DNA from: Bodo saltans
Taxonomy: Eukaryota > Euglenozoa > Kinetoplastea > Eubodonida > Bodonidae
Length of the DNA: 55,104 nucleotides
Assembly: GCA_001460835.1 (NCBI GenBank)
Contig: CYKH01001770.1
Span: forward strand, 1-55,104
Reading direction: 5' to 3'
A model generated the notes under the pieces. The model had not been told where the DNA came from. It did not search any database and saw only the letters and a program-made list of their open reading frames with translations. Each line of letters starts with the position of its first letter. The first letter of the stretch is position 1. A program made the translations under genes and the position numbers. Shown here in pieces: positions 1 through 55,104 of the stretch.

Positions 1-2
1 GC

Positions 3-2789
3 CACAGCGGGGGCGACGCAAAGAGTACATGGCCTGCATTTTGTTTTTGGATTGTGTCTCGCAGTAGTAGTATCACCACCGCGACGTACTCGCTCACTAG
101 AAATGTATCGAAGAGTGAATCAGGATCACAGTCTCGCAGAAGAAACACAGACACTGCGTCGATCACAACATCAGCAACACCCTCAGCATTGGGATCTCGA
201 ACCACCACAGCTTCGTCCTCCTCAACATCAACACCAACCTCAACATCAACACCACCAACCTCAACATCAACGCAAGCCTATTCGATTTCAAGAGCCACAA
301 CCACAACGAGCATGCCATACACGAGTAGCCGCGACTTCGTCACATCATCACCCGCTCAGCTGTCGCGGTCATCAAGTCATGAAGCCAGCCAGCCGTGTTC
401 AAAGCATGAGACTACTTTCTCCTCAAGCCTCAGCAGTGATTCTTCTGGCACTGCGATGTCCCTATCTTTTTCCCACAGTTGGCCTCAGAGCCATGCAGTG
501 AACACGCACACGAAGAGTACTACTAGGGATAAGTCGTCGATGACGTCCTCCCAATGGCACAGCACAACCAGCCCTAGTGACCTTGAGGCGACGACGACGC
601 CGCACTCCACAAAAGCAACCACAACAACAACGTCGTTGTTGAATTCATCTCATACACTCGCCATGTCAACATTGACATGTTTTCCGAACCTTGGTAGCAC
701 CGTGACCATGTCGCTTGCAACCACCACGTCGTTAACTCATGATGGCAGTGGAGATGAGGTGGTAGCTCTTATCACATCCGTCAGCATATTCCAACACACA
801 ATTTCTGACAGTGATGGATTGGGAGTAGGCGTGCCTCTCTCTGTGGAGTTTACCGCCATCCCAGTAGCGAGAGCAACGCTCATGGACTTGCCGATATTTG
901 TGCTGAACATATCTAAGCAGGATCGCTTCCCGACGATGTCGTCGACAAAGTCTTGGCGCACAAGCGGCGTTGTCCATGTTGCGTCATCATTATTATCCAC
1001 ATATCTCAATTGGTCCTCGCTGGAAGTTGGTGAGAGCACATCGTCAGAAGAAGTGGGAGGAGAAGAAGGAGGAGCATCGTGGCAAGTGCTGAGGGTGTCG
1101 CCTCCTAGCAGCGGGTGGCTAGATGCTACCACTTCGCCTGTCCTTGATCGCACCGTATCTCTGGTGGTGACTATGGCGTGTGCTGCTCCTGATCAGGCCG
1201 TCAACAACGCTGTCGCACGCATCAGCATCAGCATCCCCGCGCCTGGCGTCGCACGGCAGCTCGCCAGTGAAGTGAAGGCCGCCGGTGGCTATTCTCAGAT
1301 TGCCTCAGTGTTAGCTGGTGGCGCTTCATCTGGCTCTGCCTTGGGGCGAGTCATGGCGACGCGAAGCATTGTGCTGTGTGATGCCGCTTCATCGGTGAGC
1401 GGTGGCGTGATTGACTTCGGATTACACCTGTGTCGTGGTGACCGCAATGATGCGGCACGCAGTGCCCTGGTGAGCAATATTTCTCTTATCGCTGCCGTGC
1501 TGTGCGCGTTCTTGGTATCTGCGGTCTTGTGGGCGCATGGTACAGGCTCGTCTCTCAGAGTTGCGGCACGAAACTTTTGCTTCCCGTCCTCTCTGATGCC
1601 TGTGTGGATGGCAGTGTTGCCCTCCTCAACTGCTGGAGCGACGTTGCTGATAGCAGAGCTGGGGAGTACGTTGTGCACAGGAACGGATGCAGTGCTGGTC
1701 GTCATTGGAATTGTCATCTCTGCCACACCAGCGTTGTCTATTGCTACACTTTGGTACCTTCGTGCGCGTGGTCCTGATGCGGTGTTGTTGTGTGTGGAGC
1801 ATCCCTACGTGACCCCTAGTCCAGTGAAAGATGAACATCTGCCCTTGGTGGAGCAGTTCTTGTTGACAGTAAAGCACTTGGTGCGCAGAGCTGTTCAGCG
1901 TAGCTGGAAATGGAGAGCTATCTCTCGCAAACAGAATTCAGTGGACGGTCGAAGCAATGTCACTAGCAGAGCACCAAGGATAGAGTATGAATGGGTGGTG
2001 CTGCTCGAGTATCGCGTGCTCCTCTACGGCGTTGTGGTTTTTTTTTCTCAGATACAATGTCGGTATTGGAGCCTTGCGATTGTGTTCCTGCTGGTTCTGC
2101 AGTTGGGTACTCTTGTCGTCCTTCGCCCATTGACGACTGTGTTTTCAGCAGTGCACAGCGGTGCGACGTTGATCCTCACATCGTTAAGTATGTCTTTCCA
2201 ACTTGCGTACTTATGGCGCCAGTCAACAACATCCTCTTCAGGTGGCGGTGGTGGTAGCGAGGCTGGGCTTTGGATGGTGAACGCAGCGGCAGTGTGCGAC
2301 CTTGCCGTCGTTGGTGTCACTGCCGTCAAGATGCTACTCGACCTTCTGCAGCTATGCGCAGCAGTGCGGCGCCGTGTCGTTGCGTTACAGGACTTACATG
2401 CTCGACAACAAAATTATCACAAAGACAGTCTTGATGTTGTGGATGCTGTGAATTGTTCCGCTGACTTTGATGCGAGGAAAAGCAATGCCCCTCCCTCCCA
2501 CATGACGATGGAATCTCACGAGTCGTTCGGTGTGTCAGCTCAAGTGGAGCCAGAAGTTCTTCAGCAAGCAGATGAAAAGTTTTGGGACTCCGCTGGGATT
2601 GCGCGCTCGTCCCACCGTCAAGGGGTGGGTCACGAAGATGCGGAAGTGAACGATAGCTTCACAGCCTACAGTCTTGAGGAGGGAGGCCGCCTCCCTATGG
2701 ACGCTTCCCCATGGGGAGAGCAACACGAGATAGGAACGAGCAACGAGCGTCAGAAGGAGCATCAATATGACGCGCTGCTGTTTTCCTAG
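3..2789 (+). CDS. Ser/Thr-rich multi-pass membrane protein, 5' partial
   Basis: The frame is open to the left edge of the window, so the N-terminus is missing; the first in-window codons are not a start. About 200 residues of Ser/Thr-rich, mucin-like sequence come first, with STSTPT-type repeats. A mixed, probably extracellular region follows. From roughly nt 1470 to 2350 there are about six or seven hydrophobic segments, for example near 1475-1540, 1590-1660, 1685-1760, 2030-2120, 2140-2215 and 2270-2345. A hydrophilic tail of about 140 residues ends at TAG. Seen: the layout described. Inferred: a heavily O-glycosylated surface protein anchored by a polytopic C-terminal domain, like the large membrane-associated protein families of bodonids. 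The region just before the first membrane span (nt 1300-1400) faintly resembles the end of the leucine-rich-repeat protein at 52427-55104. No enzymatic motif was recognised. Confidence 0.75.
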   Translation, partial: HSGGDAKSTWPAFCFWIVSRSSSITTATYSLTRNVSKSESGSQSRRRNTDTASITTSATPSALGSRTTTASSSSTSTPTSTSTPPTSTSTQAYSISRATTTTSMPYTSSRDFVTSSPAQLSRSSSHEASQPCSKHETTFSSSLSSDSSGTAMSLSFSHSWPQSHAVNTHTKSTTRDKSSMTSSQWHSTTSPSDLEATTTPHSTKATTTTTSLLNSSHTLAMSTLTCFPNLGSTVTMSLATTTSLTHDGSGDEVVALITSVSIFQHTISDSDGLGVGVPLSVEFTAIPVARATLMDLPIFVLNISKQDRFPTMSSTKSWRTSGVVHVASSLLSTYLNWSSLEVGESTSSEEVGGEEGGASWQVLRVSPPSSGWLDATTSPVLDRTVSLVVTMACAAPDQAVNNAVARISISIPAPGVARQLASEVKAAGGYSQIASVLAGGASSGSALGRVMATRSIVLCDAASSVSGGVIDFGLHLCRGDRNDAARSALVSNISLIAAVLCAFLVSAVLWAHGTGSSLRVAARNFCFPSSLMPVWMAVLPSSTAGATLLIAELGSTLCTGTDAVLVVIGIVISATPALSIATLWYLRARGPDAVLLCVEHPYVTPSPVKDEHLPLVEQFLLTVKHLVRRAVQRSWKWRAISRKQNSVDGRSNVTSRAPRIEYEWVVLLEYRVLLYGVVVFFSQIQCRYWSLAIVFLLVLQLGTLVVLRPLTTVFSAVHSGATLILTSLSMSFQLAYLWRQSTTSSSGGGGGSEAGLWMVNAAAVCDLAVVGVTAVKMLLDLLQLCAAVRRRVVALQDLHARQQNYHKDSLDVVDAVNCSADFDARKSNAPPSHMTMESHESFGVSAQVEPEVLQQADEKFWDSAGIARSSHRQGVGHEDAEVNDSFTAYSLEEGGRLPMDASPWGEQHEIGTSNERQKEHQYDALLFS
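220..272 (+). repeat. Short tandem repeat coding for Ser/Thr/Pro
   Basis: About three imperfect copies of an 18-21 bp unit of the type ctcaacatcaacaccaac lie inside the Ser/Thr-rich part of the first gene. They encode STSTPT-like residues, and unit lengths are multiples of three, so the frame is kept. Confidence 0.7.
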
Positions 2790-3113
2790 GTTGGACAGCT
2801 GGTCCGGACAAAAGAAGACATGTGGTCAAGGTACGAAAAAAATCCCCACCCTCTCATTATCCCTGAACGGAAAAATAAAAGAATGCATCGCCACGTATCA
2901 AAGCCGACCGAGTCTCTCAAATGGAGCAAAAATCTTTTTTATTTTGCACGCATAACAATGAAACGATGGATCATGTTACTCTCCCCACTCAACACACGTG
3001 AAGTAGTGCAATTGCTGTTAAAAGAAAAGAGAAAAAAAAACGAAGAACTGTTGATTGCTGATCGATAATCCTTACTTAATGCTTTTTTTGTTCAAAGAAA
3101 ATAGTTGCCACAA
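2790..3113 (+). other. Intergenic spacer before SLY1
   Basis: This 324-bp AT-rich spacer contains A-rich runs (near 2836-2880 and 3022-3042) and ends in a pyrimidine tract with AG. It presumably holds the 3' UTR of the membrane protein and the splice acceptor region of SLY1. No gene is seen in it. Confidence 0.7.
3082..3097 (+). promoter_or_regulatory. Putative spliced-leader acceptor for SLY1
   Basis: A T-rich tract is followed by the first AG at 3096-3097, 16 bases before the SLY1 ATG; another AG lies at 3103-3104. This matches the usual kinetoplastid acceptor layout. It is a pattern call only. Confidence 0.5.
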
Positions 3114-5095
3114 ATGTCTCACCACAGCAGTTCCCGTGGCCTCACGCTGCGGAACAAACAACGTGAAGTACTAGTAGATATCATTCAGTCTGCAGTGCCG
3201 ATGGATAGCCTCTCTTCTAGCGCGCCTGTTGCAGCTGCAGCAGCTGGTGGTGGTATTTCATCTTCATGGAAGTTGCTTGTGTTTGACACTGTTGGCCGTG
3301 ACATGATCGCCCCCCTCCTTAAAGTCAAAGACTTGCGGGAGATGGGCGTGACGCTGCACATGATGATCGACAAACAGCGAGAGCCTGTCCCAGGTGCCCC
3401 TGCTATCTACTTGTGTGCCCCAACGGAGGAGAATATCGCCAAGATCGCCAAGGACTGCGTTCAAGAGTTGTATCAATGGGTATACGTGAACTTCACGGCG
3501 CCCATCCATCGGAAGCTGTTAGAAACCTTCGCCGAGCTGCTGACCGCTGAGGGGAAGCTTCGCTCGATTCGTCACATTCGAGTAGTGGACCGAACTCTCA
3601 GTTTCGTCGCCCTTTCAAACGATCAATTCAGTCTGATGATGCCGCGCACGCTGTACACGCTCAACAGTCGGCACACCACCGATGCCAACATGGATGTGTG
3701 CCTCACACAAATTGCCCAAGGGCTCACCCACGCCGTCATCTCCACGCAACAAGTGCCGGTGGTGGCGTTTGCCAAAGGCGGCGCAGCGGAGGAGGTCGGC
3801 AAGCGGGTCACTGTCGCCATTCATGATTTGTTAAAGGAGCGAATCTTCACCCCTCAGACCGCCACCGCAGCACTCGGCAGGCCTCTCCTCCTCATCACCG
3901 ATCGCACCACGGATCTACCGTGCGCACTCCACCATCCTTTTTCATATCGCGGGTTGTTGGTGGACGCTATGGGGATGCGGCTCAACAAGGTGGATTTGCA
4001 TAGCGACGGTAAGGAGATTTGCATAGCGACGGTAAGGAGAAGACGTTTGAAATGGACCCAGAGAACGATGCGTTCTTTCGTAGCAACGCCTCGGTGGAGT
4101 TCGGCAGTGTGGCAAGCAACGTCGAGAACGCTCTGGAAGAATACACAAGGGAAGTCAACAAGTTTTCCAAAGAAAACGGTGGCAGCGAAGACGGCAACGA
4201 CGCATCTACCATGTCCAAAATGCTGGCGCATGCTCCTAAGTTAGCAGAGAAGAAACGCAGCCTAGATGCCCACACAACGCTGGCCTACGGAATCCTCAAG
4301 TCCATCAAAGAATCTCAATTAGACGGTTTCAATGGAGTGGAGGCGGGTGCAATGAACCGCGAGGGCGTCGACCACGAGCACTTTGAGAAGTTGATGACAG
4401 GCCCCACCAGTCTGCAGGACAAGCAACGAATGTTCTTGATTGCCTACATGTTATCTCAGAGCGACGAAGACGCATCGGCTTTGGACAAGTATCTTCCATA
4501 CTGCGCTCAGCCTGCAGCAGCAACGCAGCCAACTGGCGCAACTCCATCGTCCCCGGCTACCGCAGCCGCAACGCCAACGGCTACGGCGGCCAAGCAATTC
4601 CCAGCTCTTCAATACATCAAACACTTACGCAGCTGGTCGATGCACGCCAACTCCCCGGCAACACAAAGCGCGAGCAGCAGTTCCCTTACAAGCGGCTGGG
4701 GCTTCGCTCAATCTCTTGCCAAGGGCATCGCAGCAACCCTTAAAGGGTCGTCTGAAGCAGAGTACACGCTGACTCGGCTCGTAGATGCGCTGCTGCAAGA
4801 TAGTAATTCCATTGGCGGGGGAGCTGGCGGTCGCAGTGGTGCCGCCGCGGCCCGCAGCAAATTGCTCGAAGGTTTGTCAGCAATGGATCCACGCAGCCGC
4901 CAACCGGTAGATGCGGGGGATATTCACTTTCATCAAGCGATTGTGTTTGTAGTGGGAGGTGGGAGTGTGAATGAGTATGATAACTTGAAGAACTGGGAGG
5001 CGCGGCACTCTCGGAAGTCCGTTGCGTACGGGTGCACTGACCTGCTCCGCGGCTCCGATGTGCTTCAAGAGCTGACGATGCTCGGCGGCGAGTAG
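3114..5095 (+). CDS. SLY1: Sly1-type Sec1/Munc18 SNARE regulator, frame broken by a 23-bp duplication
   Basis: Sec1/Munc18 proteins bind syntaxins and SNARE bundles; Sly1 acts in ER-Golgi fusion. The N-terminal half (3114-4016) starts with LRNKQREVL and WKLLVFDTVGRD, like domain 1 of Sly1, and carries RPLLLITDRTTDL, matching the family PLLVLVDRNLDL signature. The C-terminal half (4040-5095) has the Sly1 ending IVFVVGGGSVNEYDNL followed by a YGCTDLL block. The halves lie in different frames because 23 bp is repeated at 3994-4039. Removing one copy gives one 652-residue frame, the usual Sly1 length. The ATG at 3114 is the first in frame after the acceptor. A long Ala/Thr/Pro-rich insertion occupies about 4515-4600. 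The break may be an assembly error rather than a real pseudogene, because both halves are otherwise well conserved. Confidence 0.9.
3994..4039 (+). repeat. Perfect 23-bp tandem duplication inside SLY1
   Basis: Bases 3994-4016 and 4017-4039 are identical. Since 23 is not a multiple of three, the second copy shifts the frame of SLY1; removing one copy joins the two halves of the protein exactly. Confidence 0.95.
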
Positions 5096-5477
5096 TAGCG
5101 ACCCTTAGTAGCGGCTTGCGGCCCTTGGTTTCTATTTTATTTGTGCTGCACGAATTTCTATGTTTTGCAAAACTTGCACAACCTACTCTTTTCCTTGTGC
5201 CATGGCGTCGCGCTTGAGATTTATTTTTCTCTTTTGGTTTTGTGAGGAGTTTTCTACCCGCACAGCATTTACCGAGTGTGGAGAAACAGAGAAGTAACAC
5301 GGAGAAAAACGAGAGAATCATTATTCGGCTTGACATTTCTTTCTGAACATCGAAAAAAACAGAAGCATTTCGACAGAAACCGCTTCTGGCCAAATATTGT
5401 TAGTGAAATCAAAAAAAAGCAGAACTCGCTAAGAACGTAGCTACAGGAAGAGAAACCTGAAGAAGAAGAATAAACAA
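5096..5477 (+). other. Intergenic spacer before the HECT ligase gene
   Basis: This 382-bp spacer is T-rich in its first half and A-rich in its second half, as expected for a 3' UTR, splice acceptor and 5' UTR. No gene is recognised. Confidence 0.65.
5220..5246 (+). promoter_or_regulatory. Putative spliced-leader acceptor for the HECT gene
   Basis: The strongest pyrimidine-rich tract of the spacer is followed by AG at 5245-5246. This would leave a 5' UTR of about 230 bases. Later AGs, such as 5264-5265, are also possible. Confidence 0.35.
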
Positions 5478-8400
5478 ATGCCATCATCAACCAGCAGCCA
5501 AAGCGCAAGTCGGGCCTTTGCCCCACCGGTAGTGGGCGGCGACGGAAGCGGCCATTTTGGTTGTGTCGTTGTCAACGAGCGCCCAGCGTCGATTGCCTTC
5601 GACATGGTGGCGTCATTGCCGCCTGCTCGTCTGTGCAAAGATGCTTGGCCGTTACTGTCATCAGAGAAGCGTTGGCGGCGCTCAGCGATACGGAAGATTC
5701 CATCGGCTGTATATGGCGTGCAGACGGAGGGTGGCCGCCCTGGCGAAGTCGACGAGCATGTCCTTGCCGGCGGGGTGTCGGCTGCTGCAGACGCGTACGC
5801 TGCAATCCCGGACCCTCTAACCACCGTCGCACCGTTTCGGTCGGTGCTGTACCAGTGCACGTACCAGCAGCGCATGGAGGTGTTGGGAAGACATGTGACG
5901 GATAGCTTAGAGCAGCAAGGTGTGCTCGTTCCCGCTGTGCCTCCTGCTGCAACGACCACCACCACTGGAGCAACCGCAACAACGACGAATACACCGACTG
6001 CTGCAGGGAATCGAGGCGCGACGGGTCGAGGTGGTGCCTCTGCTATTCGACGAGGCAGCGCCATAACTACCACAACACGTCGATCTTCTGCAGGAGGTCG
6101 TGCTTCCGGTGGTACTGCTGCAGCAGCGGCAGCGGCAGCGGCGACACAAGCCAACATTTCTGTGGACGGATCTACATGTGAACCCATGACGATATCAACG
6201 CTGCTCACGTGCCCCACACAAAAGAAGGAGGATTTCAAAGTAGTGAACGCAGTCCTTTACCAAGTCATTTTGCCTATTGTTGTTGTCCCCACCAGAGGGA
6301 CTGATGGACGCCCATCAGATGACGCCCATGAGGACTCCTCTGCCATCCCACCACCGCCAAGCAGCACGCTGGAGGCCGTCGCCCAATCGTCGGTTGAGAA
6401 GGAGTTGGGCACGTTGCTCCACGTCGCGGCCACGTCCAAGGGACCAAAATTTCATCAGTACGCCAACGCAGTGCTACAAGTGTTATCCGTTCTTGGAGCT
6501 TTTATGGAACGAAGCAGCGCTGCCATCAGTCTGAACGTTGCAACGACGCCACCCATCATCGCCTCTGGTAAAGTGGACGAAGTTCAGCAGATATGGGAGA
6601 TTGCTGGTTTCTGTGTGCTGGCCGTCTTGCGCATTGCTCAACGCGTTTACACGGAGCTCCCCAGTGAAGCAAAAGCACTCCAGGAGCTGTGGTACGGGCG
6701 CCTTATCGTCCCCCTTCTGCACCTCACACCATTATTCCTCTGGCATGACAATCATCTGCGACACTTGGCACCCGTTTTGAAATCGATTACCATACCAGAA
6801 TCGCTAGACGACAGTGTCGGTGCACTAGCAGCTCCCGCAGCGACGGCGTCTGCCATCACATCGGTCACCATTGACGGTCACCCTACTGTCAACCGTAGCG
6901 GCTTGGTTGCAGAGGACCAGGCAGCAGCTGCTGCTGGCTTCGAACAAATTCATTTTGATGAGCACGTGCAGATCGACAATCGACCCTCCATTTCTGCAGC
7001 AGGTGGCGCTGATGCAGTAAGGTCCTTCCACAACGCTCCGCTTGGCTCTCGCTTGCGGCAACGCAGCCCATCCTCTACCGCTGCGACATCTGCAGCAGCG
7101 AGGACCCCAGGGGCATTGGCAGCACAGCCTACCTCTTGGTCTGCGTACGTGATGATGCCGTACGCTAGTCGTATCAGCGTCACCGTCCACACCGCCACGC
7201 GGTGCGAGACGCTGAAGGTGTGTCTTATTCCTGAAGACAGCGCGTCCAGCGTGGTGACCGCTGAGGTACCGCTGGCCGCTCACCGTTGCTCTGAGGAGGA
7301 GGAAGACGAGGGGAGGCAACACGCGGGACACGATGCTGCTGCTGCTGCTGCTGCAACCACGACGCCCCAACGACCGACTTCTGGAGACGCGGAGGCCGTG
7401 GCGCATGACCCTGAGGGGGAAAGCGCACAAACAGACGACGAGGAGCATCAGTGGTCCACTACACCCACCTCACGATTAATAGAGTCCCCGGTCGCCACGG
7501 AATGTGTGACCGGTGTGACGGCAAGGTCAGCGCATGCGCTCCACGAGGCAGGCTCCGTTTTTGTCCGGTGTGTGGGAGCAGGCCCTTACTGCCACTTCCA
7601 AGCGTCGGTTGTGGGCTCCGTGTCGCTGCTGCTGGACACGTCGTGCCTGAGTGAGGCACGCGCTGCTCTGACACATGCATCCCTTTGGGTCGCGGAGAAG
7701 TTGCTCGAGTCCCCCACTCCCGTTCCCGCATCGTGGCTAACGGCAATCCGTGCGCTATTGTCTGGTGGTGGGTCTATCATCACCACCGACAGCAGTGCCT
7801 CCTCGGGGGCAGGACATTTGATTCTGAATCTTTCCGACATGGCGATTGCTCGAAGCCTACGATGCCGCGTCTCCGATGCACCAAAGCTTCGTCTGATCGC
7901 CGCCATCGCCGCCCACGTTTGCTGCCTTCCCTCGCCTCAACCGTCAACTCCTCCAACATCGGTTGACACTATCATGCAAAGCAGCGCGTGGACAGACATT
8001 GGAAAACGTTGTGCATTGTACCTCGAGCGGCTATCACAAATTAATGTGCCAGAGGCGACTGCATTGGCCACGACGCTCGTCACCGTGTCCCTTCCACCCA
8101 AAGTCCCACTCTCTGTGACTGCTGCTCTTGATGCCGCCACGCAACTCCTGACTAGTGGAGTGACGTGCAGCGACTTGACACATTTCTTGCGACACCGCCG
8201 CAACGTTGCCCAGCAGTGGGTCGCTGGCCTCACAGCGCTTACCACTACCGCGTCCAGGCTTCAGTTGAGGGAGATGCACCATGTTGCCCGCGTGCTGCGG
8301 TATTGGATGCGTGGTGGTTCGACTGCAGCAACAACGTCATCCTCTGCTGAAAGTAACACCACCACAACCCCACCAGTATTTGCCGAGGTGCATCCTCACC

Positions 8401-11400
8401 ATCAGCATTACCTGACCCGCATTATTGGGTGCGGTGACGCCCTCTCTCTGGAGGTGCGCAACGCCTTCCAGCGTCTATTGAGCTATCTCTTTCAATCCCT
8501 CTGCGTGGCGATTCGTCGCATGACGAATAGCTCATGCCGCAGCCATCCCCATCGGTATGTGATGGCCGATGCGGAGGACGGCACATTGGTGATGTTAACC
8601 CTGTCCCTCCTCACCGCCCCCTTGGATACCAAAGATGTTGCGGTTGTCTCTCAGTCACGCATTGCGGAGCAGCTGCTTGAAGTGATGCCCAATTTTACCG
8701 AGTTTGGCCGCACGAACTCCTTTCGTGTGGACGAGGAGAATGAAGCCGGCATGGCGACGCTGCTGCAGACACTAGTAGACCAGTGGCAGACATTTGGTGC
8801 TGTGCACCCAGCCACCAGTGGCTCGGCATCATCATCATCAGGACGACGCAGCAGTCGCCGCGGCCCGTCGAGTGGTTCCAGCGAGCCTCGGAACACCTTT
8901 CCCCACGCTCAGCGTGGACAAAACGGCGCCTGGATGATTTCATCCGCATCGCGTAACCCGTGGAACGTGGCCAAGTACCCTATTCTCGATGTCGACTCCC
9001 TTGCAGCTGCATCGAGTGCCAATGATGATGGTCGACCGACGTCTCAACCAGGGTCTTTCCCGTTTGTAGAGGTTGCCGTCAAGTGCCCACCTTCAGCAGG
9101 TGCTGCCGCTACTGCCACCACACCGCCAGGCTCTTCTTCCCGTGCATCGTCCTCAGCGGCATCTCAGAGCACATCCGCCACAGCGGCACCATTTATCGTT
9201 GCCCTTGTTGGCTGCAACCCCAGCGCCACGCCTGCTGGCACCGATGCGTCTGCGCTACCAACTGCGATCACATCTGCACGTACGATGCCTGCACCTGAAG
9301 AGCATGCCGGCAGTTTCTTTATCCACTTTGATGGCGGGTTGACGATCACAGATGACAACTTGAGCGTCACGAAGTTACCATGGATTGTGCTGCAGGACGA
9401 AGACGTTCTGGGCCTTGGGTGCAGCTTCAACGCTCGGACTCAGAGGTGGGAGCTACATCTGTGGCTAAACGGAATTCGGTTGGCAGTATCCAACATTCAC
9501 GCCCCGCTCTTATTTCTGGGCGTTGGGGTTGGGGATCGCCGTCAAGGAGGCGCCAGCTCAGGCCAGGCGTCCCAGCAGCACACCACTGTGGAGGTGTCGT
9601 TCTGTGCCAGTGAAGTACACGAGCGTGTGTGGCACCAGTCGTGCCTTGAGGGCCTTGGGAAAGCGCTACTGCTCCCCACGCAGCATGAAGTGGCGCTTTA
9701 CGCATCGCATGCGTACGTGGTGCTGATGAGCCGCTGTGCTCGTTTGGTGAGCAAATGGCGCAGGGCGGCGGCAGCTGCGGCGCCCTCATCCTCCGCGACG
9801 GAGGTTCCACTCTCCCCTGTAGTGCCAATGTCGCCCATCTCAAGTGGTGCGGGCAACGGTACATTTCAGAGCAGCGGGTTCCAGCAGCACGCATTCCACG
9901 CACTTATCGAAGGAGGCTCCCAACGCCTCTGTGATAACATTCACGCAGTCGTGGCAGTGTTGGAGCAACTCCCCTCCCGCACTGCCAAACCAGCCAGTAG
10001 CAGCAGCAGCAGCGTCGCACCGACCGCACGACTGAAAGCTCTCGCTGCTCAGCACGTCTACAACACGCTACTACTGTACTGGGTCGGTGCCCTGCGTGTG
10101 TTGAGCCGTATCTATGGGTTCCACGTCGAGACGGTCGCTGCATTAGGCCGCGTTGTGACGTGTGAGTCGTTGGACGTGGGGATTCGCCTGACCACCATGC
10201 AACTGCTATCCTCTGCGCTAGACGACATGTCCCTCGTCGCTCAAATATCAACGAGCAGTCCTCCGCCGGAGGAGCTCTGGAATTTATGCCTGCGCCAAAG
10301 TGCACAGACGACATCTAGCGTCTACACTCCACGCTTCACCGAGACCACCATCGGTCCGAAGTTGATGCTGGAGGAGAGTGGAAAGACTGTCGCGACGCAG
10401 CCCGCCCACCGAAATGCGTCCAACGTAAAGAACAGCGCGTACGGTCTGCCAAGCATTCCCATCATCGCCAAGGCGGACATACAGCAAGCATCATCCCGCC
10501 TGCTGCATCATGCAGAAGGGCACCACTCCAACAACGCAACCACATCGAAGAGTGACGTTGTGTCGTTCTCCATACGCATGGCTCGTTCTGGCCGGACTGG
10601 TAGCTCCCTTGGTCGATATTATTTTGCGGGAGCCATTGGGTACCCACCAACGTCTGCCAACAACATCTTTACAGACTACATGCGTGGGATGGGAGACCGA
10701 TGTTTCTTGCTGCCTGACTACGCATCCGAAGTACCCACTCACATGAATAAATCAGAGCTGGAGCGGTACCGCCGTCACTGGCTCACCCCAGGCGCAGAGG
10801 GCAGCAATGCAGACGCTGTCATCTTCGGAAGCGGTGACTTGATCACTGTGTTGGTAGACACCAAGAAGCGAACGATTGCGTTTCAGCGCAATTCCCTCCC
10901 TCTTGGCATTCTCTATCAAGACCTCAAGGCGGAGGTCATGGACATCTATCCGTTTGTATGTTTGTACAATGGCGACGCAACGGCAACGTTCCAGACGAGG
11001 CCGAGTGAAGTAGGGATACGATCAAGAGTGTTGGTGCGTCAACTGCTGAGGGCGTGGCCTGAGTCCTTCGCGCCAAAGTTGTTAACATTGATCGATGATC
11101 GTGATCCAGTCTCCATGCGTGTGCTGCAGAGTGACGGCAATGATTTGGTCGTCATGCAACGAGCAGCGTTTGCCCAAAGCACGGCAAGCAGTAGCAACAG
11201 CAGCAGTCGCAACGGGGGTGGTACGGTGACTACCGTGTCAACGGTTCCGAGGTATCACTTCGTGCGTCTGCACGGTGATCATGTCGAGGCAACGGATGCT
11301 GACGGCCGCAATCGATTCTTCCCGGCAGACAGCATGGTACCGGACTACTCCTCAGAAACCACTGCCTTTTACGATATTCCTGCAGACACGCCAGTCCTTG

Positions 11401-14400
11401 CTGCACAAGTGGCCCTAAAGTGGCGGAATTTATTCCTCACGCGATTGATTGACGTGGTGTCAGGTTCGGTGATGGACGACGGGGAGGGTTGCATCTGCGT
11501 GCTTGCACCCCGTGTCTCCATCCGTGCCCTGCGACTGATCTGTCAACTGCCCTTTGATGTTCTGTCGTCCCTTGAGGAGAATCAGCAACAAACATTGCAG
11601 GACCTCACCGCTGTGCTGCAGATCCTTGCCCAAATGGAAGCAAACTCGACAGCAGGATCGGACGCCAAGAAAGCGTTGCACTCCGCATGGACGGAGCTTG
11701 ATACGTTAGACGAGCATCAAGCGGTGTTTCATGTTCGCAGTGAAGACAAGCAACAAGACGACGATGCAGAGGATGCAGACATCGTCCCTCGCCTAGGGAG
11801 CAGCAGCAACACCACTGAATCTGCAGAAGGCGACTCTCTTTGTCCCCTCAACTGTCCTTCCTGCGGGGGACCGTGGGGTTCATGCGACCACGCGGCTCCA
11901 GTCACCTACTGTGAACTGTTAGATGCCGCACTACGACGCCAATCTATCCCATCGGCGTATTCAGGTTGGAGGGGGTCGTGGAGTGAACCCGCTACCAGCT
12001 TCGAATGGGAGTTGCAGCAAGTGGGCGACGCCTCGTCTACCAACNNNNNNNNNNNNNNNNNNNNNNNNNNNNNNNNNNNNNNNNNNNNNNNNNNNNNNNN
12101 NNNNNNNNNNNNNNNNNNNNNNNNNNNNNNNNNNNNNNNNNNNNNNNNNNNNNNNNNNNNNNNNNNNNNNNNNNNNNNNNNNNNNNNNNNNNNNNNNNNN
12201 NNNNNNNNNNNNNNNNNNNNNNNNNNNNNNNNNNNNNNNNNNNNNNNNNNNNNNNNNNNNNNNNNNNNNNNNNNNNNNNNNNNNNNNNNNNNNNNNNNNN
12301 NNNNNNNNNNNNNNNNNNNNNNNNNNNNNNNNNNNNNNNNNNNNAACGCCGCTGCCTTCTCGTCCCACAAGCTGAAGAGCCACGCGTACACATACGATGT
12401 TCTTCGTAGCTCTCTTAAAGAGGAGGGGGACGCACAAGTCTACCACAGCCTTCAGCATTCTGTGTTGCCACTTCCTACCATGTCTCTCAAGAAGGTGATG
12501 GCTGCACACAAGGCGGATATTAAGAAGGCGACAAGCGCAGCCGCTGCTGGAGGAGTCACTCGGTTGGTTCTGCCAGCGGCGCTAGGACTTCCGCAGGGCA
12601 TGTTCGACGGAGACCACGAGGCAGTACTGCGCATGCTGAGCGCTCGTCTAGGGTTTACGGTTGAGGGTGCTGCCGGAGCTGCTGCTGCTGCTGGTAGCCC
12701 GTCGGGGTCGCCCACGTCGCCAAATGCCCAACTAGACTGCACAGAATCGGTCGTTCGGTCTGCCGTTCAAATGCTAGCGTCCCGTGCCCTTCTGTCGTGG
12801 CTGCCGGGGCTTATTCAAACCGGTGTGTTCTCCGTGAAGGCTGCAGGTGCAGTCGTGGCGAAGCTTCAGCATGCTGAAGACAGCTGGATGCGTGAGTGGA
12901 GCAACGCCCTGTCCAAGGAGCAGATTGAGGGCCTCTTGGAGTCCACTCTGCACGCGCTTCACCATTCCCAAGACGAAGGGCAAACGATTCCGTCGTCGGT
13001 GTCGTCGGTTGCTGCTCTTGGTACGGTGGCTCTGCATCTCCTTTCTATTGCCTCTCTTCCTAGAGAGCGTGTCACCCAACTGCGAGGTGTGTTGGTCGCT
13101 GGCCTCGCGAGAGGTTGTAGCACGTGGAGGAGCGTGCACCGAGATCGTATGCTCTCTAGTTTGTTATCGTGTTTCGAATCTTTCCGTGGAGATTCTTCCG
13201 TCAACACAACCCCCGTCCTCAAGTTGCTTTCTCAGCAACCAACGCTGCACAACCAACAAAGGTTGACGATCTTTGCTGCACTGCACGCGGTGGAGTCCGG
13301 CCAGCGCCACGCTGCGGTGACCGCCGCGAACTGGGTCACTCATGCGCTTCACCACATGAATCAAGGAAAGCCGTTGGCACAATTCTTTGATCGCTTCCAC
13401 CCTGACCACGCGCCCCACCTTGTGGTCCTACCGGACACAAAGCTCAACGACAACGGCGAGCTTATGGTGGGCCAGGTACGTGGAAGTGTTGCCGTGTACC
13501 CCAACCGAGGGGGCAAGTACTACTACGAGATGGTCCTGCCTCCTAACTACAGCGACCGACAGAAAACGATTGTGATGGGATGGGGCTCGAAACTGCACGA
13601 GGTGCAGGGCTCCTCCCAGCATGTAGGGTCCGACTTCCACTCCTGGGGTTTCAACGGGCGGAATCGTATTCGACTTCTCACCGGAGAGCAAGAGATTGCA
13701 GTCCCGCACAACACAGTGTCTGGGGATGTCATTGGGTCGCTGTTGGATTTAGAGAGAAAGCAGATGTGCTGGTCCATCAACGGGGAGCTTCTGCAGTGGG
13801 TCGATATTCCCTTGCAAGGGGACGGTGAACCGATCTACCCGTACGTAAGTGCGTCGGTCGACCCCCATTTTGTGCTGGTGCTTCTCAACGAAACGCAGTA
13901 TCTGCCTGAAGGGTTCACGGAGTTTACAAGCAACTTAGATGACCCCAATCTGCGCGAGGCCAGCACCACTGCACCACCACAGTCGTTCACGTTTTACAAG
14001 GAGCTAACGAGCCTAGTGAATGAATTGAGCAATAGCGGCCTTCGCATCGAGGAGCTGGTAGTGGTGCGTGACGTCGAGGTAGATGCTGCTACACCACTCC
14101 CTGTGGACCCAGCAACGGACTACGTTGACCGCTCTATAGCGCTCCTGCCACAGTATCCACACATTTGCAATTACCTCCTCGGTGCGCTCGATAGTATTCG
14201 TGGCACCACAACGCCATCGGACTGCGAAGAAGAAGAAGTTCAGCGAATTCGCGAAGTGACGCTCCGATCACTTTCGCGATGTGATTTGGATGCGACCATT
14301 ATTCCGTATCTTCGACATTTGTTCTGCCTGAATGCCATGTCGACGGTTGTGGCAAAACGGACCGACTTGATTCGTGACTCTCCGTTCTTGTGGGGTTTGT

Positions 14401-15881
14401 ATCATCAAGCAAGAGATTTGTTATTTTTCTCTGCTCGATGGGCGTTGATTGATGTGCATCTTTCTCGAAAATTAAACCGCAGCGGCGATCGCCGTCCGCT
14501 GGTCGTCACGATTGACCGTCGTCGTGCCATGTCGATTGCGGAGACGAAGCGCAGCCTCCCACCCACAACCATTGCGCCCCTCCCTGCGAACGTTGTGGAC
14601 GATGTTCTTCGTCACTCTGTTGTCGGTCAAATGTTCCAAGGAATGACAGGGAAGGAAGTCTACACGTACTTGACCATGTTTACAGTGCAACTTCAGGACA
14701 ACATCACCGAGGACGCAGGCGGTGTCACGCGCAGTATGCTGTCGTTGCTGTGCGACGAGTTGATGTGGTCGTACCCTCAACAGCAGCAGCAATCCACCGT
14801 CGTCGCCCCGACAACGGATGACGAGGAAGAAGAGGAGAGGATGGAACCACAACAAGCCGCTGCGATCATCACCATGTCCGGAGGCAAGGTGGAACCTGTG
14901 GTGCCGTTATTTATCCCTACGGACCACTCGACCTACTTCAACCTTGTACCAAACATGAAGTGGCTCGCAACGCTCACAACAGAACAAGAAGCATTAGCGA
15001 TGCAGTTGTACGAGTGGCTAGGAAAGCTGTTCGGCAACGCAGTGTTAGCAGGCACGCTGGTGTACGCCCTTAATTTCCCGCGTTTGATTTGGAAATTCTT
15101 GGCGCGCGAGGAGGCCACCATGGAGGACTTTTACGCGGATTGCAGCGACTCGGATCGCGGAGCGATCAACGATGATGACTTCTTGTTATCCGACGAGGAT
15201 TTTTATCGACTTCCTGGCGTGAGGCAACATCACATGGCAGCCCACGACCAGGCTGCAGCGACAGCGTCGTTGATGCATGACGACGAGGATGATGAGCACG
15301 ATGGGGAGCTGGTGTCGTCTGACGCCGACCTTGTCGACACACCAACGTCGCCTGTCCCGGGCGGTGGTGAGGGGTCAGGCATGTCAGAGGTCGTGCGACA
15401 GCGCATTGCCTCGGCGCGACGGTTGGCTGCTTCCCAAGGCCTCTTGCACCAGTACGACAAGGTGCTAGAAAAAATCCGCAGCGGGTTTGAGTCGGTCGTC
15501 CCCGCTGCCGCAGTAGAACAGATGCGATGGGATGACGTGCGCCAACGCGTTTCAGGATCTGACGGAGTCACTGCTGCAGATATTTTAGCGAACATGGACA
15601 TGACATCGCTTTCTGCTTCGATGCAGGCGCAGTTGACACAAGTTGTGAACGCTCTCGCGCCCCCTGCCCGAAGCGCGCTTTTGCTCTTTGCGACTGGTCA
15701 GCGACGGCTGCCGGTACCAGAGAAGATTAGGGTGACCTGTGGTGATGACCCGAACGAATTGCCAACCGCCCACACGTGCTCACCGATATCAATGATGCTG
15801 CAGCCATACCGAAGTACAACGGAGTTTATCGAAAAACTGAGCCTGTCGTTGGCTCATGTCTACGAGTTTGGGTTCGTTTAG
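5478..15881 (+). CDS. Giant SPRY-repeat HECT E3 ubiquitin ligase (3467 codons including gap)
   Basis: The C-terminus (about residues 3005-3467) is a HECT domain. It opens near PLVVTIDRRRAM and ends with LPTAHTCSPIS, where Cys3434 (codon at 15777) is the expected ubiquitin-thioester cysteine. An Asp/Glu-rich insertion of about 100 residues splits the HECT domain near nt 15120-15370. Upstream, a clear SPRY domain lies at about residues 2647-2808 (YYYEMVLPP, MGWGS, WGFNGRNRIR). Two weaker SPRY-like regions lie near residues 1200-1355 and 1690-1840. A Cys cluster (CPLNCPSCGG followed by CDH) lies near residue 2121, just before the 300-N gap. The N-terminal third is low-complexity and alanine-rich in places, with helical stretches. 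Family knowledge: HECT ligases accept ubiquitin from an E2 and pass it to substrates; giant HECT proteins with SPRY domains include HERC1. Substrate unknown. Continuity across the gap is assumed, not shown. Confidence 0.9.
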   Translation: MPSSTSSQSASRAFAPPVVGGDGSGHFGCVVVNERPASIAFDMVASLPPARLCKDAWPLLSSEKRWRRSAIRKIPSAVYGVQTEGGRPGEVDEHVLAGGVSAAADAYAAIPDPLTTVAPFRSVLYQCTYQQRMEVLGRHVTDSLEQQGVLVPAVPPAATTTTTGATATTTNTPTAAGNRGATGRGGASAIRRGSAITTTTRRSSAGGRASGGTAAAAAAAAATQANISVDGSTCEPMTISTLLTCPTQKKEDFKVVNAVLYQVILPIVVVPTRGTDGRPSDDAHEDSSAIPPPPSSTLEAVAQSSVEKELGTLLHVAATSKGPKFHQYANAVLQVLSVLGAFMERSSAAISLNVATTPPIIASGKVDEVQQIWEIAGFCVLAVLRIAQRVYTELPSEAKALQELWYGRLIVPLLHLTPLFLWHDNHLRHLAPVLKSITIPESLDDSVGALAAPAATASAITSVTIDGHPTVNRSGLVAEDQAAAAAGFEQIHFDEHVQIDNRPSISAAGGADAVRSFHNAPLGSRLRQRSPSSTAATSAAARTPGALAAQPTSWSAYVMMPYASRISVTVHTATRCETLKVCLIPEDSASSVVTAEVPLAAHRCSEEEEDEGRQHAGHDAAAAAAATTTPQRPTSGDAEAVAHDPEGESAQTDDEEHQWSTTPTSRLIESPVATECVTGVTARSAHALHEAGSVFVRCVGAGPYCHFQASVVGSVSLLLDTSCLSEARAALTHASLWVAEKLLESPTPVPASWLTAIRALLSGGGSIITTDSSASSGAGHLILNLSDMAIARSLRCRVSDAPKLRLIAAIAAHVCCLPSPQPSTPPTSVDTIMQSSAWTDIGKRCALYLERLSQINVPEATALATTLVTVSLPPKVPLSVTAALDAATQLLTSGVTCSDLTHFLRHRRNVAQQWVAGLTALTTTASRLQLREMHHVARVLRYWMRGGSTAATTSSSAESNTTTTPPVFAEVHPHHQHYLTRIIGCGDALSLEVRNAFQRLLSYLFQSLCVAIRRMTNSSCRSHPHRYVMADAEDGTLVMLTLSLLTAPLDTKDVAVVSQSRIAEQLLEVMPNFTEFGRTNSFRVDEENEAGMATLLQTLVDQWQTFGAVHPATSGSASSSSGRRSSRRGPSSGSSEPRNTFPHAQRGQNGAWMISSASRNPWNVAKYPILDVDSLAAASSANDDGRPTSQPGSFPFVEVAVKCPPSAGAAATATTPPGSSSRASSSAASQSTSATAAPFIVALVGCNPSATPAGTDASALPTAITSARTMPAPEEHAGSFFIHFDGGLTITDDNLSVTKLPWIVLQDEDVLGLGCSFNARTQRWELHLWLNGIRLAVSNIHAPLLFLGVGVGDRRQGGASSGQASQQHTTVEVSFCASEVHERVWHQSCLEGLGKALLLPTQHEVALYASHAYVVLMSRCARLVSKWRRAAAAAAPSSSATEVPLSPVVPMSPISSGAGNGTFQSSGFQQHAFHALIEGGSQRLCDNIHAVVAVLEQLPSRTAKPASSSSSSVAPTARLKALAAQHVYNTLLLYWVGALRVLSRIYGFHVETVAALGRVVTCESLDVGIRLTTMQLLSSALDDMSLVAQISTSSPPPEELWNLCLRQSAQTTSSVYTPRFTETTIGPKLMLEESGKTVATQPAHRNASNVKNSAYGLPSIPIIAKADIQQASSRLLHHAEGHHSNNATTSKSDVVSFSIRMARSGRTGSSLGRYYFAGAIGYPPTSANNIFTDYMRGMGDRCFLLPDYASEVPTHMNKSELERYRRHWLTPGAEGSNADAVIFGSGDLITVLVDTKKRTIAFQRNSLPLGILYQDLKAEVMDIYPFVCLYNGDATATFQTRPSEVGIRSRVLVRQLLRAWPESFAPKLLTLIDDRDPVSMRVLQSDGNDLVVMQRAAFAQSTASSSNSSSRNGGGTVTTVSTVPRYHFVRLHGDHVEATDADGRNRFFPADSMVPDYSSETTAFYDIPADTPVLAAQVALKWRNLFLTRLIDVVSGSVMDDGEGCICVLAPRVSIRALRLICQLPFDVLSSLEENQQQTLQDLTAVLQILAQMEANSTAGSDAKKALHSAWTELDTLDEHQAVFHVRSEDKQQDDDAEDADIVPRLGSSSNTTESAEGDSLCPLNCPSCGGPWGSCDHAAPVTYCELLDAALRRQSIPSAYSGWRGSWSEPATSFEWELQQVGDASSTNXXXXXXXXXXXXXXXXXXXXXXXXXXXXXXXXXXXXXXXXXXXXXXXXXXXXXXXXXXXXXXXXXXXXXXXXXXXXXXXXXXXXXXXXXXXXXXXXXXXXNAAAFSSHKLKSHAYTYDVLRSSLKEEGDAQVYHSLQHSVLPLPTMSLKKVMAAHKADIKKATSAAAAGGVTRLVLPAALGLPQGMFDGDHEAVLRMLSARLGFTVEGAAGAAAAAGSPSGSPTSPNAQLDCTESVVRSAVQMLASRALLSWLPGLIQTGVFSVKAAGAVVAKLQHAEDSWMREWSNALSKEQIEGLLESTLHALHHSQDEGQTIPSSVSSVAALGTVALHLLSIASLPRERVTQLRGVLVAGLARGCSTWRSVHRDRMLSSLLSCFESFRGDSSVNTTPVLKLLSQQPTLHNQQRLTIFAALHAVESGQRHAAVTAANWVTHALHHMNQGKPLAQFFDRFHPDHAPHLVVLPDTKLNDNGELMVGQVRGSVAVYPNRGGKYYYEMVLPPNYSDRQKTIVMGWGSKLHEVQGSSQHVGSDFHSWGFNGRNRIRLLTGEQEIAVPHNTVSGDVIGSLLDLERKQMCWSINGELLQWVDIPLQGDGEPIYPYVSASVDPHFVLVLLNETQYLPEGFTEFTSNLDDPNLREASTTAPPQSFTFYKELTSLVNELSNSGLRIEELVVVRDVEVDAATPLPVDPATDYVDRSIALLPQYPHICNYLLGALDSIRGTTTPSDCEEEEVQRIREVTLRSLSRCDLDATIIPYLRHLFCLNAMSTVVAKRTDLIRDSPFLWGLYHQARDLLFFSARWALIDVHLSRKLNRSGDRRPLVVTIDRRRAMSIAETKRSLPPTTIAPLPANVVDDVLRHSVVGQMFQGMTGKEVYTYLTMFTVQLQDNITEDAGGVTRSMLSLLCDELMWSYPQQQQQSTVVAPTTDDEEEEERMEPQQAAAIITMSGGKVEPVVPLFIPTDHSTYFNLVPNMKWLATLTTEQEALAMQLYEWLGKLFGNAVLAGTLVYALNFPRLIWKFLAREEATMEDFYADCSDSDRGAINDDDFLLSDEDFYRLPGVRQHHMAAHDQAAATASLMHDDEDDEHDGELVSSDADLVDTPTSPVPGGGEGSGMSEVVRQRIASARRLAASQGLLHQYDKVLEKIRSGFESVVPAAAVEQMRWDDVRQRVSGSDGVTAADILANMDMTSLSASMQAQLTQVVNALAPPARSALLLFATGQRRLPVPEKIRVTCGDDPNELPTAHTCSPISMMLQPYRSTTEFIEKLSLSLAHVYEFGFV
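12045..12344. other. Assembly gap (300 N)
   Basis: Exactly 300 N lie inside the HECT ligase gene. The second gap in the window is also exactly 300, so the size is probably a placeholder. The in-frame continuation (100 codons) is therefore not evidence that the two sides belong to one uninterrupted frame of this length. Confidence 0.97.
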
Positions 15882-16359
15882 AGGAAACAGACAGGCGGCA
15901 ATTTTCGCACAACAGATCAAGATTGGCGCGCCCGCTTTGCAGTAGAAGTTTTGCACAGAAAATACGTTTTGCTCGAGAAGAGGAGTTTTTGACAACCAAA
16001 GTTCCTAGAAAACGAAAAGGAGAAATCCTGCTTGGGAAGGTGAAAACGAAAACAAAACCAACAAATTATTCACACGATGCTCGCAATTTCGCAGAAACAT
16101 AACCTTGACATATTGTCGACATCTGTGATGACTGTATCGCATCGTGCTTTTTTTTTCTTTGCTGCAGCTTAGAAGTTTTTCGCGACTTTGCCAGCATAGG
16201 TTCAATCGAGAGATCGAAGTGACTTTCAGCTACAGAGAAGCACTAACAGAAGAGAAATCAAAGAAAAAAAAGAAAAGAAGCAATTCAAACTCTTCTTTTT
16301 TTGTGTAGACAACAACAATCAAACCCAAGCCCACCCCATACAATTTCTTACATTTTATC
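15882..16359 (+). other. Intergenic spacer before the giant FN3 gene
   Basis: This 478-bp spacer carries several T-rich tracts, including 16147-16160 with AG at 16166-16167 and a closer one at 16291-16308, and A/G-rich stretches. No ORF with recognisable product is present on either strand. Confidence 0.6.
16291..16308 (+). promoter_or_regulatory. Putative spliced-leader acceptor for the giant FN3 gene
   Basis: A tcttcttttttt-type tract is followed by AG at 16307-16308, 51 bases before the ATG at 16360. An alternative acceptor is the AG at 16166-16167 after another strong T tract. Confidence 0.5.
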
Positions 16360-19300
16360 ATGTCCAGCAACACCGAAGCGACGAACAGCAACGACAACAC
16401 AATGATTGAAGGCGCCGTAGTTCGTATTCCTACCGACCCAACATTCGATTTAGCCGCTGCTCAGGCCGCGCTCGAGTGCCAGGCGTTACTCTGGCGCACG
16501 GATGAAATGTTTGCAGAGTTTGGCTTTCACCTGTCTCACCCCTCCACCCAAATTCAGATTGGCAAATGGCACCTTCGCGTGCAGACAGAGGGGAAGGCAA
16601 ACGACGTTGCGTATGATGATGAACTGTCGACAACGAAGACGACCAAGATGGTGAAGCTGAAGCCCTCCACTGCGTACCTGTTCAAGACCCGCGTGTTCTC
16701 GGACACGCATCAGTCTTGGGGCCCGTGGTCCACGGAAGCTCGCCTCATGACCTTGGCGACGGTGGTAACGTCGATCAAGGAGATTGGTGAGGACTACGTG
16801 CGGTTGATGTGGGATCGCCCCCTCCGTCAAGATAAGAACATCGCCGAGGAGATCAATCCAGAGGCCACCCGAGCCATCGCGGATATTCAAGACTTTAAGC
16901 TTCTTGTGGTACGTGAGTCCGACAAGGTGCAAGAATTCTTTGATGTGTTCGCTGCGGGTGTACGAACGTATACCCTTCACGAGCTCCGCCCCGCGACAGC
17001 GTACATCGTCTTCGCGGAGTACATGACGCTGTCAGGCTCAGCAAAGCAGTCGTACGAGGTGTGCCGCTTCTACACGCAAGCATCTCACGAATCGAAGTTG
17101 AAGCGACGCGGTGAGGACACCTTCACGGTGGAGTGGGCTCGTGCCCCCCTCCCAGACCACACCGTCGGCTACCTCCTCCCCGACTCTACCATCCATCGGT
17201 TTGAAGTGACCGTAGAGGGCGACGGCGCCGATGAGCAGCCGGTGGAACTGGCCGCATCGACAAAGCATTTCACTGCCTCAAGTCTTTGCCCTGGCGCAAC
17301 CTATGCGTTCCGCGTGCGTTGTCTGACCAAAGAAGGCCGATGGGGGGCTCGCGCTAAGCCGTTGATGATTCGCTTAGCGGATCGTCCGACGGTACGCCCG
17401 GTTGCCATCGGAGAGACGTTTTTGTCGGTAGGTTGGACCCGTCCTCATCATGAAGTAGACGAAACGAAAGTAGAATTTGAAATTAGTCATCCATTGACGG
17501 GTTATCGCAGATCCCACGTACTGGAGATTGCTTCAGATGAGAAGGATCGCGTCGTGCATATTGATGCACTACAGTCCGGCACGGTGTATGATGTGACCCT
17601 GCGCACATTCCTAGTCAACGAGTGGGGCCTCTGGTGTGAGCCTCGCCGTATTCGCACATCACCAAAGACGTCGGTCGTGTTCAAGGAGCGTGGAGAGGAC
17701 TTCTTGACGGTAGACTGGTCCAACAACTTGTTCGGCATCGCAGAGGAAGAAAAGCGCGTGATGAGCCAAGAAGGTCGCTACTTGTTCAAGGTCAGCCGTG
17801 TGGATTCCGATGGCGATCGCCAGCCTATTCTCGAGGAGGAGATTCAACGGAAGACTCACGGTGATGGACTTCGCATTGGTTCGCTTGTCCCTGATACGCA
17901 GTATGAAGTGAAGTGCGCTGCGTGGCAACGGAACCCAATCACCAAGTCGGAGGGGTGGGGCGAATTTAGCGCTCCCCTTCTCACACAGACCCTTCAGTCG
18001 GTTGCGTTACAAGTGCTTGATGTTGGCGAAGACTTTGCGCAGCTCTCTTGGCGTCGCTCCCTTCGGACGGATGCGGGCAAGTCCATTGTCTCTCCCTCCG
18101 CTGGAGGAAACTCTCAGCATGTGTGGATGGATCTTAAATACGAGATCGTCGTGGGATGCTTAGACACTGGCAACGACTGTCTCGTCCACAAAGAAGTCCT
18201 CGATACGACATACACGATCACGAACCTCCTTCCGAACACCAACTACGTGATCTCAGTGCGCGCATGCGACGAGAAGGAGCAGTGGGGCTTATGGTGCCGT
18301 CTGTTGCTTCGCACCCTGCCCGCCATTGAAACGTCGATCCACGAAGTCGGCGAAGACTTCCTTCGCCTTATGTGGCAGCGTAACAGTGATCGCGAGTCCG
18401 AGACGCCTCTGGTTGCGGAGGAGCAAGCCGCTGTCATCGGTGGCCCTGCTGCCGGTGGCGAGATCACCGCACGCCACACCACGCCACGCTCGGTGGAGCA
18501 GTACGTGGCCCAATACGCCGTGTTTGTGTTCAGCGACGACGTGCAAGAGGTCCACGTGCCACACAAAGAGGCGCAGTACTACCGCGGAGGCAATTCTGAG
18601 AGCGCTGTCCTGGAACACGTTGCGAGCCACCACTCATCCTGCCGCATCGGTGGCCTCCTCCCCGATCGTGACTACGTCATGGTCGTGCGTGCTTTGACGT
18701 CAAGTGGAAAGTGGGGGCTGTGGAGCGCAGCGAGGCGGTTCCGCACCGTCTCGCAGTTCCGCATTCCTGTGAACTTTTTGAGCATTGGCGAGAACTATGT
18801 ACATATTGTTTGGAACCGAGATGAGCACCCTGCAGTGGATGCTGACGTTGTCCTCGGAGATTTTACCGTCGTCGCCCAACAACTTCGGATTGTTGGCGTG
18901 GACACGCAATACTCCAAGGACCACGCCCTAGAAGCCGATCTCCGCGAGCTGAAGTTGTACGGCCTCAGCCCCACTACCGCGTATTACATTCAGCTGCGTG
19001 CATGCAGTAAGACGGGTGAGTGGGGGCTGTGGAGCACCCCAGTTCACATCTTAACGCGTGCCACAATCACCACACGTCCTGTGGAGGTGGCGGAGGACTA
19101 CCTTGTGCTTTCTTGGGAGCGCAAGCGTGCCCCCAACCCAAAGAACTATCCTACCGGTAAGGGCCTCGTGACGTCCTACCACTTACGCGTCTCTAACGCC
19201 GCCGAGGGCGTGTGCATGGAGACCTTCCTGGGCGACGGTGATTGCCCGTACCGCATTGCTGGCCTGAAGCCCGACACGTACTACTGCGTGGAGCTGAAGG

Positions 19301-22300
19301 CGAACTACAACGATGAGGAGTGGGGGTTGTGGAGCACCCCCTTGTGGTGCCTTACAATGCGGCACTTAGACGTCAAGACGCAGCTCATCTCCGAAGAATT
19401 CTGCACGGTGAAGGTCATCCGGCCGTCGCAGAACAAGCGCCTCCCAGAAGACGACGGCAACCGCGTGACCGAGGACCGAGTCATTGCGTTTGGTCAAGTG
19501 CGATCCCACTGCATGTTGTGCGTGACGACACCACCTGCAGCGCAAGCACCTCACCACGCCGCCGCAAGTGGTGCTCGCAGCTCTCGCCCGAGCGTGAGCG
19601 CTGCCCTCCCCGCGGACTGCCTCGGACATCGCCTTGTCTATCAAGTCGAGCTTATCTGTGAGCACGAGGAACTCATTCACACCATCCCTAACCTCAAGGC
19701 GAATACGATGTACCACGCAAGTGTTCGCTCCAAGCTCGACGCCTCGGAGTGGGGCATGTGGAGCAGCCCCAGCCTTCGTTTTGCCAGCGTGCCCACCATC
19801 TCCGTCGGCTTTGCGGCGATTGGCGAGAACTACATCACTGCGGAGTGGCGCCGTGGAGCCCAGAACATTCCTCCAGCGCTTCTCTCGAAGGTGCAGTGCG
19901 GCCTCGGTATCATCTCCAAGTCCCGCCTCAAGCTGCGTGACATGAGCGGCGGTAGCGCCACACGAATCTTCGACATTGACAGCAGTGCCAACCAACTGTA
20001 CATCGACGACCTTGCCCCTGCCTCCACCTACGCCATTTCCGTCCAGACGTTCAACGACAACTTTGCATGGGGCATGTGGAGCGAGGATGCTAAGGTCCGC
20101 ACGGTGCCCAGCATGGACATCGTTGTGGAGCACATCACCGAAGATGCCGTGTGGGTTAGCTGGAATCGCCGCCCAGATTTATCACAGCCGATCGCCCACG
20201 ACACTGTCCTGAACGTGGACAGCAACGTCAAGAACTACGAAGTCAAGATTGTCGGCGATGGCCACTTCTGCTTCGCTCGTGAACTAGAGAGCAATAAATT
20301 GTTCTTCCGTGGCCTCCAGCCCGACACCATCTACGAGCTTAAAGTGCGTGCCTTGAACAAGAACGATGGCCACTGGGGTTTGTGGTCGTCGCAGTACTTC
20401 CGCACCCAGCCCATGATGCGTATTACCTTTGGCAATATCGGTGAGCACTTTGCCGTGGTGGAATGGCGCCGTCATCTCCCTCAGTCCGCACACTGGGACC
20501 CCACTGCCACCTCCCTGGTGGAGGCCGAGGACGTCGTGCAGGAATTCCGTCTTAAGGTGGAGAAGGTTGGGGAGGAGCCCGTCATCCATGAGCTGTCCCC
20601 AAATGTGAGCTCCTTCCGCTTTACCAATCTTATGCCCTCGGCCGAGTATCGCGTGTGGATGTGCGCCAAGGGACACGAGGGCGTGTGGGGCCTTTGGAAC
20701 GAGGAGGCACGTGTTCGTACTCTGCCGCAACTAGACTTAAACGTCAAGGATATCGGCGAGGACTACGTGTCCGTGTCCTGGACACGCCTCAAGTGGGACG
20801 GCGACCGCGCTCCCGACGCTCCGGGCGTGAAGGTCTGGGAGATTGATGGTGCCGTCAGCGGGTACCACGTCAAGGTGCTTGATGCTGAGGGGAACGTATT
20901 CGCCCAGCAGCATCTCAGCTACACGACCACCTCGTGCACTCTGTCCCACTTGAACCTGAAGTCTATCTACAGCGTGCAGGTGTGTGCAAAGGATACCTAC
21001 AACGAGTGGGGCTTGTGGAGCGAAACTCGCCGCTTCGTCACCCTGCAGCCGGTGAAGATGAGCCTGCTGCGTATTGGAGAAGACCATGTCGACATCGAGT
21101 GGGGCCGTCGTGGGCAGATCCGCCGTCGCTTTATCACCGAGGTCGTCAGCGACGCTGAGATCGAAGATGGCGAAGACGACGACGACGATGGCACCAACAT
21201 TCCCATCCCCACCTCTGCTGGAAGTGACAATGCTGCAGCCTCTGGCAGCGAGGGTGATATGCTCGATCCTCTTGACCACCCTGCCGAAGATGTGTTCGAA
21301 GACTCTTTCGGCAGCGTCGCTGAGCTGGAAGAGGACATCATTCGTGGCGATGAAGTGGTGAAGCAGTGGCACGTGCGTGTCTACGGCCGCCGCATCTTTG
21401 GTGGCCAACCAGGATCAGAAGATTACGTTGAATTCTTTGTCGACACCGCCGTCACCAACTACCACATTGCTAGCCTCCTCCCGAAGGCGACGTACAGCCT
21501 CACGGTGCGTGCACAGAATATGCACGGAGAGTGGGGCCACTGGTGCCATCAAGAGACAGTAGTGACGATGCCGCTGTTGACCCTCGACTTGGACTACATT
21601 GGCGAGACCTTCCTGCTCGCATCCTGGGCGCGTCCAAAACACGATCACTCCCACCTGGTCTGCTTCCCGGCACCTATGGGCAACCACAATTACCAAGTTC
21701 AAATCCGCCCCATGGCCACGGAGGACCCGTTTAACGCACAGGAAGAGCCGTTGGTGGACGGTGCACGTGTGTACGAGACCACGCAGCCTTCCCTTCAGCT
21801 CAGTAACTTGAAGCCAGGATGCCGTTACCGTGTCACGGTACGGGAGGAAATGATCAACCCGTTGGAACCTGACGTCCGTCCACTTGTCCCTAACTTTGGT
21901 GTCTTCTGCGAGGCATCCATCGTGGAAACCATCGAGCCCACCTTTATTGACCCGAATGAGATCGGTGAAGACTACTGCGCTGTCAACTGGGGCCGCCGAG
22001 GCCGCAATCGTGCCTCTGCCCATTCCGAAGAGAATGAGGTGGTGGTGGCATCTCTCATCAAGAGCAAAGCCAAGGTCACTGGTTATGAAATCCAAGCAGT
22101 TCGTCTCGATGACAACGCGGACCAAGTGTACAAGGGTCCTCTTGCCTTAGAGCTGATGAAGTCCTTCCAGGGCGGTACTCAGGAGTTCAAGCTGGTGCAT
22201 CTCGCTCCAAACGCCATCTATGCCATCACCGCTCGGTCCCAGACCGAAGGTGGCTACTGGGGCTTGTGGAGCACTCCCTCCAAGTTTGTGACCCAGAAGC

Positions 22301-25300
22301 GTCTGACGCTCCATGTCGAGCTCATCAACGAGGATAGCTGTGTGGTGTCGTGGGCTCGCGAAATGCCAGACTGGGCCGCCAACGAAGTCTTGCGCCTCCA
22401 CAGCGCAACGCCTGACGTGGATGCCACCTCGTCGATTGCAGGCGATGATGAGGACTTCCCTGAAGATGTCGAGTCCAACACGAACACGCCGCCCCCTCCC
22501 ATCAACCCGCTGCTGGAGAGCGTCATTATTGGCGACTACACTGTGAATTTATTTGAGGTGGTGGTGGAGGGCGTCAACCACACCTTCGAACAGAAGCTTG
22601 TGCTGCCTAACGCAAAGATGTCTGCTCGCATCTCTGGCCTGGCCTCCAACCTTATCTACACGGTGTCCATCCGTAGTATGTCCGAGCGTGAGAACTGGTC
22701 TCTGTTCAGTCCCAAAGTATCCGTCTGCACTCTACGAGGCATGGAACTCACCATCAGCCACTACTCCGAGAACCTCGGCTCCGTATCGTGGCACCGCCAG
22801 AGCCAGTCGATTGTGGAGCACACCAAGTATTTGAACAAACTGCGCGATAATATGACGCGCGAGGCGGAGCACCACGAACGCAAAGAGCGCTTCGAAATGG
22901 AGCAGGAGCGGCTCTCACAGGAAGCGATTGGCGACGAGGACGCACCTGCACCCAATGCAACCCCGTCTGCTGCGGCTGGAGGGTTGGTGCTTAGTTTCCA
23001 GGAGCGCCAGCGTCAGCTTGAGCACTACATGGCCAACGTGGCTGAAATGACGCACTGCCTCATCCCAGACAATGTTCACCTCGGTAAGGCGGAAGTATCG
23101 GGCTACCAGCTGCAGCTTCACGGCTCCGGCGGCACACCGTTTATCGCTGGTACGAATCACCTGATGGCGACCACCAAGAAGCGTGGCTCGTCTCGGAAGA
23201 AAGGTGGCGCCACCCCCTCTTCCCGTGGAGGCAACAACCAAGCCGCCAGTTCCATCAACTCGGCCTCTAGCGGTGTGGCAGCGAATCCTCTGCGTACCGC
23301 AGTGTCAGGAGATCGTCGCTCTGTGCCACGTAGTGGCCGTCAGTCCAGCATGTCCACAGGAGGGGGTGCGGCGCAAGAGGAAGAGAGCATCGCTGTGGAT
23401 GCCGCTGATGACAACGTCCTGTTGGATTCGAAGATCAACTCCAAGACCAGCAACGTCTGTATTCTTGGCCTTCAGGAAGGCACCACCTACGAACTCAGCG
23501 TGCGAGCCCGCAACCTGCACCAAGAGTGGGGTCCGTGGAGCGACCGTACCCAGCTTGTCACGTTGAAATTGATCCAGTTGAGCCACACCCGATTCGGAGA
23601 GCACTACATCAACCTCTTCTGGCACCGCATCCCACAAAGTGAACTCCAACAGGAGCAGGAGCACAAAGCGACCCTCGCCAAGTTCGAGGAGGAGTTCAAG
23701 GACATCACACCAAAGGAGTTGGAGGTCAAGAAGCAATCTTTGGAGCCGGGTGTGTACCAAGCCCTCGTTGCGCGCATCCGTGAGTGGAAGACGCTGCAGC
23801 GTGCGGTGACTGCTCATGCGGCCAACATCTGTGATGGCCTAGGTACAGTGGAGGCCGCCCCGAACACTCCCGTACGTGGCTACCACCTTCGCGTCGTGCA
23901 CGAAAACGGCAGCATCCGTGATTCCTACTTCGAGGACGCTGGTGTGAACAAGGGCCACCAGTTCACTGTGACTGGGCTGCAGCCGAACACCATGTACGTG
24001 GCGATGATGTGTGCAGACTACGGCCTTGGGGAGTGGGGAGCGTGGTCAGAGCCCATCCGGTTTATGACCCAGAACCTCATTCAGCTGCAGCTGTCGTATG
24101 TTGGAGAATCGTTCATCGACATCGAATGGCGTCGTGCTCCCAACAAGAAGCTCGCACGTATTGACGATGGCCTCGTGCTGGTGAACCCCACCACACAAGG
24201 CCGTGGCCACCAATACGAGGTCTGCATTCGCGCACTGAACCCCGACACCGCCGAGGAGACGGAGGAGCGCCGGGCTATGAACGACTGCAGCAAGTTCCGC
24301 ATCGAGCACCTTCAAACGGACACGAAGTACACGCTCACTGTTCGTGAGTGGGATGCTAAGGGTGAGTGGGGCTTGTGGAGCGGTGCACGGATCTGCTGCA
24401 CCCTCGCCGGCATGGACGCGTCGGTGCACGAGATTGGTGAGAACTGGGTGCAGCTGTCATGGTCTCGCCGACCCCGCAGAAAGCTTCCTGGGGAGGGGAC
24501 GGACAACAACCCTCACGCCAACATCACTCAGCTTCCCGTTGAGGCAGTGTCGTACTACCTGCGTGTGGAGGAGCTGGTGGATAACGGCTACGATCAAGAC
24601 GTCCGTGATCTCGAGGACAGCACTGGTTCCCCTAGTGCGGAGCCACATGACTCGCCCCAAGACGAGGGACACGAGGAGGACATCGCCAGCCTCCTTGACC
24701 ACCATCACAACAGCAGCCACGCGGAGGACGACGTGGAGCTCGATAACCAAGGACCCCTCCCCCTGCCTCCCCCGGCGGAATGCGACCCAGAGGAGAATGA
24801 AGACATCTACTCCACCCCTGGCGGTGCTCACCACCGTCGTCGTCGCTACGTCAATGTCAAGAAGTTCCACTACGACACGAACGAGATGAAGATTGACAAC
24901 TTACGTCCTGATACCTTCTACAATGTTCAAGTGCTGTGCGAAACTACTGGTGGGCAGCTCGGTACTTGGTCGTGCGACCGCTTCATCCTCAGTCTTGCAA
25001 AGATCCGACTTCGCACCGACCTCATCGACGAGCAGAACGTTCGCCTATCATGGTCGCGCGATCAACCCCGCCACCACCCACGCTTGAACGCTCCTGTCGT
25101 GACAGGCGCTTTCCACACCAACACATTTGACCTTGAGGCGTACGGCCATGAGAAGAAAACCGCGTCGTATCAGCTTGCTCAGCAATTCCCCAGCAGCACC
25201 CAAGAGTACAAGTTGTGCGACTTGATGCTCAACAGCGCCTACCGGGTACGCATCCGTGGTACGGATGACCAAGGCCGGCTGTCTCTGTGGTCCGACGATT

Positions 25301-28300
25301 TGCATTTTGCGACACTGAAGCCTCTCCGTGTTCTCACTGGGAAGATTCTTGAGCACCATGCCGCCATCGAGTGGGGCCGAGACCCCCAATCCGCCACCGA
25401 CTACCCACCCACCTCGACCCCCATGTTGTTTGGCGTGGAACGTGCCAACCAGTACCACCTCCGGGTCTACACTCCTCATGAGCGAACCGTGCCCATGGCG
25501 GACAAGCAGTTTGCTGGTACCGTCACTCGCTACAACCTTGTGAACTTGGCACCGAATGCCTGCTACATCGTCCAAGCCCGTTCATGCAACGTCATTGGAG
25601 AGTGGGGCCTGTGGTCTGAGGAACGTGTCATCTACACCATGAAGCTTGTCGAGCTTGACATCACCGCAGTGGGAGAAGACTACATCAAGGTGTCGTGGCG
25701 CCGTGAAGAGCCAGATGAGCTCCAAGAGATGGTCCAAGTAGAGAAGGCCGCTCTTGACGACGTAGACGACGAGGCGCTCGTCGATGAGGCCGCACTCAAG
25801 GCTCTCATGATGCGCAAGCGCTACCCCCTGCTCGACAAGCCCACTGACCGCAACGCTGCGCACCAAGCCGTCTACGCGTCAGCACGCACCGCCATCTTCA
25901 CCTACACCCTCTCCATCACCAAGCGTGGAGAGACCGAGGACATTGTGATGGAAGTGCCGGCATCGAGTGGTGGTGCCCGTAATACCAGCTCCTGGACTGT
26001 GTCGCATCTCCGCCCAGATACGCAGTACTCCATCGCCATCCGTGCGTACTACGGTGACGAAGATTGGGGTCTGTGGAGCGAGCGAGTTGTGTCGGGGACA
26101 ATGAACCTGCTCGCTGCGGATGTGAAGTATGTGGGAGAAGACTATCTGTCTGCGAGCTGGCAACGCATGCCCACGAGCTACCCTACCAATGGCGATGCGC
26201 GCGTTGGTAAGACGGAGGAGACACTGTGCTATGAATTCAAGCTCTTCGACTTTTCCGATGTTCCTATTGGAGAAGAGGCTGCAGCGGATCTCGACGCTCT
26301 CCAAGTCCGCGAGGTGCTCGTCGCAAAGCTCAAGGTCGCCACGATCAAAGCTCTGCGCTCCAACCGTCGCTACCGCATGTGCGTGCGCCGCTGGTACCAC
26401 CCTATCGAAGAGGCGGGCGCGCTGGTTCCTGTGATGGAGGAGAGCGAGAAGCCGCTGTCCGAAGAGCAGCGTCTTCGAGTCCTCATGGAGCGCAACCATG
26501 GCACCCCTGGTGCGTGGAGCGACGCTGTGTTCGCCATCACACTCAAGGACATGGTGGTCCTTGTGGATGAGATCGCAGAGGACTCTCTTAACATTCATTG
26601 GGACCGTGACCCCAACGCCGCCGTACTCCCCACCCGCCAGTGCCTCAAGGTGCCCACTGTGGTGCTGAGCTATCACGTGCGCATCGATGCCATGACCAAC
26701 GACGGGTCTATTGTGGATAACGCGGCCAACACGCTGCACCTCGACCATGTATTTGGCCCAGAGGAGACTTCTTACGTCGTGCCCGACCTCCGACCTGACG
26801 CAGTCTACAAGGTGGACGTGCGGTGCTGCACCGACAAGGTGTGGGGCCAATGGAGCCGCACTGTGTACGTCGTGACACTGCCCAAGCTGAGCATCACCCT
26901 CCAATCCATTGGAGAAGACTATGTCTCGTTACAGTGGACCCGCAACATCCGCAGCCTCACCCTTCCAGACGGCACTGCTGCAGTGGTGGGCAACTCGAAC
27001 AACGTGGAGAAGTATCACATGGACATGACCGGCGTCGATCACCACTTCCGTCTAGAGAAGAAGTTCAAGGCGTCCCGCACGTCCTACCGAGTGAAGCACC
27101 TAGAGGCCCAGACGGTGTACCACATCGCCGTCCGTTCCTGCGACGTGCACGGCACGTGGAGCTTGTGGAGCGAGGCAGTTGTGTTTGCCACCCTGAAGCC
27201 CCTTCGCCTGCACCTCGGCAAGGCGGGAGAGCAGTTCGTGCACGTCTCATGGGACCGCCCCGAGCAGACGGTCGAGGAGTACCAGCACGTCGACCCCAAC
27301 ATTCAACTTGGCAATACCAACGTCCTCTCCTACCACTTGTGCGCCTTCGCCATGGACCAAGCCCCGTCTACCGCTGTGGTGGACAAACAGTTCCATGGCG
27401 ATGTGAGCAAGTACCGCATCACGACGCTAACCCCGAACACCAGCTACATTATTATCGTGCGTGCCTGCAATGATGAGTCGCAATGGGGCTTGTGGTCTGA
27501 GGAGCGCATCATCCGCACCCAACGCGTCCTGACCTTGCAGATTGGCGGCATCGGTGAAAACTACGTCAAGGTTCGCTGGGAGCGCGAGGAGTCCGATGGC
27601 GGTGCGCAGAGTGCTGGTGGTGCAGATGCCCCTGCTAGTGACGCGACCCTCGGCCTCCCCTCGTCGTTCCACCTTGCCATCACCAGCGAGGTGGAGACAG
27701 TGGATCGTCACTTTACCCTTGAAGAGTGCAACACGTCGAACGAGCTCCGCCTTCCCGAGTATTTGACCAACAACTTAACCCCAGATACCAAGTACCTGAT
27801 TGCCCTTCAGCCATGTTACGGCAACGACGAGTGGGGTCTTTGGACAAAGCCCCTTACGTTTGTCACCCTTAACCGCATCTCCATAATGACAACCAGCGTG
27901 TCGGAGTCTAAGGTCGAGCTCGCCTGGGGCCGAGCACAACAGAGCGTGGAGCTTGCGGCCGACCCTAACATTGTGACGTGGCGAGGAACGATCGTCAAGT
28001 ACCAGCTGTTGATGCGCAAGGTTGAGGAGATGAACGCAGCGGCACGTCGAGAGCGTGAACGTTCCCTGCATCCTACTGTTGTGGCTGAGTCCGACATGGA
28101 CCCTGCTGTGGAGGGCAGCGGTGCCGCCCAACCACGCGCGGAGACCTCCGATGCTCTGGTCGTCACTGGCAGCAACACGTCCGGAGCCGTCGACGGCAAT
28201 GCAGTTGCGCTCGTAAGCGACGATGTGAATGCTAGCTCAACCAAGCGTCGTCAGAGTCTTGTCCAAGAGCCAGATGAGCTGCGCATTGAGCGCGACATCG

Positions 28301-29598
28301 ACGTGAAGCAAGTGAAGTACGTGCAAACCTCATGCACCATCGACTCCCTGATGCTCAATACGGACTACCACGTGCAAGTTCGTGCCCTCGACGACGCGAA
28401 CGAGTGGGGCTGCTGGACGGAGCTCCTGTTCGACACGCCACCCCCTCCACCTACCAACGTGATGGTGCGCAAGTCCGGTGCCCAGTTCTGTCTGGTCACC
28501 TGGGACGCGCCTGATGTCACGAACCGGTACCAACACATTGTCGAGCAGGCCGTCATGAAAGAGACCACGACGAAGCGCGGTCGTGTCGATATGAGTGAAT
28601 GGAAGGTGGTGGATACTGTCGAGGAGCCTCAAAGCCGTATTCGTGCGTTTGGCCCCATGAACAAAATCCGATTCCGTGTCAAGTCCTGCAAGCTTGACCG
28701 CCCCACACACATCATGAGCCAGTATTCTGACGTGGTAGGTATGAGCACCTCGAACCCCCCGGAGCCCGTTGGCTCTCTTGCAGTCGCAACACTTGCTCGC
28801 AACAGCGCCACAATTGAGTGGTCGAAGCCTGCGCCTGCTCCCGGCGAGGCCCCACCATCTGCAGGTGCAGATCGTGGCCAGGCACAACCTGCTCCCACGA
28901 TTGCATACCGTGTGTTGCTCAGTATCAAGGAACAGCCTCCAGTGCTACTGACGACGACGAAGAACCTGACGTACACCTTGAACGACTTGGAGCCCAATAC
29001 CGCGTACAAGGTGCAGGTCCAGGTGGAGGCTGATAGCGGTATCAGCCAGCGCAACGTTGTGTTGCGTTTCACCACAAAGGCCGAGTCTGATCGCACAGTG
29101 TCCCGTGCTCAGGCAGGCCAACCTCCTCTGGGCATGATTATTTCTCGTCCAGGAACACAAGAGGGCGCCAACTCCGGTCAAGAGGCTGTGCGGCTGCCGG
29201 CGATTGCAGTGGCCTCCACGCAAGGACCCAAGCGCGGCACATCGCCTCTTGGAAAAGGCGGCCGCACTCGCTCCACCAGCGGCGGAAAAGCAAAAACCCT
29301 TTCTCCCAAGCCACCCCTGGAAGGAGGCACCGCAGCCCGTCGTGCTCCCAGATCATCACCTAAGCGCGCTGCTGGTGGTGTTGTCTCCCCGAAGCGTGGC
29401 GGTTCGCCACCCAACCGAGGCGCTGGTGCGGCCGGTGGCTCACCTAACGTGGCTCCCACTCGCCCTCCTGTGCCTCGTCCCAAGGATCAATCGCTGCCCC
29501 CCGTGCGCTCTCGTCAAGGTGCACCACCGCAGAGCAAAGGTCCTGTAGAACAATTCGACTTTGTTGAATTCCAACCGTCGGACGATGAGGAGAAATAA
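16360..29598 (+). CDS. Giant protein of about 33 fibronectin-III-like repeats with WGxWS motifs (4412 aa)
   Basis: The protein is an almost unbroken array of about 33 fibronectin type III-like modules between roughly residues 25 and 4230. Each module has a start of the type GEDYVxVSWxR, a middle LxPxTxYxVxVRA, and an ending most often EWGLWS followed by a strand ending in TL. About 16 modules carry an exact WGxWS and one carries WSLWS; the rest are degenerate. The modules average about 127 residues, longer than a standard FN3, because many contain acidic or charged insertions (for example nt 21150-21340, 22790-23080, 24590-24830). The last 180 residues are basic and Pro/Ser-rich with an acidic end (SDDEEK). 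No signal peptide or membrane span is seen, so an intracellular, perhaps cytoskeletal or flagellar, scaffold is inferred. The frame is intact with no gap. Exact function unknown. Confidence 0.88.
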   Translation: MSSNTEATNSNDNTMIEGAVVRIPTDPTFDLAAAQAALECQALLWRTDEMFAEFGFHLSHPSTQIQIGKWHLRVQTEGKANDVAYDDELSTTKTTKMVKLKPSTAYLFKTRVFSDTHQSWGPWSTEARLMTLATVVTSIKEIGEDYVRLMWDRPLRQDKNIAEEINPEATRAIADIQDFKLLVVRESDKVQEFFDVFAAGVRTYTLHELRPATAYIVFAEYMTLSGSAKQSYEVCRFYTQASHESKLKRRGEDTFTVEWARAPLPDHTVGYLLPDSTIHRFEVTVEGDGADEQPVELAASTKHFTASSLCPGATYAFRVRCLTKEGRWGARAKPLMIRLADRPTVRPVAIGETFLSVGWTRPHHEVDETKVEFEISHPLTGYRRSHVLEIASDEKDRVVHIDALQSGTVYDVTLRTFLVNEWGLWCEPRRIRTSPKTSVVFKERGEDFLTVDWSNNLFGIAEEEKRVMSQEGRYLFKVSRVDSDGDRQPILEEEIQRKTHGDGLRIGSLVPDTQYEVKCAAWQRNPITKSEGWGEFSAPLLTQTLQSVALQVLDVGEDFAQLSWRRSLRTDAGKSIVSPSAGGNSQHVWMDLKYEIVVGCLDTGNDCLVHKEVLDTTYTITNLLPNTNYVISVRACDEKEQWGLWCRLLLRTLPAIETSIHEVGEDFLRLMWQRNSDRESETPLVAEEQAAVIGGPAAGGEITARHTTPRSVEQYVAQYAVFVFSDDVQEVHVPHKEAQYYRGGNSESAVLEHVASHHSSCRIGGLLPDRDYVMVVRALTSSGKWGLWSAARRFRTVSQFRIPVNFLSIGENYVHIVWNRDEHPAVDADVVLGDFTVVAQQLRIVGVDTQYSKDHALEADLRELKLYGLSPTTAYYIQLRACSKTGEWGLWSTPVHILTRATITTRPVEVAEDYLVLSWERKRAPNPKNYPTGKGLVTSYHLRVSNAAEGVCMETFLGDGDCPYRIAGLKPDTYYCVELKANYNDEEWGLWSTPLWCLTMRHLDVKTQLISEEFCTVKVIRPSQNKRLPEDDGNRVTEDRVIAFGQVRSHCMLCVTTPPAAQAPHHAAASGARSSRPSVSAALPADCLGHRLVYQVELICEHEELIHTIPNLKANTMYHASVRSKLDASEWGMWSSPSLRFASVPTISVGFAAIGENYITAEWRRGAQNIPPALLSKVQCGLGIISKSRLKLRDMSGGSATRIFDIDSSANQLYIDDLAPASTYAISVQTFNDNFAWGMWSEDAKVRTVPSMDIVVEHITEDAVWVSWNRRPDLSQPIAHDTVLNVDSNVKNYEVKIVGDGHFCFARELESNKLFFRGLQPDTIYELKVRALNKNDGHWGLWSSQYFRTQPMMRITFGNIGEHFAVVEWRRHLPQSAHWDPTATSLVEAEDVVQEFRLKVEKVGEEPVIHELSPNVSSFRFTNLMPSAEYRVWMCAKGHEGVWGLWNEEARVRTLPQLDLNVKDIGEDYVSVSWTRLKWDGDRAPDAPGVKVWEIDGAVSGYHVKVLDAEGNVFAQQHLSYTTTSCTLSHLNLKSIYSVQVCAKDTYNEWGLWSETRRFVTLQPVKMSLLRIGEDHVDIEWGRRGQIRRRFITEVVSDAEIEDGEDDDDDGTNIPIPTSAGSDNAAASGSEGDMLDPLDHPAEDVFEDSFGSVAELEEDIIRGDEVVKQWHVRVYGRRIFGGQPGSEDYVEFFVDTAVTNYHIASLLPKATYSLTVRAQNMHGEWGHWCHQETVVTMPLLTLDLDYIGETFLLASWARPKHDHSHLVCFPAPMGNHNYQVQIRPMATEDPFNAQEEPLVDGARVYETTQPSLQLSNLKPGCRYRVTVREEMINPLEPDVRPLVPNFGVFCEASIVETIEPTFIDPNEIGEDYCAVNWGRRGRNRASAHSEENEVVVASLIKSKAKVTGYEIQAVRLDDNADQVYKGPLALELMKSFQGGTQEFKLVHLAPNAIYAITARSQTEGGYWGLWSTPSKFVTQKRLTLHVELINEDSCVVSWAREMPDWAANEVLRLHSATPDVDATSSIAGDDEDFPEDVESNTNTPPPPINPLLESVIIGDYTVNLFEVVVEGVNHTFEQKLVLPNAKMSARISGLASNLIYTVSIRSMSERENWSLFSPKVSVCTLRGMELTISHYSENLGSVSWHRQSQSIVEHTKYLNKLRDNMTREAEHHERKERFEMEQERLSQEAIGDEDAPAPNATPSAAAGGLVLSFQERQRQLEHYMANVAEMTHCLIPDNVHLGKAEVSGYQLQLHGSGGTPFIAGTNHLMATTKKRGSSRKKGGATPSSRGGNNQAASSINSASSGVAANPLRTAVSGDRRSVPRSGRQSSMSTGGGAAQEEESIAVDAADDNVLLDSKINSKTSNVCILGLQEGTTYELSVRARNLHQEWGPWSDRTQLVTLKLIQLSHTRFGEHYINLFWHRIPQSELQQEQEHKATLAKFEEEFKDITPKELEVKKQSLEPGVYQALVARIREWKTLQRAVTAHAANICDGLGTVEAAPNTPVRGYHLRVVHENGSIRDSYFEDAGVNKGHQFTVTGLQPNTMYVAMMCADYGLGEWGAWSEPIRFMTQNLIQLQLSYVGESFIDIEWRRAPNKKLARIDDGLVLVNPTTQGRGHQYEVCIRALNPDTAEETEERRAMNDCSKFRIEHLQTDTKYTLTVREWDAKGEWGLWSGARICCTLAGMDASVHEIGENWVQLSWSRRPRRKLPGEGTDNNPHANITQLPVEAVSYYLRVEELVDNGYDQDVRDLEDSTGSPSAEPHDSPQDEGHEEDIASLLDHHHNSSHAEDDVELDNQGPLPLPPPAECDPEENEDIYSTPGGAHHRRRRYVNVKKFHYDTNEMKIDNLRPDTFYNVQVLCETTGGQLGTWSCDRFILSLAKIRLRTDLIDEQNVRLSWSRDQPRHHPRLNAPVVTGAFHTNTFDLEAYGHEKKTASYQLAQQFPSSTQEYKLCDLMLNSAYRVRIRGTDDQGRLSLWSDDLHFATLKPLRVLTGKILEHHAAIEWGRDPQSATDYPPTSTPMLFGVERANQYHLRVYTPHERTVPMADKQFAGTVTRYNLVNLAPNACYIVQARSCNVIGEWGLWSEERVIYTMKLVELDITAVGEDYIKVSWRREEPDELQEMVQVEKAALDDVDDEALVDEAALKALMMRKRYPLLDKPTDRNAAHQAVYASARTAIFTYTLSITKRGETEDIVMEVPASSGGARNTSSWTVSHLRPDTQYSIAIRAYYGDEDWGLWSERVVSGTMNLLAADVKYVGEDYLSASWQRMPTSYPTNGDARVGKTEETLCYEFKLFDFSDVPIGEEAAADLDALQVREVLVAKLKVATIKALRSNRRYRMCVRRWYHPIEEAGALVPVMEESEKPLSEEQRLRVLMERNHGTPGAWSDAVFAITLKDMVVLVDEIAEDSLNIHWDRDPNAAVLPTRQCLKVPTVVLSYHVRIDAMTNDGSIVDNAANTLHLDHVFGPEETSYVVPDLRPDAVYKVDVRCCTDKVWGQWSRTVYVVTLPKLSITLQSIGEDYVSLQWTRNIRSLTLPDGTAAVVGNSNNVEKYHMDMTGVDHHFRLEKKFKASRTSYRVKHLEAQTVYHIAVRSCDVHGTWSLWSEAVVFATLKPLRLHLGKAGEQFVHVSWDRPEQTVEEYQHVDPNIQLGNTNVLSYHLCAFAMDQAPSTAVVDKQFHGDVSKYRITTLTPNTSYIIIVRACNDESQWGLWSEERIIRTQRVLTLQIGGIGENYVKVRWEREESDGGAQSAGGADAPASDATLGLPSSFHLAITSEVETVDRHFTLEECNTSNELRLPEYLTNNLTPDTKYLIALQPCYGNDEWGLWTKPLTFVTLNRISIMTTSVSESKVELAWGRAQQSVELAADPNIVTWRGTIVKYQLLMRKVEEMNAAARRERERSLHPTVVAESDMDPAVEGSGAAQPRAETSDALVVTGSNTSGAVDGNAVALVSDDVNASSTKRRQSLVQEPDELRIERDIDVKQVKYVQTSCTIDSLMLNTDYHVQVRALDDANEWGCWTELLFDTPPPPPTNVMVRKSGAQFCLVTWDAPDVTNRYQHIVEQAVMKETTTKRGRVDMSEWKVVDTVEEPQSRIRAFGPMNKIRFRVKSCKLDRPTHIMSQYSDVVGMSTSNPPEPVGSLAVATLARNSATIEWSKPAPAPGEAPPSAGADRGQAQPAPTIAYRVLLSIKEQPPVLLTTTKNLTYTLNDLEPNTAYKVQVQVEADSGISQRNVVLRFTTKAESDRTVSRAQAGQPPLGMIISRPGTQEGANSGQEAVRLPAIAVASTQGPKRGTSPLGKGGRTRSTSGGKAKTLSPKPPLEGGTAARRAPRSSPKRAAGGVVSPKRGGSPPNRGAGAAGGSPNVAPTRPPVPRPKDQSLPPVRSRQGAPPQSKGPVEQFDFVEFQPSDDEEK

Positions 29599-29696
29599 AA
29601 GATTCTCTCCACACCTTGTCAGTCCAGATTGGTTGTAGATGCAACCCACGAATGTATCGAGCACGTTTTCGGTTTTTTTGTGAATGAAACTGCAAC

Positions 29697-29727
29697 ACCA
29701 AAAAACAAAACAAAACAAAACAAAAAA
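29697..29727 (+). repeat. AAAAC microsatellite
   Basis: A run of four to five aaaac units lies in the spacer downstream of the giant FN3 gene. Confidence 0.85.
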
Positions 29728-29840
29728 CACACGCGAACAACAACCCCATTTTAAACTTCCCACTTCTCACCCTGCTCACAATGTTTCTTTAGCCAACCTT
29801 TCGAAATGAATTGTGCATACTCAGTGGGTGAGTATTGGCA

Positions 29841-29860
29841 TTTCGTTTTTTACTTTAAAG
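29841..29860 (+). promoter_or_regulatory. Putative spliced-leader acceptor for PXMP4
   Basis: A T-rich tract ends in AG at 29859-29860, 70 bases before the chosen ATG at 29931. Confidence 0.5.
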
Positions 29861-29930
29861 ATTCTCTGATCGGTTGGTTGAATTGTCAGAAAGCAGAACA
29901 CAAGCCAGAGTTGCAGATCTTGGAGCACAT

Positions 29931-30608
29931 ATGGTCCTTCCGATTCTATCCGTGCAGGAGATGATGCAGTCCGCCAACTACCGACCAATTCTGGAACTAC
30001 TTAAGACATTCCGTAATGGTGTTGTCTACGGCGTGAAGATTCGTGCGCCTCATACGCTTGTGATGAGCCTCATCTGGAGCCGAGGCACCCCGCTGCAAAT
30101 CCTAGAGAAGATCGTAAAGAACTCAAAACAGCACGGACTTAATCTTGGCTTCACTGCCGTTGTGTTCAAGATTATTTGCATGGTTGGAGCTCGTCTGGTG
30201 AAACTGTTGGGTGGCGCTTCCACAAAAGCAGTGGAGGGAGCTGTGGCAGACACGTCGATCACTGCCGCCGTCCCAGTGTGGCTTACATTCCTAGCGGGCA
30301 GCATTGCTGGAGGCATTTTCTGGGGAGAAACGAACCCAATCAACACACAAGTGACGATGTACTTAATCTCTCGCGTACTCTCCGGTCTGCTGTTCTCCGC
30401 GGTGGAGAAGTACGGCGTGAAGATTCCTAACAACGGATTCCGTGCATTGTCTGGCGCCATGTGGGGTTTGGTGCTGGTGCTGTTTTTGCATCGCCCGGCC
30501 ACTCTGCAGACGTCGCTGCAGCAGTCTATGGCGTACATTTACAAAGAGAGCGCTGTGTTCTCGAATCTTTGGGACCTTGTTATCATGAACAACGCGACGA
30601 CTGTCTAA
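29931..30608 (+). CDS. PXMP4: Peroxisomal (glycosomal) membrane protein PXMP4/PMP24, Tim17-like family
   Basis: The 225-residue product matches the PXMP4 layout: FRNGVVYGVKIRAPHTLVM near the start, then a central Gly-rich hydrophobic stretch (AGSIAGGIFWGE), INTQVTMYLISRVL, and a C-terminal FRALSGAMWGLVLVLFLH. These Gly-rich helical pairs are typical of the Tim17/Tim22/Tim23/PMP24 superfamily. Human PXMP4 is about 212 residues, so length fits. The ATG at 29931 is the first in-frame ATG after the predicted acceptor. In kinetoplastids the peroxisome-related organelle is the glycosome, so location there is inferred from the family. The biochemical role of PXMP4 is not well defined. Confidence 0.88.
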   Translation: MVLPILSVQEMMQSANYRPILELLKTFRNGVVYGVKIRAPHTLVMSLIWSRGTPLQILEKIVKNSKQHGLNLGFTAVVFKIICMVGARLVKLLGGASTKAVEGAVADTSITAAVPVWLTFLAGSIAGGIFWGETNPINTQVTMYLISRVLSGLLFSAVEKYGVKIPNNGFRALSGAMWGLVLVLFLHRPATLQTSLQQSMAYIYKESAVFSNLWDLVIMNNATTV

Positions 30609-30669
30609 CATCAATATCGACCAGTAAAACAGTTAAGAGACATCACTAATGGATGCGTAGTCATCGTGC

Positions 30670-30723
30670 GTAATCTTCTGGTATTTTGTCCTGTCTATCT
30701 TGTCGTTTTAACCAACAAATTAG
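30670..30723 (+). repeat. 54-bp leader segment repeated at 31685-31738 (first copy)
   Basis: This pyrimidine-rich segment lies just upstream of the spectrin-like gene and ends in an AG. A copy matching at 52 of 54 positions lies at the right edge of the same gene, directly against the N gap. Confidence 0.9.
30685..30723 (+). promoter_or_regulatory. Putative spliced-leader acceptor for the spectrin-like gene
   Basis: A long pyrimidine-rich tract is followed by TAG at 30721-30723, ten bases before the ATG at 30734. Confidence 0.5.
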
Positions 30724-30733
30724 TCTTTTAAGA

Positions 30734-31738
30734 ATGCTCAAGCGTTTCGACAGCGTGACCAACCAAGCTGAGCTCAACAGCTTGACCCTAGCGGCCCGAG
30801 CCTCTGGAAGCGTTGCTTCCTATGACTCACTTGTGAAGAAGGAAAACGAGATTGCCCATGCGCAAGCTCAGCTGGTGCTAGAGATCCAAGTGGCAGAAGA
30901 AAACGTGAACAAGGAAATTCAAGAAGCAACGACGCGTAAGGTGGCCGCGGCGCGCCGTGCGCAGGAGCTCCGTGATCAGATTAAGGCCAAGAAGCTTGCT
31001 AAAGCGTCAAGCACTGCTGAGGGGTATCGTATCTTCTTAAATCGTGTCGGTGCCTTGTACCAAGAGCTTTCCCTGCGCAAAGCTGTGTTGGCGCAAGTGT
31101 CCACGTACAGCCCTCACGACCTGCGCCACGCTCCGCTGGAGTCCGCGTACGTCTTTGTCAATGACTGGCAGCAGTACGCTGATGAGGTGCAGCAGTCGCT
31201 GCGTGAACTCGAGGTGCAAGGAAAGGGATTATCGGCTTCCGGCGCGGACGCGACCGATGTCAGCATCCTTCGCGCCCTTGTCGCAGATGTCCAATCCCTC
31301 TACACTCAAGTGGTAGCGGACGTTGCTCGCGAGCATTCTCGCCGCGAGAACAACGCGGACACTGTGGCGGACTTTATGCGCAACCAGGCCCAACTGGTGC
31401 ACTGGTGCCGCTCTCAAAAGAATGCCCTTGAGTCTGTTCAGGACACTGACCAAGTCCAAGAGCTTTGCACGTCCTTCCAGAACAACATCAGCGTCATGGA
31501 AACCAATCTGCTGGTGCTCTTGGAGCTCTCCGAACCCTTTGCTCCCAACCCACAGGTGACCCAGGCACTTATTGAGGTGAATGAAGTGTGGCTGAACTTG
31601 GCGGTCTACGCGTTTGAACGCATGCGTGACACGTTGATGGAGCTGCACGCTCAGTCGGGTGTTGAGGTGGCGACAAAAAAAAAAGTAATCTTCTGGTATT
31701 TTGTCCTGTCTATCTTGTCGTTTTTACCAACAAATAAG
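30734..31738 (+). CDS. Spectrin-like coiled-coil protein, 3' end lost in gap
   Basis: From the ATG at 30734 the product is almost wholly helical. A charged coiled coil (about residues 40-95, with ENEIAHAQAQLVLEIQVAEE) leads into units with the look of spectrin repeats, such as FVNDWQQYADEVQQSLREL and LVHWCRSQKNALESVQD. No catalytic motif is seen. Native coding sequence probably runs only to about 31684. After a run of A, bases 31685-31738 repeat the upstream leader of this same gene, and then the 300-N gap begins. The last 18 translated codons are therefore likely not native. Likely a cytoskeletal or flagellar structural protein; this is inference from composition only. Confidence 0.7.
31685..31738 (+). 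repeat. Second copy of the 54-bp leader segment at the gap edge
   Basis: The segment matches 30670-30723 at 52 of 54 positions and follows a run of ten A. It is fused in frame to the spectrin-like gene and stops exactly at the N gap. It could be the leader of a second tandem gene copy, joined wrongly, or a mis-join. Confidence 0.9.
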
Positions 31739-32038
31739 NNNNNNNNNNNNNNNNNNNNNNNNNNNNNNNNNNNNNNNNNNNNNNNNNNNNNNNNNNNNNN
31801 NNNNNNNNNNNNNNNNNNNNNNNNNNNNNNNNNNNNNNNNNNNNNNNNNNNNNNNNNNNNNNNNNNNNNNNNNNNNNNNNNNNNNNNNNNNNNNNNNNNN
31901 NNNNNNNNNNNNNNNNNNNNNNNNNNNNNNNNNNNNNNNNNNNNNNNNNNNNNNNNNNNNNNNNNNNNNNNNNNNNNNNNNNNNNNNNNNNNNNNNNNNN
32001 NNNNNNNNNNNNNNNNNNNNNNNNNNNNNNNNNNNNNN
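31739..32038. other. Assembly gap (300 N)
   Basis: Exactly 300 N lie between the spectrin-like gene and MCM10. The gap hides the end of the former, and the spacer, start and N-terminal part of the latter. Confidence 0.97.
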
Positions 32039-32046
32039 CGTGGTAA

Positions 32047-34185
32047 CCACGCCTGGTGTCAAAATCTGACGCCAAGGTGAGCCAGGGGAAGTCTGGGGCG
32101 AATGCGTTCGGCATGCTGCGTGTCTGGTCGATGCGTGGAATGTCAGGAGGCGGCCATGGAGAGGAGGTTGCTGTGCTGGTGTGCGACGCTGCTTTCCGAG
32201 AGCAATACCGGCGGCTGGATGTGGGAAGTGTGATTGTGTTGTGCAAACTGGAACTCATGAAGCCTTCTTCATCGACTTCCAGCAGCACCAGTCAACAACA
32301 GCAGCAGAGTTTGACGCTGAGGTGCGCGGAGATCGAGCAACTGCGCCCACTGGGCTTTGCCAAAACATTGAAGCCGTGCTCAGCGGTGAACAAGAGCAAC
32401 GGAGAACAATGTAAGCGAATGGTGAACGTCGTCGAATGTGCCTACTGCTCGTTTCATGTCTCTGAACTCAACAAAGTGTTACGTAGCAACAGCAGCAGCA
32501 GCTCGACACCATCGAGTGCAATGCGTTCTGCGCAGCAGCAGCACGCACCCTCAACCACCACGACGACCATGTTGATGGCGCCCACTGGACCATTCGGTGG
32601 AGGACTGAGGCCACTTCAACCTCACGTCACCACCACAACAGGAACACTGCAGCCTAGAACTGTGCTAGGTGGCCCGTCGCACAATCCGCTAGTTGTAACT
32701 TCGACGCGCCCGGCATCGTCGACAACAACATCAATACCAGCATCACCTCGAGTTGCAGGGGCTGTTGCAACAATCACTCCTGTTGCAGTGAAGGGTGCTG
32801 GTGTGGCACGGACAGCACCGTCATTGGTGGCATCAGCCGCGGCAACTTTTGTAACTTCGACGCGCCCGGCATCATCGACAACAACATCAATAGCAGCATC
32901 GCCTCGAGTTGCAGGGGCTGGTGCAACAATCACTCCTGTTGCAGTGAAGAGTGCTGGTGTGGCACGGACAGCACCGTCATTGGTGGCATCAGCCGCGGCA
33001 ACTTTGCTAAACCGGTCCCACAGCGGCCTGACCTCTAGAACGGTTGCTGCCGCATCGTTGCTGTCAGCCTCACAGCCTCAGCGGTTGCAAGCCGAGTCGT
33101 TCATCGCCACTCGGGGACATGAAGTGGTCAGTGGCAGTTCAAGCCGCACTGGCATCACATCTGAGGAGGATGGCGTCGCAGGTGGAACGTACGCTGGCGT
33201 TGTGCGATTGGCGGGGACGATGGAAGTGACTGGTGTTGACCGTTCCGTGTTACGTCCCACATCCGGCACGCCTTTTGGACCTCAGGCGATGGACGGAAAG
33301 CCTCGAGCGTCGTTGGCCACATTGGGTGTGACGAGTCGAGGGAGGAATGTGCTATCAGCCGCAGTGCAGCGAACCGATGACGATGCACGTGCGCAAGCAG
33401 TGCAGGACGCGATGAAGTTGAGGTTGGCGTCGGTTGCTTCCTCTCCGAGATCGACAGTTCTTGCGGGCACCACCGTTACGTCGGCAACCAGTGTCCCACG
33501 AGCACAGCAGCACTATGCCCCGTTGGCCGGTACGTCGCGGCTGGAGGAGGACATGGTGCTACCTGCCGCACACAATCCGAATCGAATCTTCGCCAAGCGA
33601 TCATCTGTGGTAGGTGCGCTGGCGGCAAGCATGCGCGCGGCGTCTTCAACCACACAACCCTCTCCAGCATCCACTGGACCTCCGTCAGTTAGTGGGATGA
33701 CAAAGGCGCTAAGCTCCGCAGGGGCTGCTGCGCAAAACGTGCAAAGTCGGCACGATGATCTTCGAAAGGTTGCCGAGAAGGAGAAGCTGGACGCGTCCAG
33801 CAAGCGGCTTCTGGAGGTAGACAAAGCACTGTCCGCCCTTGACAAGGTGTTCGAGCAGAAAGTCAACGCAGTCCACTGCCGTACCTGCCGAAGGTACTTT
33901 CCTTCACGACCCCACAGCTGCGCGACTGAAGGCCATGCTCTCCTTGCTGTTCAGACGGTAAAGCGATTCTACTCGTGCGATCATTGCAAGCACAGAGTGA
34001 CGGTGCTTGGGGAGGAGTTGAACGCATCGTTGCTGTACCCCTCGTGTCCAAAGTGCAGATCGATTGGCATCTGGAACGCTGCAAGCGCCGCACCAACCAA
34101 TTATCATGTTCGTGATGTTGATGGGGATGACGAAGACTGTCGCCGTGGGGTGCAGCAAGGCTCGGCCCGTGACGACAACGAATGA
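32047..34185 (+). CDS. MCM10: DNA replication factor MCM10, 5' partial
   Basis: MCM10 binds the CMG helicase, single-stranded DNA and polymerase alpha at replication forks. The visible N-terminal part is the second half of its OB fold (FGMLRVWSMRG, then VAVLVCDAAFREQYRRLDVG). It is followed by the diagnostic zinc finger LGFAKTLKPC, NGEQCKRMVN and ECAYCSFHV (about nt 32350-32465). A long Ser/Thr/Ala-rich linker with a 156-bp duplicated unit follows. The C-terminal part has a charged helix and the tandem zinc-ribbon region CRTCRRYFPSRPHSC, then CDHCKHRV and SCPKC (about nt 33875-34065), as in animal MCM10. The true start lies in the gap. An in-frame TAA at 32044 conflicts with OB-fold homology that should continue upstream, so a sequence error near the contig edge is likely. 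The first in-frame ATG, at 32113, would cut the OB fold. Confidence 0.88.
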   Translation, partial: PRLVSKSDAKVSQGKSGANAFGMLRVWSMRGMSGGGHGEEVAVLVCDAAFREQYRRLDVGSVIVLCKLELMKPSSSTSSSTSQQQQQSLTLRCAEIEQLRPLGFAKTLKPCSAVNKSNGEQCKRMVNVVECAYCSFHVSELNKVLRSNSSSSSTPSSAMRSAQQQHAPSTTTTTMLMAPTGPFGGGLRPLQPHVTTTTGTLQPRTVLGGPSHNPLVVTSTRPASSTTTSIPASPRVAGAVATITPVAVKGAGVARTAPSLVASAAATFVTSTRPASSTTTSIAASPRVAGAGATITPVAVKSAGVARTAPSLVASAAATLLNRSHSGLTSRTVAAASLLSASQPQRLQAESFIATRGHEVVSGSSSRTGITSEEDGVAGGTYAGVVRLAGTMEVTGVDRSVLRPTSGTPFGPQAMDGKPRASLATLGVTSRGRNVLSAAVQRTDDDARAQAVQDAMKLRLASVASSPRSTVLAGTTVTSATSVPRAQQHYAPLAGTSRLEEDMVLPAAHNPNRIFAKRSSVVGALAASMRAASSTTQPSPASTGPPSVSGMTKALSSAGAAAQNVQSRHDDLRKVAEKEKLDASSKRLLEVDKALSALDKVFEQKVNAVHCRTCRRYFPSRPHSCATEGHALLAVQTVKRFYSCDHCKHRVTVLGEELNASLLYPSCPKCRSIGIWNAASAAPTNYHVRDVDGDDEDCRRGVQQGSARDDNE
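32695..33006 (+). repeat. 156-bp in-frame tandem duplication in the MCM10 linker
   Basis: Two units (32695-32850 and 32851-33006) differ at only about five positions. Each encodes 52 Ala/Ser/Thr/Val-rich residues (TSTRPASSTTTSI...), so the frame is kept. The substitutions suggest a real, slightly aged duplication. Confidence 0.88.
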
Positions 34186-34298
34186 AGACATTGCATGAAG
34201 AACTTCGGTTCCTTCTTTCTTTATTTTGCCTTTTCTAACAAAACGTTGAGGCTTGCACACATGAGGTGTTGTTGATTGGAATGTTATAAGTGATAATT

Positions 34299-34341
34299 TG
34301 TTTTCCTTCTGTCTCTTCTTGTCACACATTTTTCTTACAAG
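34299..34341 (+). promoter_or_regulatory. Putative spliced-leader acceptor for NAF1
   Basis: This is one of the clearest tracts of the window: about 35 pyrimidine-rich bases, then AG at 34340-34341, eight bases before the ATG at 34350. Confidence 0.6.
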
Positions 34342-34349
34342 GGGCAAAT

Positions 34350-35736
34350 ATGTGTGACTTTGTGGAAGATGTCGTTGGTATTCCCAAGAGAGAAGTGTCC
34401 ATTTCCTCGTGCGACTCAGACCCGTTGGAGTATCGTCATCGAGGTGGGCTGAGGTCTTCGCAATCATCAGCATACGGCGGTAGCGATGATGGCTCCGATG
34501 ATGATCTGGAAACGAAGAGTTGCGGTGGAGACTCCGTAGTATCGATTGCGTCATCGTCGCGTTCTGGTGGCGGTGGTGGCGGTGGACGGGACAGACGATT
34601 TCACGCAATGGAGGCAATGGATATTCAAGAACTCGCTGCTGATTTGTTAGGTCGTCCAGCAGGAGCAGTGGGGGAAGGAGGAGATGCGGAGCAATCATCC
34701 GCCGCAACAGATCCGTTGCCGCCCCTTGAGGCAATCAACATTGATCACGTATCAGAGGCGCCAGTCGCTGTCATTGAGTCTGTCATTGTCAGCAGCAGCA
34801 CCGTGGTCGCAGACAAGCGGCCGGATGCACTGGTGGTGGACGCAGGTACTCGCATTTGTCTTTCCGACGGGACTATTGTCGGCATTGTCGCCACGGTGCT
34901 CGGGCCTATCAGTTCATGCGCCTATGCAATTGCGTGCCGACCTGGTGCCATTGCAGATCTTGCACTGGAAGACCGCATCGGCGAGGGCACATTGCTGCAC
35001 TACGACGTGACGAAACAAGTGGTGCTGTACGACCCAGCATTGCAGTGTGACAGCGGCAAAGGAACCGACGCCAGTTTTGTGCAAGATGAAGAACTTCCTC
35101 TAGGGACTCGTCCTGATTTTAGTGACGACGAGGATGAACGAGCATGGAAGCGCCGCAGACGAGAAAACGCTGCTGCAGGAAACAGTGCTTCTGCAGCGGC
35201 AGATCGTCAACAAATTGCCGCGGACAGAAAAATGCTCGCACAGATGCAGGCCCAGAGTGCCAAGAAGATCTCTCCGCAGCAGAATAATGCTGGTGGTGGT
35301 ACACACCAACCGCTAGCAGCAGTAATCGATGAGGTCGAGGTTGTGTCAGCAGTGTGACAGCGGCAAAGGAACCGACGCCAGTTTTGTGCAAGATGAAGAA
35401 CTTCCTCTAGGGACTCGTCCTGATTTTAGTGACGACGAGGATGAACGAGCATGGAAGCGCCGCAGACGAGAAAACGCTGCTGCAGGAAACAGTGCTTCTG
35501 CAGCGGCAGATCGTCAACAAATTGCCGCGGACAGAAAAATGCTCGCACAGATGCAGGCCCAGAGTGCCAAGAAGATCTCTCCGCAGCAGAATAATGCTGG
35601 TGGTGGTACACACCAACCGCTAGCAGCAGTAATCGATGAGGTCGAGGTTGTGTCATCGTCAGACTCTGAAGTAGAGTTTGACGATGAAGGCAACATGGTG
35701 GCATACCGCCCTCGCCGTAGAAAGCGCGGTCTGTAG
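34350..35736 (+). CDS. NAF1: H/ACA snoRNP assembly factor NAF1, frame broken by a 307-bp duplication
   Basis: NAF1 is a nuclear factor that holds the place of Gar1 during assembly of H/ACA pseudouridylation RNPs. The Gar1/Naf1 core lies at about nt 34835-35060: ICLSDGTIVGIVATVLGPIS, then LEDRIGEGTLLHYDV, ending in the Naf1-specific GKGTDASFVQDEELP. A SDDEDE acidic patch and a basic KRRRRE follow. The N-terminal half is acidic and low-complexity. A perfect 307-bp tandem copy (35042-35655) shifts the frame and gives a premature TGA at 35355. With one copy removed, a single frame of 359 residues runs from 34350 to the TAG at 35734 and ends in YRPRRRKRGL. The break is probably an assembly fault. 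Confidence 0.85.
35042..35655 (+). repeat. Perfect 307-bp tandem duplication inside NAF1
   Basis: Bases 35042-35348 and 35349-35655 appear identical throughout. The unit is 1 mod 3, so the second copy breaks the NAF1 frame. Deleting either copy restores an uninterrupted frame. Confidence 0.95.
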
Positions 35737-35888
35737 TCCTTCTCCACTTGAACATTATTAAAGAACATGACGTCAACTCGGTTAACAACATACCACGGTA
35801 CGAAGGGTATGAAATGCAAGACAAAAAGACATTTCCTTCTCATTGTGTTCCAGTTACGTTGATTTCTTTTTCTTTTTATTGACAACAC

Positions 35889-35908
35889 CTTTTTTTTTGG
35901 ACACAAAG
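35889..35908 (+). promoter_or_regulatory. Putative spliced-leader acceptor for the BTB/T1 gene
   Basis: A T run is followed by AG at 35907-35908, 29 bases before the ATG. A second T tract (35913-35925) with AG at 35936-35937 directly abuts the ATG and is less likely. Confidence 0.4.
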
Positions 35909-35937
35909 TACACTTTTTTTCTTCTGGCGCATCAAAG

Positions 35938-36708
35938 ATGTTTCATCGAGCTGATATCCTTACCATTGGAAACACTCAGTTGTGGAGGAGTGAGATTGTG
36001 GTGGTAGGTGGCCAAGAGTTCCACACCTCACAAGAAACGTTGACATGCGTGGAGGGGAGCCGCTTGGCCACTCTCATGTCCTCCCCGTATCCACTCTTGG
36101 ACCCCGATCGAGATATTCATGTGCTCCCTCGTTCCTTGTGCCGCACGGCAAGAGCATTTGCAATCGTCTTGGAGTACCTCAGAGGCCCACCTATCTGGCC
36201 ATTTATCGCGAATGATGTGGTGTACAATGAGGTTCACGATGCTTGTGAAGCGTTGGGGCTGCCGCTCCCCCCTCGCCCGTATCCTGCGCATAAGTTGCGG
36301 CCGCGGTACGAGCACACCAATGTGCTCATCCCCCATATCCCCACGTGGGTGGAAAACATCAAAGGCCGGTCCGAGATCTTGTCCCACTCTAGCCCTGCAA
36401 CATTTCTCAATAGCTGCGCGATGATTTCCAGTCTTACTGCCAAGGGTTTCTTAGTGCGCAAAGAGGTTCACGTGGATGCCGTGTCATCCACACGAGTTGC
36501 AATGAAGCTCTCTGGGGATGATATCCTTCGCGCGAGCCTAGGCGATGCAATTTTCGATGGGTTATCGGACGGCCACAAAGACCACTACCGCAAGAAGCTT
36601 AGGAGAACGTGCACTGCTGTGGTACTGGAGAGAAGGAAGCCTCATTTGCAGCTACTGGACAGCCTTAGCACCATGAGTGCCTGGGCTGCAGTGCTAACAG
36701 AATCCTAG
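35938..36708 (+). CDS. BTB/POZ (T1/KCTD-type) domain protein
   Basis: The 256-residue product begins with a BTB_2/T1-type domain at about residues 20-90: IVVVGGQEFHTSQETL, a short strand-helix, RDIHVLPRS and FAIVLEYLRG. This is the layout of KCTD and potassium-channel tetramerisation domains. No membrane spans follow, so a channel is unlikely. The C-terminal 160 residues have no recognised fold. Such proteins commonly oligomerise and may serve as cullin-3 adaptors; that role is inference. The ATG at 35938 follows closely after the acceptor tract, and the gene ends at TAG. Confidence 0.72.
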   Translation: MFHRADILTIGNTQLWRSEIVVVGGQEFHTSQETLTCVEGSRLATLMSSPYPLLDPDRDIHVLPRSLCRTARAFAIVLEYLRGPPIWPFIANDVVYNEVHDACEALGLPLPPRPYPAHKLRPRYEHTNVLIPHIPTWVENIKGRSEILSHSSPATFLNSCAMISSLTAKGFLVRKEVHVDAVSSTRVAMKLSGDDILRASLGDAIFDGLSDGHKDHYRKKLRRTCTAVVLERRKPHLQLLDSLSTMSAWAAVLTES

Positions 36709-36833
36709 TGAGAGGAGTGTAGATTCAGACGAGTGCTGCGGAGATTAGACCAAGATTCGAACGAGACTTTATTTTTGAGCGCGTTGAACGTTTTTAGAAG
36801 TGGAATGAGCTGACGCTTTGCTTTATTGGATCG

Positions 36834-36854
36834 TGGTTGTCTTATTTTGCTAAG
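36834..36854 (+). promoter_or_regulatory. Putative spliced-leader acceptor for the SET-like gene
   Basis: A T-rich stretch ends in AG at 36853-36854, 24 bases before the ATG at 36879. Confidence 0.45.
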
Positions 36855-36878
36855 AGAAGAGCTTGTCTACAACATGAA

Positions 36879-37985
36879 ATGACACCCGAAGCGACTCCTG
36901 CAGAACGCCTAGCCTCCGCTCCCACCGCTGCTATTCCACAGGGTTACTTTGTGGACAAAGGGAGGACAGTGCCACCCCGTGTTGCTTGTCAAGGAGAGGG
37001 GCTGGTCTCCATTTGTGCAGTAGTGGAGGGGGGCGTGTTATGGGAAGAGTCATGCGAGGCTGTCTTTGGTGCGTTTGATCCAAACAACCGAGCGCAGCTC
37101 AGCCCCTCAACCACGGACAAGAATGCATTGATTCGGTCGTGTCCGTACGTGTTGGCCAACGCGTTGTTGTCTAAGACCTCTACTGCAGGAGGCGGAGGCG
37201 ATGGGGCTCACCCTTTAGCGCAGTGGCTCGAGGGCTATGATCTCCTGCAGCGTGTCTTGTTGCACCGCACACGCCGGCAGCTGCGTTTTGATACCGATGA
37301 TGAGAGAAGCAGTGCGGTTGAATGTTTGGGCCAGTTAGCATTTCCTTATCACAACGCCGCCCCCCTGCTGAGCGCAAGCCACATACTAGCTAGCACTCCA
37401 CATAAGAGATGGATCGAGGCGGGTGGGGCAGCAATGACTGTTCCCGTCGGTGTGGCATCCATGTTGGTGAAGGGCCTTGAGCGTGTCGCACAGGCGTTAC
37501 CCGACGACGAGAGGTGCTCTGCGTCAACCCACGAAGCAGGATACTTGATGTACATTGGGCAGCACCGCAGGCTCCTTCTGTGCAAAGGAGTTCCAGGCCC
37601 TAGCCCCATGTTGAGCAGAAAGGAATCACCGTGGTGCGCCTTTGGTGTATTTCCCTATGCATGCACAGCATCACAAGTAAGACTCAAGGACGCTGCCAAT
37701 TGCACATTACAAGTGTTTTGTGATGCAAACACTCCCACCATAAAGGTGCGATGTATTGCCACAGAGGCATTGCAGAGAGGATCACAGATTCGTATCTTTT
37801 GCCCACGAAACGGGTTGATAGAGGACGGCAGTCCATGTCTGCTGGATAGTGATGCCCTCCAGCCGGGATCGCTTCTTCAGCTGATACGTGCCCAAGTGCT
37901 CGAGAATACGAAGCCCTGGCGCGCACAAGTTGACGGGCAACTGTCAGTGATTGACGCGAAGCTTAGGGCGATGCTGAAGCAGTGA
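36879..37985 (+). CDS. Unknown protein, possibly a divergent SET-like fold
   Basis: The 368-residue product is not confidently recognised. Two parts are suggestive of a SET domain split by an insertion. Near the N-terminus, VACQGEGLVSICAVVEGGVL resembles the G-x-G-L...I-x-x-G start of SET domains. Near the C-terminus, ANCTLQVFCDANTPTIKV followed by ATEALQRGSQIRIFCPRNGL resembles the N-x-x... strand, then A-x-x-x-I-x-x-G-x-x-I-x-x-x-Y end. The canonical NHS motif is not present, so methyltransferase activity is doubtful. An out-of-frame ATGAAATGA overlaps the start at 36874. The ATG at 36879 is the first in-frame ATG after the acceptor. Function unknown. Confidence 0.65.
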   Translation: MTPEATPAERLASAPTAAIPQGYFVDKGRTVPPRVACQGEGLVSICAVVEGGVLWEESCEAVFGAFDPNNRAQLSPSTTDKNALIRSCPYVLANALLSKTSTAGGGGDGAHPLAQWLEGYDLLQRVLLHRTRRQLRFDTDDERSSAVECLGQLAFPYHNAAPLLSASHILASTPHKRWIEAGGAAMTVPVGVASMLVKGLERVAQALPDDERCSASTHEAGYLMYIGQHRRLLLCKGVPGPSPMLSRKESPWCAFGVFPYACTASQVRLKDAANCTLQVFCDANTPTIKVRCIATEALQRGSQIRIFCPRNGLIEDGSPCLLDSDALQPGSLLQLIRAQVLENTKPWRAQVDGQLSVIDAKLRAMLKQ

Positions 37986-38337
37986 TAGATTTTTCTGTGG
38001 AACCATTCTATAGTCCTGGAAGGGCCAAAAAGTACAGAAAGTCGTGCTGAAATGGATCAGTTTGTACTTGCTCAAGAATCAAAAAAAGAGGGAAATCGTC
38101 AATTATGGTGTATTTCGCCCCACACGGGGTTTTATAGAGCCCACTTCTGGTGTACCCAAAACATGTTTTTTTTGTGTTTTTAGGCTGTGCTTTGCCATAT
38201 TTCCAGGACTATATTATAGGTTGTTTCGGTTGACTACCTTCTCATCAAATCTCTTTTTGCATTTTATTATCGACCATATTATTATTATGCTCTTTTGTCG
38301 TTTACTTGATGCTCTCCGTTCGCAAGAGGTGATCCAT
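37986..38337 (+). other. Intergenic spacer before the TMEM144-like gene
   Basis: This 352-bp AT-rich spacer happens to be open in the frame of the next gene, with an in-frame ATG at 38287, but the splice acceptor lies after that ATG. No separate gene is seen. Confidence 0.6.
38291..38326 (+). promoter_or_regulatory. Putative spliced-leader acceptor for the TMEM144-like gene
   Basis: A pyrimidine-rich tract ends in AG at 38325-38326. This favours the ATG at 38338 as start over the upstream in-frame ATG at 38287. Confidence 0.5.
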
Positions 38338-39841
38338 ATGTTTCGTCACACGTTTCTTTCTGTCCTCATCATCATGATGCTTGCTGCACCCATGGAGGTC
38401 TTCGGTCGCGGATGCGGTCAACCATCGAACGACATTCTTGCAGCTTGCACAGACTGGCAGTGTTCTCGCACATTGGCCGTTCAGAGCTCTGCCAATGCTA
38501 CTACATCCTACTATTGCCTCCGTGGATTGGCCTCGGGTGAAGGGCCGTGCCACACCAATGCAGATTGCTACAACGAGTTATCTTGCAACACGACATCTTC
38601 CTTGTGTGTGCCCACAGGCACGACTAAGAATGCCGCCATTGGTTATGTTGGTGTGGCCATTGCTGTGCTACTGTTCGGCACCAATTACATTCCTGCACGA
38701 CGCCTTCGCAGTGGGAACGGCGTTTTCTTTCAGTTCGCGATGGCGATGGGCATATTGGTCGTGGGGGTTGTCATTCAACTTGTGCGCGGCTCATCTACGA
38801 TATACCCTGCTGCGATGCTCGGTGGCATGTTTTGGGCGATAGGAAACTGCGCCTCGGTGCGAGCCATCAATGCTATTGGCATGGGTCTCGCTGTGACAAC
38901 ATGGGGATGCTCCAACATGCTCGTCGGTTGGGCGGGTGGACGCTTCGGTGCGTGGGGCATGAGCAAGGAGATCCCAACGTCAGAAGTCTACAGCATCCTC
39001 GGTGTTGCGTTTGGACTTGTCGCTATTGTGGTTTTCGGATTCGTGAAGCCTGCTGAGGATCGTGCTAAAGAGGAGGAAGAGGGGAAGTACGCATCATTGG
39101 TGGATGATGACGAAGATTCATCCGCCCCTACCACTGCGAAAAAAAAAAGCATCCTCGGTGTTGCGTTTGGACTTGTCGCTATTGTGGTATTCGGCTTCGT
39201 TAAGCCTGCTGAGGATCGTGCTAACGATGAAGATGAAGGAAAATACGCATCATTGGTGGATGACGAGGATTCATCCGCCCCTACCACCGCAGCAGCGGAG
39301 CCACTGAGCCCATCGAAGCGTATTGCTGGGTTTATGATCGCCTTGGCGTGTGGGGTCTGCTATGGATTCAACTTCTTTCCTTCTCAGGCGATGATGGACC
39401 ACTACGGGCAGCGCACACAAGAGGGTAACACACAGTACAGTCCCAACGGGCTTGACTACTCCTTCTCCATGTTCCTTGGTATCTTTCCTTGGTATCTTTC
39501 TTACGTCGACTTCGTACTTGCTGATGGTGCTCCTCCTTCGTGACCGATTTCCAGCGTTGGACGATGCTGAGGATACCACCCACCCTAAGGAGATGTTTCC
39601 TTACGCTTTTGTGTCTGGGGTCATGTGGGCCGGTGCCAACGCGGCGTGGTTTGTGGCGAACACCAACTTGGGTCTTGTGGTCAGCTACCCGCTGATTGCG
39701 TTAGGCCCATGTGTTGTGGCATCTGTGGTTGGTGCTGTGTTGTTTGGCGAGCTTCGCGGGAGGCGTAACGTGATCCTTTTGACGGCTGCATTTTCTGTGG
39801 TGGGCGTGTCTTGTGTGTTCACTGTCCTCTCCAAGGAGTAG
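38338..39841 (+). CDS. TMEM144-type drug/metabolite-like transporter, with internal duplication and frameshift
   Basis: A signal peptide (FLSVLIIMMLAAPMEVFG) is followed by about 75 residues with eight or more Cys, probably luminal or extracellular. Then come the TMEM144 family landmarks: AAIGYVGVAIAVLLFGTNYI, AAMLGGMFWAIGNC, MGLAVTTWGCSNMLVGWA, and in the second half SGVMWAGANAAWF and LIALGPCVVASVVGAVLFGE. The substrate of TMEM144 is not established. Two faults are seen. A 52-codon unit (SILGVAFGLVAIVV...) is present twice, adding a membrane span. A perfect 13-bp duplication at 39474-39499 shifts the frame; removing it joins 38338-39486 to 39500-39841 as one frame of 496 residues (444 without the 52-codon copy). 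The second half is excluded from the first frame, which ends at a TGA at 39541. Confidence 0.85.
38992..39290 (+). repeat. Imperfect direct duplication (156-bp unit) in the TMEM144-like gene
   Basis: Copy A (38992-39147) and copy B (from 39148) encode nearly the same residues. They differ at synonymous sites, in a short acidic stretch and by one codon. A run of A joins them. They look like two alleles or paralogues rather than a fresh copy. Confidence 0.9.
39474..39499 (+). repeat. Perfect 13-bp tandem duplication breaking the TMEM144-like frame
   Basis: The unit ccttggtatcttt occurs twice in a row. Removing one copy restores MFLGIFLTSTSYLL in a continuous frame. Confidence 0.93.
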
Positions 39842-40185
39842 ACGTGGGTGTTCGTTTGTTGCCGTGCGACCCCCGCCAAGACCGACCACCGCCTGTAACG
39901 TCACTTCGACCTTGTTTGATGTTTAGGCCGGGTCGTTTTATGTTTGGAGTCGTACGGTAATAATGTTTCGGTTGCTAGTTGCCCCAAATCTTTTTGTTTC
40001 TCACCATCAATTATCTATCTTCCTGTCATGTCGTGAAGTGTCCTTCGGTGAAATGGTAATCTCTTCTATTCGCTTGACAAGAGGAAGGCTATTTCTATCA
40101 AAGACGTGTAGCAATCTTTTCATTCCGTTTATCTATGTTGGACGTCACTAACTTAGTTGTGTACCGTTCGAAGAGTAGCGATAAC

Positions 40186-40322
40186 GATGATCCCCCGTGT
40201 CATTGATTCATCAATCCATACGCAACGGTAATTCATCCGTTGATTTCTCCGTTTTGATTCTCAGTCACTCGTGTTGTGTCCTATCATCCAATCACCCTTG
40301 TGTCCTACCTCATCCTCCTCGT
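40186..40322 (+). repeat. CATC-rich direct repeat, copy 1
   Basis: This copy begins gatgatcccccgtgtcat, contains atccgttgatttctcc and ctatcatccaatca, and ends near ctcatcctcc. It pairs with 40737-40875. Confidence 0.85.
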
Positions 40323-40736
40323 CCTCAAATTGACTTGAAATGCGCCTTGGCTCTCTCGTCAGTTTGTTTTGTTTTGTCCTGTAACGTCACTCGACTCGCC
40401 AAGTGCGTTGCGATCGCTGCCGCACCCTTGACCCCTTCAGTAATGAAGCGGCGGGTCCTCGCCTCACGCCGAAAAGCATTCTCTGTTCCAGATTGCTCAA
40501 CAGCAGCAGGACCGATAAAAATGTGATACTTTGCAAACTGTGGGTGCTATTTTGCCTGTTCAACAAAGGAAGCTTACAGCCTGGGAGGGAACAGAAGCAA
40601 AAAGGAAAGCAGGTTGGGCGAAACTCAATTGCGTCGTTCTTCTTTTTCATTCCACCGAAAGATGAAGCGAAGCTGTCGCTTCACACTACCGAGATATTGA
40701 AGTGTAACTGTAGCGAGGGAAATACAAAGTGTCATC

Positions 40737-40875
40737 GATGATCCCCCGTGTCATCGATTCATCCATCCGTCCATTCATATGCACAGCAATCCATCCGTTG
40801 ATTTCTCCATTTTGATTCCCTCATTCACTTTGTGTTGTCCTATCATCCAATCATCTTGTCCTATCTCATCCTCCC
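40737..40875 (+). repeat. CATC-rich direct repeat, copy 2
   Basis: The copy is diverged from 40186-40322, sharing the same blocks in the same order with small indels. The two copies are about 550 bp apart and flank sequence that is not shared between them. Confidence 0.85.
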
Positions 40876-41276
40876 CTGTCTACAAGAATGGATCTGCTAA
40901 CCTCCACTGCTTCGTCTGCGGCTCCTATGTAACCAAGATCCGCGAGGAAGAGTTCACGTGTGCAGTGCGGATATGGGGGCTCCGTTTTGTACACACGGGC
41001 GTCGTGTACTGATCCCATTTCGCCCTCACATGATCAATAAGATCCCTCCTACATTCATCTGATCACCACGGACGATCTGGCGCCGCCGCCACCGCCCATC
41101 GCCGATTGTGCCAGATTTCATCGACTTCCTGGATAATTATCCCTCCCAACCCGTGGATCCGCCATGATTTCTCTGATCGCGCCATTCCCAGTTTAGTCAG
41201 ATAATTGAATCAAGCTACCACATTTTTTTAGTTTTGGCTAATGAGTTGAGTTTCTCTGTTGGCAATCTCATTGTCT

Positions 41277-41297
41277 AACTCTTTTCTTGTTGGAAAG
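41277..41297 (+). promoter_or_regulatory. Putative spliced-leader acceptor for the MATH-BTB gene
   Basis: A ctaactcttttcttgtt tract is followed by AG at 41296-41297, eight bases before the ATG at 41306. Confidence 0.55.
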
Positions 41298-41305
41298 GGC
41301 AAAGT

Positions 41306-43048
41306 ATGGACCGCTTAGCACTGGTGGAGTCATTTGGTGACCGCTGCAGTCTGTGGAGGTACCGTGTCCCTGTAGAAGTCATCGCTGAGACAGTGGCTCA
41401 GGAGGGCAGCCGTTACAGCCAGGAGTTCGTGGTGGGTAGCGTGCAATGGCGTGTGCACCTACAGCATCGCTCCAATCCTCAAACCAACGAGGTGTACCTT
41501 GCCGTGCATTTGCAGTGCTGCAGTGTGAAGGGTGCGTACGGCCATTTCCGCATTACCATCTGCAACCGTGATCCATCGGCCAACAAATCCAAGACGTTCC
41601 ACTGCCACTTTAAGAAGTCCGGGTCAGCGTGGGGCCTCCATCAGTTCATTCCCTTGGATACTGTGCTCAGCGCAGAACGTGGGTATTTAGACGACGGGAC
41701 GTGGGGTGCCACAGACTCTGGCGCTGCCCGTCGTGGAGCCAGCGCTGGTTCCGTTGGCCCTCGCTATGTTGTGATTGACGTATTGGTAAATGTGCTAGAG
41801 CCAGGCGTCGATGGGTCGTACTCTCTTGGGTCCCTCCCACAACCTGCCCATCACAGCAACGCTGCCATCCCAGGAGGTCCTCGTCCCCGCTTCGAACAGA
41901 GCGCCCCGCGTGGCCACTCACACAATCGATCGTCTCTTGCCCCTCCACCGCCACCTGCTGTCCGAATCAACGCACACCGCTGTGTGGTGGCCACTCGCAT
42001 GGGTCCTCTTCTCCCACAAGAGACGCTTCCGCTTCAAGAGGGCTGCACTGTCTCCATGCAGGCACCGATGGAAGTGTTCTCGGCGTTTCTTCGCTACATC
42101 TACACAGAAGAGTACCCCGAGTCTGGGGTCTTGCGAGCGGAGTCTCTGCTGGACTTGTACCTCCTAGCGGCACAGTGTGAGTATTATGACCTGTGCGGTG
42201 TGTGCTTGCGGTTAATTCGGCCACTTCTGCACGCTGAGAATATCCTTCCGCTGGTTCTCACCCGCTTCAATGCCGCTGACGAAACCCTTACCTCGCTTTA
42301 TGTGCGTGTGCTGCTTGACCATTATGATGTCCTGATCACCAATCGGCAGTTTGAGGAGATTCCCGGGCAGCTGTTCCGGCGACTCTCACTCATTCTCCGC
42401 GACAAGGAAAAGCTTCCTCCGATTATCATTCCGCCAATGAAGCACACGCTGGGGAAGCAACTTGCTCAGCTGGTGGAGTCCGGCGCGTACTCGGATCTAG
42501 AGATGCAGGTGCGCCCTGGGCTGACGCTGAAGTTGCACAAGTACATTTTGGCCTCACGGAGCGTTGTATTCAGCCAAGCGTTCCACCCGAGCAACATCAC
42601 CCGTTCTGGAAGCGCTGATGTGTCGACTCCCTCTGCGGCGTCGAGCCCAATAATCCCGTCCTTCGAATCGCAGGAGTTTCAATTCTCTCCTCGTGCTTGG
42701 ACGAAGGGGATGGGAAATATCTACCGTCGTCACTTGGAGAGCAACAGCGAGCTTGCTGCCGAGGACATTTGCTTTGCGTTCAAACTCAACAGTGCCATCA
42801 CGATGGACGGGCATCTGAAGAGAGAGTCCGAGGCGGCGGTGGGCCTGCACAACGCACTGAGGGTGCTGATCAGTGCTGTGAGACACAACGTGGTGGAGCT
42901 GAGAGACAGGTCACTGTCGATGGTCGCTGGAAACTTTGCGGCGATGATGCGGCAAGATCCGGCCGCATGGGAGGCGGTGTCAGAGCTTCCGCAGTCTGCG
43001 GTGGTGGGCCTCTTCCGCATGATTACCGAAACGAATGAAGGGCGCTAG
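41306..43048 (+). CDS. MATH-BTB domain protein with two BTB-like regions
   Basis: The 580-residue product starts with a MATH/TRAF-like domain (about residues 10-180; FVVGSVQWRVHLQHR, then VYLAVHLQCCSVKGAYGHFR and WGLHQFIPLDTVL). A first BTB region (about 215-330) contains INAHRCVVATR, VSMQAPMEVFSAFLRYIYTE and a BACK-like LLDLYLLAAQCEYYDL helix. A second BTB-like start occurs at about residue 392 (YSDLEMQVRPGLTLKLHKYI, then LASRSVVFSQAF). Family knowledge: MATH-BTB proteins link substrates bound by MATH to cullin-3 ubiquitin ligases. Adaptor function here is inferred from domains. The ATG follows the acceptor closely and the gene ends at TAG. Confidence 0.85.
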   Translation: MDRLALVESFGDRCSLWRYRVPVEVIAETVAQEGSRYSQEFVVGSVQWRVHLQHRSNPQTNEVYLAVHLQCCSVKGAYGHFRITICNRDPSANKSKTFHCHFKKSGSAWGLHQFIPLDTVLSAERGYLDDGTWGATDSGAARRGASAGSVGPRYVVIDVLVNVLEPGVDGSYSLGSLPQPAHHSNAAIPGGPRPRFEQSAPRGHSHNRSSLAPPPPPAVRINAHRCVVATRMGPLLPQETLPLQEGCTVSMQAPMEVFSAFLRYIYTEEYPESGVLRAESLLDLYLLAAQCEYYDLCGVCLRLIRPLLHAENILPLVLTRFNAADETLTSLYVRVLLDHYDVLITNRQFEEIPGQLFRRLSLILRDKEKLPPIIIPPMKHTLGKQLAQLVESGAYSDLEMQVRPGLTLKLHKYILASRSVVFSQAFHPSNITRSGSADVSTPSAASSPIIPSFESQEFQFSPRAWTKGMGNIYRRHLESNSELAAEDICFAFKLNSAITMDGHLKRESEAAVGLHNALRVLISAVRHNVVELRDRSLSMVAGNFAAMMRQDPAAWEAVSELPQSAVVGLFRMITETNEGR

Positions 43049-43100
43049 TGGAGGTGTATTGTGGACAAGAGATGAGGATCCAAGTGTGAACGTTTAGAAT

Positions 43101-43150
43101 TTTTTTGTACCGTACATACTAAATTGTGGTGATCCATATTCTACCATAAG
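43101..43150 (+). promoter_or_regulatory. Putative spliced-leader acceptor for the CDC14-like gene
   Basis: A weak, interrupted pyrimidine tract is followed by AG at 43149-43150, 17 bases before the ATG. Confidence 0.35.
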
Positions 43151-43167
43151 AGATCTCCTTTGTCACC

Positions 43168-45993
43168 ATGTGCATTTCCTACGCTTCCTATTCTTCGTCT
43201 TATCATTCGTTGATAGTGGGCCCCATGCCGGAAGACCTGTTTCACACAAGGGCCACGGTGCTGCTACCCGGTGCGCTCTCCTACTGCATCGTGCGAAGCG
43301 AGGAGCATTACGAAGCGCTGCGTGCGACGTATCCCACACCAACATGGGTGATGGAAGAATTGGCCTGCTCCACTTCATCGTCCAATCTACAACAAGCGGA
43401 GTGCTTGCTTTGGGCGCTAGAGGACGAGACAACAACGAACTCGTTCTGTGAGTATCAACCGTTTCATTTAGACTTTGGGCCTTGGACCTGGATGCAACAC
43501 TGCCAACTTTTGGCGGCACTGCAGGTCACTAGAAGGGATATTGGGCATGAGTATCGCGAAAGACGAAGAAAAACAAATGCTGCTGCTCGGCGACACAGAA
43601 ACAACAAGCAAGCGAGCGGCCGGAATAGAGTTCTTCAAGAGAATGATGACACGCCAAGCGAAGGCAGCAGCAGCAGTAGCACAGATAGCGAACATGGCAG
43701 TGAAGAGCCGCAACGTGACAACGCCCTGGCCGATGGACAAGCAAGCGCAGAAGGAGGAGCGTGGAGCAGTTTGTACAACGCTGAAGCGGGCCCCATGATT
43801 TTACTAGTCGTACGGTTGCACCTTGGCCTAAAGCACACAACGAACCTCCTCACTGCCCTCGGTGTCATGTCCGTGTTATCCGGCGTCATTAAGTCAGCAG
43901 GGGACTTGGAGACGTACTTCCCGTTAGAGACTGTGAGGTACTGGACTGTCCCCTTCCACGACGCTACTCCTTATGATGATGTGGAGGCGCACTTTGAGCT
44001 AACGATGGAAGATGCTGTGCTTGGCGCGCTGCATGCGTTCCGCCTGTGGCACACTGAGATGGTGGACGTGGAACGTTTTGTGGTCGCACATGATCACTTT
44101 CAACGACTGGAGCATGGTGATGTTTCGTTTATCGCTCCGTGGAGATTTGTGGCGTGTGCATCCCCAGCGAACGACTCGGATGCCGCCGCCATCACTGACG
44201 CATCGCCAATTCCCAAACCCGCCACGTATTACGCTTCCACATTTGGAGATCCTCGAAGTTTCTATGGCTGCGTCGACCTTGTCATTCAACTCAACGACAA
44301 CATATCATACAGTGGCCAAGCATTCCGTGATGCAGGGGTGCAGCACAAGACGCTGTTCTTTCCAGACGGTTCGTGCCCACCCACCCACATTGTGGCCGAG
44401 TTCTTTGACCTCATCGACCGTGTTCCCCATTTCTCGTCCGCCTCAGAGATGCATGATAGCAACGGTATGCGCAGAAGGACTGCAGTGGCTCTGCACTGCA
44501 TGGCAGGTCTTGGTCGTACCGGCACACTGATCTGCTTAGCCTTGATGAGAGACTATGGGTTTACAGCAAAAGCGTCCATAGCGTGGGCAAGGCTGTGTCG
44601 ACCTGGGTCGGTGATTGGGCCTCAGCAGTCATACTTGTGCTACACAGAGGCTCGTTGGAAGCAATCTATCTTCGATCACACAATTCTTGGGACGCCATCA
44701 TCGGTAGGAGATACTGCGCAACAACCATTGTCGCATCCAACCCAACACAAGGCAACTGCGAAGAAGACCAATATCACAAAAAGTGCTGCACATAAGGAAA
44801 TAGTGAAGCCCCAAACGAGCTTGTTGCATCAACACTCAGAGTCTAGGACGACAACAGCACCAGGCGGCCACACCACCAACGGTATGTCTAGCTCCCGAGC
44901 AACGACTCCAACTTCTTCGGTTGCCGCCGCTGTCGTGGAGGTGGACCGTACGTCCCTTGTCGAGGTGCTCATCAACCGACGTGTTTCTTCACGATCACCA
45001 TCTACAACGACCGCTACGGAGCTGCTCGACATTGAGCCAATAGTGCCAACCTCATCTGCTGGTGATGGTTTGCAGCGCCGGGCACAGAAGGCTGCTACTG
45101 TTGCAAACTCAACGCCACGCGACGCAGCTGCTCCTCCTGGGAAGCGAGAAACGATTGCGTATCGTGATGCCAACAGTGGTACTTCAGTGAATACACAGCA
45201 TCATGATCACGAGAAGGCTGTCGCAGCACCCGTGCTATCCCGATACACCAAGACGACCGACAACGCGTTACCATTGCTTCCCTCAACCACGCAAGTTAAA
45301 CCACTTCCACACACCATAAACGTTGACCCCACACATCATTCAAAGGCTGCTGCTGTGCGTACCGCTGCGACACCACCATCAGCTCGAACACCACATAAAG
45401 GACTCGACGTGCAAGAAACAGCTTTTGTCACGTCCCCACCGGCCGCACGCGACGGCACAAAGCGACGCGAGAAGAAGCCGTCGACTACAGTGATGACGAC
45501 CTACACGGTCGGACAACTGCTACAGACACCCCAGCGTCATGCTGCGGCGACCCTCGCAACGGTAGTGATCAGTCCCAACCAGCACCTCTTGCCGCCTAGC
45601 GTGCAGTCGTGGCTGGACGAGGACGCGCAGCGGCTTCGATCACCCCCGCATGACCCACCAGCAGTAGTCTACAACGACAACAAGAGTAGGCGAGCCCGTG
45701 ACCCAAATCCACTAAGCAATGAAGACAATCAAGCTTCTATCATTATTCCCTCACGTTCGTTGTTGGGTCTCAGTAGTAGCGCAATCGCAGCAAATGCTGA
45801 GGTTACTCCCAACACGTTTCAGTCTGGCGCCACATCCCCTCCTAAGCTGGGGGCTACACTTCCGACGAAGCACAGCAAGCAGCTGCTTCACCGTGAAGAT
45901 CATCAGGTTGTGTCTTATCCAACCTCCTCGGCTGTCACGACCGCCTCCACGGCATCCGTTTCTACAGTACATCGAATTAGCATTACCCTGTAG
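43168..45993 (+). CDS. CDC14: Cdc14-type dual-specificity protein phosphatase
   Basis: Cdc14 phosphatases remove proline-directed (CDK) phosphates and act in mitotic exit, cytokinesis or ciliary roles. The N-terminal Cdc14 domain is present, with FHLDFGPWTWMQHC matching the family FADFGPLNL block. A low-complexity charged insertion (about residues 130-205) precedes further family blocks: VPFHDATPYDD, HDHFQRLEHGDVSFI and PWRFVACASP. The catalytic loop is HCMAGLGRTGT with nucleophile Cys444 (codon at 44497) and the CX5R arginine intact. It is followed by the highly characteristic RLCRPGSVIGPQQSYL. The last 430 residues are Ser/Thr/Ala-rich and probably disordered. All catalytic residues that can be judged are present, so the enzyme is probably active. 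The gene lies directly upstream of the Aurora-like kinase, on the same strand. Confidence 0.92.
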   Translation: MCISYASYSSSYHSLIVGPMPEDLFHTRATVLLPGALSYCIVRSEEHYEALRATYPTPTWVMEELACSTSSSNLQQAECLLWALEDETTTNSFCEYQPFHLDFGPWTWMQHCQLLAALQVTRRDIGHEYRERRRKTNAAARRHRNNKQASGRNRVLQENDDTPSEGSSSSSTDSEHGSEEPQRDNALADGQASAEGGAWSSLYNAEAGPMILLVVRLHLGLKHTTNLLTALGVMSVLSGVIKSAGDLETYFPLETVRYWTVPFHDATPYDDVEAHFELTMEDAVLGALHAFRLWHTEMVDVERFVVAHDHFQRLEHGDVSFIAPWRFVACASPANDSDAAAITDASPIPKPATYYASTFGDPRSFYGCVDLVIQLNDNISYSGQAFRDAGVQHKTLFFPDGSCPPTHIVAEFFDLIDRVPHFSSASEMHDSNGMRRRTAVALHCMAGLGRTGTLICLALMRDYGFTAKASIAWARLCRPGSVIGPQQSYLCYTEARWKQSIFDHTILGTPSSVGDTAQQPLSHPTQHKATAKKTNITKSAAHKEIVKPQTSLLHQHSESRTTTAPGGHTTNGMSSSRATTPTSSVAAAVVEVDRTSLVEVLINRRVSSRSPSTTTATELLDIEPIVPTSSAGDGLQRRAQKAATVANSTPRDAAAPPGKRETIAYRDANSGTSVNTQHHDHEKAVAAPVLSRYTKTTDNALPLLPSTTQVKPLPHTINVDPTHHSKAAAVRTAATPPSARTPHKGLDVQETAFVTSPPAARDGTKRREKKPSTTVMTTYTVGQLLQTPQRHAAATLATVVISPNQHLLPPSVQSWLDEDAQRLRSPPHDPPAVVYNDNKSRRARDPNPLSNEDNQASIIIPSRSLLGLSSSAIAANAEVTPNTFQSGATSPPKLGATLPTKHSKQLLHREDHQVVSYPTSSAVTTASTASVSTVHRISITL

Positions 45994-46095
45994 TGCTAAA
46001 AGAATGTCTTTTCCATTTGTGTTCTCAGCTGCCTTTCTCCTCTACGAATCATGGGAGGGCAATCAATAGAGAGGCTTTGAAGATGTGTGACCGGT

Positions 46096-46167
46096 TCTTT
46101 TGCTTTTTCTTTTCTCCGTGACTTCTCCACAAAATTATTTGTTTTTATGTGCCTTGGACACACAAAG
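46096..46167 (+). promoter_or_regulatory. Putative spliced-leader acceptor for the Aurora-like kinase gene
   Basis: A long CT-rich tract (46096-46130) and a second T-rich patch are followed by the first AG at 46166-46167, 50 bases before the ATG. Confidence 0.5.
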
Positions 46168-46217
46168 AAGACTGATACAACTGCAATTTTACCCCCTCAC
46201 GTGTCCTCTCACCACAC

Positions 46218-48380
46218 ATGTTTCATGATCCATCGATGTGGAGAGACACGCTTACGGGAGGAAATCCTGGCGCTTCCCCACTCCCCCGCAGTCCAGAGGC
46301 CCTTTTCCCGCCAGCTCAACTCAACAGCCAACTTCGTACCCACGCTGGCCCATCTCCTTCACCAGATCAAGCAGAGATGTTGCAGAGGCGTGGCTCGTGG
46401 ACATTAGCTGACTTCGACATCGGCCCGAAGTTAGGGGAGGGCCAGTTTGGTAAAATTTACCTCTGTCGAGAGAAGACGACAAAATATGCGGTGGTGCTAA
46501 AACTTATTGCAAAAGAAGCTGTGATTCACAACGACTTGACACATCAGATCCAGCGAGAGATTGAGCTGCACATGTACTGCAAGCACCGAAATATTGTGCG
46601 CCTCCTCGCGTATTTCTGGGACTCTGAACGTGTGTTTCTTGTTCTGGATTATGCAGATGAAGGTAACCTCGCTACGCTTCTGCAAGCGGTCCCGCAAGGG
46701 CAGCGACTTTCCGAGTGGGCCGTGCGAAGCTTAGCTGGCCAGTTGTGCAGTGCAGTGCTGTATCTGCACCGACGTGGGATTCTCCATAGAGACATCAAGC
46801 CTGAGAATATTCTTTTCAAGAAAGGCTGCTTGAAGCTTGCCGACTTCACCTGGGCCGTGTACATGGCGCCCACGTCTGCGTCTTCCACCACCACTGCGGA
46901 GGAAAGGGGGCGCAGCAGACATCCACAGCACGATAGCCGAGGAGGAGGAAGGACTTCACTGCTGTCACCAGCTCACTACTCCGCCGCATCATCGATGCAC
47001 TCCACCATTTACACCGAAGACCGGCGATCCCCAAGTCCCAGGCGAGGGGCTCATGTTGACTACGAAGCCGAAAGACGACGAAGGCGCACAACGTTTTGCG
47101 GTACTTTGGACTATCTGCCTCCAGAGCTGATCATGCAGCGCGCCTATGATGAAGCCGTCGATATGTGGTGCGTTGGAGCAACTGTGTACGAAATGTTAGT
47201 GGGGCGCCCTCCTTTTGAGACCGCAACTGTGCGAGAGACGGAGGAGCGCATTGTTCGTGGCCAGTTTCAATTTCCAAGGCTGATTCGCGACCAGTTATCG
47301 TGGGAGGCGATGGACTTTGTATCGCGGCTGCTGCAGATCGACCCAGCACGACGAATGACGGCCGAACAGGCCGCGAGGCATCCCTTCGTGGAGAGCATAT
47401 TGCAAGCGGAGCGGCAGCGCAGCATTTCCACTGGGCGAAATCGCAGTGCGATCCCCGCCAACGAGATATTTCTGACTCGCGGAAATGGTAGTGGCTCTCA
47501 CAACCCACAAAACAGATCGAGCGGAGGTGTTCAGCAGCAACACTCCACTACACATTTTCAGAGCAACAACAACAGCAACCATAAGCACGTGGACTCGTCC
47601 AAGGCGTTTCATTACAGCGGCGTGTCGGTGAGTGCCTGCACAACCATCCTTGGAACACACAACGCCAGCAGCATCTCAGCGGTACACCCTGCCAACACCT
47701 CATCGTCGCTGGTGGCACCAACTAGTAGTTACAATGTGCACGTCACAGCGTCGTCAAGCGTTTCAGGGATGAGCCACATTGGACATCATCACAGCGGCTT
47801 GATGGGCTCCAGCATCGCTGCAGGTGGTGTGGGGCTTGGGGAATCCGTTGCAGGTGGCACGACGCTTACGAACTCTCAGAGCAACGTGACGCAAGCATCC
47901 ACGCAGGAAGGGCACGACGACGCTGCCGCGGGTGGCGATGCATTTCCATTGTCCGTACCCGACGTATCGAACATCACCGCTGCGCCTTTTGACGATGCCC
48001 CACTTCCTCCAGCAGACGTGGAGCGTGCCCTGGAGTTTGACGTGGCCCTTGGCCCTATGACCGCGACACAGGACAGTATTGTGCGTGACATCGAGGGGCC
48101 AAGTGTGACTCTATCCGTGACCCCTATCCAGCCACCGCCTGGTGCTACACCCTCGTCGCAGCCGTCGACCCCACGAACCCCAGTTCGAGCGGCCAAAGAC
48201 ATGGCAGACGATGACGTTGCGCCTGATGTCTCTGCAGTGATGATGGCATCCTCCTCAGCGCTGCCCTCCCCGGTTCCTCTGCAGCGTCCCACTGCCCCCT
48301 CTCCGCATAGTGCGAGTGGGGATAGTTTCCGCAGTGACGACGAGGGGCCCATAGATCTCAGCAGCATTGGGGCCTGGTGA
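46218..48380 (+). CDS. Aurora-like Ser/Thr protein kinase with DFT motif and activation-loop insertion
   Basis: The kinase domain spans about residues 62-393 of 720. Seen: WTLADFDIGPKLGEGQFGK, the VAIK-type lysine in YAVVLKLI, HRDIKPEN (catalytic Asp192), FCGTLDYLPPE (APE-type Glu303) and VDMWCVGATVYEMLVGRPPF. The CGTLDYLPPE block and the WxLxDFxIG start are typical of Aurora kinases. Two oddities: the magnesium-binding DFG is DFT (Asp209, Thr211), and about 80 residues of Ser/Arg-rich sequence lie between it and TFCGTLDY, where Aurora kinases have about 15-20. Lys, catalytic Asp and DFx Asp are all retained, so activity is possible. The C-terminal 330 residues are Ser/Ala/Pro-rich. Aurora kinases control spindle and cytokinesis; a mitotic role here is inferred. 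Confidence 0.88.
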   Translation: MFHDPSMWRDTLTGGNPGASPLPRSPEALFPPAQLNSQLRTHAGPSPSPDQAEMLQRRGSWTLADFDIGPKLGEGQFGKIYLCREKTTKYAVVLKLIAKEAVIHNDLTHQIQREIELHMYCKHRNIVRLLAYFWDSERVFLVLDYADEGNLATLLQAVPQGQRLSEWAVRSLAGQLCSAVLYLHRRGILHRDIKPENILFKKGCLKLADFTWAVYMAPTSASSTTTAEERGRSRHPQHDSRGGGRTSLLSPAHYSAASSMHSTIYTEDRRSPSPRRGAHVDYEAERRRRRTTFCGTLDYLPPELIMQRAYDEAVDMWCVGATVYEMLVGRPPFETATVRETEERIVRGQFQFPRLIRDQLSWEAMDFVSRLLQIDPARRMTAEQAARHPFVESILQAERQRSISTGRNRSAIPANEIFLTRGNGSGSHNPQNRSSGGVQQQHSTTHFQSNNNSNHKHVDSSKAFHYSGVSVSACTTILGTHNASSISAVHPANTSSSLVAPTSSYNVHVTASSSVSGMSHIGHHHSGLMGSSIAAGGVGLGESVAGGTTLTNSQSNVTQASTQEGHDDAAAGGDAFPLSVPDVSNITAAPFDDAPLPPADVERALEFDVALGPMTATQDSIVRDIEGPSVTLSVTPIQPPPGATPSSQPSTPRTPVRAAKDMADDDVAPDVSAVMMASSSALPSPVPLQRPTAPSPHSASGDSFRSDDEGPIDLSSIGAW

Positions 48381-48450
48381 TACTTTGGTTGAAGAAACCA
48401 TCGTGAAAATAAACTCTGTTCTTCTGTTTGTTCACTTAAACTATTGCTAA

Positions 48451-48493
48451 ACTTCTTGCTTGGTGTCTTACTTGCCGCGCAACATACATTTAG
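48451..48493 (+). promoter_or_regulatory. Putative spliced-leader acceptor for the RRM-like gene
   Basis: A CT-rich stretch is followed by TAG at 48491-48493, 34 bases before the ATG at 48528. Confidence 0.5.
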
Positions 48494-48527
48494 GTTCAGA
48501 TAACGAGCAGTGTGCAACACACAAAAC

Positions 48528-49154
48528 ATGGCCACAGAGTCATCCAGCGCGCTCAACATCAGCCTTGTGGGCCGCATGCACCGCACGGTGTTCGTTGAGG
48601 GCTGCAACCCCAATTTCTATGATGAATTGGCAACATTGTTTGCTGCCAAGTGTGGAAGAATCGAGGCGAGGGGGATGGTCGGTGCCCGGTACGCTGTGGT
48701 GTTTGAGCAACTCAACAGTATCAGCACAGCGGTGGCTCTTCACGGCATGGTGTTCATCGACATGAAATCGAAGCTGCTCATTTGGGCCGCGGACAAAACA
48801 CCACCCACGGAAGCTGCACAGTTGGCGCTTGGCGGACCGGCCGGTGGGGCTGAGAAACCAAATGCTGCCGCGTCAGAAGCACGACGTGCTCGAATAGAGG
48901 CATTCTTAAGCCTTGGTGGCGGAGACTCTTCCGCTGCTGCTACCTCGGATCGTGCCGTGCAGGTGGTCACTGCTCAGGAACGCCGATTGCAGATGTTTAA
49001 GTTGTGCATCCGGCAGGTAAAGGCGCTGAACGTGTTGGTTGGATTTGAGAAGGAAAAGGTTGATCGTGAGCTTGCATCTTTGGAAGTGTCGACGGCTGCA
49101 ACGGAGTCGATTATTGCCGGCCTCAAAGAGAAGAAAGGAGTCACTGCGGCGTGA
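48528..49154 (+). CDS. Small protein with an RRM-like fold and C-terminal coiled coil
   Basis: The 208-residue product has a probable degenerate RNA-recognition motif at about residues 18-90: RTVFVEGCNPNFYDELATLF, CGRIEARGMVGARYAVVFEQ, then ALHGMVFIDMKSKLLIWAAD. The order strand-helix-strand-strand-helix-strand fits RRM. The aromatic RNP residues are mostly absent, so RNA binding is uncertain; such domains can also bind proteins. An Ala/Gly-rich linker leads to a charged helix, probably coiled coil, in the last 60 residues. The chosen ATG is the first in-frame ATG after the acceptor. Confidence 0.65.
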   Translation: MATESSSALNISLVGRMHRTVFVEGCNPNFYDELATLFAAKCGRIEARGMVGARYAVVFEQLNSISTAVALHGMVFIDMKSKLLIWAADKTPPTEAAQLALGGPAGGAEKPNAAASEARRARIEAFLSLGGGDSSAAATSDRAVQVVTAQERRLQMFKLCIRQVKALNVLVGFEKEKVDRELASLEVSTAATESIIAGLKEKKGVTAA

Positions 49155-49229
49155 CAGTTCTTTATGACAGTTGTTTATGTTTGCGCACCAAAAATAAGTG
49201 ACTGATCCCGTGTAACAAATGAATTGATT

Positions 49230-49278
49230 GACTTTTTCACACTTCTTCATTTTATATTTTTTTTTGTATTTATGTGAG
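49230..49278 (+). promoter_or_regulatory. Putative spliced-leader acceptor for the gene at 49289
   Basis: A strong T-rich tract is followed by AG at 49277-49278, ten bases before the ATG. The ATGTGA at 49272 lies upstream of the acceptor and would be removed. Confidence 0.55.
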
Positions 49279-49288
49279 AGGAAACAAA

Positions 49289-50455
49289 ATGAGGCGCACC
49301 CGATTGAGATGTGCTGGGATCGACATTAAAACTGGCCTTACGAATTTGGCAGCTAGCAATCTCAGAGAGACCCCTGGAGCCCTCCCAGTGATTTCAAGAG
49401 CCGCCCATTATGCCGGTGAAGGGTACTCCTTCATGGATACGATGCTCACTCTTGGGCCTAGAGCTGCGCTGGGCTTCTTGCGCACGCGTGCTTCGGCATA
49501 CATGGTGTTCTGCACCGCCGCGTTTTTGGGTGTCAGCTACTTCATGACCACGGATCGTGTTCGGCTTCGTAGCTCTGAGCTGATTGTGCCCCTGCGAATG
49601 AAGTCCCAGTCTGCTGATCAATCTGTTGTGAAGAGGAACCGCATTACTGGCGCAGAGACTGTCATTGAGGCGGTCGATGGTCCGCATGGGGAGACGGTGT
49701 ACTTCCGTGCTCACGTGAACCGATTGTTGTACACGTACCACGTGTACAAACCAAAGAAGGAGGAATACTTGCTGATTGATATTGGAGGCGAACTGGCTGC
49801 CGATCGGTTTTGTGACGTTGAGCATAAACGTGGCCGCGTGCACGAGGAGCGAGCGTTGTCCGAGGCAATGGCGCGCGGTGCCAAGATGCATAAGACATTA
49901 CCAGTGGAGGCCCCTGTGCGTGGACGCAGAGAGATGCTTCATCCCGCTGCTGACGTAGCTCCTCAAAGTAGCTCCTCCTCGTCCTCGTCCTCCTCCTCGG
50001 CAGCGACGCAGTTGAGCGAAGGCGCAACCATTGGCGTGAAGTACTCTGCTCGAATAGAACGAATGCCTGGTGGAGATCTTGGGCACCTCTTCACCGTCCG
50101 TGAAGTGATGACCAACGCCATCAAGGAAACAATGGTGGAGGGATACAGGCAATGCATTTACAAGAAGTACAGACATGGAGTCCCTACATCATCATCGTCA
50201 TCTGTAGCAACAAGTTCTTCTTCTGCAGGACTCCCAGTTGTTCACCCCGTGCTGGTGGATTTGCATATGGGCCAGGGGACGTGGGACGGTCAGGGCATCA
50301 CAGCGGTTGACGTTCTGCACCATGTGACCGGAACGACGGATACCACAGCAGCGCTACGAAATCTTGAGGAGATTGTGTTGCAGAAGGCGACAAATAAAAT
50401 GGGACACTTTGCCATTCTATCAGATCTGCACATGACATTGCGCGGGGGCGCGTGA
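49289..50455 (+). CDS. Unknown single-span membrane protein, possibly mitochondrial
   Basis: The 388-residue product is not recognised. The first 60 residues are basic and poor in acidic residues, compatible with a mitochondrial presequence, and one hydrophobic span (AYMVFCTAAFLGVSYFM, about residues 70-87) follows. The rest is soluble: a region with YFRAHVNRLLYTYHVYKPKK and YLLIDIGGELAAD, a polyserine run near nt 49971-50000, then a C-terminal domain with VLVDLHMGQGTWDGQG and MGHFAILSDLHMTL. The layout resembles inner-membrane assembly factors, but no specific family can be named. No catalytic motif is seen. Confidence 0.7.
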   Translation: MRRTRLRCAGIDIKTGLTNLAASNLRETPGALPVISRAAHYAGEGYSFMDTMLTLGPRAALGFLRTRASAYMVFCTAAFLGVSYFMTTDRVRLRSSELIVPLRMKSQSADQSVVKRNRITGAETVIEAVDGPHGETVYFRAHVNRLLYTYHVYKPKKEEYLLIDIGGELAADRFCDVEHKRGRVHEERALSEAMARGAKMHKTLPVEAPVRGRREMLHPAADVAPQSSSSSSSSSSSAATQLSEGATIGVKYSARIERMPGGDLGHLFTVREVMTNAIKETMVEGYRQCIYKKYRHGVPTSSSSSVATSSSSAGLPVVHPVLVDLHMGQGTWDGQGITAVDVLHHVTGTTDTTAALRNLEEIVLQKATNKMGHFAILSDLHMTLRGGA

Positions 50456-50833
50456 TGATCACATTGGAAGTGAGTGTTTTTTATTGTTTATCACTGACAT
50501 CGTTTGAGAGATGATGGTGCTTGGATTGGCTTGCTTTTCCTTGTGTTTGTTTGTGAATAGATAAGAGATCTGAGAGAGGTTAAATTTTCCCCCAATTTTC
50601 CTAACCAAAAAACGCCTTCCTGTGGCCCCCCCACTTTTTCTGTTTCGTGATACATTTCGCACCCCCATCGCGAAAAGCAGAACCACGCAGCCACGTCCTC
50701 TCAACCTAAGCCCTTTCATTTTCTTCGCGGGGCCTTCTCTTCCACACGAGCCAGGTTTCTTGCACGGAAGAACAAGACACAGATCCCATCCGCTACCGGT
50801 AGCGACATCCCCACCACCGCTACGACGACTCCT
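50456..50833 (+). other. Intergenic spacer before the nucleotide-sugar transporter
   Basis: This 378-bp spacer has several pyrimidine-rich stretches, including a C-rich one at 50629-50644 and the tract at 50711-50745. No gene is recognised. Confidence 0.6.
50711..50750 (+). promoter_or_regulatory. Putative spliced-leader acceptor for the nucleotide-sugar transporter
   Basis: A CT-rich tract is followed by AG at 50749-50750, 83 bases before the ATG. An alternative AG follows the C/T-rich stretch at about 50680. Confidence 0.4.
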
Positions 50834-52276
50834 ATGACGCTGTTTTACTCTTCGTCCGATCATTCCCTGCGCAAGATGCCGTCATGGTTGTTTGCTTGTG
50901 TCTTTCCTAAAGCATTGACAGTGCTGATTCTTCTTACATTCCAAAACTGTGCCGTCGCCCTCTTTCTGCGCTACACACGCACACGCACGGATGTCCCGAA
51001 GGCCCACATTGGATGCGTTGTGATGCTTCAAGAGTTGTTAAAGTTTCTGATCTCCGTCGTGTGGTGCGTGCACGAGGTAAAATCAACACTTTCATACCAC
51101 CCACCCCCTCCACCTCCTCCCTTGGCTCGCAATGTCAGCAGCAGTGTTGGTGTTACTGTAGGAGGGGGCGCGTCGTGTGAAACATCTATCATCGGAGGAG
51201 ATGTGCGGTCACCATTCACTGTCGCAGTCCAAGTGAATAGCGCCGCGATTCAGTTATCCACTGACGTCACATCAGCTAGCAGTAGTAGTAATATTGTCTT
51301 CAGCACAACAAGTCATCATCAAGGCCACCTTCAGCAACTCCACCATGATGATCGTCGTGATGCGGAGGAAGAGATGTGCGATGACAGAGGCCGCCCTATG
51401 ACGTACCGGGATGTGATGACCAAGTCCTCCTGCCGCGCTGCTCTTCTGCACGCTGTTGCAGCCGACGTGTTCAACCGTCAAGGGCTCAAGTTGCTCATTC
51501 CAAGCGGCCTGTTTTCATTGCAAAATACATTGCTGTTTGTTGCCATGGCCAACTTGGAGCCCACAACGTTCTTGGTGCTGTATCAATCAAAAATTCTGAC
51601 CACTGGAATTCTGATGGTGCTGCTGTTAGGACGATCCTTTGGCCCACAGAAATGGTTCGCGATGATTGTGCTCCTCTGCGGCATTATTTTGACGCAGTAC
51701 AATCCGAACGGTAGAAAGATACCTGCTCCCGGCGAGAGCCTCTCGACAGGACTAATGGCTGTACTATTTTGCAGCCTTTCCTCTTCGATTGCTGGTGTCG
51801 TTATGGAAAAATTTATGAAGGACGGCGCAACGTCCACTACTGCACTACCTCCCTCAACGTTAAACGGGAGTGGAATCGGCTCGCACTTATCCCCCTCCTC
51901 TCCCTCTGCTGTGTACAACAGCCACCTCTCCACGAAGAATGTTCATCTTAGTTTTTTCTCGATGGTGCTTGTCGGCATTCCTGTTGTGTTTGGTATTTGG
52001 AGCGGCGCTGACGATGTGTTCGTAAGTGTGTTCCATGGAGTAGACGAAGTGGTGTGTGCGATGATTGTCAACCAAGCACTCGGCGGCATTCTTGTTGCCC
52101 TGTGTCTTCGGCACGCCGATAATATTTTGAAGACATTCGCGACAACGTGTGCGATTGTCGTAGGTGGCGTGGTGTCCCACTTTCTGTTTGGTTTTGTGCC
52201 GTCCGCATCCTTCGTGTTAGGCTCCTTGACGGTGATGGGAGCTATTGTACTTTATGGAATGCCTGATGTATGTTGA
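50834..52276 (+). CDS. Nucleotide-sugar transporter, SLC35A (UDP-Gal/UDP-GlcNAc/CMP-sialate) type
   Basis: These Golgi/ER antiporters import nucleotide sugars for glycosylation in exchange for nucleoside monophosphate. The 480-residue product has about ten hydrophobic spans and the family blocks: LTFQNCAVALFLRYTRT, VVMLQELLKFLISVVWC, SLQNTLLFVAMANLEPTTF (matching the family LQNNLxYxAxxNLxxxxF), VLYQSKILTTGILMVLLLGR, QKWFAMIVLLCGIILTQYN, and DNILKTFATTCAIVVGGVVS. A hydrophilic His/Ser-rich insertion of about 100 residues (nt 51085-51400) between spans 2 and 3 makes it longer than the usual 320-350. A second one near nt 51830-51930 splits the centre. Sugar specificity cannot be read from the sequence. 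Confidence 0.88.
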   Translation: MTLFYSSSDHSLRKMPSWLFACVFPKALTVLILLTFQNCAVALFLRYTRTRTDVPKAHIGCVVMLQELLKFLISVVWCVHEVKSTLSYHPPPPPPPLARNVSSSVGVTVGGGASCETSIIGGDVRSPFTVAVQVNSAAIQLSTDVTSASSSSNIVFSTTSHHQGHLQQLHHDDRRDAEEEMCDDRGRPMTYRDVMTKSSCRAALLHAVAADVFNRQGLKLLIPSGLFSLQNTLLFVAMANLEPTTFLVLYQSKILTTGILMVLLLGRSFGPQKWFAMIVLLCGIILTQYNPNGRKIPAPGESLSTGLMAVLFCSLSSSIAGVVMEKFMKDGATSTTALPPSTLNGSGIGSHLSPSSPSAVYNSHLSTKNVHLSFFSMVLVGIPVVFGIWSGADDVFVSVFHGVDEVVCAMIVNQALGGILVALCLRHADNILKTFATTCAIVVGGVVSHFLFGFVPSASFVLGSLTVMGAIVLYGMPDVC

Positions 52277-52351
52277 GGAGAGGAACTTCCAATCGTATCA
52301 AATCATTCTAATATGTCTTTCAATGATAAATATATGACGCTTCCGTCTGAT

Positions 52352-52378
52352 ATGCTTGGCTCTTTCTTGGTTGAAAAG
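52352..52378 (+). promoter_or_regulatory. Putative spliced-leader acceptor for the LRR gene
   Basis: A pyrimidine-rich stretch (gctctttcttggtt) is followed by AG at 52377-52378, 48 bases before the ATG. Confidence 0.45.
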
Positions 52379-52426
52379 AGTGTAATGAATCCTCGAGAGA
52401 GGTAGATCACTAGGACAGTTTGGTGG

Positions 52427-55104
52427 ATGATGGACATCGGGGCGTTGACGACTCTGCTACTTCTTACAGCTCTCGTAGCACGTGCCCAGCAGTGCCCCTG
52501 CTCTCATCGTGCTGGTGCTATTCGAGCACTCTACACCACCACGAGCGGAGCTGATTGGGTGCGCCCATGGGATATGACATCCCCCTCCATACCGTGCGGC
52601 CTAGAGGGTGTGACTTGTGATGCCGCTTTTCAAGATGTGACACAACTGCAGCTCAGGAGCCTGTCGATATGTCGTCGAATATGCTCTCTGGGACACTTTC
52701 GCCTGAGTTTTCAACGTGGAGCCGTGTGAATTTCGTATTTTTTGCGTCAAACGACATTTCAGGAGTACTTCCGCCAGAGTACGCAAATTGGACACTTATT
52801 GACCGTGCTGATTTTAGCCGCAATAATTTATTTGGCGCTCTTCCTATTGCTTTTAGCAATTGGCAACGCATCACATACTTCGATGTCAATAGTAACGGGT
52901 TTGTTGGGACGCTACCTGCCGCATACAGCGCGTGGTCGCAGATTTTGACATTTGCAGTGCAAAACAATACCCTCAACGGAACTCTTCCCGACAGCTTTTC
53001 TTCATGGAAATACATCGATGTGTTTGATGTGTCCTTCAACAGTTTGTCTGGGTCATTGCCTGAGTCTTACGGTGCTTGGAGAGCGATGATTCGGTTTTTG
53101 TGTAGCGCCAATTTGTTTGTGGGGCCAATTCCTGCAGGATACAGTTCATGGTCACGCCTTTCAACGTTTGCAGTGGGTGGAAATTCCCTTAGCGGCACAC
53201 TACACTTTGACTATTCGTTGTGGATAAACATTGCTGTGTTTGACGTGTCCACAAACAAATTGTCTGGGTCATTGCCTGAGTCTTACGGCGCTTGGACTGC
53301 GCTGAGTTTATTTAAAACTGACAACAATTTCTTGGAAGGTTCGCTCCCTGAGACTTATCACGCGTGGTCACAGCTTTCAACTTTCGCAGTAGATCGAAAT
53401 TCCTTAAGCGGAACTCTTCCCAGCAACTATTCTTCATGGCAACGTATGTCTGTTTTCGTTGCGTCCTCAAACAAACTGACTGGGTCTCTGCCTGAGTAGT
53501 ATGGCGCTTGGACTACGCTGAATCGATTTGATATTGGAGACAATTTGTTTGTTGGGACGCTTCCTGCAGGATACAGTTCCTGGTCGCATCTTTCAGCGTT
53601 TGCAGTGGGTGGAAATTCCCTTAGCGGCACACTACACGGAGACTACTCTTTCTGGACGAACATCACTCTGTTTAATGTCTCCTCGAACAGGGTATCTGGG
53701 TCGTTGCCAGCGGGCTACAGCGCGTGGTCACAGCTTTCACTTTTCGCAGTAAATCGGAATTCCTTAAGCGGCACTCTACCCGACAACTACTCCTCATGGA
53801 CAACGTTGTTTGAATTCGATGTGTCCACAAACAAGTTGTCTGGGTCATTGCCTGGGTCCTACGACGCTTGGACTATGCTGCGACGATTCGATGCTGCCGA
53901 CAATTTGTTTACGGGAACACTCCCTGGGACATACAAGGCATGGTCATGGCTATTGTCCTTCACGGTCGGCGGAAATTCGCTGAGCGGCACCCTACACCCA
54001 GATTACTCTTTTTGGACAAGTATTGCTTTGTTCAATCTGACTTCAAACCGCTTCTCTGGGTCATTGCCGGAAGCCTACTCTTCGTGGACATCACTGGTGC
54101 GGTTTCAAGTCAGCAACAACTCACTCAGCGGCTCTTTTTCCGAAAGCTTTAAGACTTGGAGTGCGCTTTTTCTATTCTACGCTGGCACAAATCAGTTTTC
54201 TGGTTCCCTCCCCGGTGTGTACAGTGCATGGTCACACCTGGATGTGTTCTCCGCACAACAGAACTCCTTGTCTGGCGCTTTGCCTTCAGAGTATGGCGTG
54301 TGGAACTTGTCTACTTTTTCTGTTGGAGGAAACAGTTTGACGGGAACGCTTCCGGTGTCGTACAGCAGTTGGACGTATACGATCTCCTTTGTGGTGAATT
54401 CCAACTTCCTCTCGGGCACGATCCCTGCAGCGTTCGGGAACATGAGAAGCCTGCAGATGTTTCAAGGAGGCAGCAACATGTTCACTGGCACCATACCTGT
54501 GTCGTTGGTGTTGATCCCAACGCTGGTAGTCTTCGGCGTGGGGTACAATCAGCTGACTGGCCTCCTGCCTTCACGCTGCAGTAGCTCCATCTTGGCGTTT
54601 GTAGTCCAAAACAATTCTGGCATCACGGGATCCTTGCCGCAAGGGATATCACTTTTTTCTGGAGTTGGTATTTGCGGAACAAGGGTGTGTCCTACGGCAG
54701 CATACCCTCGTCAATACTGTTTTCCACAAGACATTGTCTTTAACTCCGCTGATCCAGTAAGTGTCGCTGCCGCGGCACACCCCTTCCAAGATGTGTGCAC
54801 ACCGTTCCCAGACCGCACAACGTCGAGGACGATATCTCCCCCAAATGTCCCGCGCGCATCTGCCCGCCTGCTATCGCAGAACTCGAATGCTGCTGTCGAC
54901 AGCATCTCAGCTGTGATGTATGTCTCCTTTGTGTTAGGTGTTAGTGCGTCTGCCTTGTCGCGTGGCGCTCTGCCCAGTCTCCAGCGCTCCGCCAGCGTCC
55001 TGCGGATGATGGGAGCGTGCGATGCGCCAGGCAGCGACAACACAGCACCAATGTACAGTGCTCTGGCGGACAATCCGTTGGCACTTCCCATTCCTATCGG
55101 TGCC
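52427..55104 (+). pseudogene. PSA/GP46-like leucine-rich-repeat surface protein, broken by a frameshift and a stop; 3' partial
   Basis: A signal peptide (IGALTTLLLLTALVARAQQ) and an LRR N-cap (AIRALYTTTSGADWVRPWD, then CGLEGVTCD) lie at 52427-52660. About 24 leucine-rich repeats of about 24 residues follow, with consensus LSGTLPxxYSSWxxLxxFxVxxN, the type found in Leishmania PSA/GP46 surface antigens. After a Cys-containing cap (CGTRVCPTA, FQDVC) comes a stretch that may lead to membrane spans beyond the window. Two breaks are seen. The frame shifts near 52660-52668 (one base lost or two gained), from LQLRSL into MSSNMLSGTL. A TAG at 53497 stands where sister repeats have Ser in LPESYGAW. From 53500 the frame is open to 55104. 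Breaks may be real decay or sequence error. The C-terminus faintly resembles the first gene of the window near nt 1300-1400. Confidence 0.82.

Follow-up and report, generated by a model that had tools for sequence, protein, structure and literature searches.

RESULTS

Three genes in the window are interrupted by perfect tandem duplications

We examined a 55,104-nucleotide stretch of the Bodo saltans assembly GCA_001460835.1 (contig CYKH01001770.1, forward strand; here, the window), which carries a SLY1 gene, a NAF1-like gene, and a TMEM144-like gene, each containing a perfect tandem duplication (Table 1). Two diverged repeats joined by runs of ten A's (A10) and two N gaps also lie in the window; these joins and gaps, like the in-frame duplication in the TMEM144-like gene, were absent from the initial annotation.

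Table 1. Features of the three interrupted genes and of the neighboring joins and gaps
Feature	Position	Strand	Remarks
SLY1 gene	3114..5095	+	Record splits the gene into overlapping open frames 3105-4244 and 4019-5095
Perfect 23-bp tandem duplication in SLY1 (Sec1 family)	3993..4040	+	Period 23; 25-base match; frame shift
N gap	12045..12344	.	Exactly 300; within a 3467-aa open frame
A10 run breaking the gene that starts at 30734	31675..31684	+	Right flank matches 30670 onward over exactly 40 bases
Copy (96%) of the same gene's upstream region 30670-30723	31685..31738	+	Ends at N gap
N gap	31739..32038	.	Exactly 300
NAF1-like gene	34350..35736	+	Intact Gar1/Naf1 RNA-binding domain (34785-35003), displaced C-terminal tail
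Perfect 307-bp tandem duplication, 3' part of NAF1-like gene	35042..35655	+	Period 307; frame shift
Diverged (90%) in-frame duplication, A10-joined	38993..39290	+	Spacing 156; repeats one TMEM144-like membrane segment
A10 run at the 156-bp-duplication junction	39139..39148	+	Right flank matches 38993 onward over exactly 40 bases
Perfect 13-bp tandem duplication, TMEM144-like gene	39472..39500	+	Period 13; 16-base match; frame shift

The initial annotation had described three frame-shifting duplications in these genes, and their existence was confirmed by an exact scan of the window and by Tandem Repeats Finder. Both gave 100% identity and 2.00 to 2.23 copies, with only two abutting copies in each case and no drift between them. 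None of the three periods (23, 307, and 13) is divisible by three, and each duplication shifts the coding frame. No perfect tandem repeat with a period of 13 to 699 appeared in 60 order-1 Markov windows simulated at the window size, and the analytic expectation was 0.0012 per window; a chance origin of the three repeats is excluded.

For each gene, we tallied codons without a stop as far as the junction and took up the count again one period later. Skipping one period lengthened the reading from 379 to 655 codons in SLY1, from 355 to 379 in the NAF1-like gene, and from 509 to 604 in the TMEM144-like gene. The GC content by codon phase rotated as expected, clearly in SLY1 and past the TMEM144 break and less certainly in the NAF1 tail (81 bases). 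As evidence for an artifact, however, frame restoration is weaker than it first seems: whether a tandem duplication in an open frame is genuine or spurious, removing one copy leaves the frame open, so that this property alone does not tell an artifact from a mutation.

The SLY1 gene belongs to the Sec1 family, and its best solved chain was yeast Sly1 (1mqs). The Sec1 profile spans the 23-bp break with strong matches on both sides (profile positions 1 to 242 before and 249 to 575 after), corresponding to yeast Sly1 residues 57 to 307 before the repeat and 322 onward after it, and this match showed no decay beyond the repeat. The genome contains at least four Sec1-family genes; three of those found align in a single stop-free frame, and SLY1 alone is split. 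A DNA search of 29.3 Mb (934 contigs) returned only the window's own place for the SLY1 region, with no second copy. The same search gave the same result for the NAF1 unit; one further Gar1/Naf1-family gene is present in the genome.

The earlier description of the NAF1-like gene as broken applies to its tail. The shifted frame meets a stop three codons inside the second copy of the 307-bp unit, and a tail of ∼26 residues is displaced, but the recognized Gar1/Naf1 domain (amino acids 146 to 218) sits before the repeat and is intact. The stop reached by skipping one period coincides with a drop in GC from 0.54 to 0.36.

It had also been proposed that removing one copy would leave an intact protein in every case. 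The frame is indeed restored in all three genes, but the TMEM144-like gene would still encode one segment twice. Its positions 38993 to 39138 recur in frame from 39149, and across the 156-bp and 13-bp repeats the TMEM144 profile matched in three parts (2 to 148, 121 to 229, and 225 to 332), with profile positions 121 to 148 present twice once the 13-bp repeat is undone. Thus, collapsing the 13-bp repeat alone does not give a normal TMEM144 protein. According to codon lists, the differences between the two 156-bp copies are mostly synonymous. The in-frame duplication is most likely a false copy too, the second false duplication in this gene. A DNA search of the genome with the TMEM144 region returned only the window's own place and no single-copy allele; an intact TMEM144 paralogue is present on C723.

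Perfect duplications recur across the sampled genome

We sampled 28 stretches of the assembly, including the window, for a total of 264,601 non-N bases (2 of the 28 stretches were wholly N). Ten perfect tandem duplications with a period of at least 13 bp were found, all with about two copies, and seven of these lay outside the window (in 210,097 non-N bases), a rate of 33 per Mb (95% range, 13 to 69). A comparison with finished Escherichia coli K-12 yielded one perfect duplication in 250,000 bases. Seven of the ten units were 13 to 39 bp long, none were 40 to 100 bp, and three were above 100 bp (157, 224, and 307). Reading on after one skipped period added at least 95 codons in 4 of the 10, two of them from the seven outside the window, and 9 to 24 codons in a further 4.

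None of the ten periods was a multiple of three; for units of 10 to 12 bp in the same sample, multiples of three made up 4 of 6. This lack of multiples of three and the copy number of about two throughout do not fit a natural tandem repeat or minisatellite in coding DNA. An artifact blind to frame would be expected to give multiples of three in about one-third of cases, and the observed 0 of 10 (P = 0.017) counts against an assembly origin.

Homopolymer joins and N gaps

Among 100 A/T runs of at least 8 bases in the 28 stretches, 5 had a flank that recurred within 3 kb. In four of these five, the run was 10 bases long, the right flank repeated an upstream place, and the identity extended for exactly 40 bases; two of the four join the diverged repeats of the window, and the other two lie in other contigs. 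In one of the latter (L008), the match includes an eleventh T, the run being otherwise 10. The fifth case (L025) has a T9 run with the left flank repeating 39 upstream bases, which is off pattern and counts against the signature. The copy at 31685 was traced to 30670 and to no other place. In diverged repeats without filler, 40-base blocks followed no general rule. Across the 28 stretches, no internal N runs occurred other than the two gaps of the window, both of them exactly 300 long.

Short gaps come out of Velvet as 10 N, and Velvet takes an N for an A; a helper script of IMAGE writes gaps of 300 N. The 40-base identity equals k − 1, since the published Velvet k for B. saltans is 41. A literature search on these conventions of Velvet and IMAGE gave nothing relevant among the matches listed; one paper mentioned "10 Ns," but the figure there is a splitting threshold.

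DISCUSSION

Unmerged contig ends as the probable source of the duplications

We consider the three duplications to be assembly artifacts from overlapping contig ends that were not merged, with a probability of about 95%. SLY1, NAF1, and the TMEM144-like gene are most likely single copy in the cell, with normal frames. A systematic assembly error had been put forward in the initial annotation, and it is backed by the recurrence of such repeats, their exact identity, their restriction to two copies, the lack of multiples of three, and the 40-base mark. The 40-base mark, the strongest of these lines of evidence, sits on the diverged companion joins and not on the three perfect repeats, and it therefore convicts the latter by association.

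Neighboring contigs with overlapping ends were most likely joined end to end, so that the overlap was written twice. At 13 and 23 bp, the overlap would have been shorter than a k-mer graph could merge; at 307 bp, gap filling could have extended both edges past each other before they were joined. Where the ends stem from two diverged versions of a single locus (haplotypes or culture strains), the same error would give diverged repeats, in some of which a 10-base filler separates the copies. The published pipeline used Velvet (kmer 41), SSPACE, GapFiller, and IMAGE and ended with iCORN and REAPR (PMC4728078), and we infer from it which program probably made each join. That iCORN and REAPR left the duplications in place counts against an artifact.

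IMAGE extends contig ends up to the fragment length and merges them if the new contig aligns on both sides (Tsai et al. 2010, PMC2884544). Such edge extension could leave identical letters on both edges, and an exact duplication would follow if these were left unmerged, a step that we infer. The GapFiller paper (PMC3446322) notes that IMAGE gave relatively large genomes, most likely through scaffold-edge extension. In the tests of IMAGE itself, only 4 of 383 simulated closed gaps were misassembled, and a mismatch was seen for just one of 71 sequenced gaps (PMC2884544); these few errors count against an artifact. No paper on assembly errors in B. saltans was among the matches listed; in the one candidate, "misassembled" refers to proteins.

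False duplications have been described in other assemblies. Kelley and Salzberg (2010, PMC2864568) reported false segmental duplications from "duplicated overlapping contigs," but those cases were vertebrate haplotype contigs judged by mate pairs, whereas ours were judged from the sequence alone and have units that are short (13 to 307 bp), identical, and frame shifting. Ko et al. (2022, PMC9516828) found that assembly duplications mislead gene counts, as here, and that they arise mainly through haplotype divergence and to a minor extent through sequencing errors; in our case, single genes are split and no whole copies are gained.

Alternative explanations

The joining in tandem of two haplotypes, without any unmerged identical ends, is an improbable source of all the repeats. 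Abutting two-copy repeats of 94 to 99% identity do occur in four sampled stretches (L007, L008, L012, and L026), and the mostly synonymous differences of the 38993/39149 pair fit such a history, but the three repeats are 100% identical even over 307 bp, so that a haplotype difference is not needed. This reading overlaps the preferred one: both are assembly errors, and haplotype joining is a sister cause alongside unmerged ends.

Mutation commonly produces short tandem duplications, and the letters as deposited could record recent events of slippage or end joining in genes that are now pseudogenes or heterozygous. The intact paralogue on C723 means that loss of the TMEM144-like gene could be tolerable. 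We nevertheless regard real mutations as very unlikely. The 29.3-Mb search revealed no second SLY1 or NAF1 region, and SLY1 is an essential gene in yeast; in this argument, the three other Sec1-family genes and the one other Gar1/Naf1-family gene were left without assignment. Both sides of SLY1 keep their strong Sec1 matches, the density of repeats is high, and companion joins in the window bear assembler marks. Moreover, multiples of three were absent among the ten repeats despite mostly open sequence (by a rough measure, 220,459 of 264,601 bases lay in stop-free stretches of at least 200 codons on some strand). More doubtful still is the idea that the duplications are real and frequent, that they avoid multiples of three, and that a bypass in the RNA or at the ribosome keeps the core genes functional.

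Least credible of all is the removal of the duplications from RNA as introns created in place. GT..AG spaced by exactly one period occurs at two positions in the 307-bp unit and at one in the 157-bp duplication (L010), but such positions were absent from the other 8 of 10, including the 23- and 13-bp units, which are also below ordinary intron size. Introns were assumed to be absent from B. saltans, without contradiction so far (PMC4728078). We therefore rejected in-place introns on the GT..AG test, save for a sequence possibility in NAF1.

Implications for B. saltans gene models

Contig C599 carries the gene row TTL, UBC, GPI8, ATP12, FAM221, and DnaJ, a content much like that listed for B. 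saltans fosmid 45a12 (PMC2621209), with TTL and UBC in reversed order relative to the legend numbering.

The duplications are most likely not biology but sequence errors, and as such they are a useful warning on gene models. B. saltans is the free-living reference with which parasitic kinetoplastids are compared. It is listed with 18,943 genes, roughly double the number of a parasite (PMC4728078). Scaled to 39.9 Mb, the rate of 33 per Mb corresponds to on the order of 1,300 duplications (roughly 530 to 2,700), and fragmentary gene models may number some hundreds, both figures being extrapolated from a small, nonrandom sample. False duplications do not explain the doubled gene number, but they could bias gene counts, apparent absences, and reports of "truncated" genes.

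Perfect duplications in the window

All three perfect tandem duplications claimed in the initial annotation were recovered, with coordinates right to within a few bases (see table), where about 0.001 such repeats per window would be expected by chance. Exact duplication and frame shift were both observed directly: as had been claimed, skipping one period gave a longer stop-free reading in all three genes, from 379 to 655 codons in SLY1 (one 23-bp period), from 355 to 379 in the NAF1-like gene (307 bp), and from 509 to 604 in the TMEM144-like gene (13 bp). The rotation of GC content by codon phase was clear in SLY1 and downstream of the TMEM144 break, and less certain in the NAF1 tail, which is short.

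Family continuity across the break was likewise seen directly in SLY1 and the TMEM144-like gene. The split SLY1 product matched the Sec1 profile at positions 1 to 242 before the repeat and 249 to 575 after it, and its best solved chain, yeast Sly1 (1mqs), at residues 57 to 307 and then from 322. This continuity indicates that little or nothing is missing and that only the 23 bases are present twice. The genome holds at least four Sec1-family genes, three of them without stops in one frame (profile 1 to 575, 1 to 575, and 2 to 554); SLY1 was the only one of the four, among the matches listed, in two pieces. The TMEM144-like gene matched its profile in three consecutive pieces (2 to 148, 121 to 229, and 225 to 332), and a paralogue on another contig (C723) covered 2 to 332 in one frame. 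The 13-bp repeat forms the last seam, as annotated, but it is not the sole duplication, since the first seam is a second, in-frame one unreported earlier. For the NAF1-like gene the frame shift held, but "broken" was a strong term: the Gar1/Naf1 domain is intact 5' of the repeat, and the tail alone is displaced.

Repeats in the window and in sampled stretches (L numbers) of other contigs of the genome
Feature	Location	Strand	Details
Perfect duplication, SLY1	3993-4040	+	23 bp; 100% identity; about two copies
Perfect duplication, NAF1-like	35042-35655	+	307 bp; 100% identity; about two copies
Perfect duplication, TMEM144-like	39472-39500	+	13 bp; 100% identity; about two copies
Diverged local repeat	30670-30723 -> 31685-31738		96% identity; ten A before second copy
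Diverged local repeat	38993-39138 -> 39149-39290		ten A before second copy
Abutting two-copy repeat	L007 9119		spacing 70; 88-99% identity (range of the six L repeats with spacings)
Abutting two-copy repeat	L008 4517		spacing 397; same range
Abutting two-copy repeat	L012 695		spacing 607; same range
Abutting two-copy repeat	L014 3492		spacing 400; same range
Abutting two-copy repeat	L026 920		spacing 377; same range
Two-copy repeat, 2 bases apart	L020 4997		spacing 84; same range
In-frame two-copy repeat, Mcm10-like gene (32056-34185)	32693-33005		156 bp; 97% identity
Exact repeat	L025 718-756 / 1016-1063		39 bases; second copy runs into T9
Direct repeat	40185-40318 / 40736-40874		80% identity

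Frequency of perfect repeats

We counted perfect two-copy repeats of at least 13 bp in 28 stretches (the window plus sampled stretches; 264,601 non-N bases) and found 10: seven of 13 to 39 bp, none of 40 to 100 bp, and three above 100 bp. Outside the window there were 7 in 210,097 bases, or 33 per Mb (13 to 69), against 1 in 250,000 bases, or 4 per Mb (0.1 to 22), in finished E. coli K-12; the ranges overlap, and E. coli is a weak control because it is a different kind of organism. In 8 of the 10 the longest open reading grew when one period was skipped, by at least 95 codons in four (SLY1, TMEM144, L010, and L022) and by 9 to 24 codons in four (NAF1, L014, L003, and L021); L018 and L025 gained nothing.

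Filler joins and gaps

Two diverged repeats in the window carry A10 at the junction, and in both the first mismatch between the copies comes after exactly 40 identical bases. One second copy (31685-31738) runs into a 300-N gap and truncates the gene starting at 30734. Among 25 further stretches (197,995 non-N bases), L008 and L014 each held another such join; these two have T10, and their identity likewise spans exactly 40 bases. Among 100 A/T runs of at least 8 bases in the 28 stretches, 5 had a flank that recurred less than 3 kb away. Four are these joins; the fifth, a T9 in L025, resembles them but has a different geometry, its left side being a repeat of 39 upstream bases. At 4 to 10% divergence, a first identical block of 40 has a chance probability of 0.001 to 0.008 per join. 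With k = 41, the published Velvet kmer for B. saltans, neighboring contigs of a k-mer graph overlap by 40 bases. The only N runs inside the 28 stretches are two in the window, each exactly 300 N; ten sampled stretches start with N from base 1, two of them being N throughout.

Other features of the window

A leucine-rich-repeat gene (52669 onward) has an in-frame TAG (53497-53499) where sister repeats have a serine codon; it is a point nonsense change, with the frame open on both sides and no duplication there. The 80% direct repeat lies within the 1.46 kb that separate the TMEM144-like gene from a gene at 41306 and hold no 150-aa open frames. An open frame of 3,467 aa (5478-15881) keeps the same frame on either side of a 300-N gap, and 16360-29598 encodes a 4,412-aa protein with fibronectin type III-like domains, whose gene has a 41-nt motif reading like WG..WS (11 copies among the matches listed).

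Origin of the duplications

We put the probability that the three perfect duplications are an assembly artifact at about 95%. This reading, proposed in the initial annotation, is supported by the exactness of the duplications, their recurrence, and the companion joins, which combine k − 1 overlaps with a fixed filler, although the 40-base mark is absent from the three perfect repeats themselves. The perfect repeats are probably contig overlaps written twice: those under 40 bp would match overlaps shorter than a k = 41 graph can use, and those of 157 to 307 bp would match contig edges that gap filling had lengthened from a 500-bp library. The A10 would be a 10-N gap read as A, which presumably reflects Velvet behavior; a literature search for such a reading found none among the papers listed. 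According to PMC4728078, the B. saltans Konstanz draft (39.9 Mb; scaffold N50, 31.5 kb) was built with Velvet (kmer 41), SSPACE, GapFiller, and IMAGE, then iCORN and REAPR. The REAPR check counts against an artifact (PMC4728078), as do the few errors that the IMAGE authors describe in their own tests (PMC2884544). Artifacts of this general kind are already described in PMC2864568 and PMC9516828; a literature search for such a duplication error in B. saltans found no report among the papers listed. Gene content around GPI8 on another contig (C599) agrees with B. saltans fosmid 45a12 (DnaJ, two genes, GPI8, TTL, and ubiquitin-conjugating enzyme), but the order of the last two differs from the legend numbering (PMC2621209).

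None of the 10 perfect repeats is a multiple of three (P = 0.017 if random). A frame-blind artifact does not predict this, as about a third should be, and in so small a sample it is perhaps chance. Real duplications filtered by selection would instead favor multiples of three, as units of 10 to 12 bp in the same sample tend to (4 of 6). When diverged near-abutting repeats were recounted with a gap of at most 10 bases, the five abutting spacings included no multiple of three, while those of L020, the Mcm10-like gene, and three filler joins (102, 66, and 156) all were, so the lack is limited to the perfect set. Diverged repeats could come from two joined haplotypes or strains; the six in L007, L008, L012, L014, L026, and L020 are likely joined haplotypes or natural repeats, and the one in the Mcm10-like gene may be a real repeat or joined haplotypes. 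For those who work with this genome the assembly artifact has practical value; it is not a biological finding.
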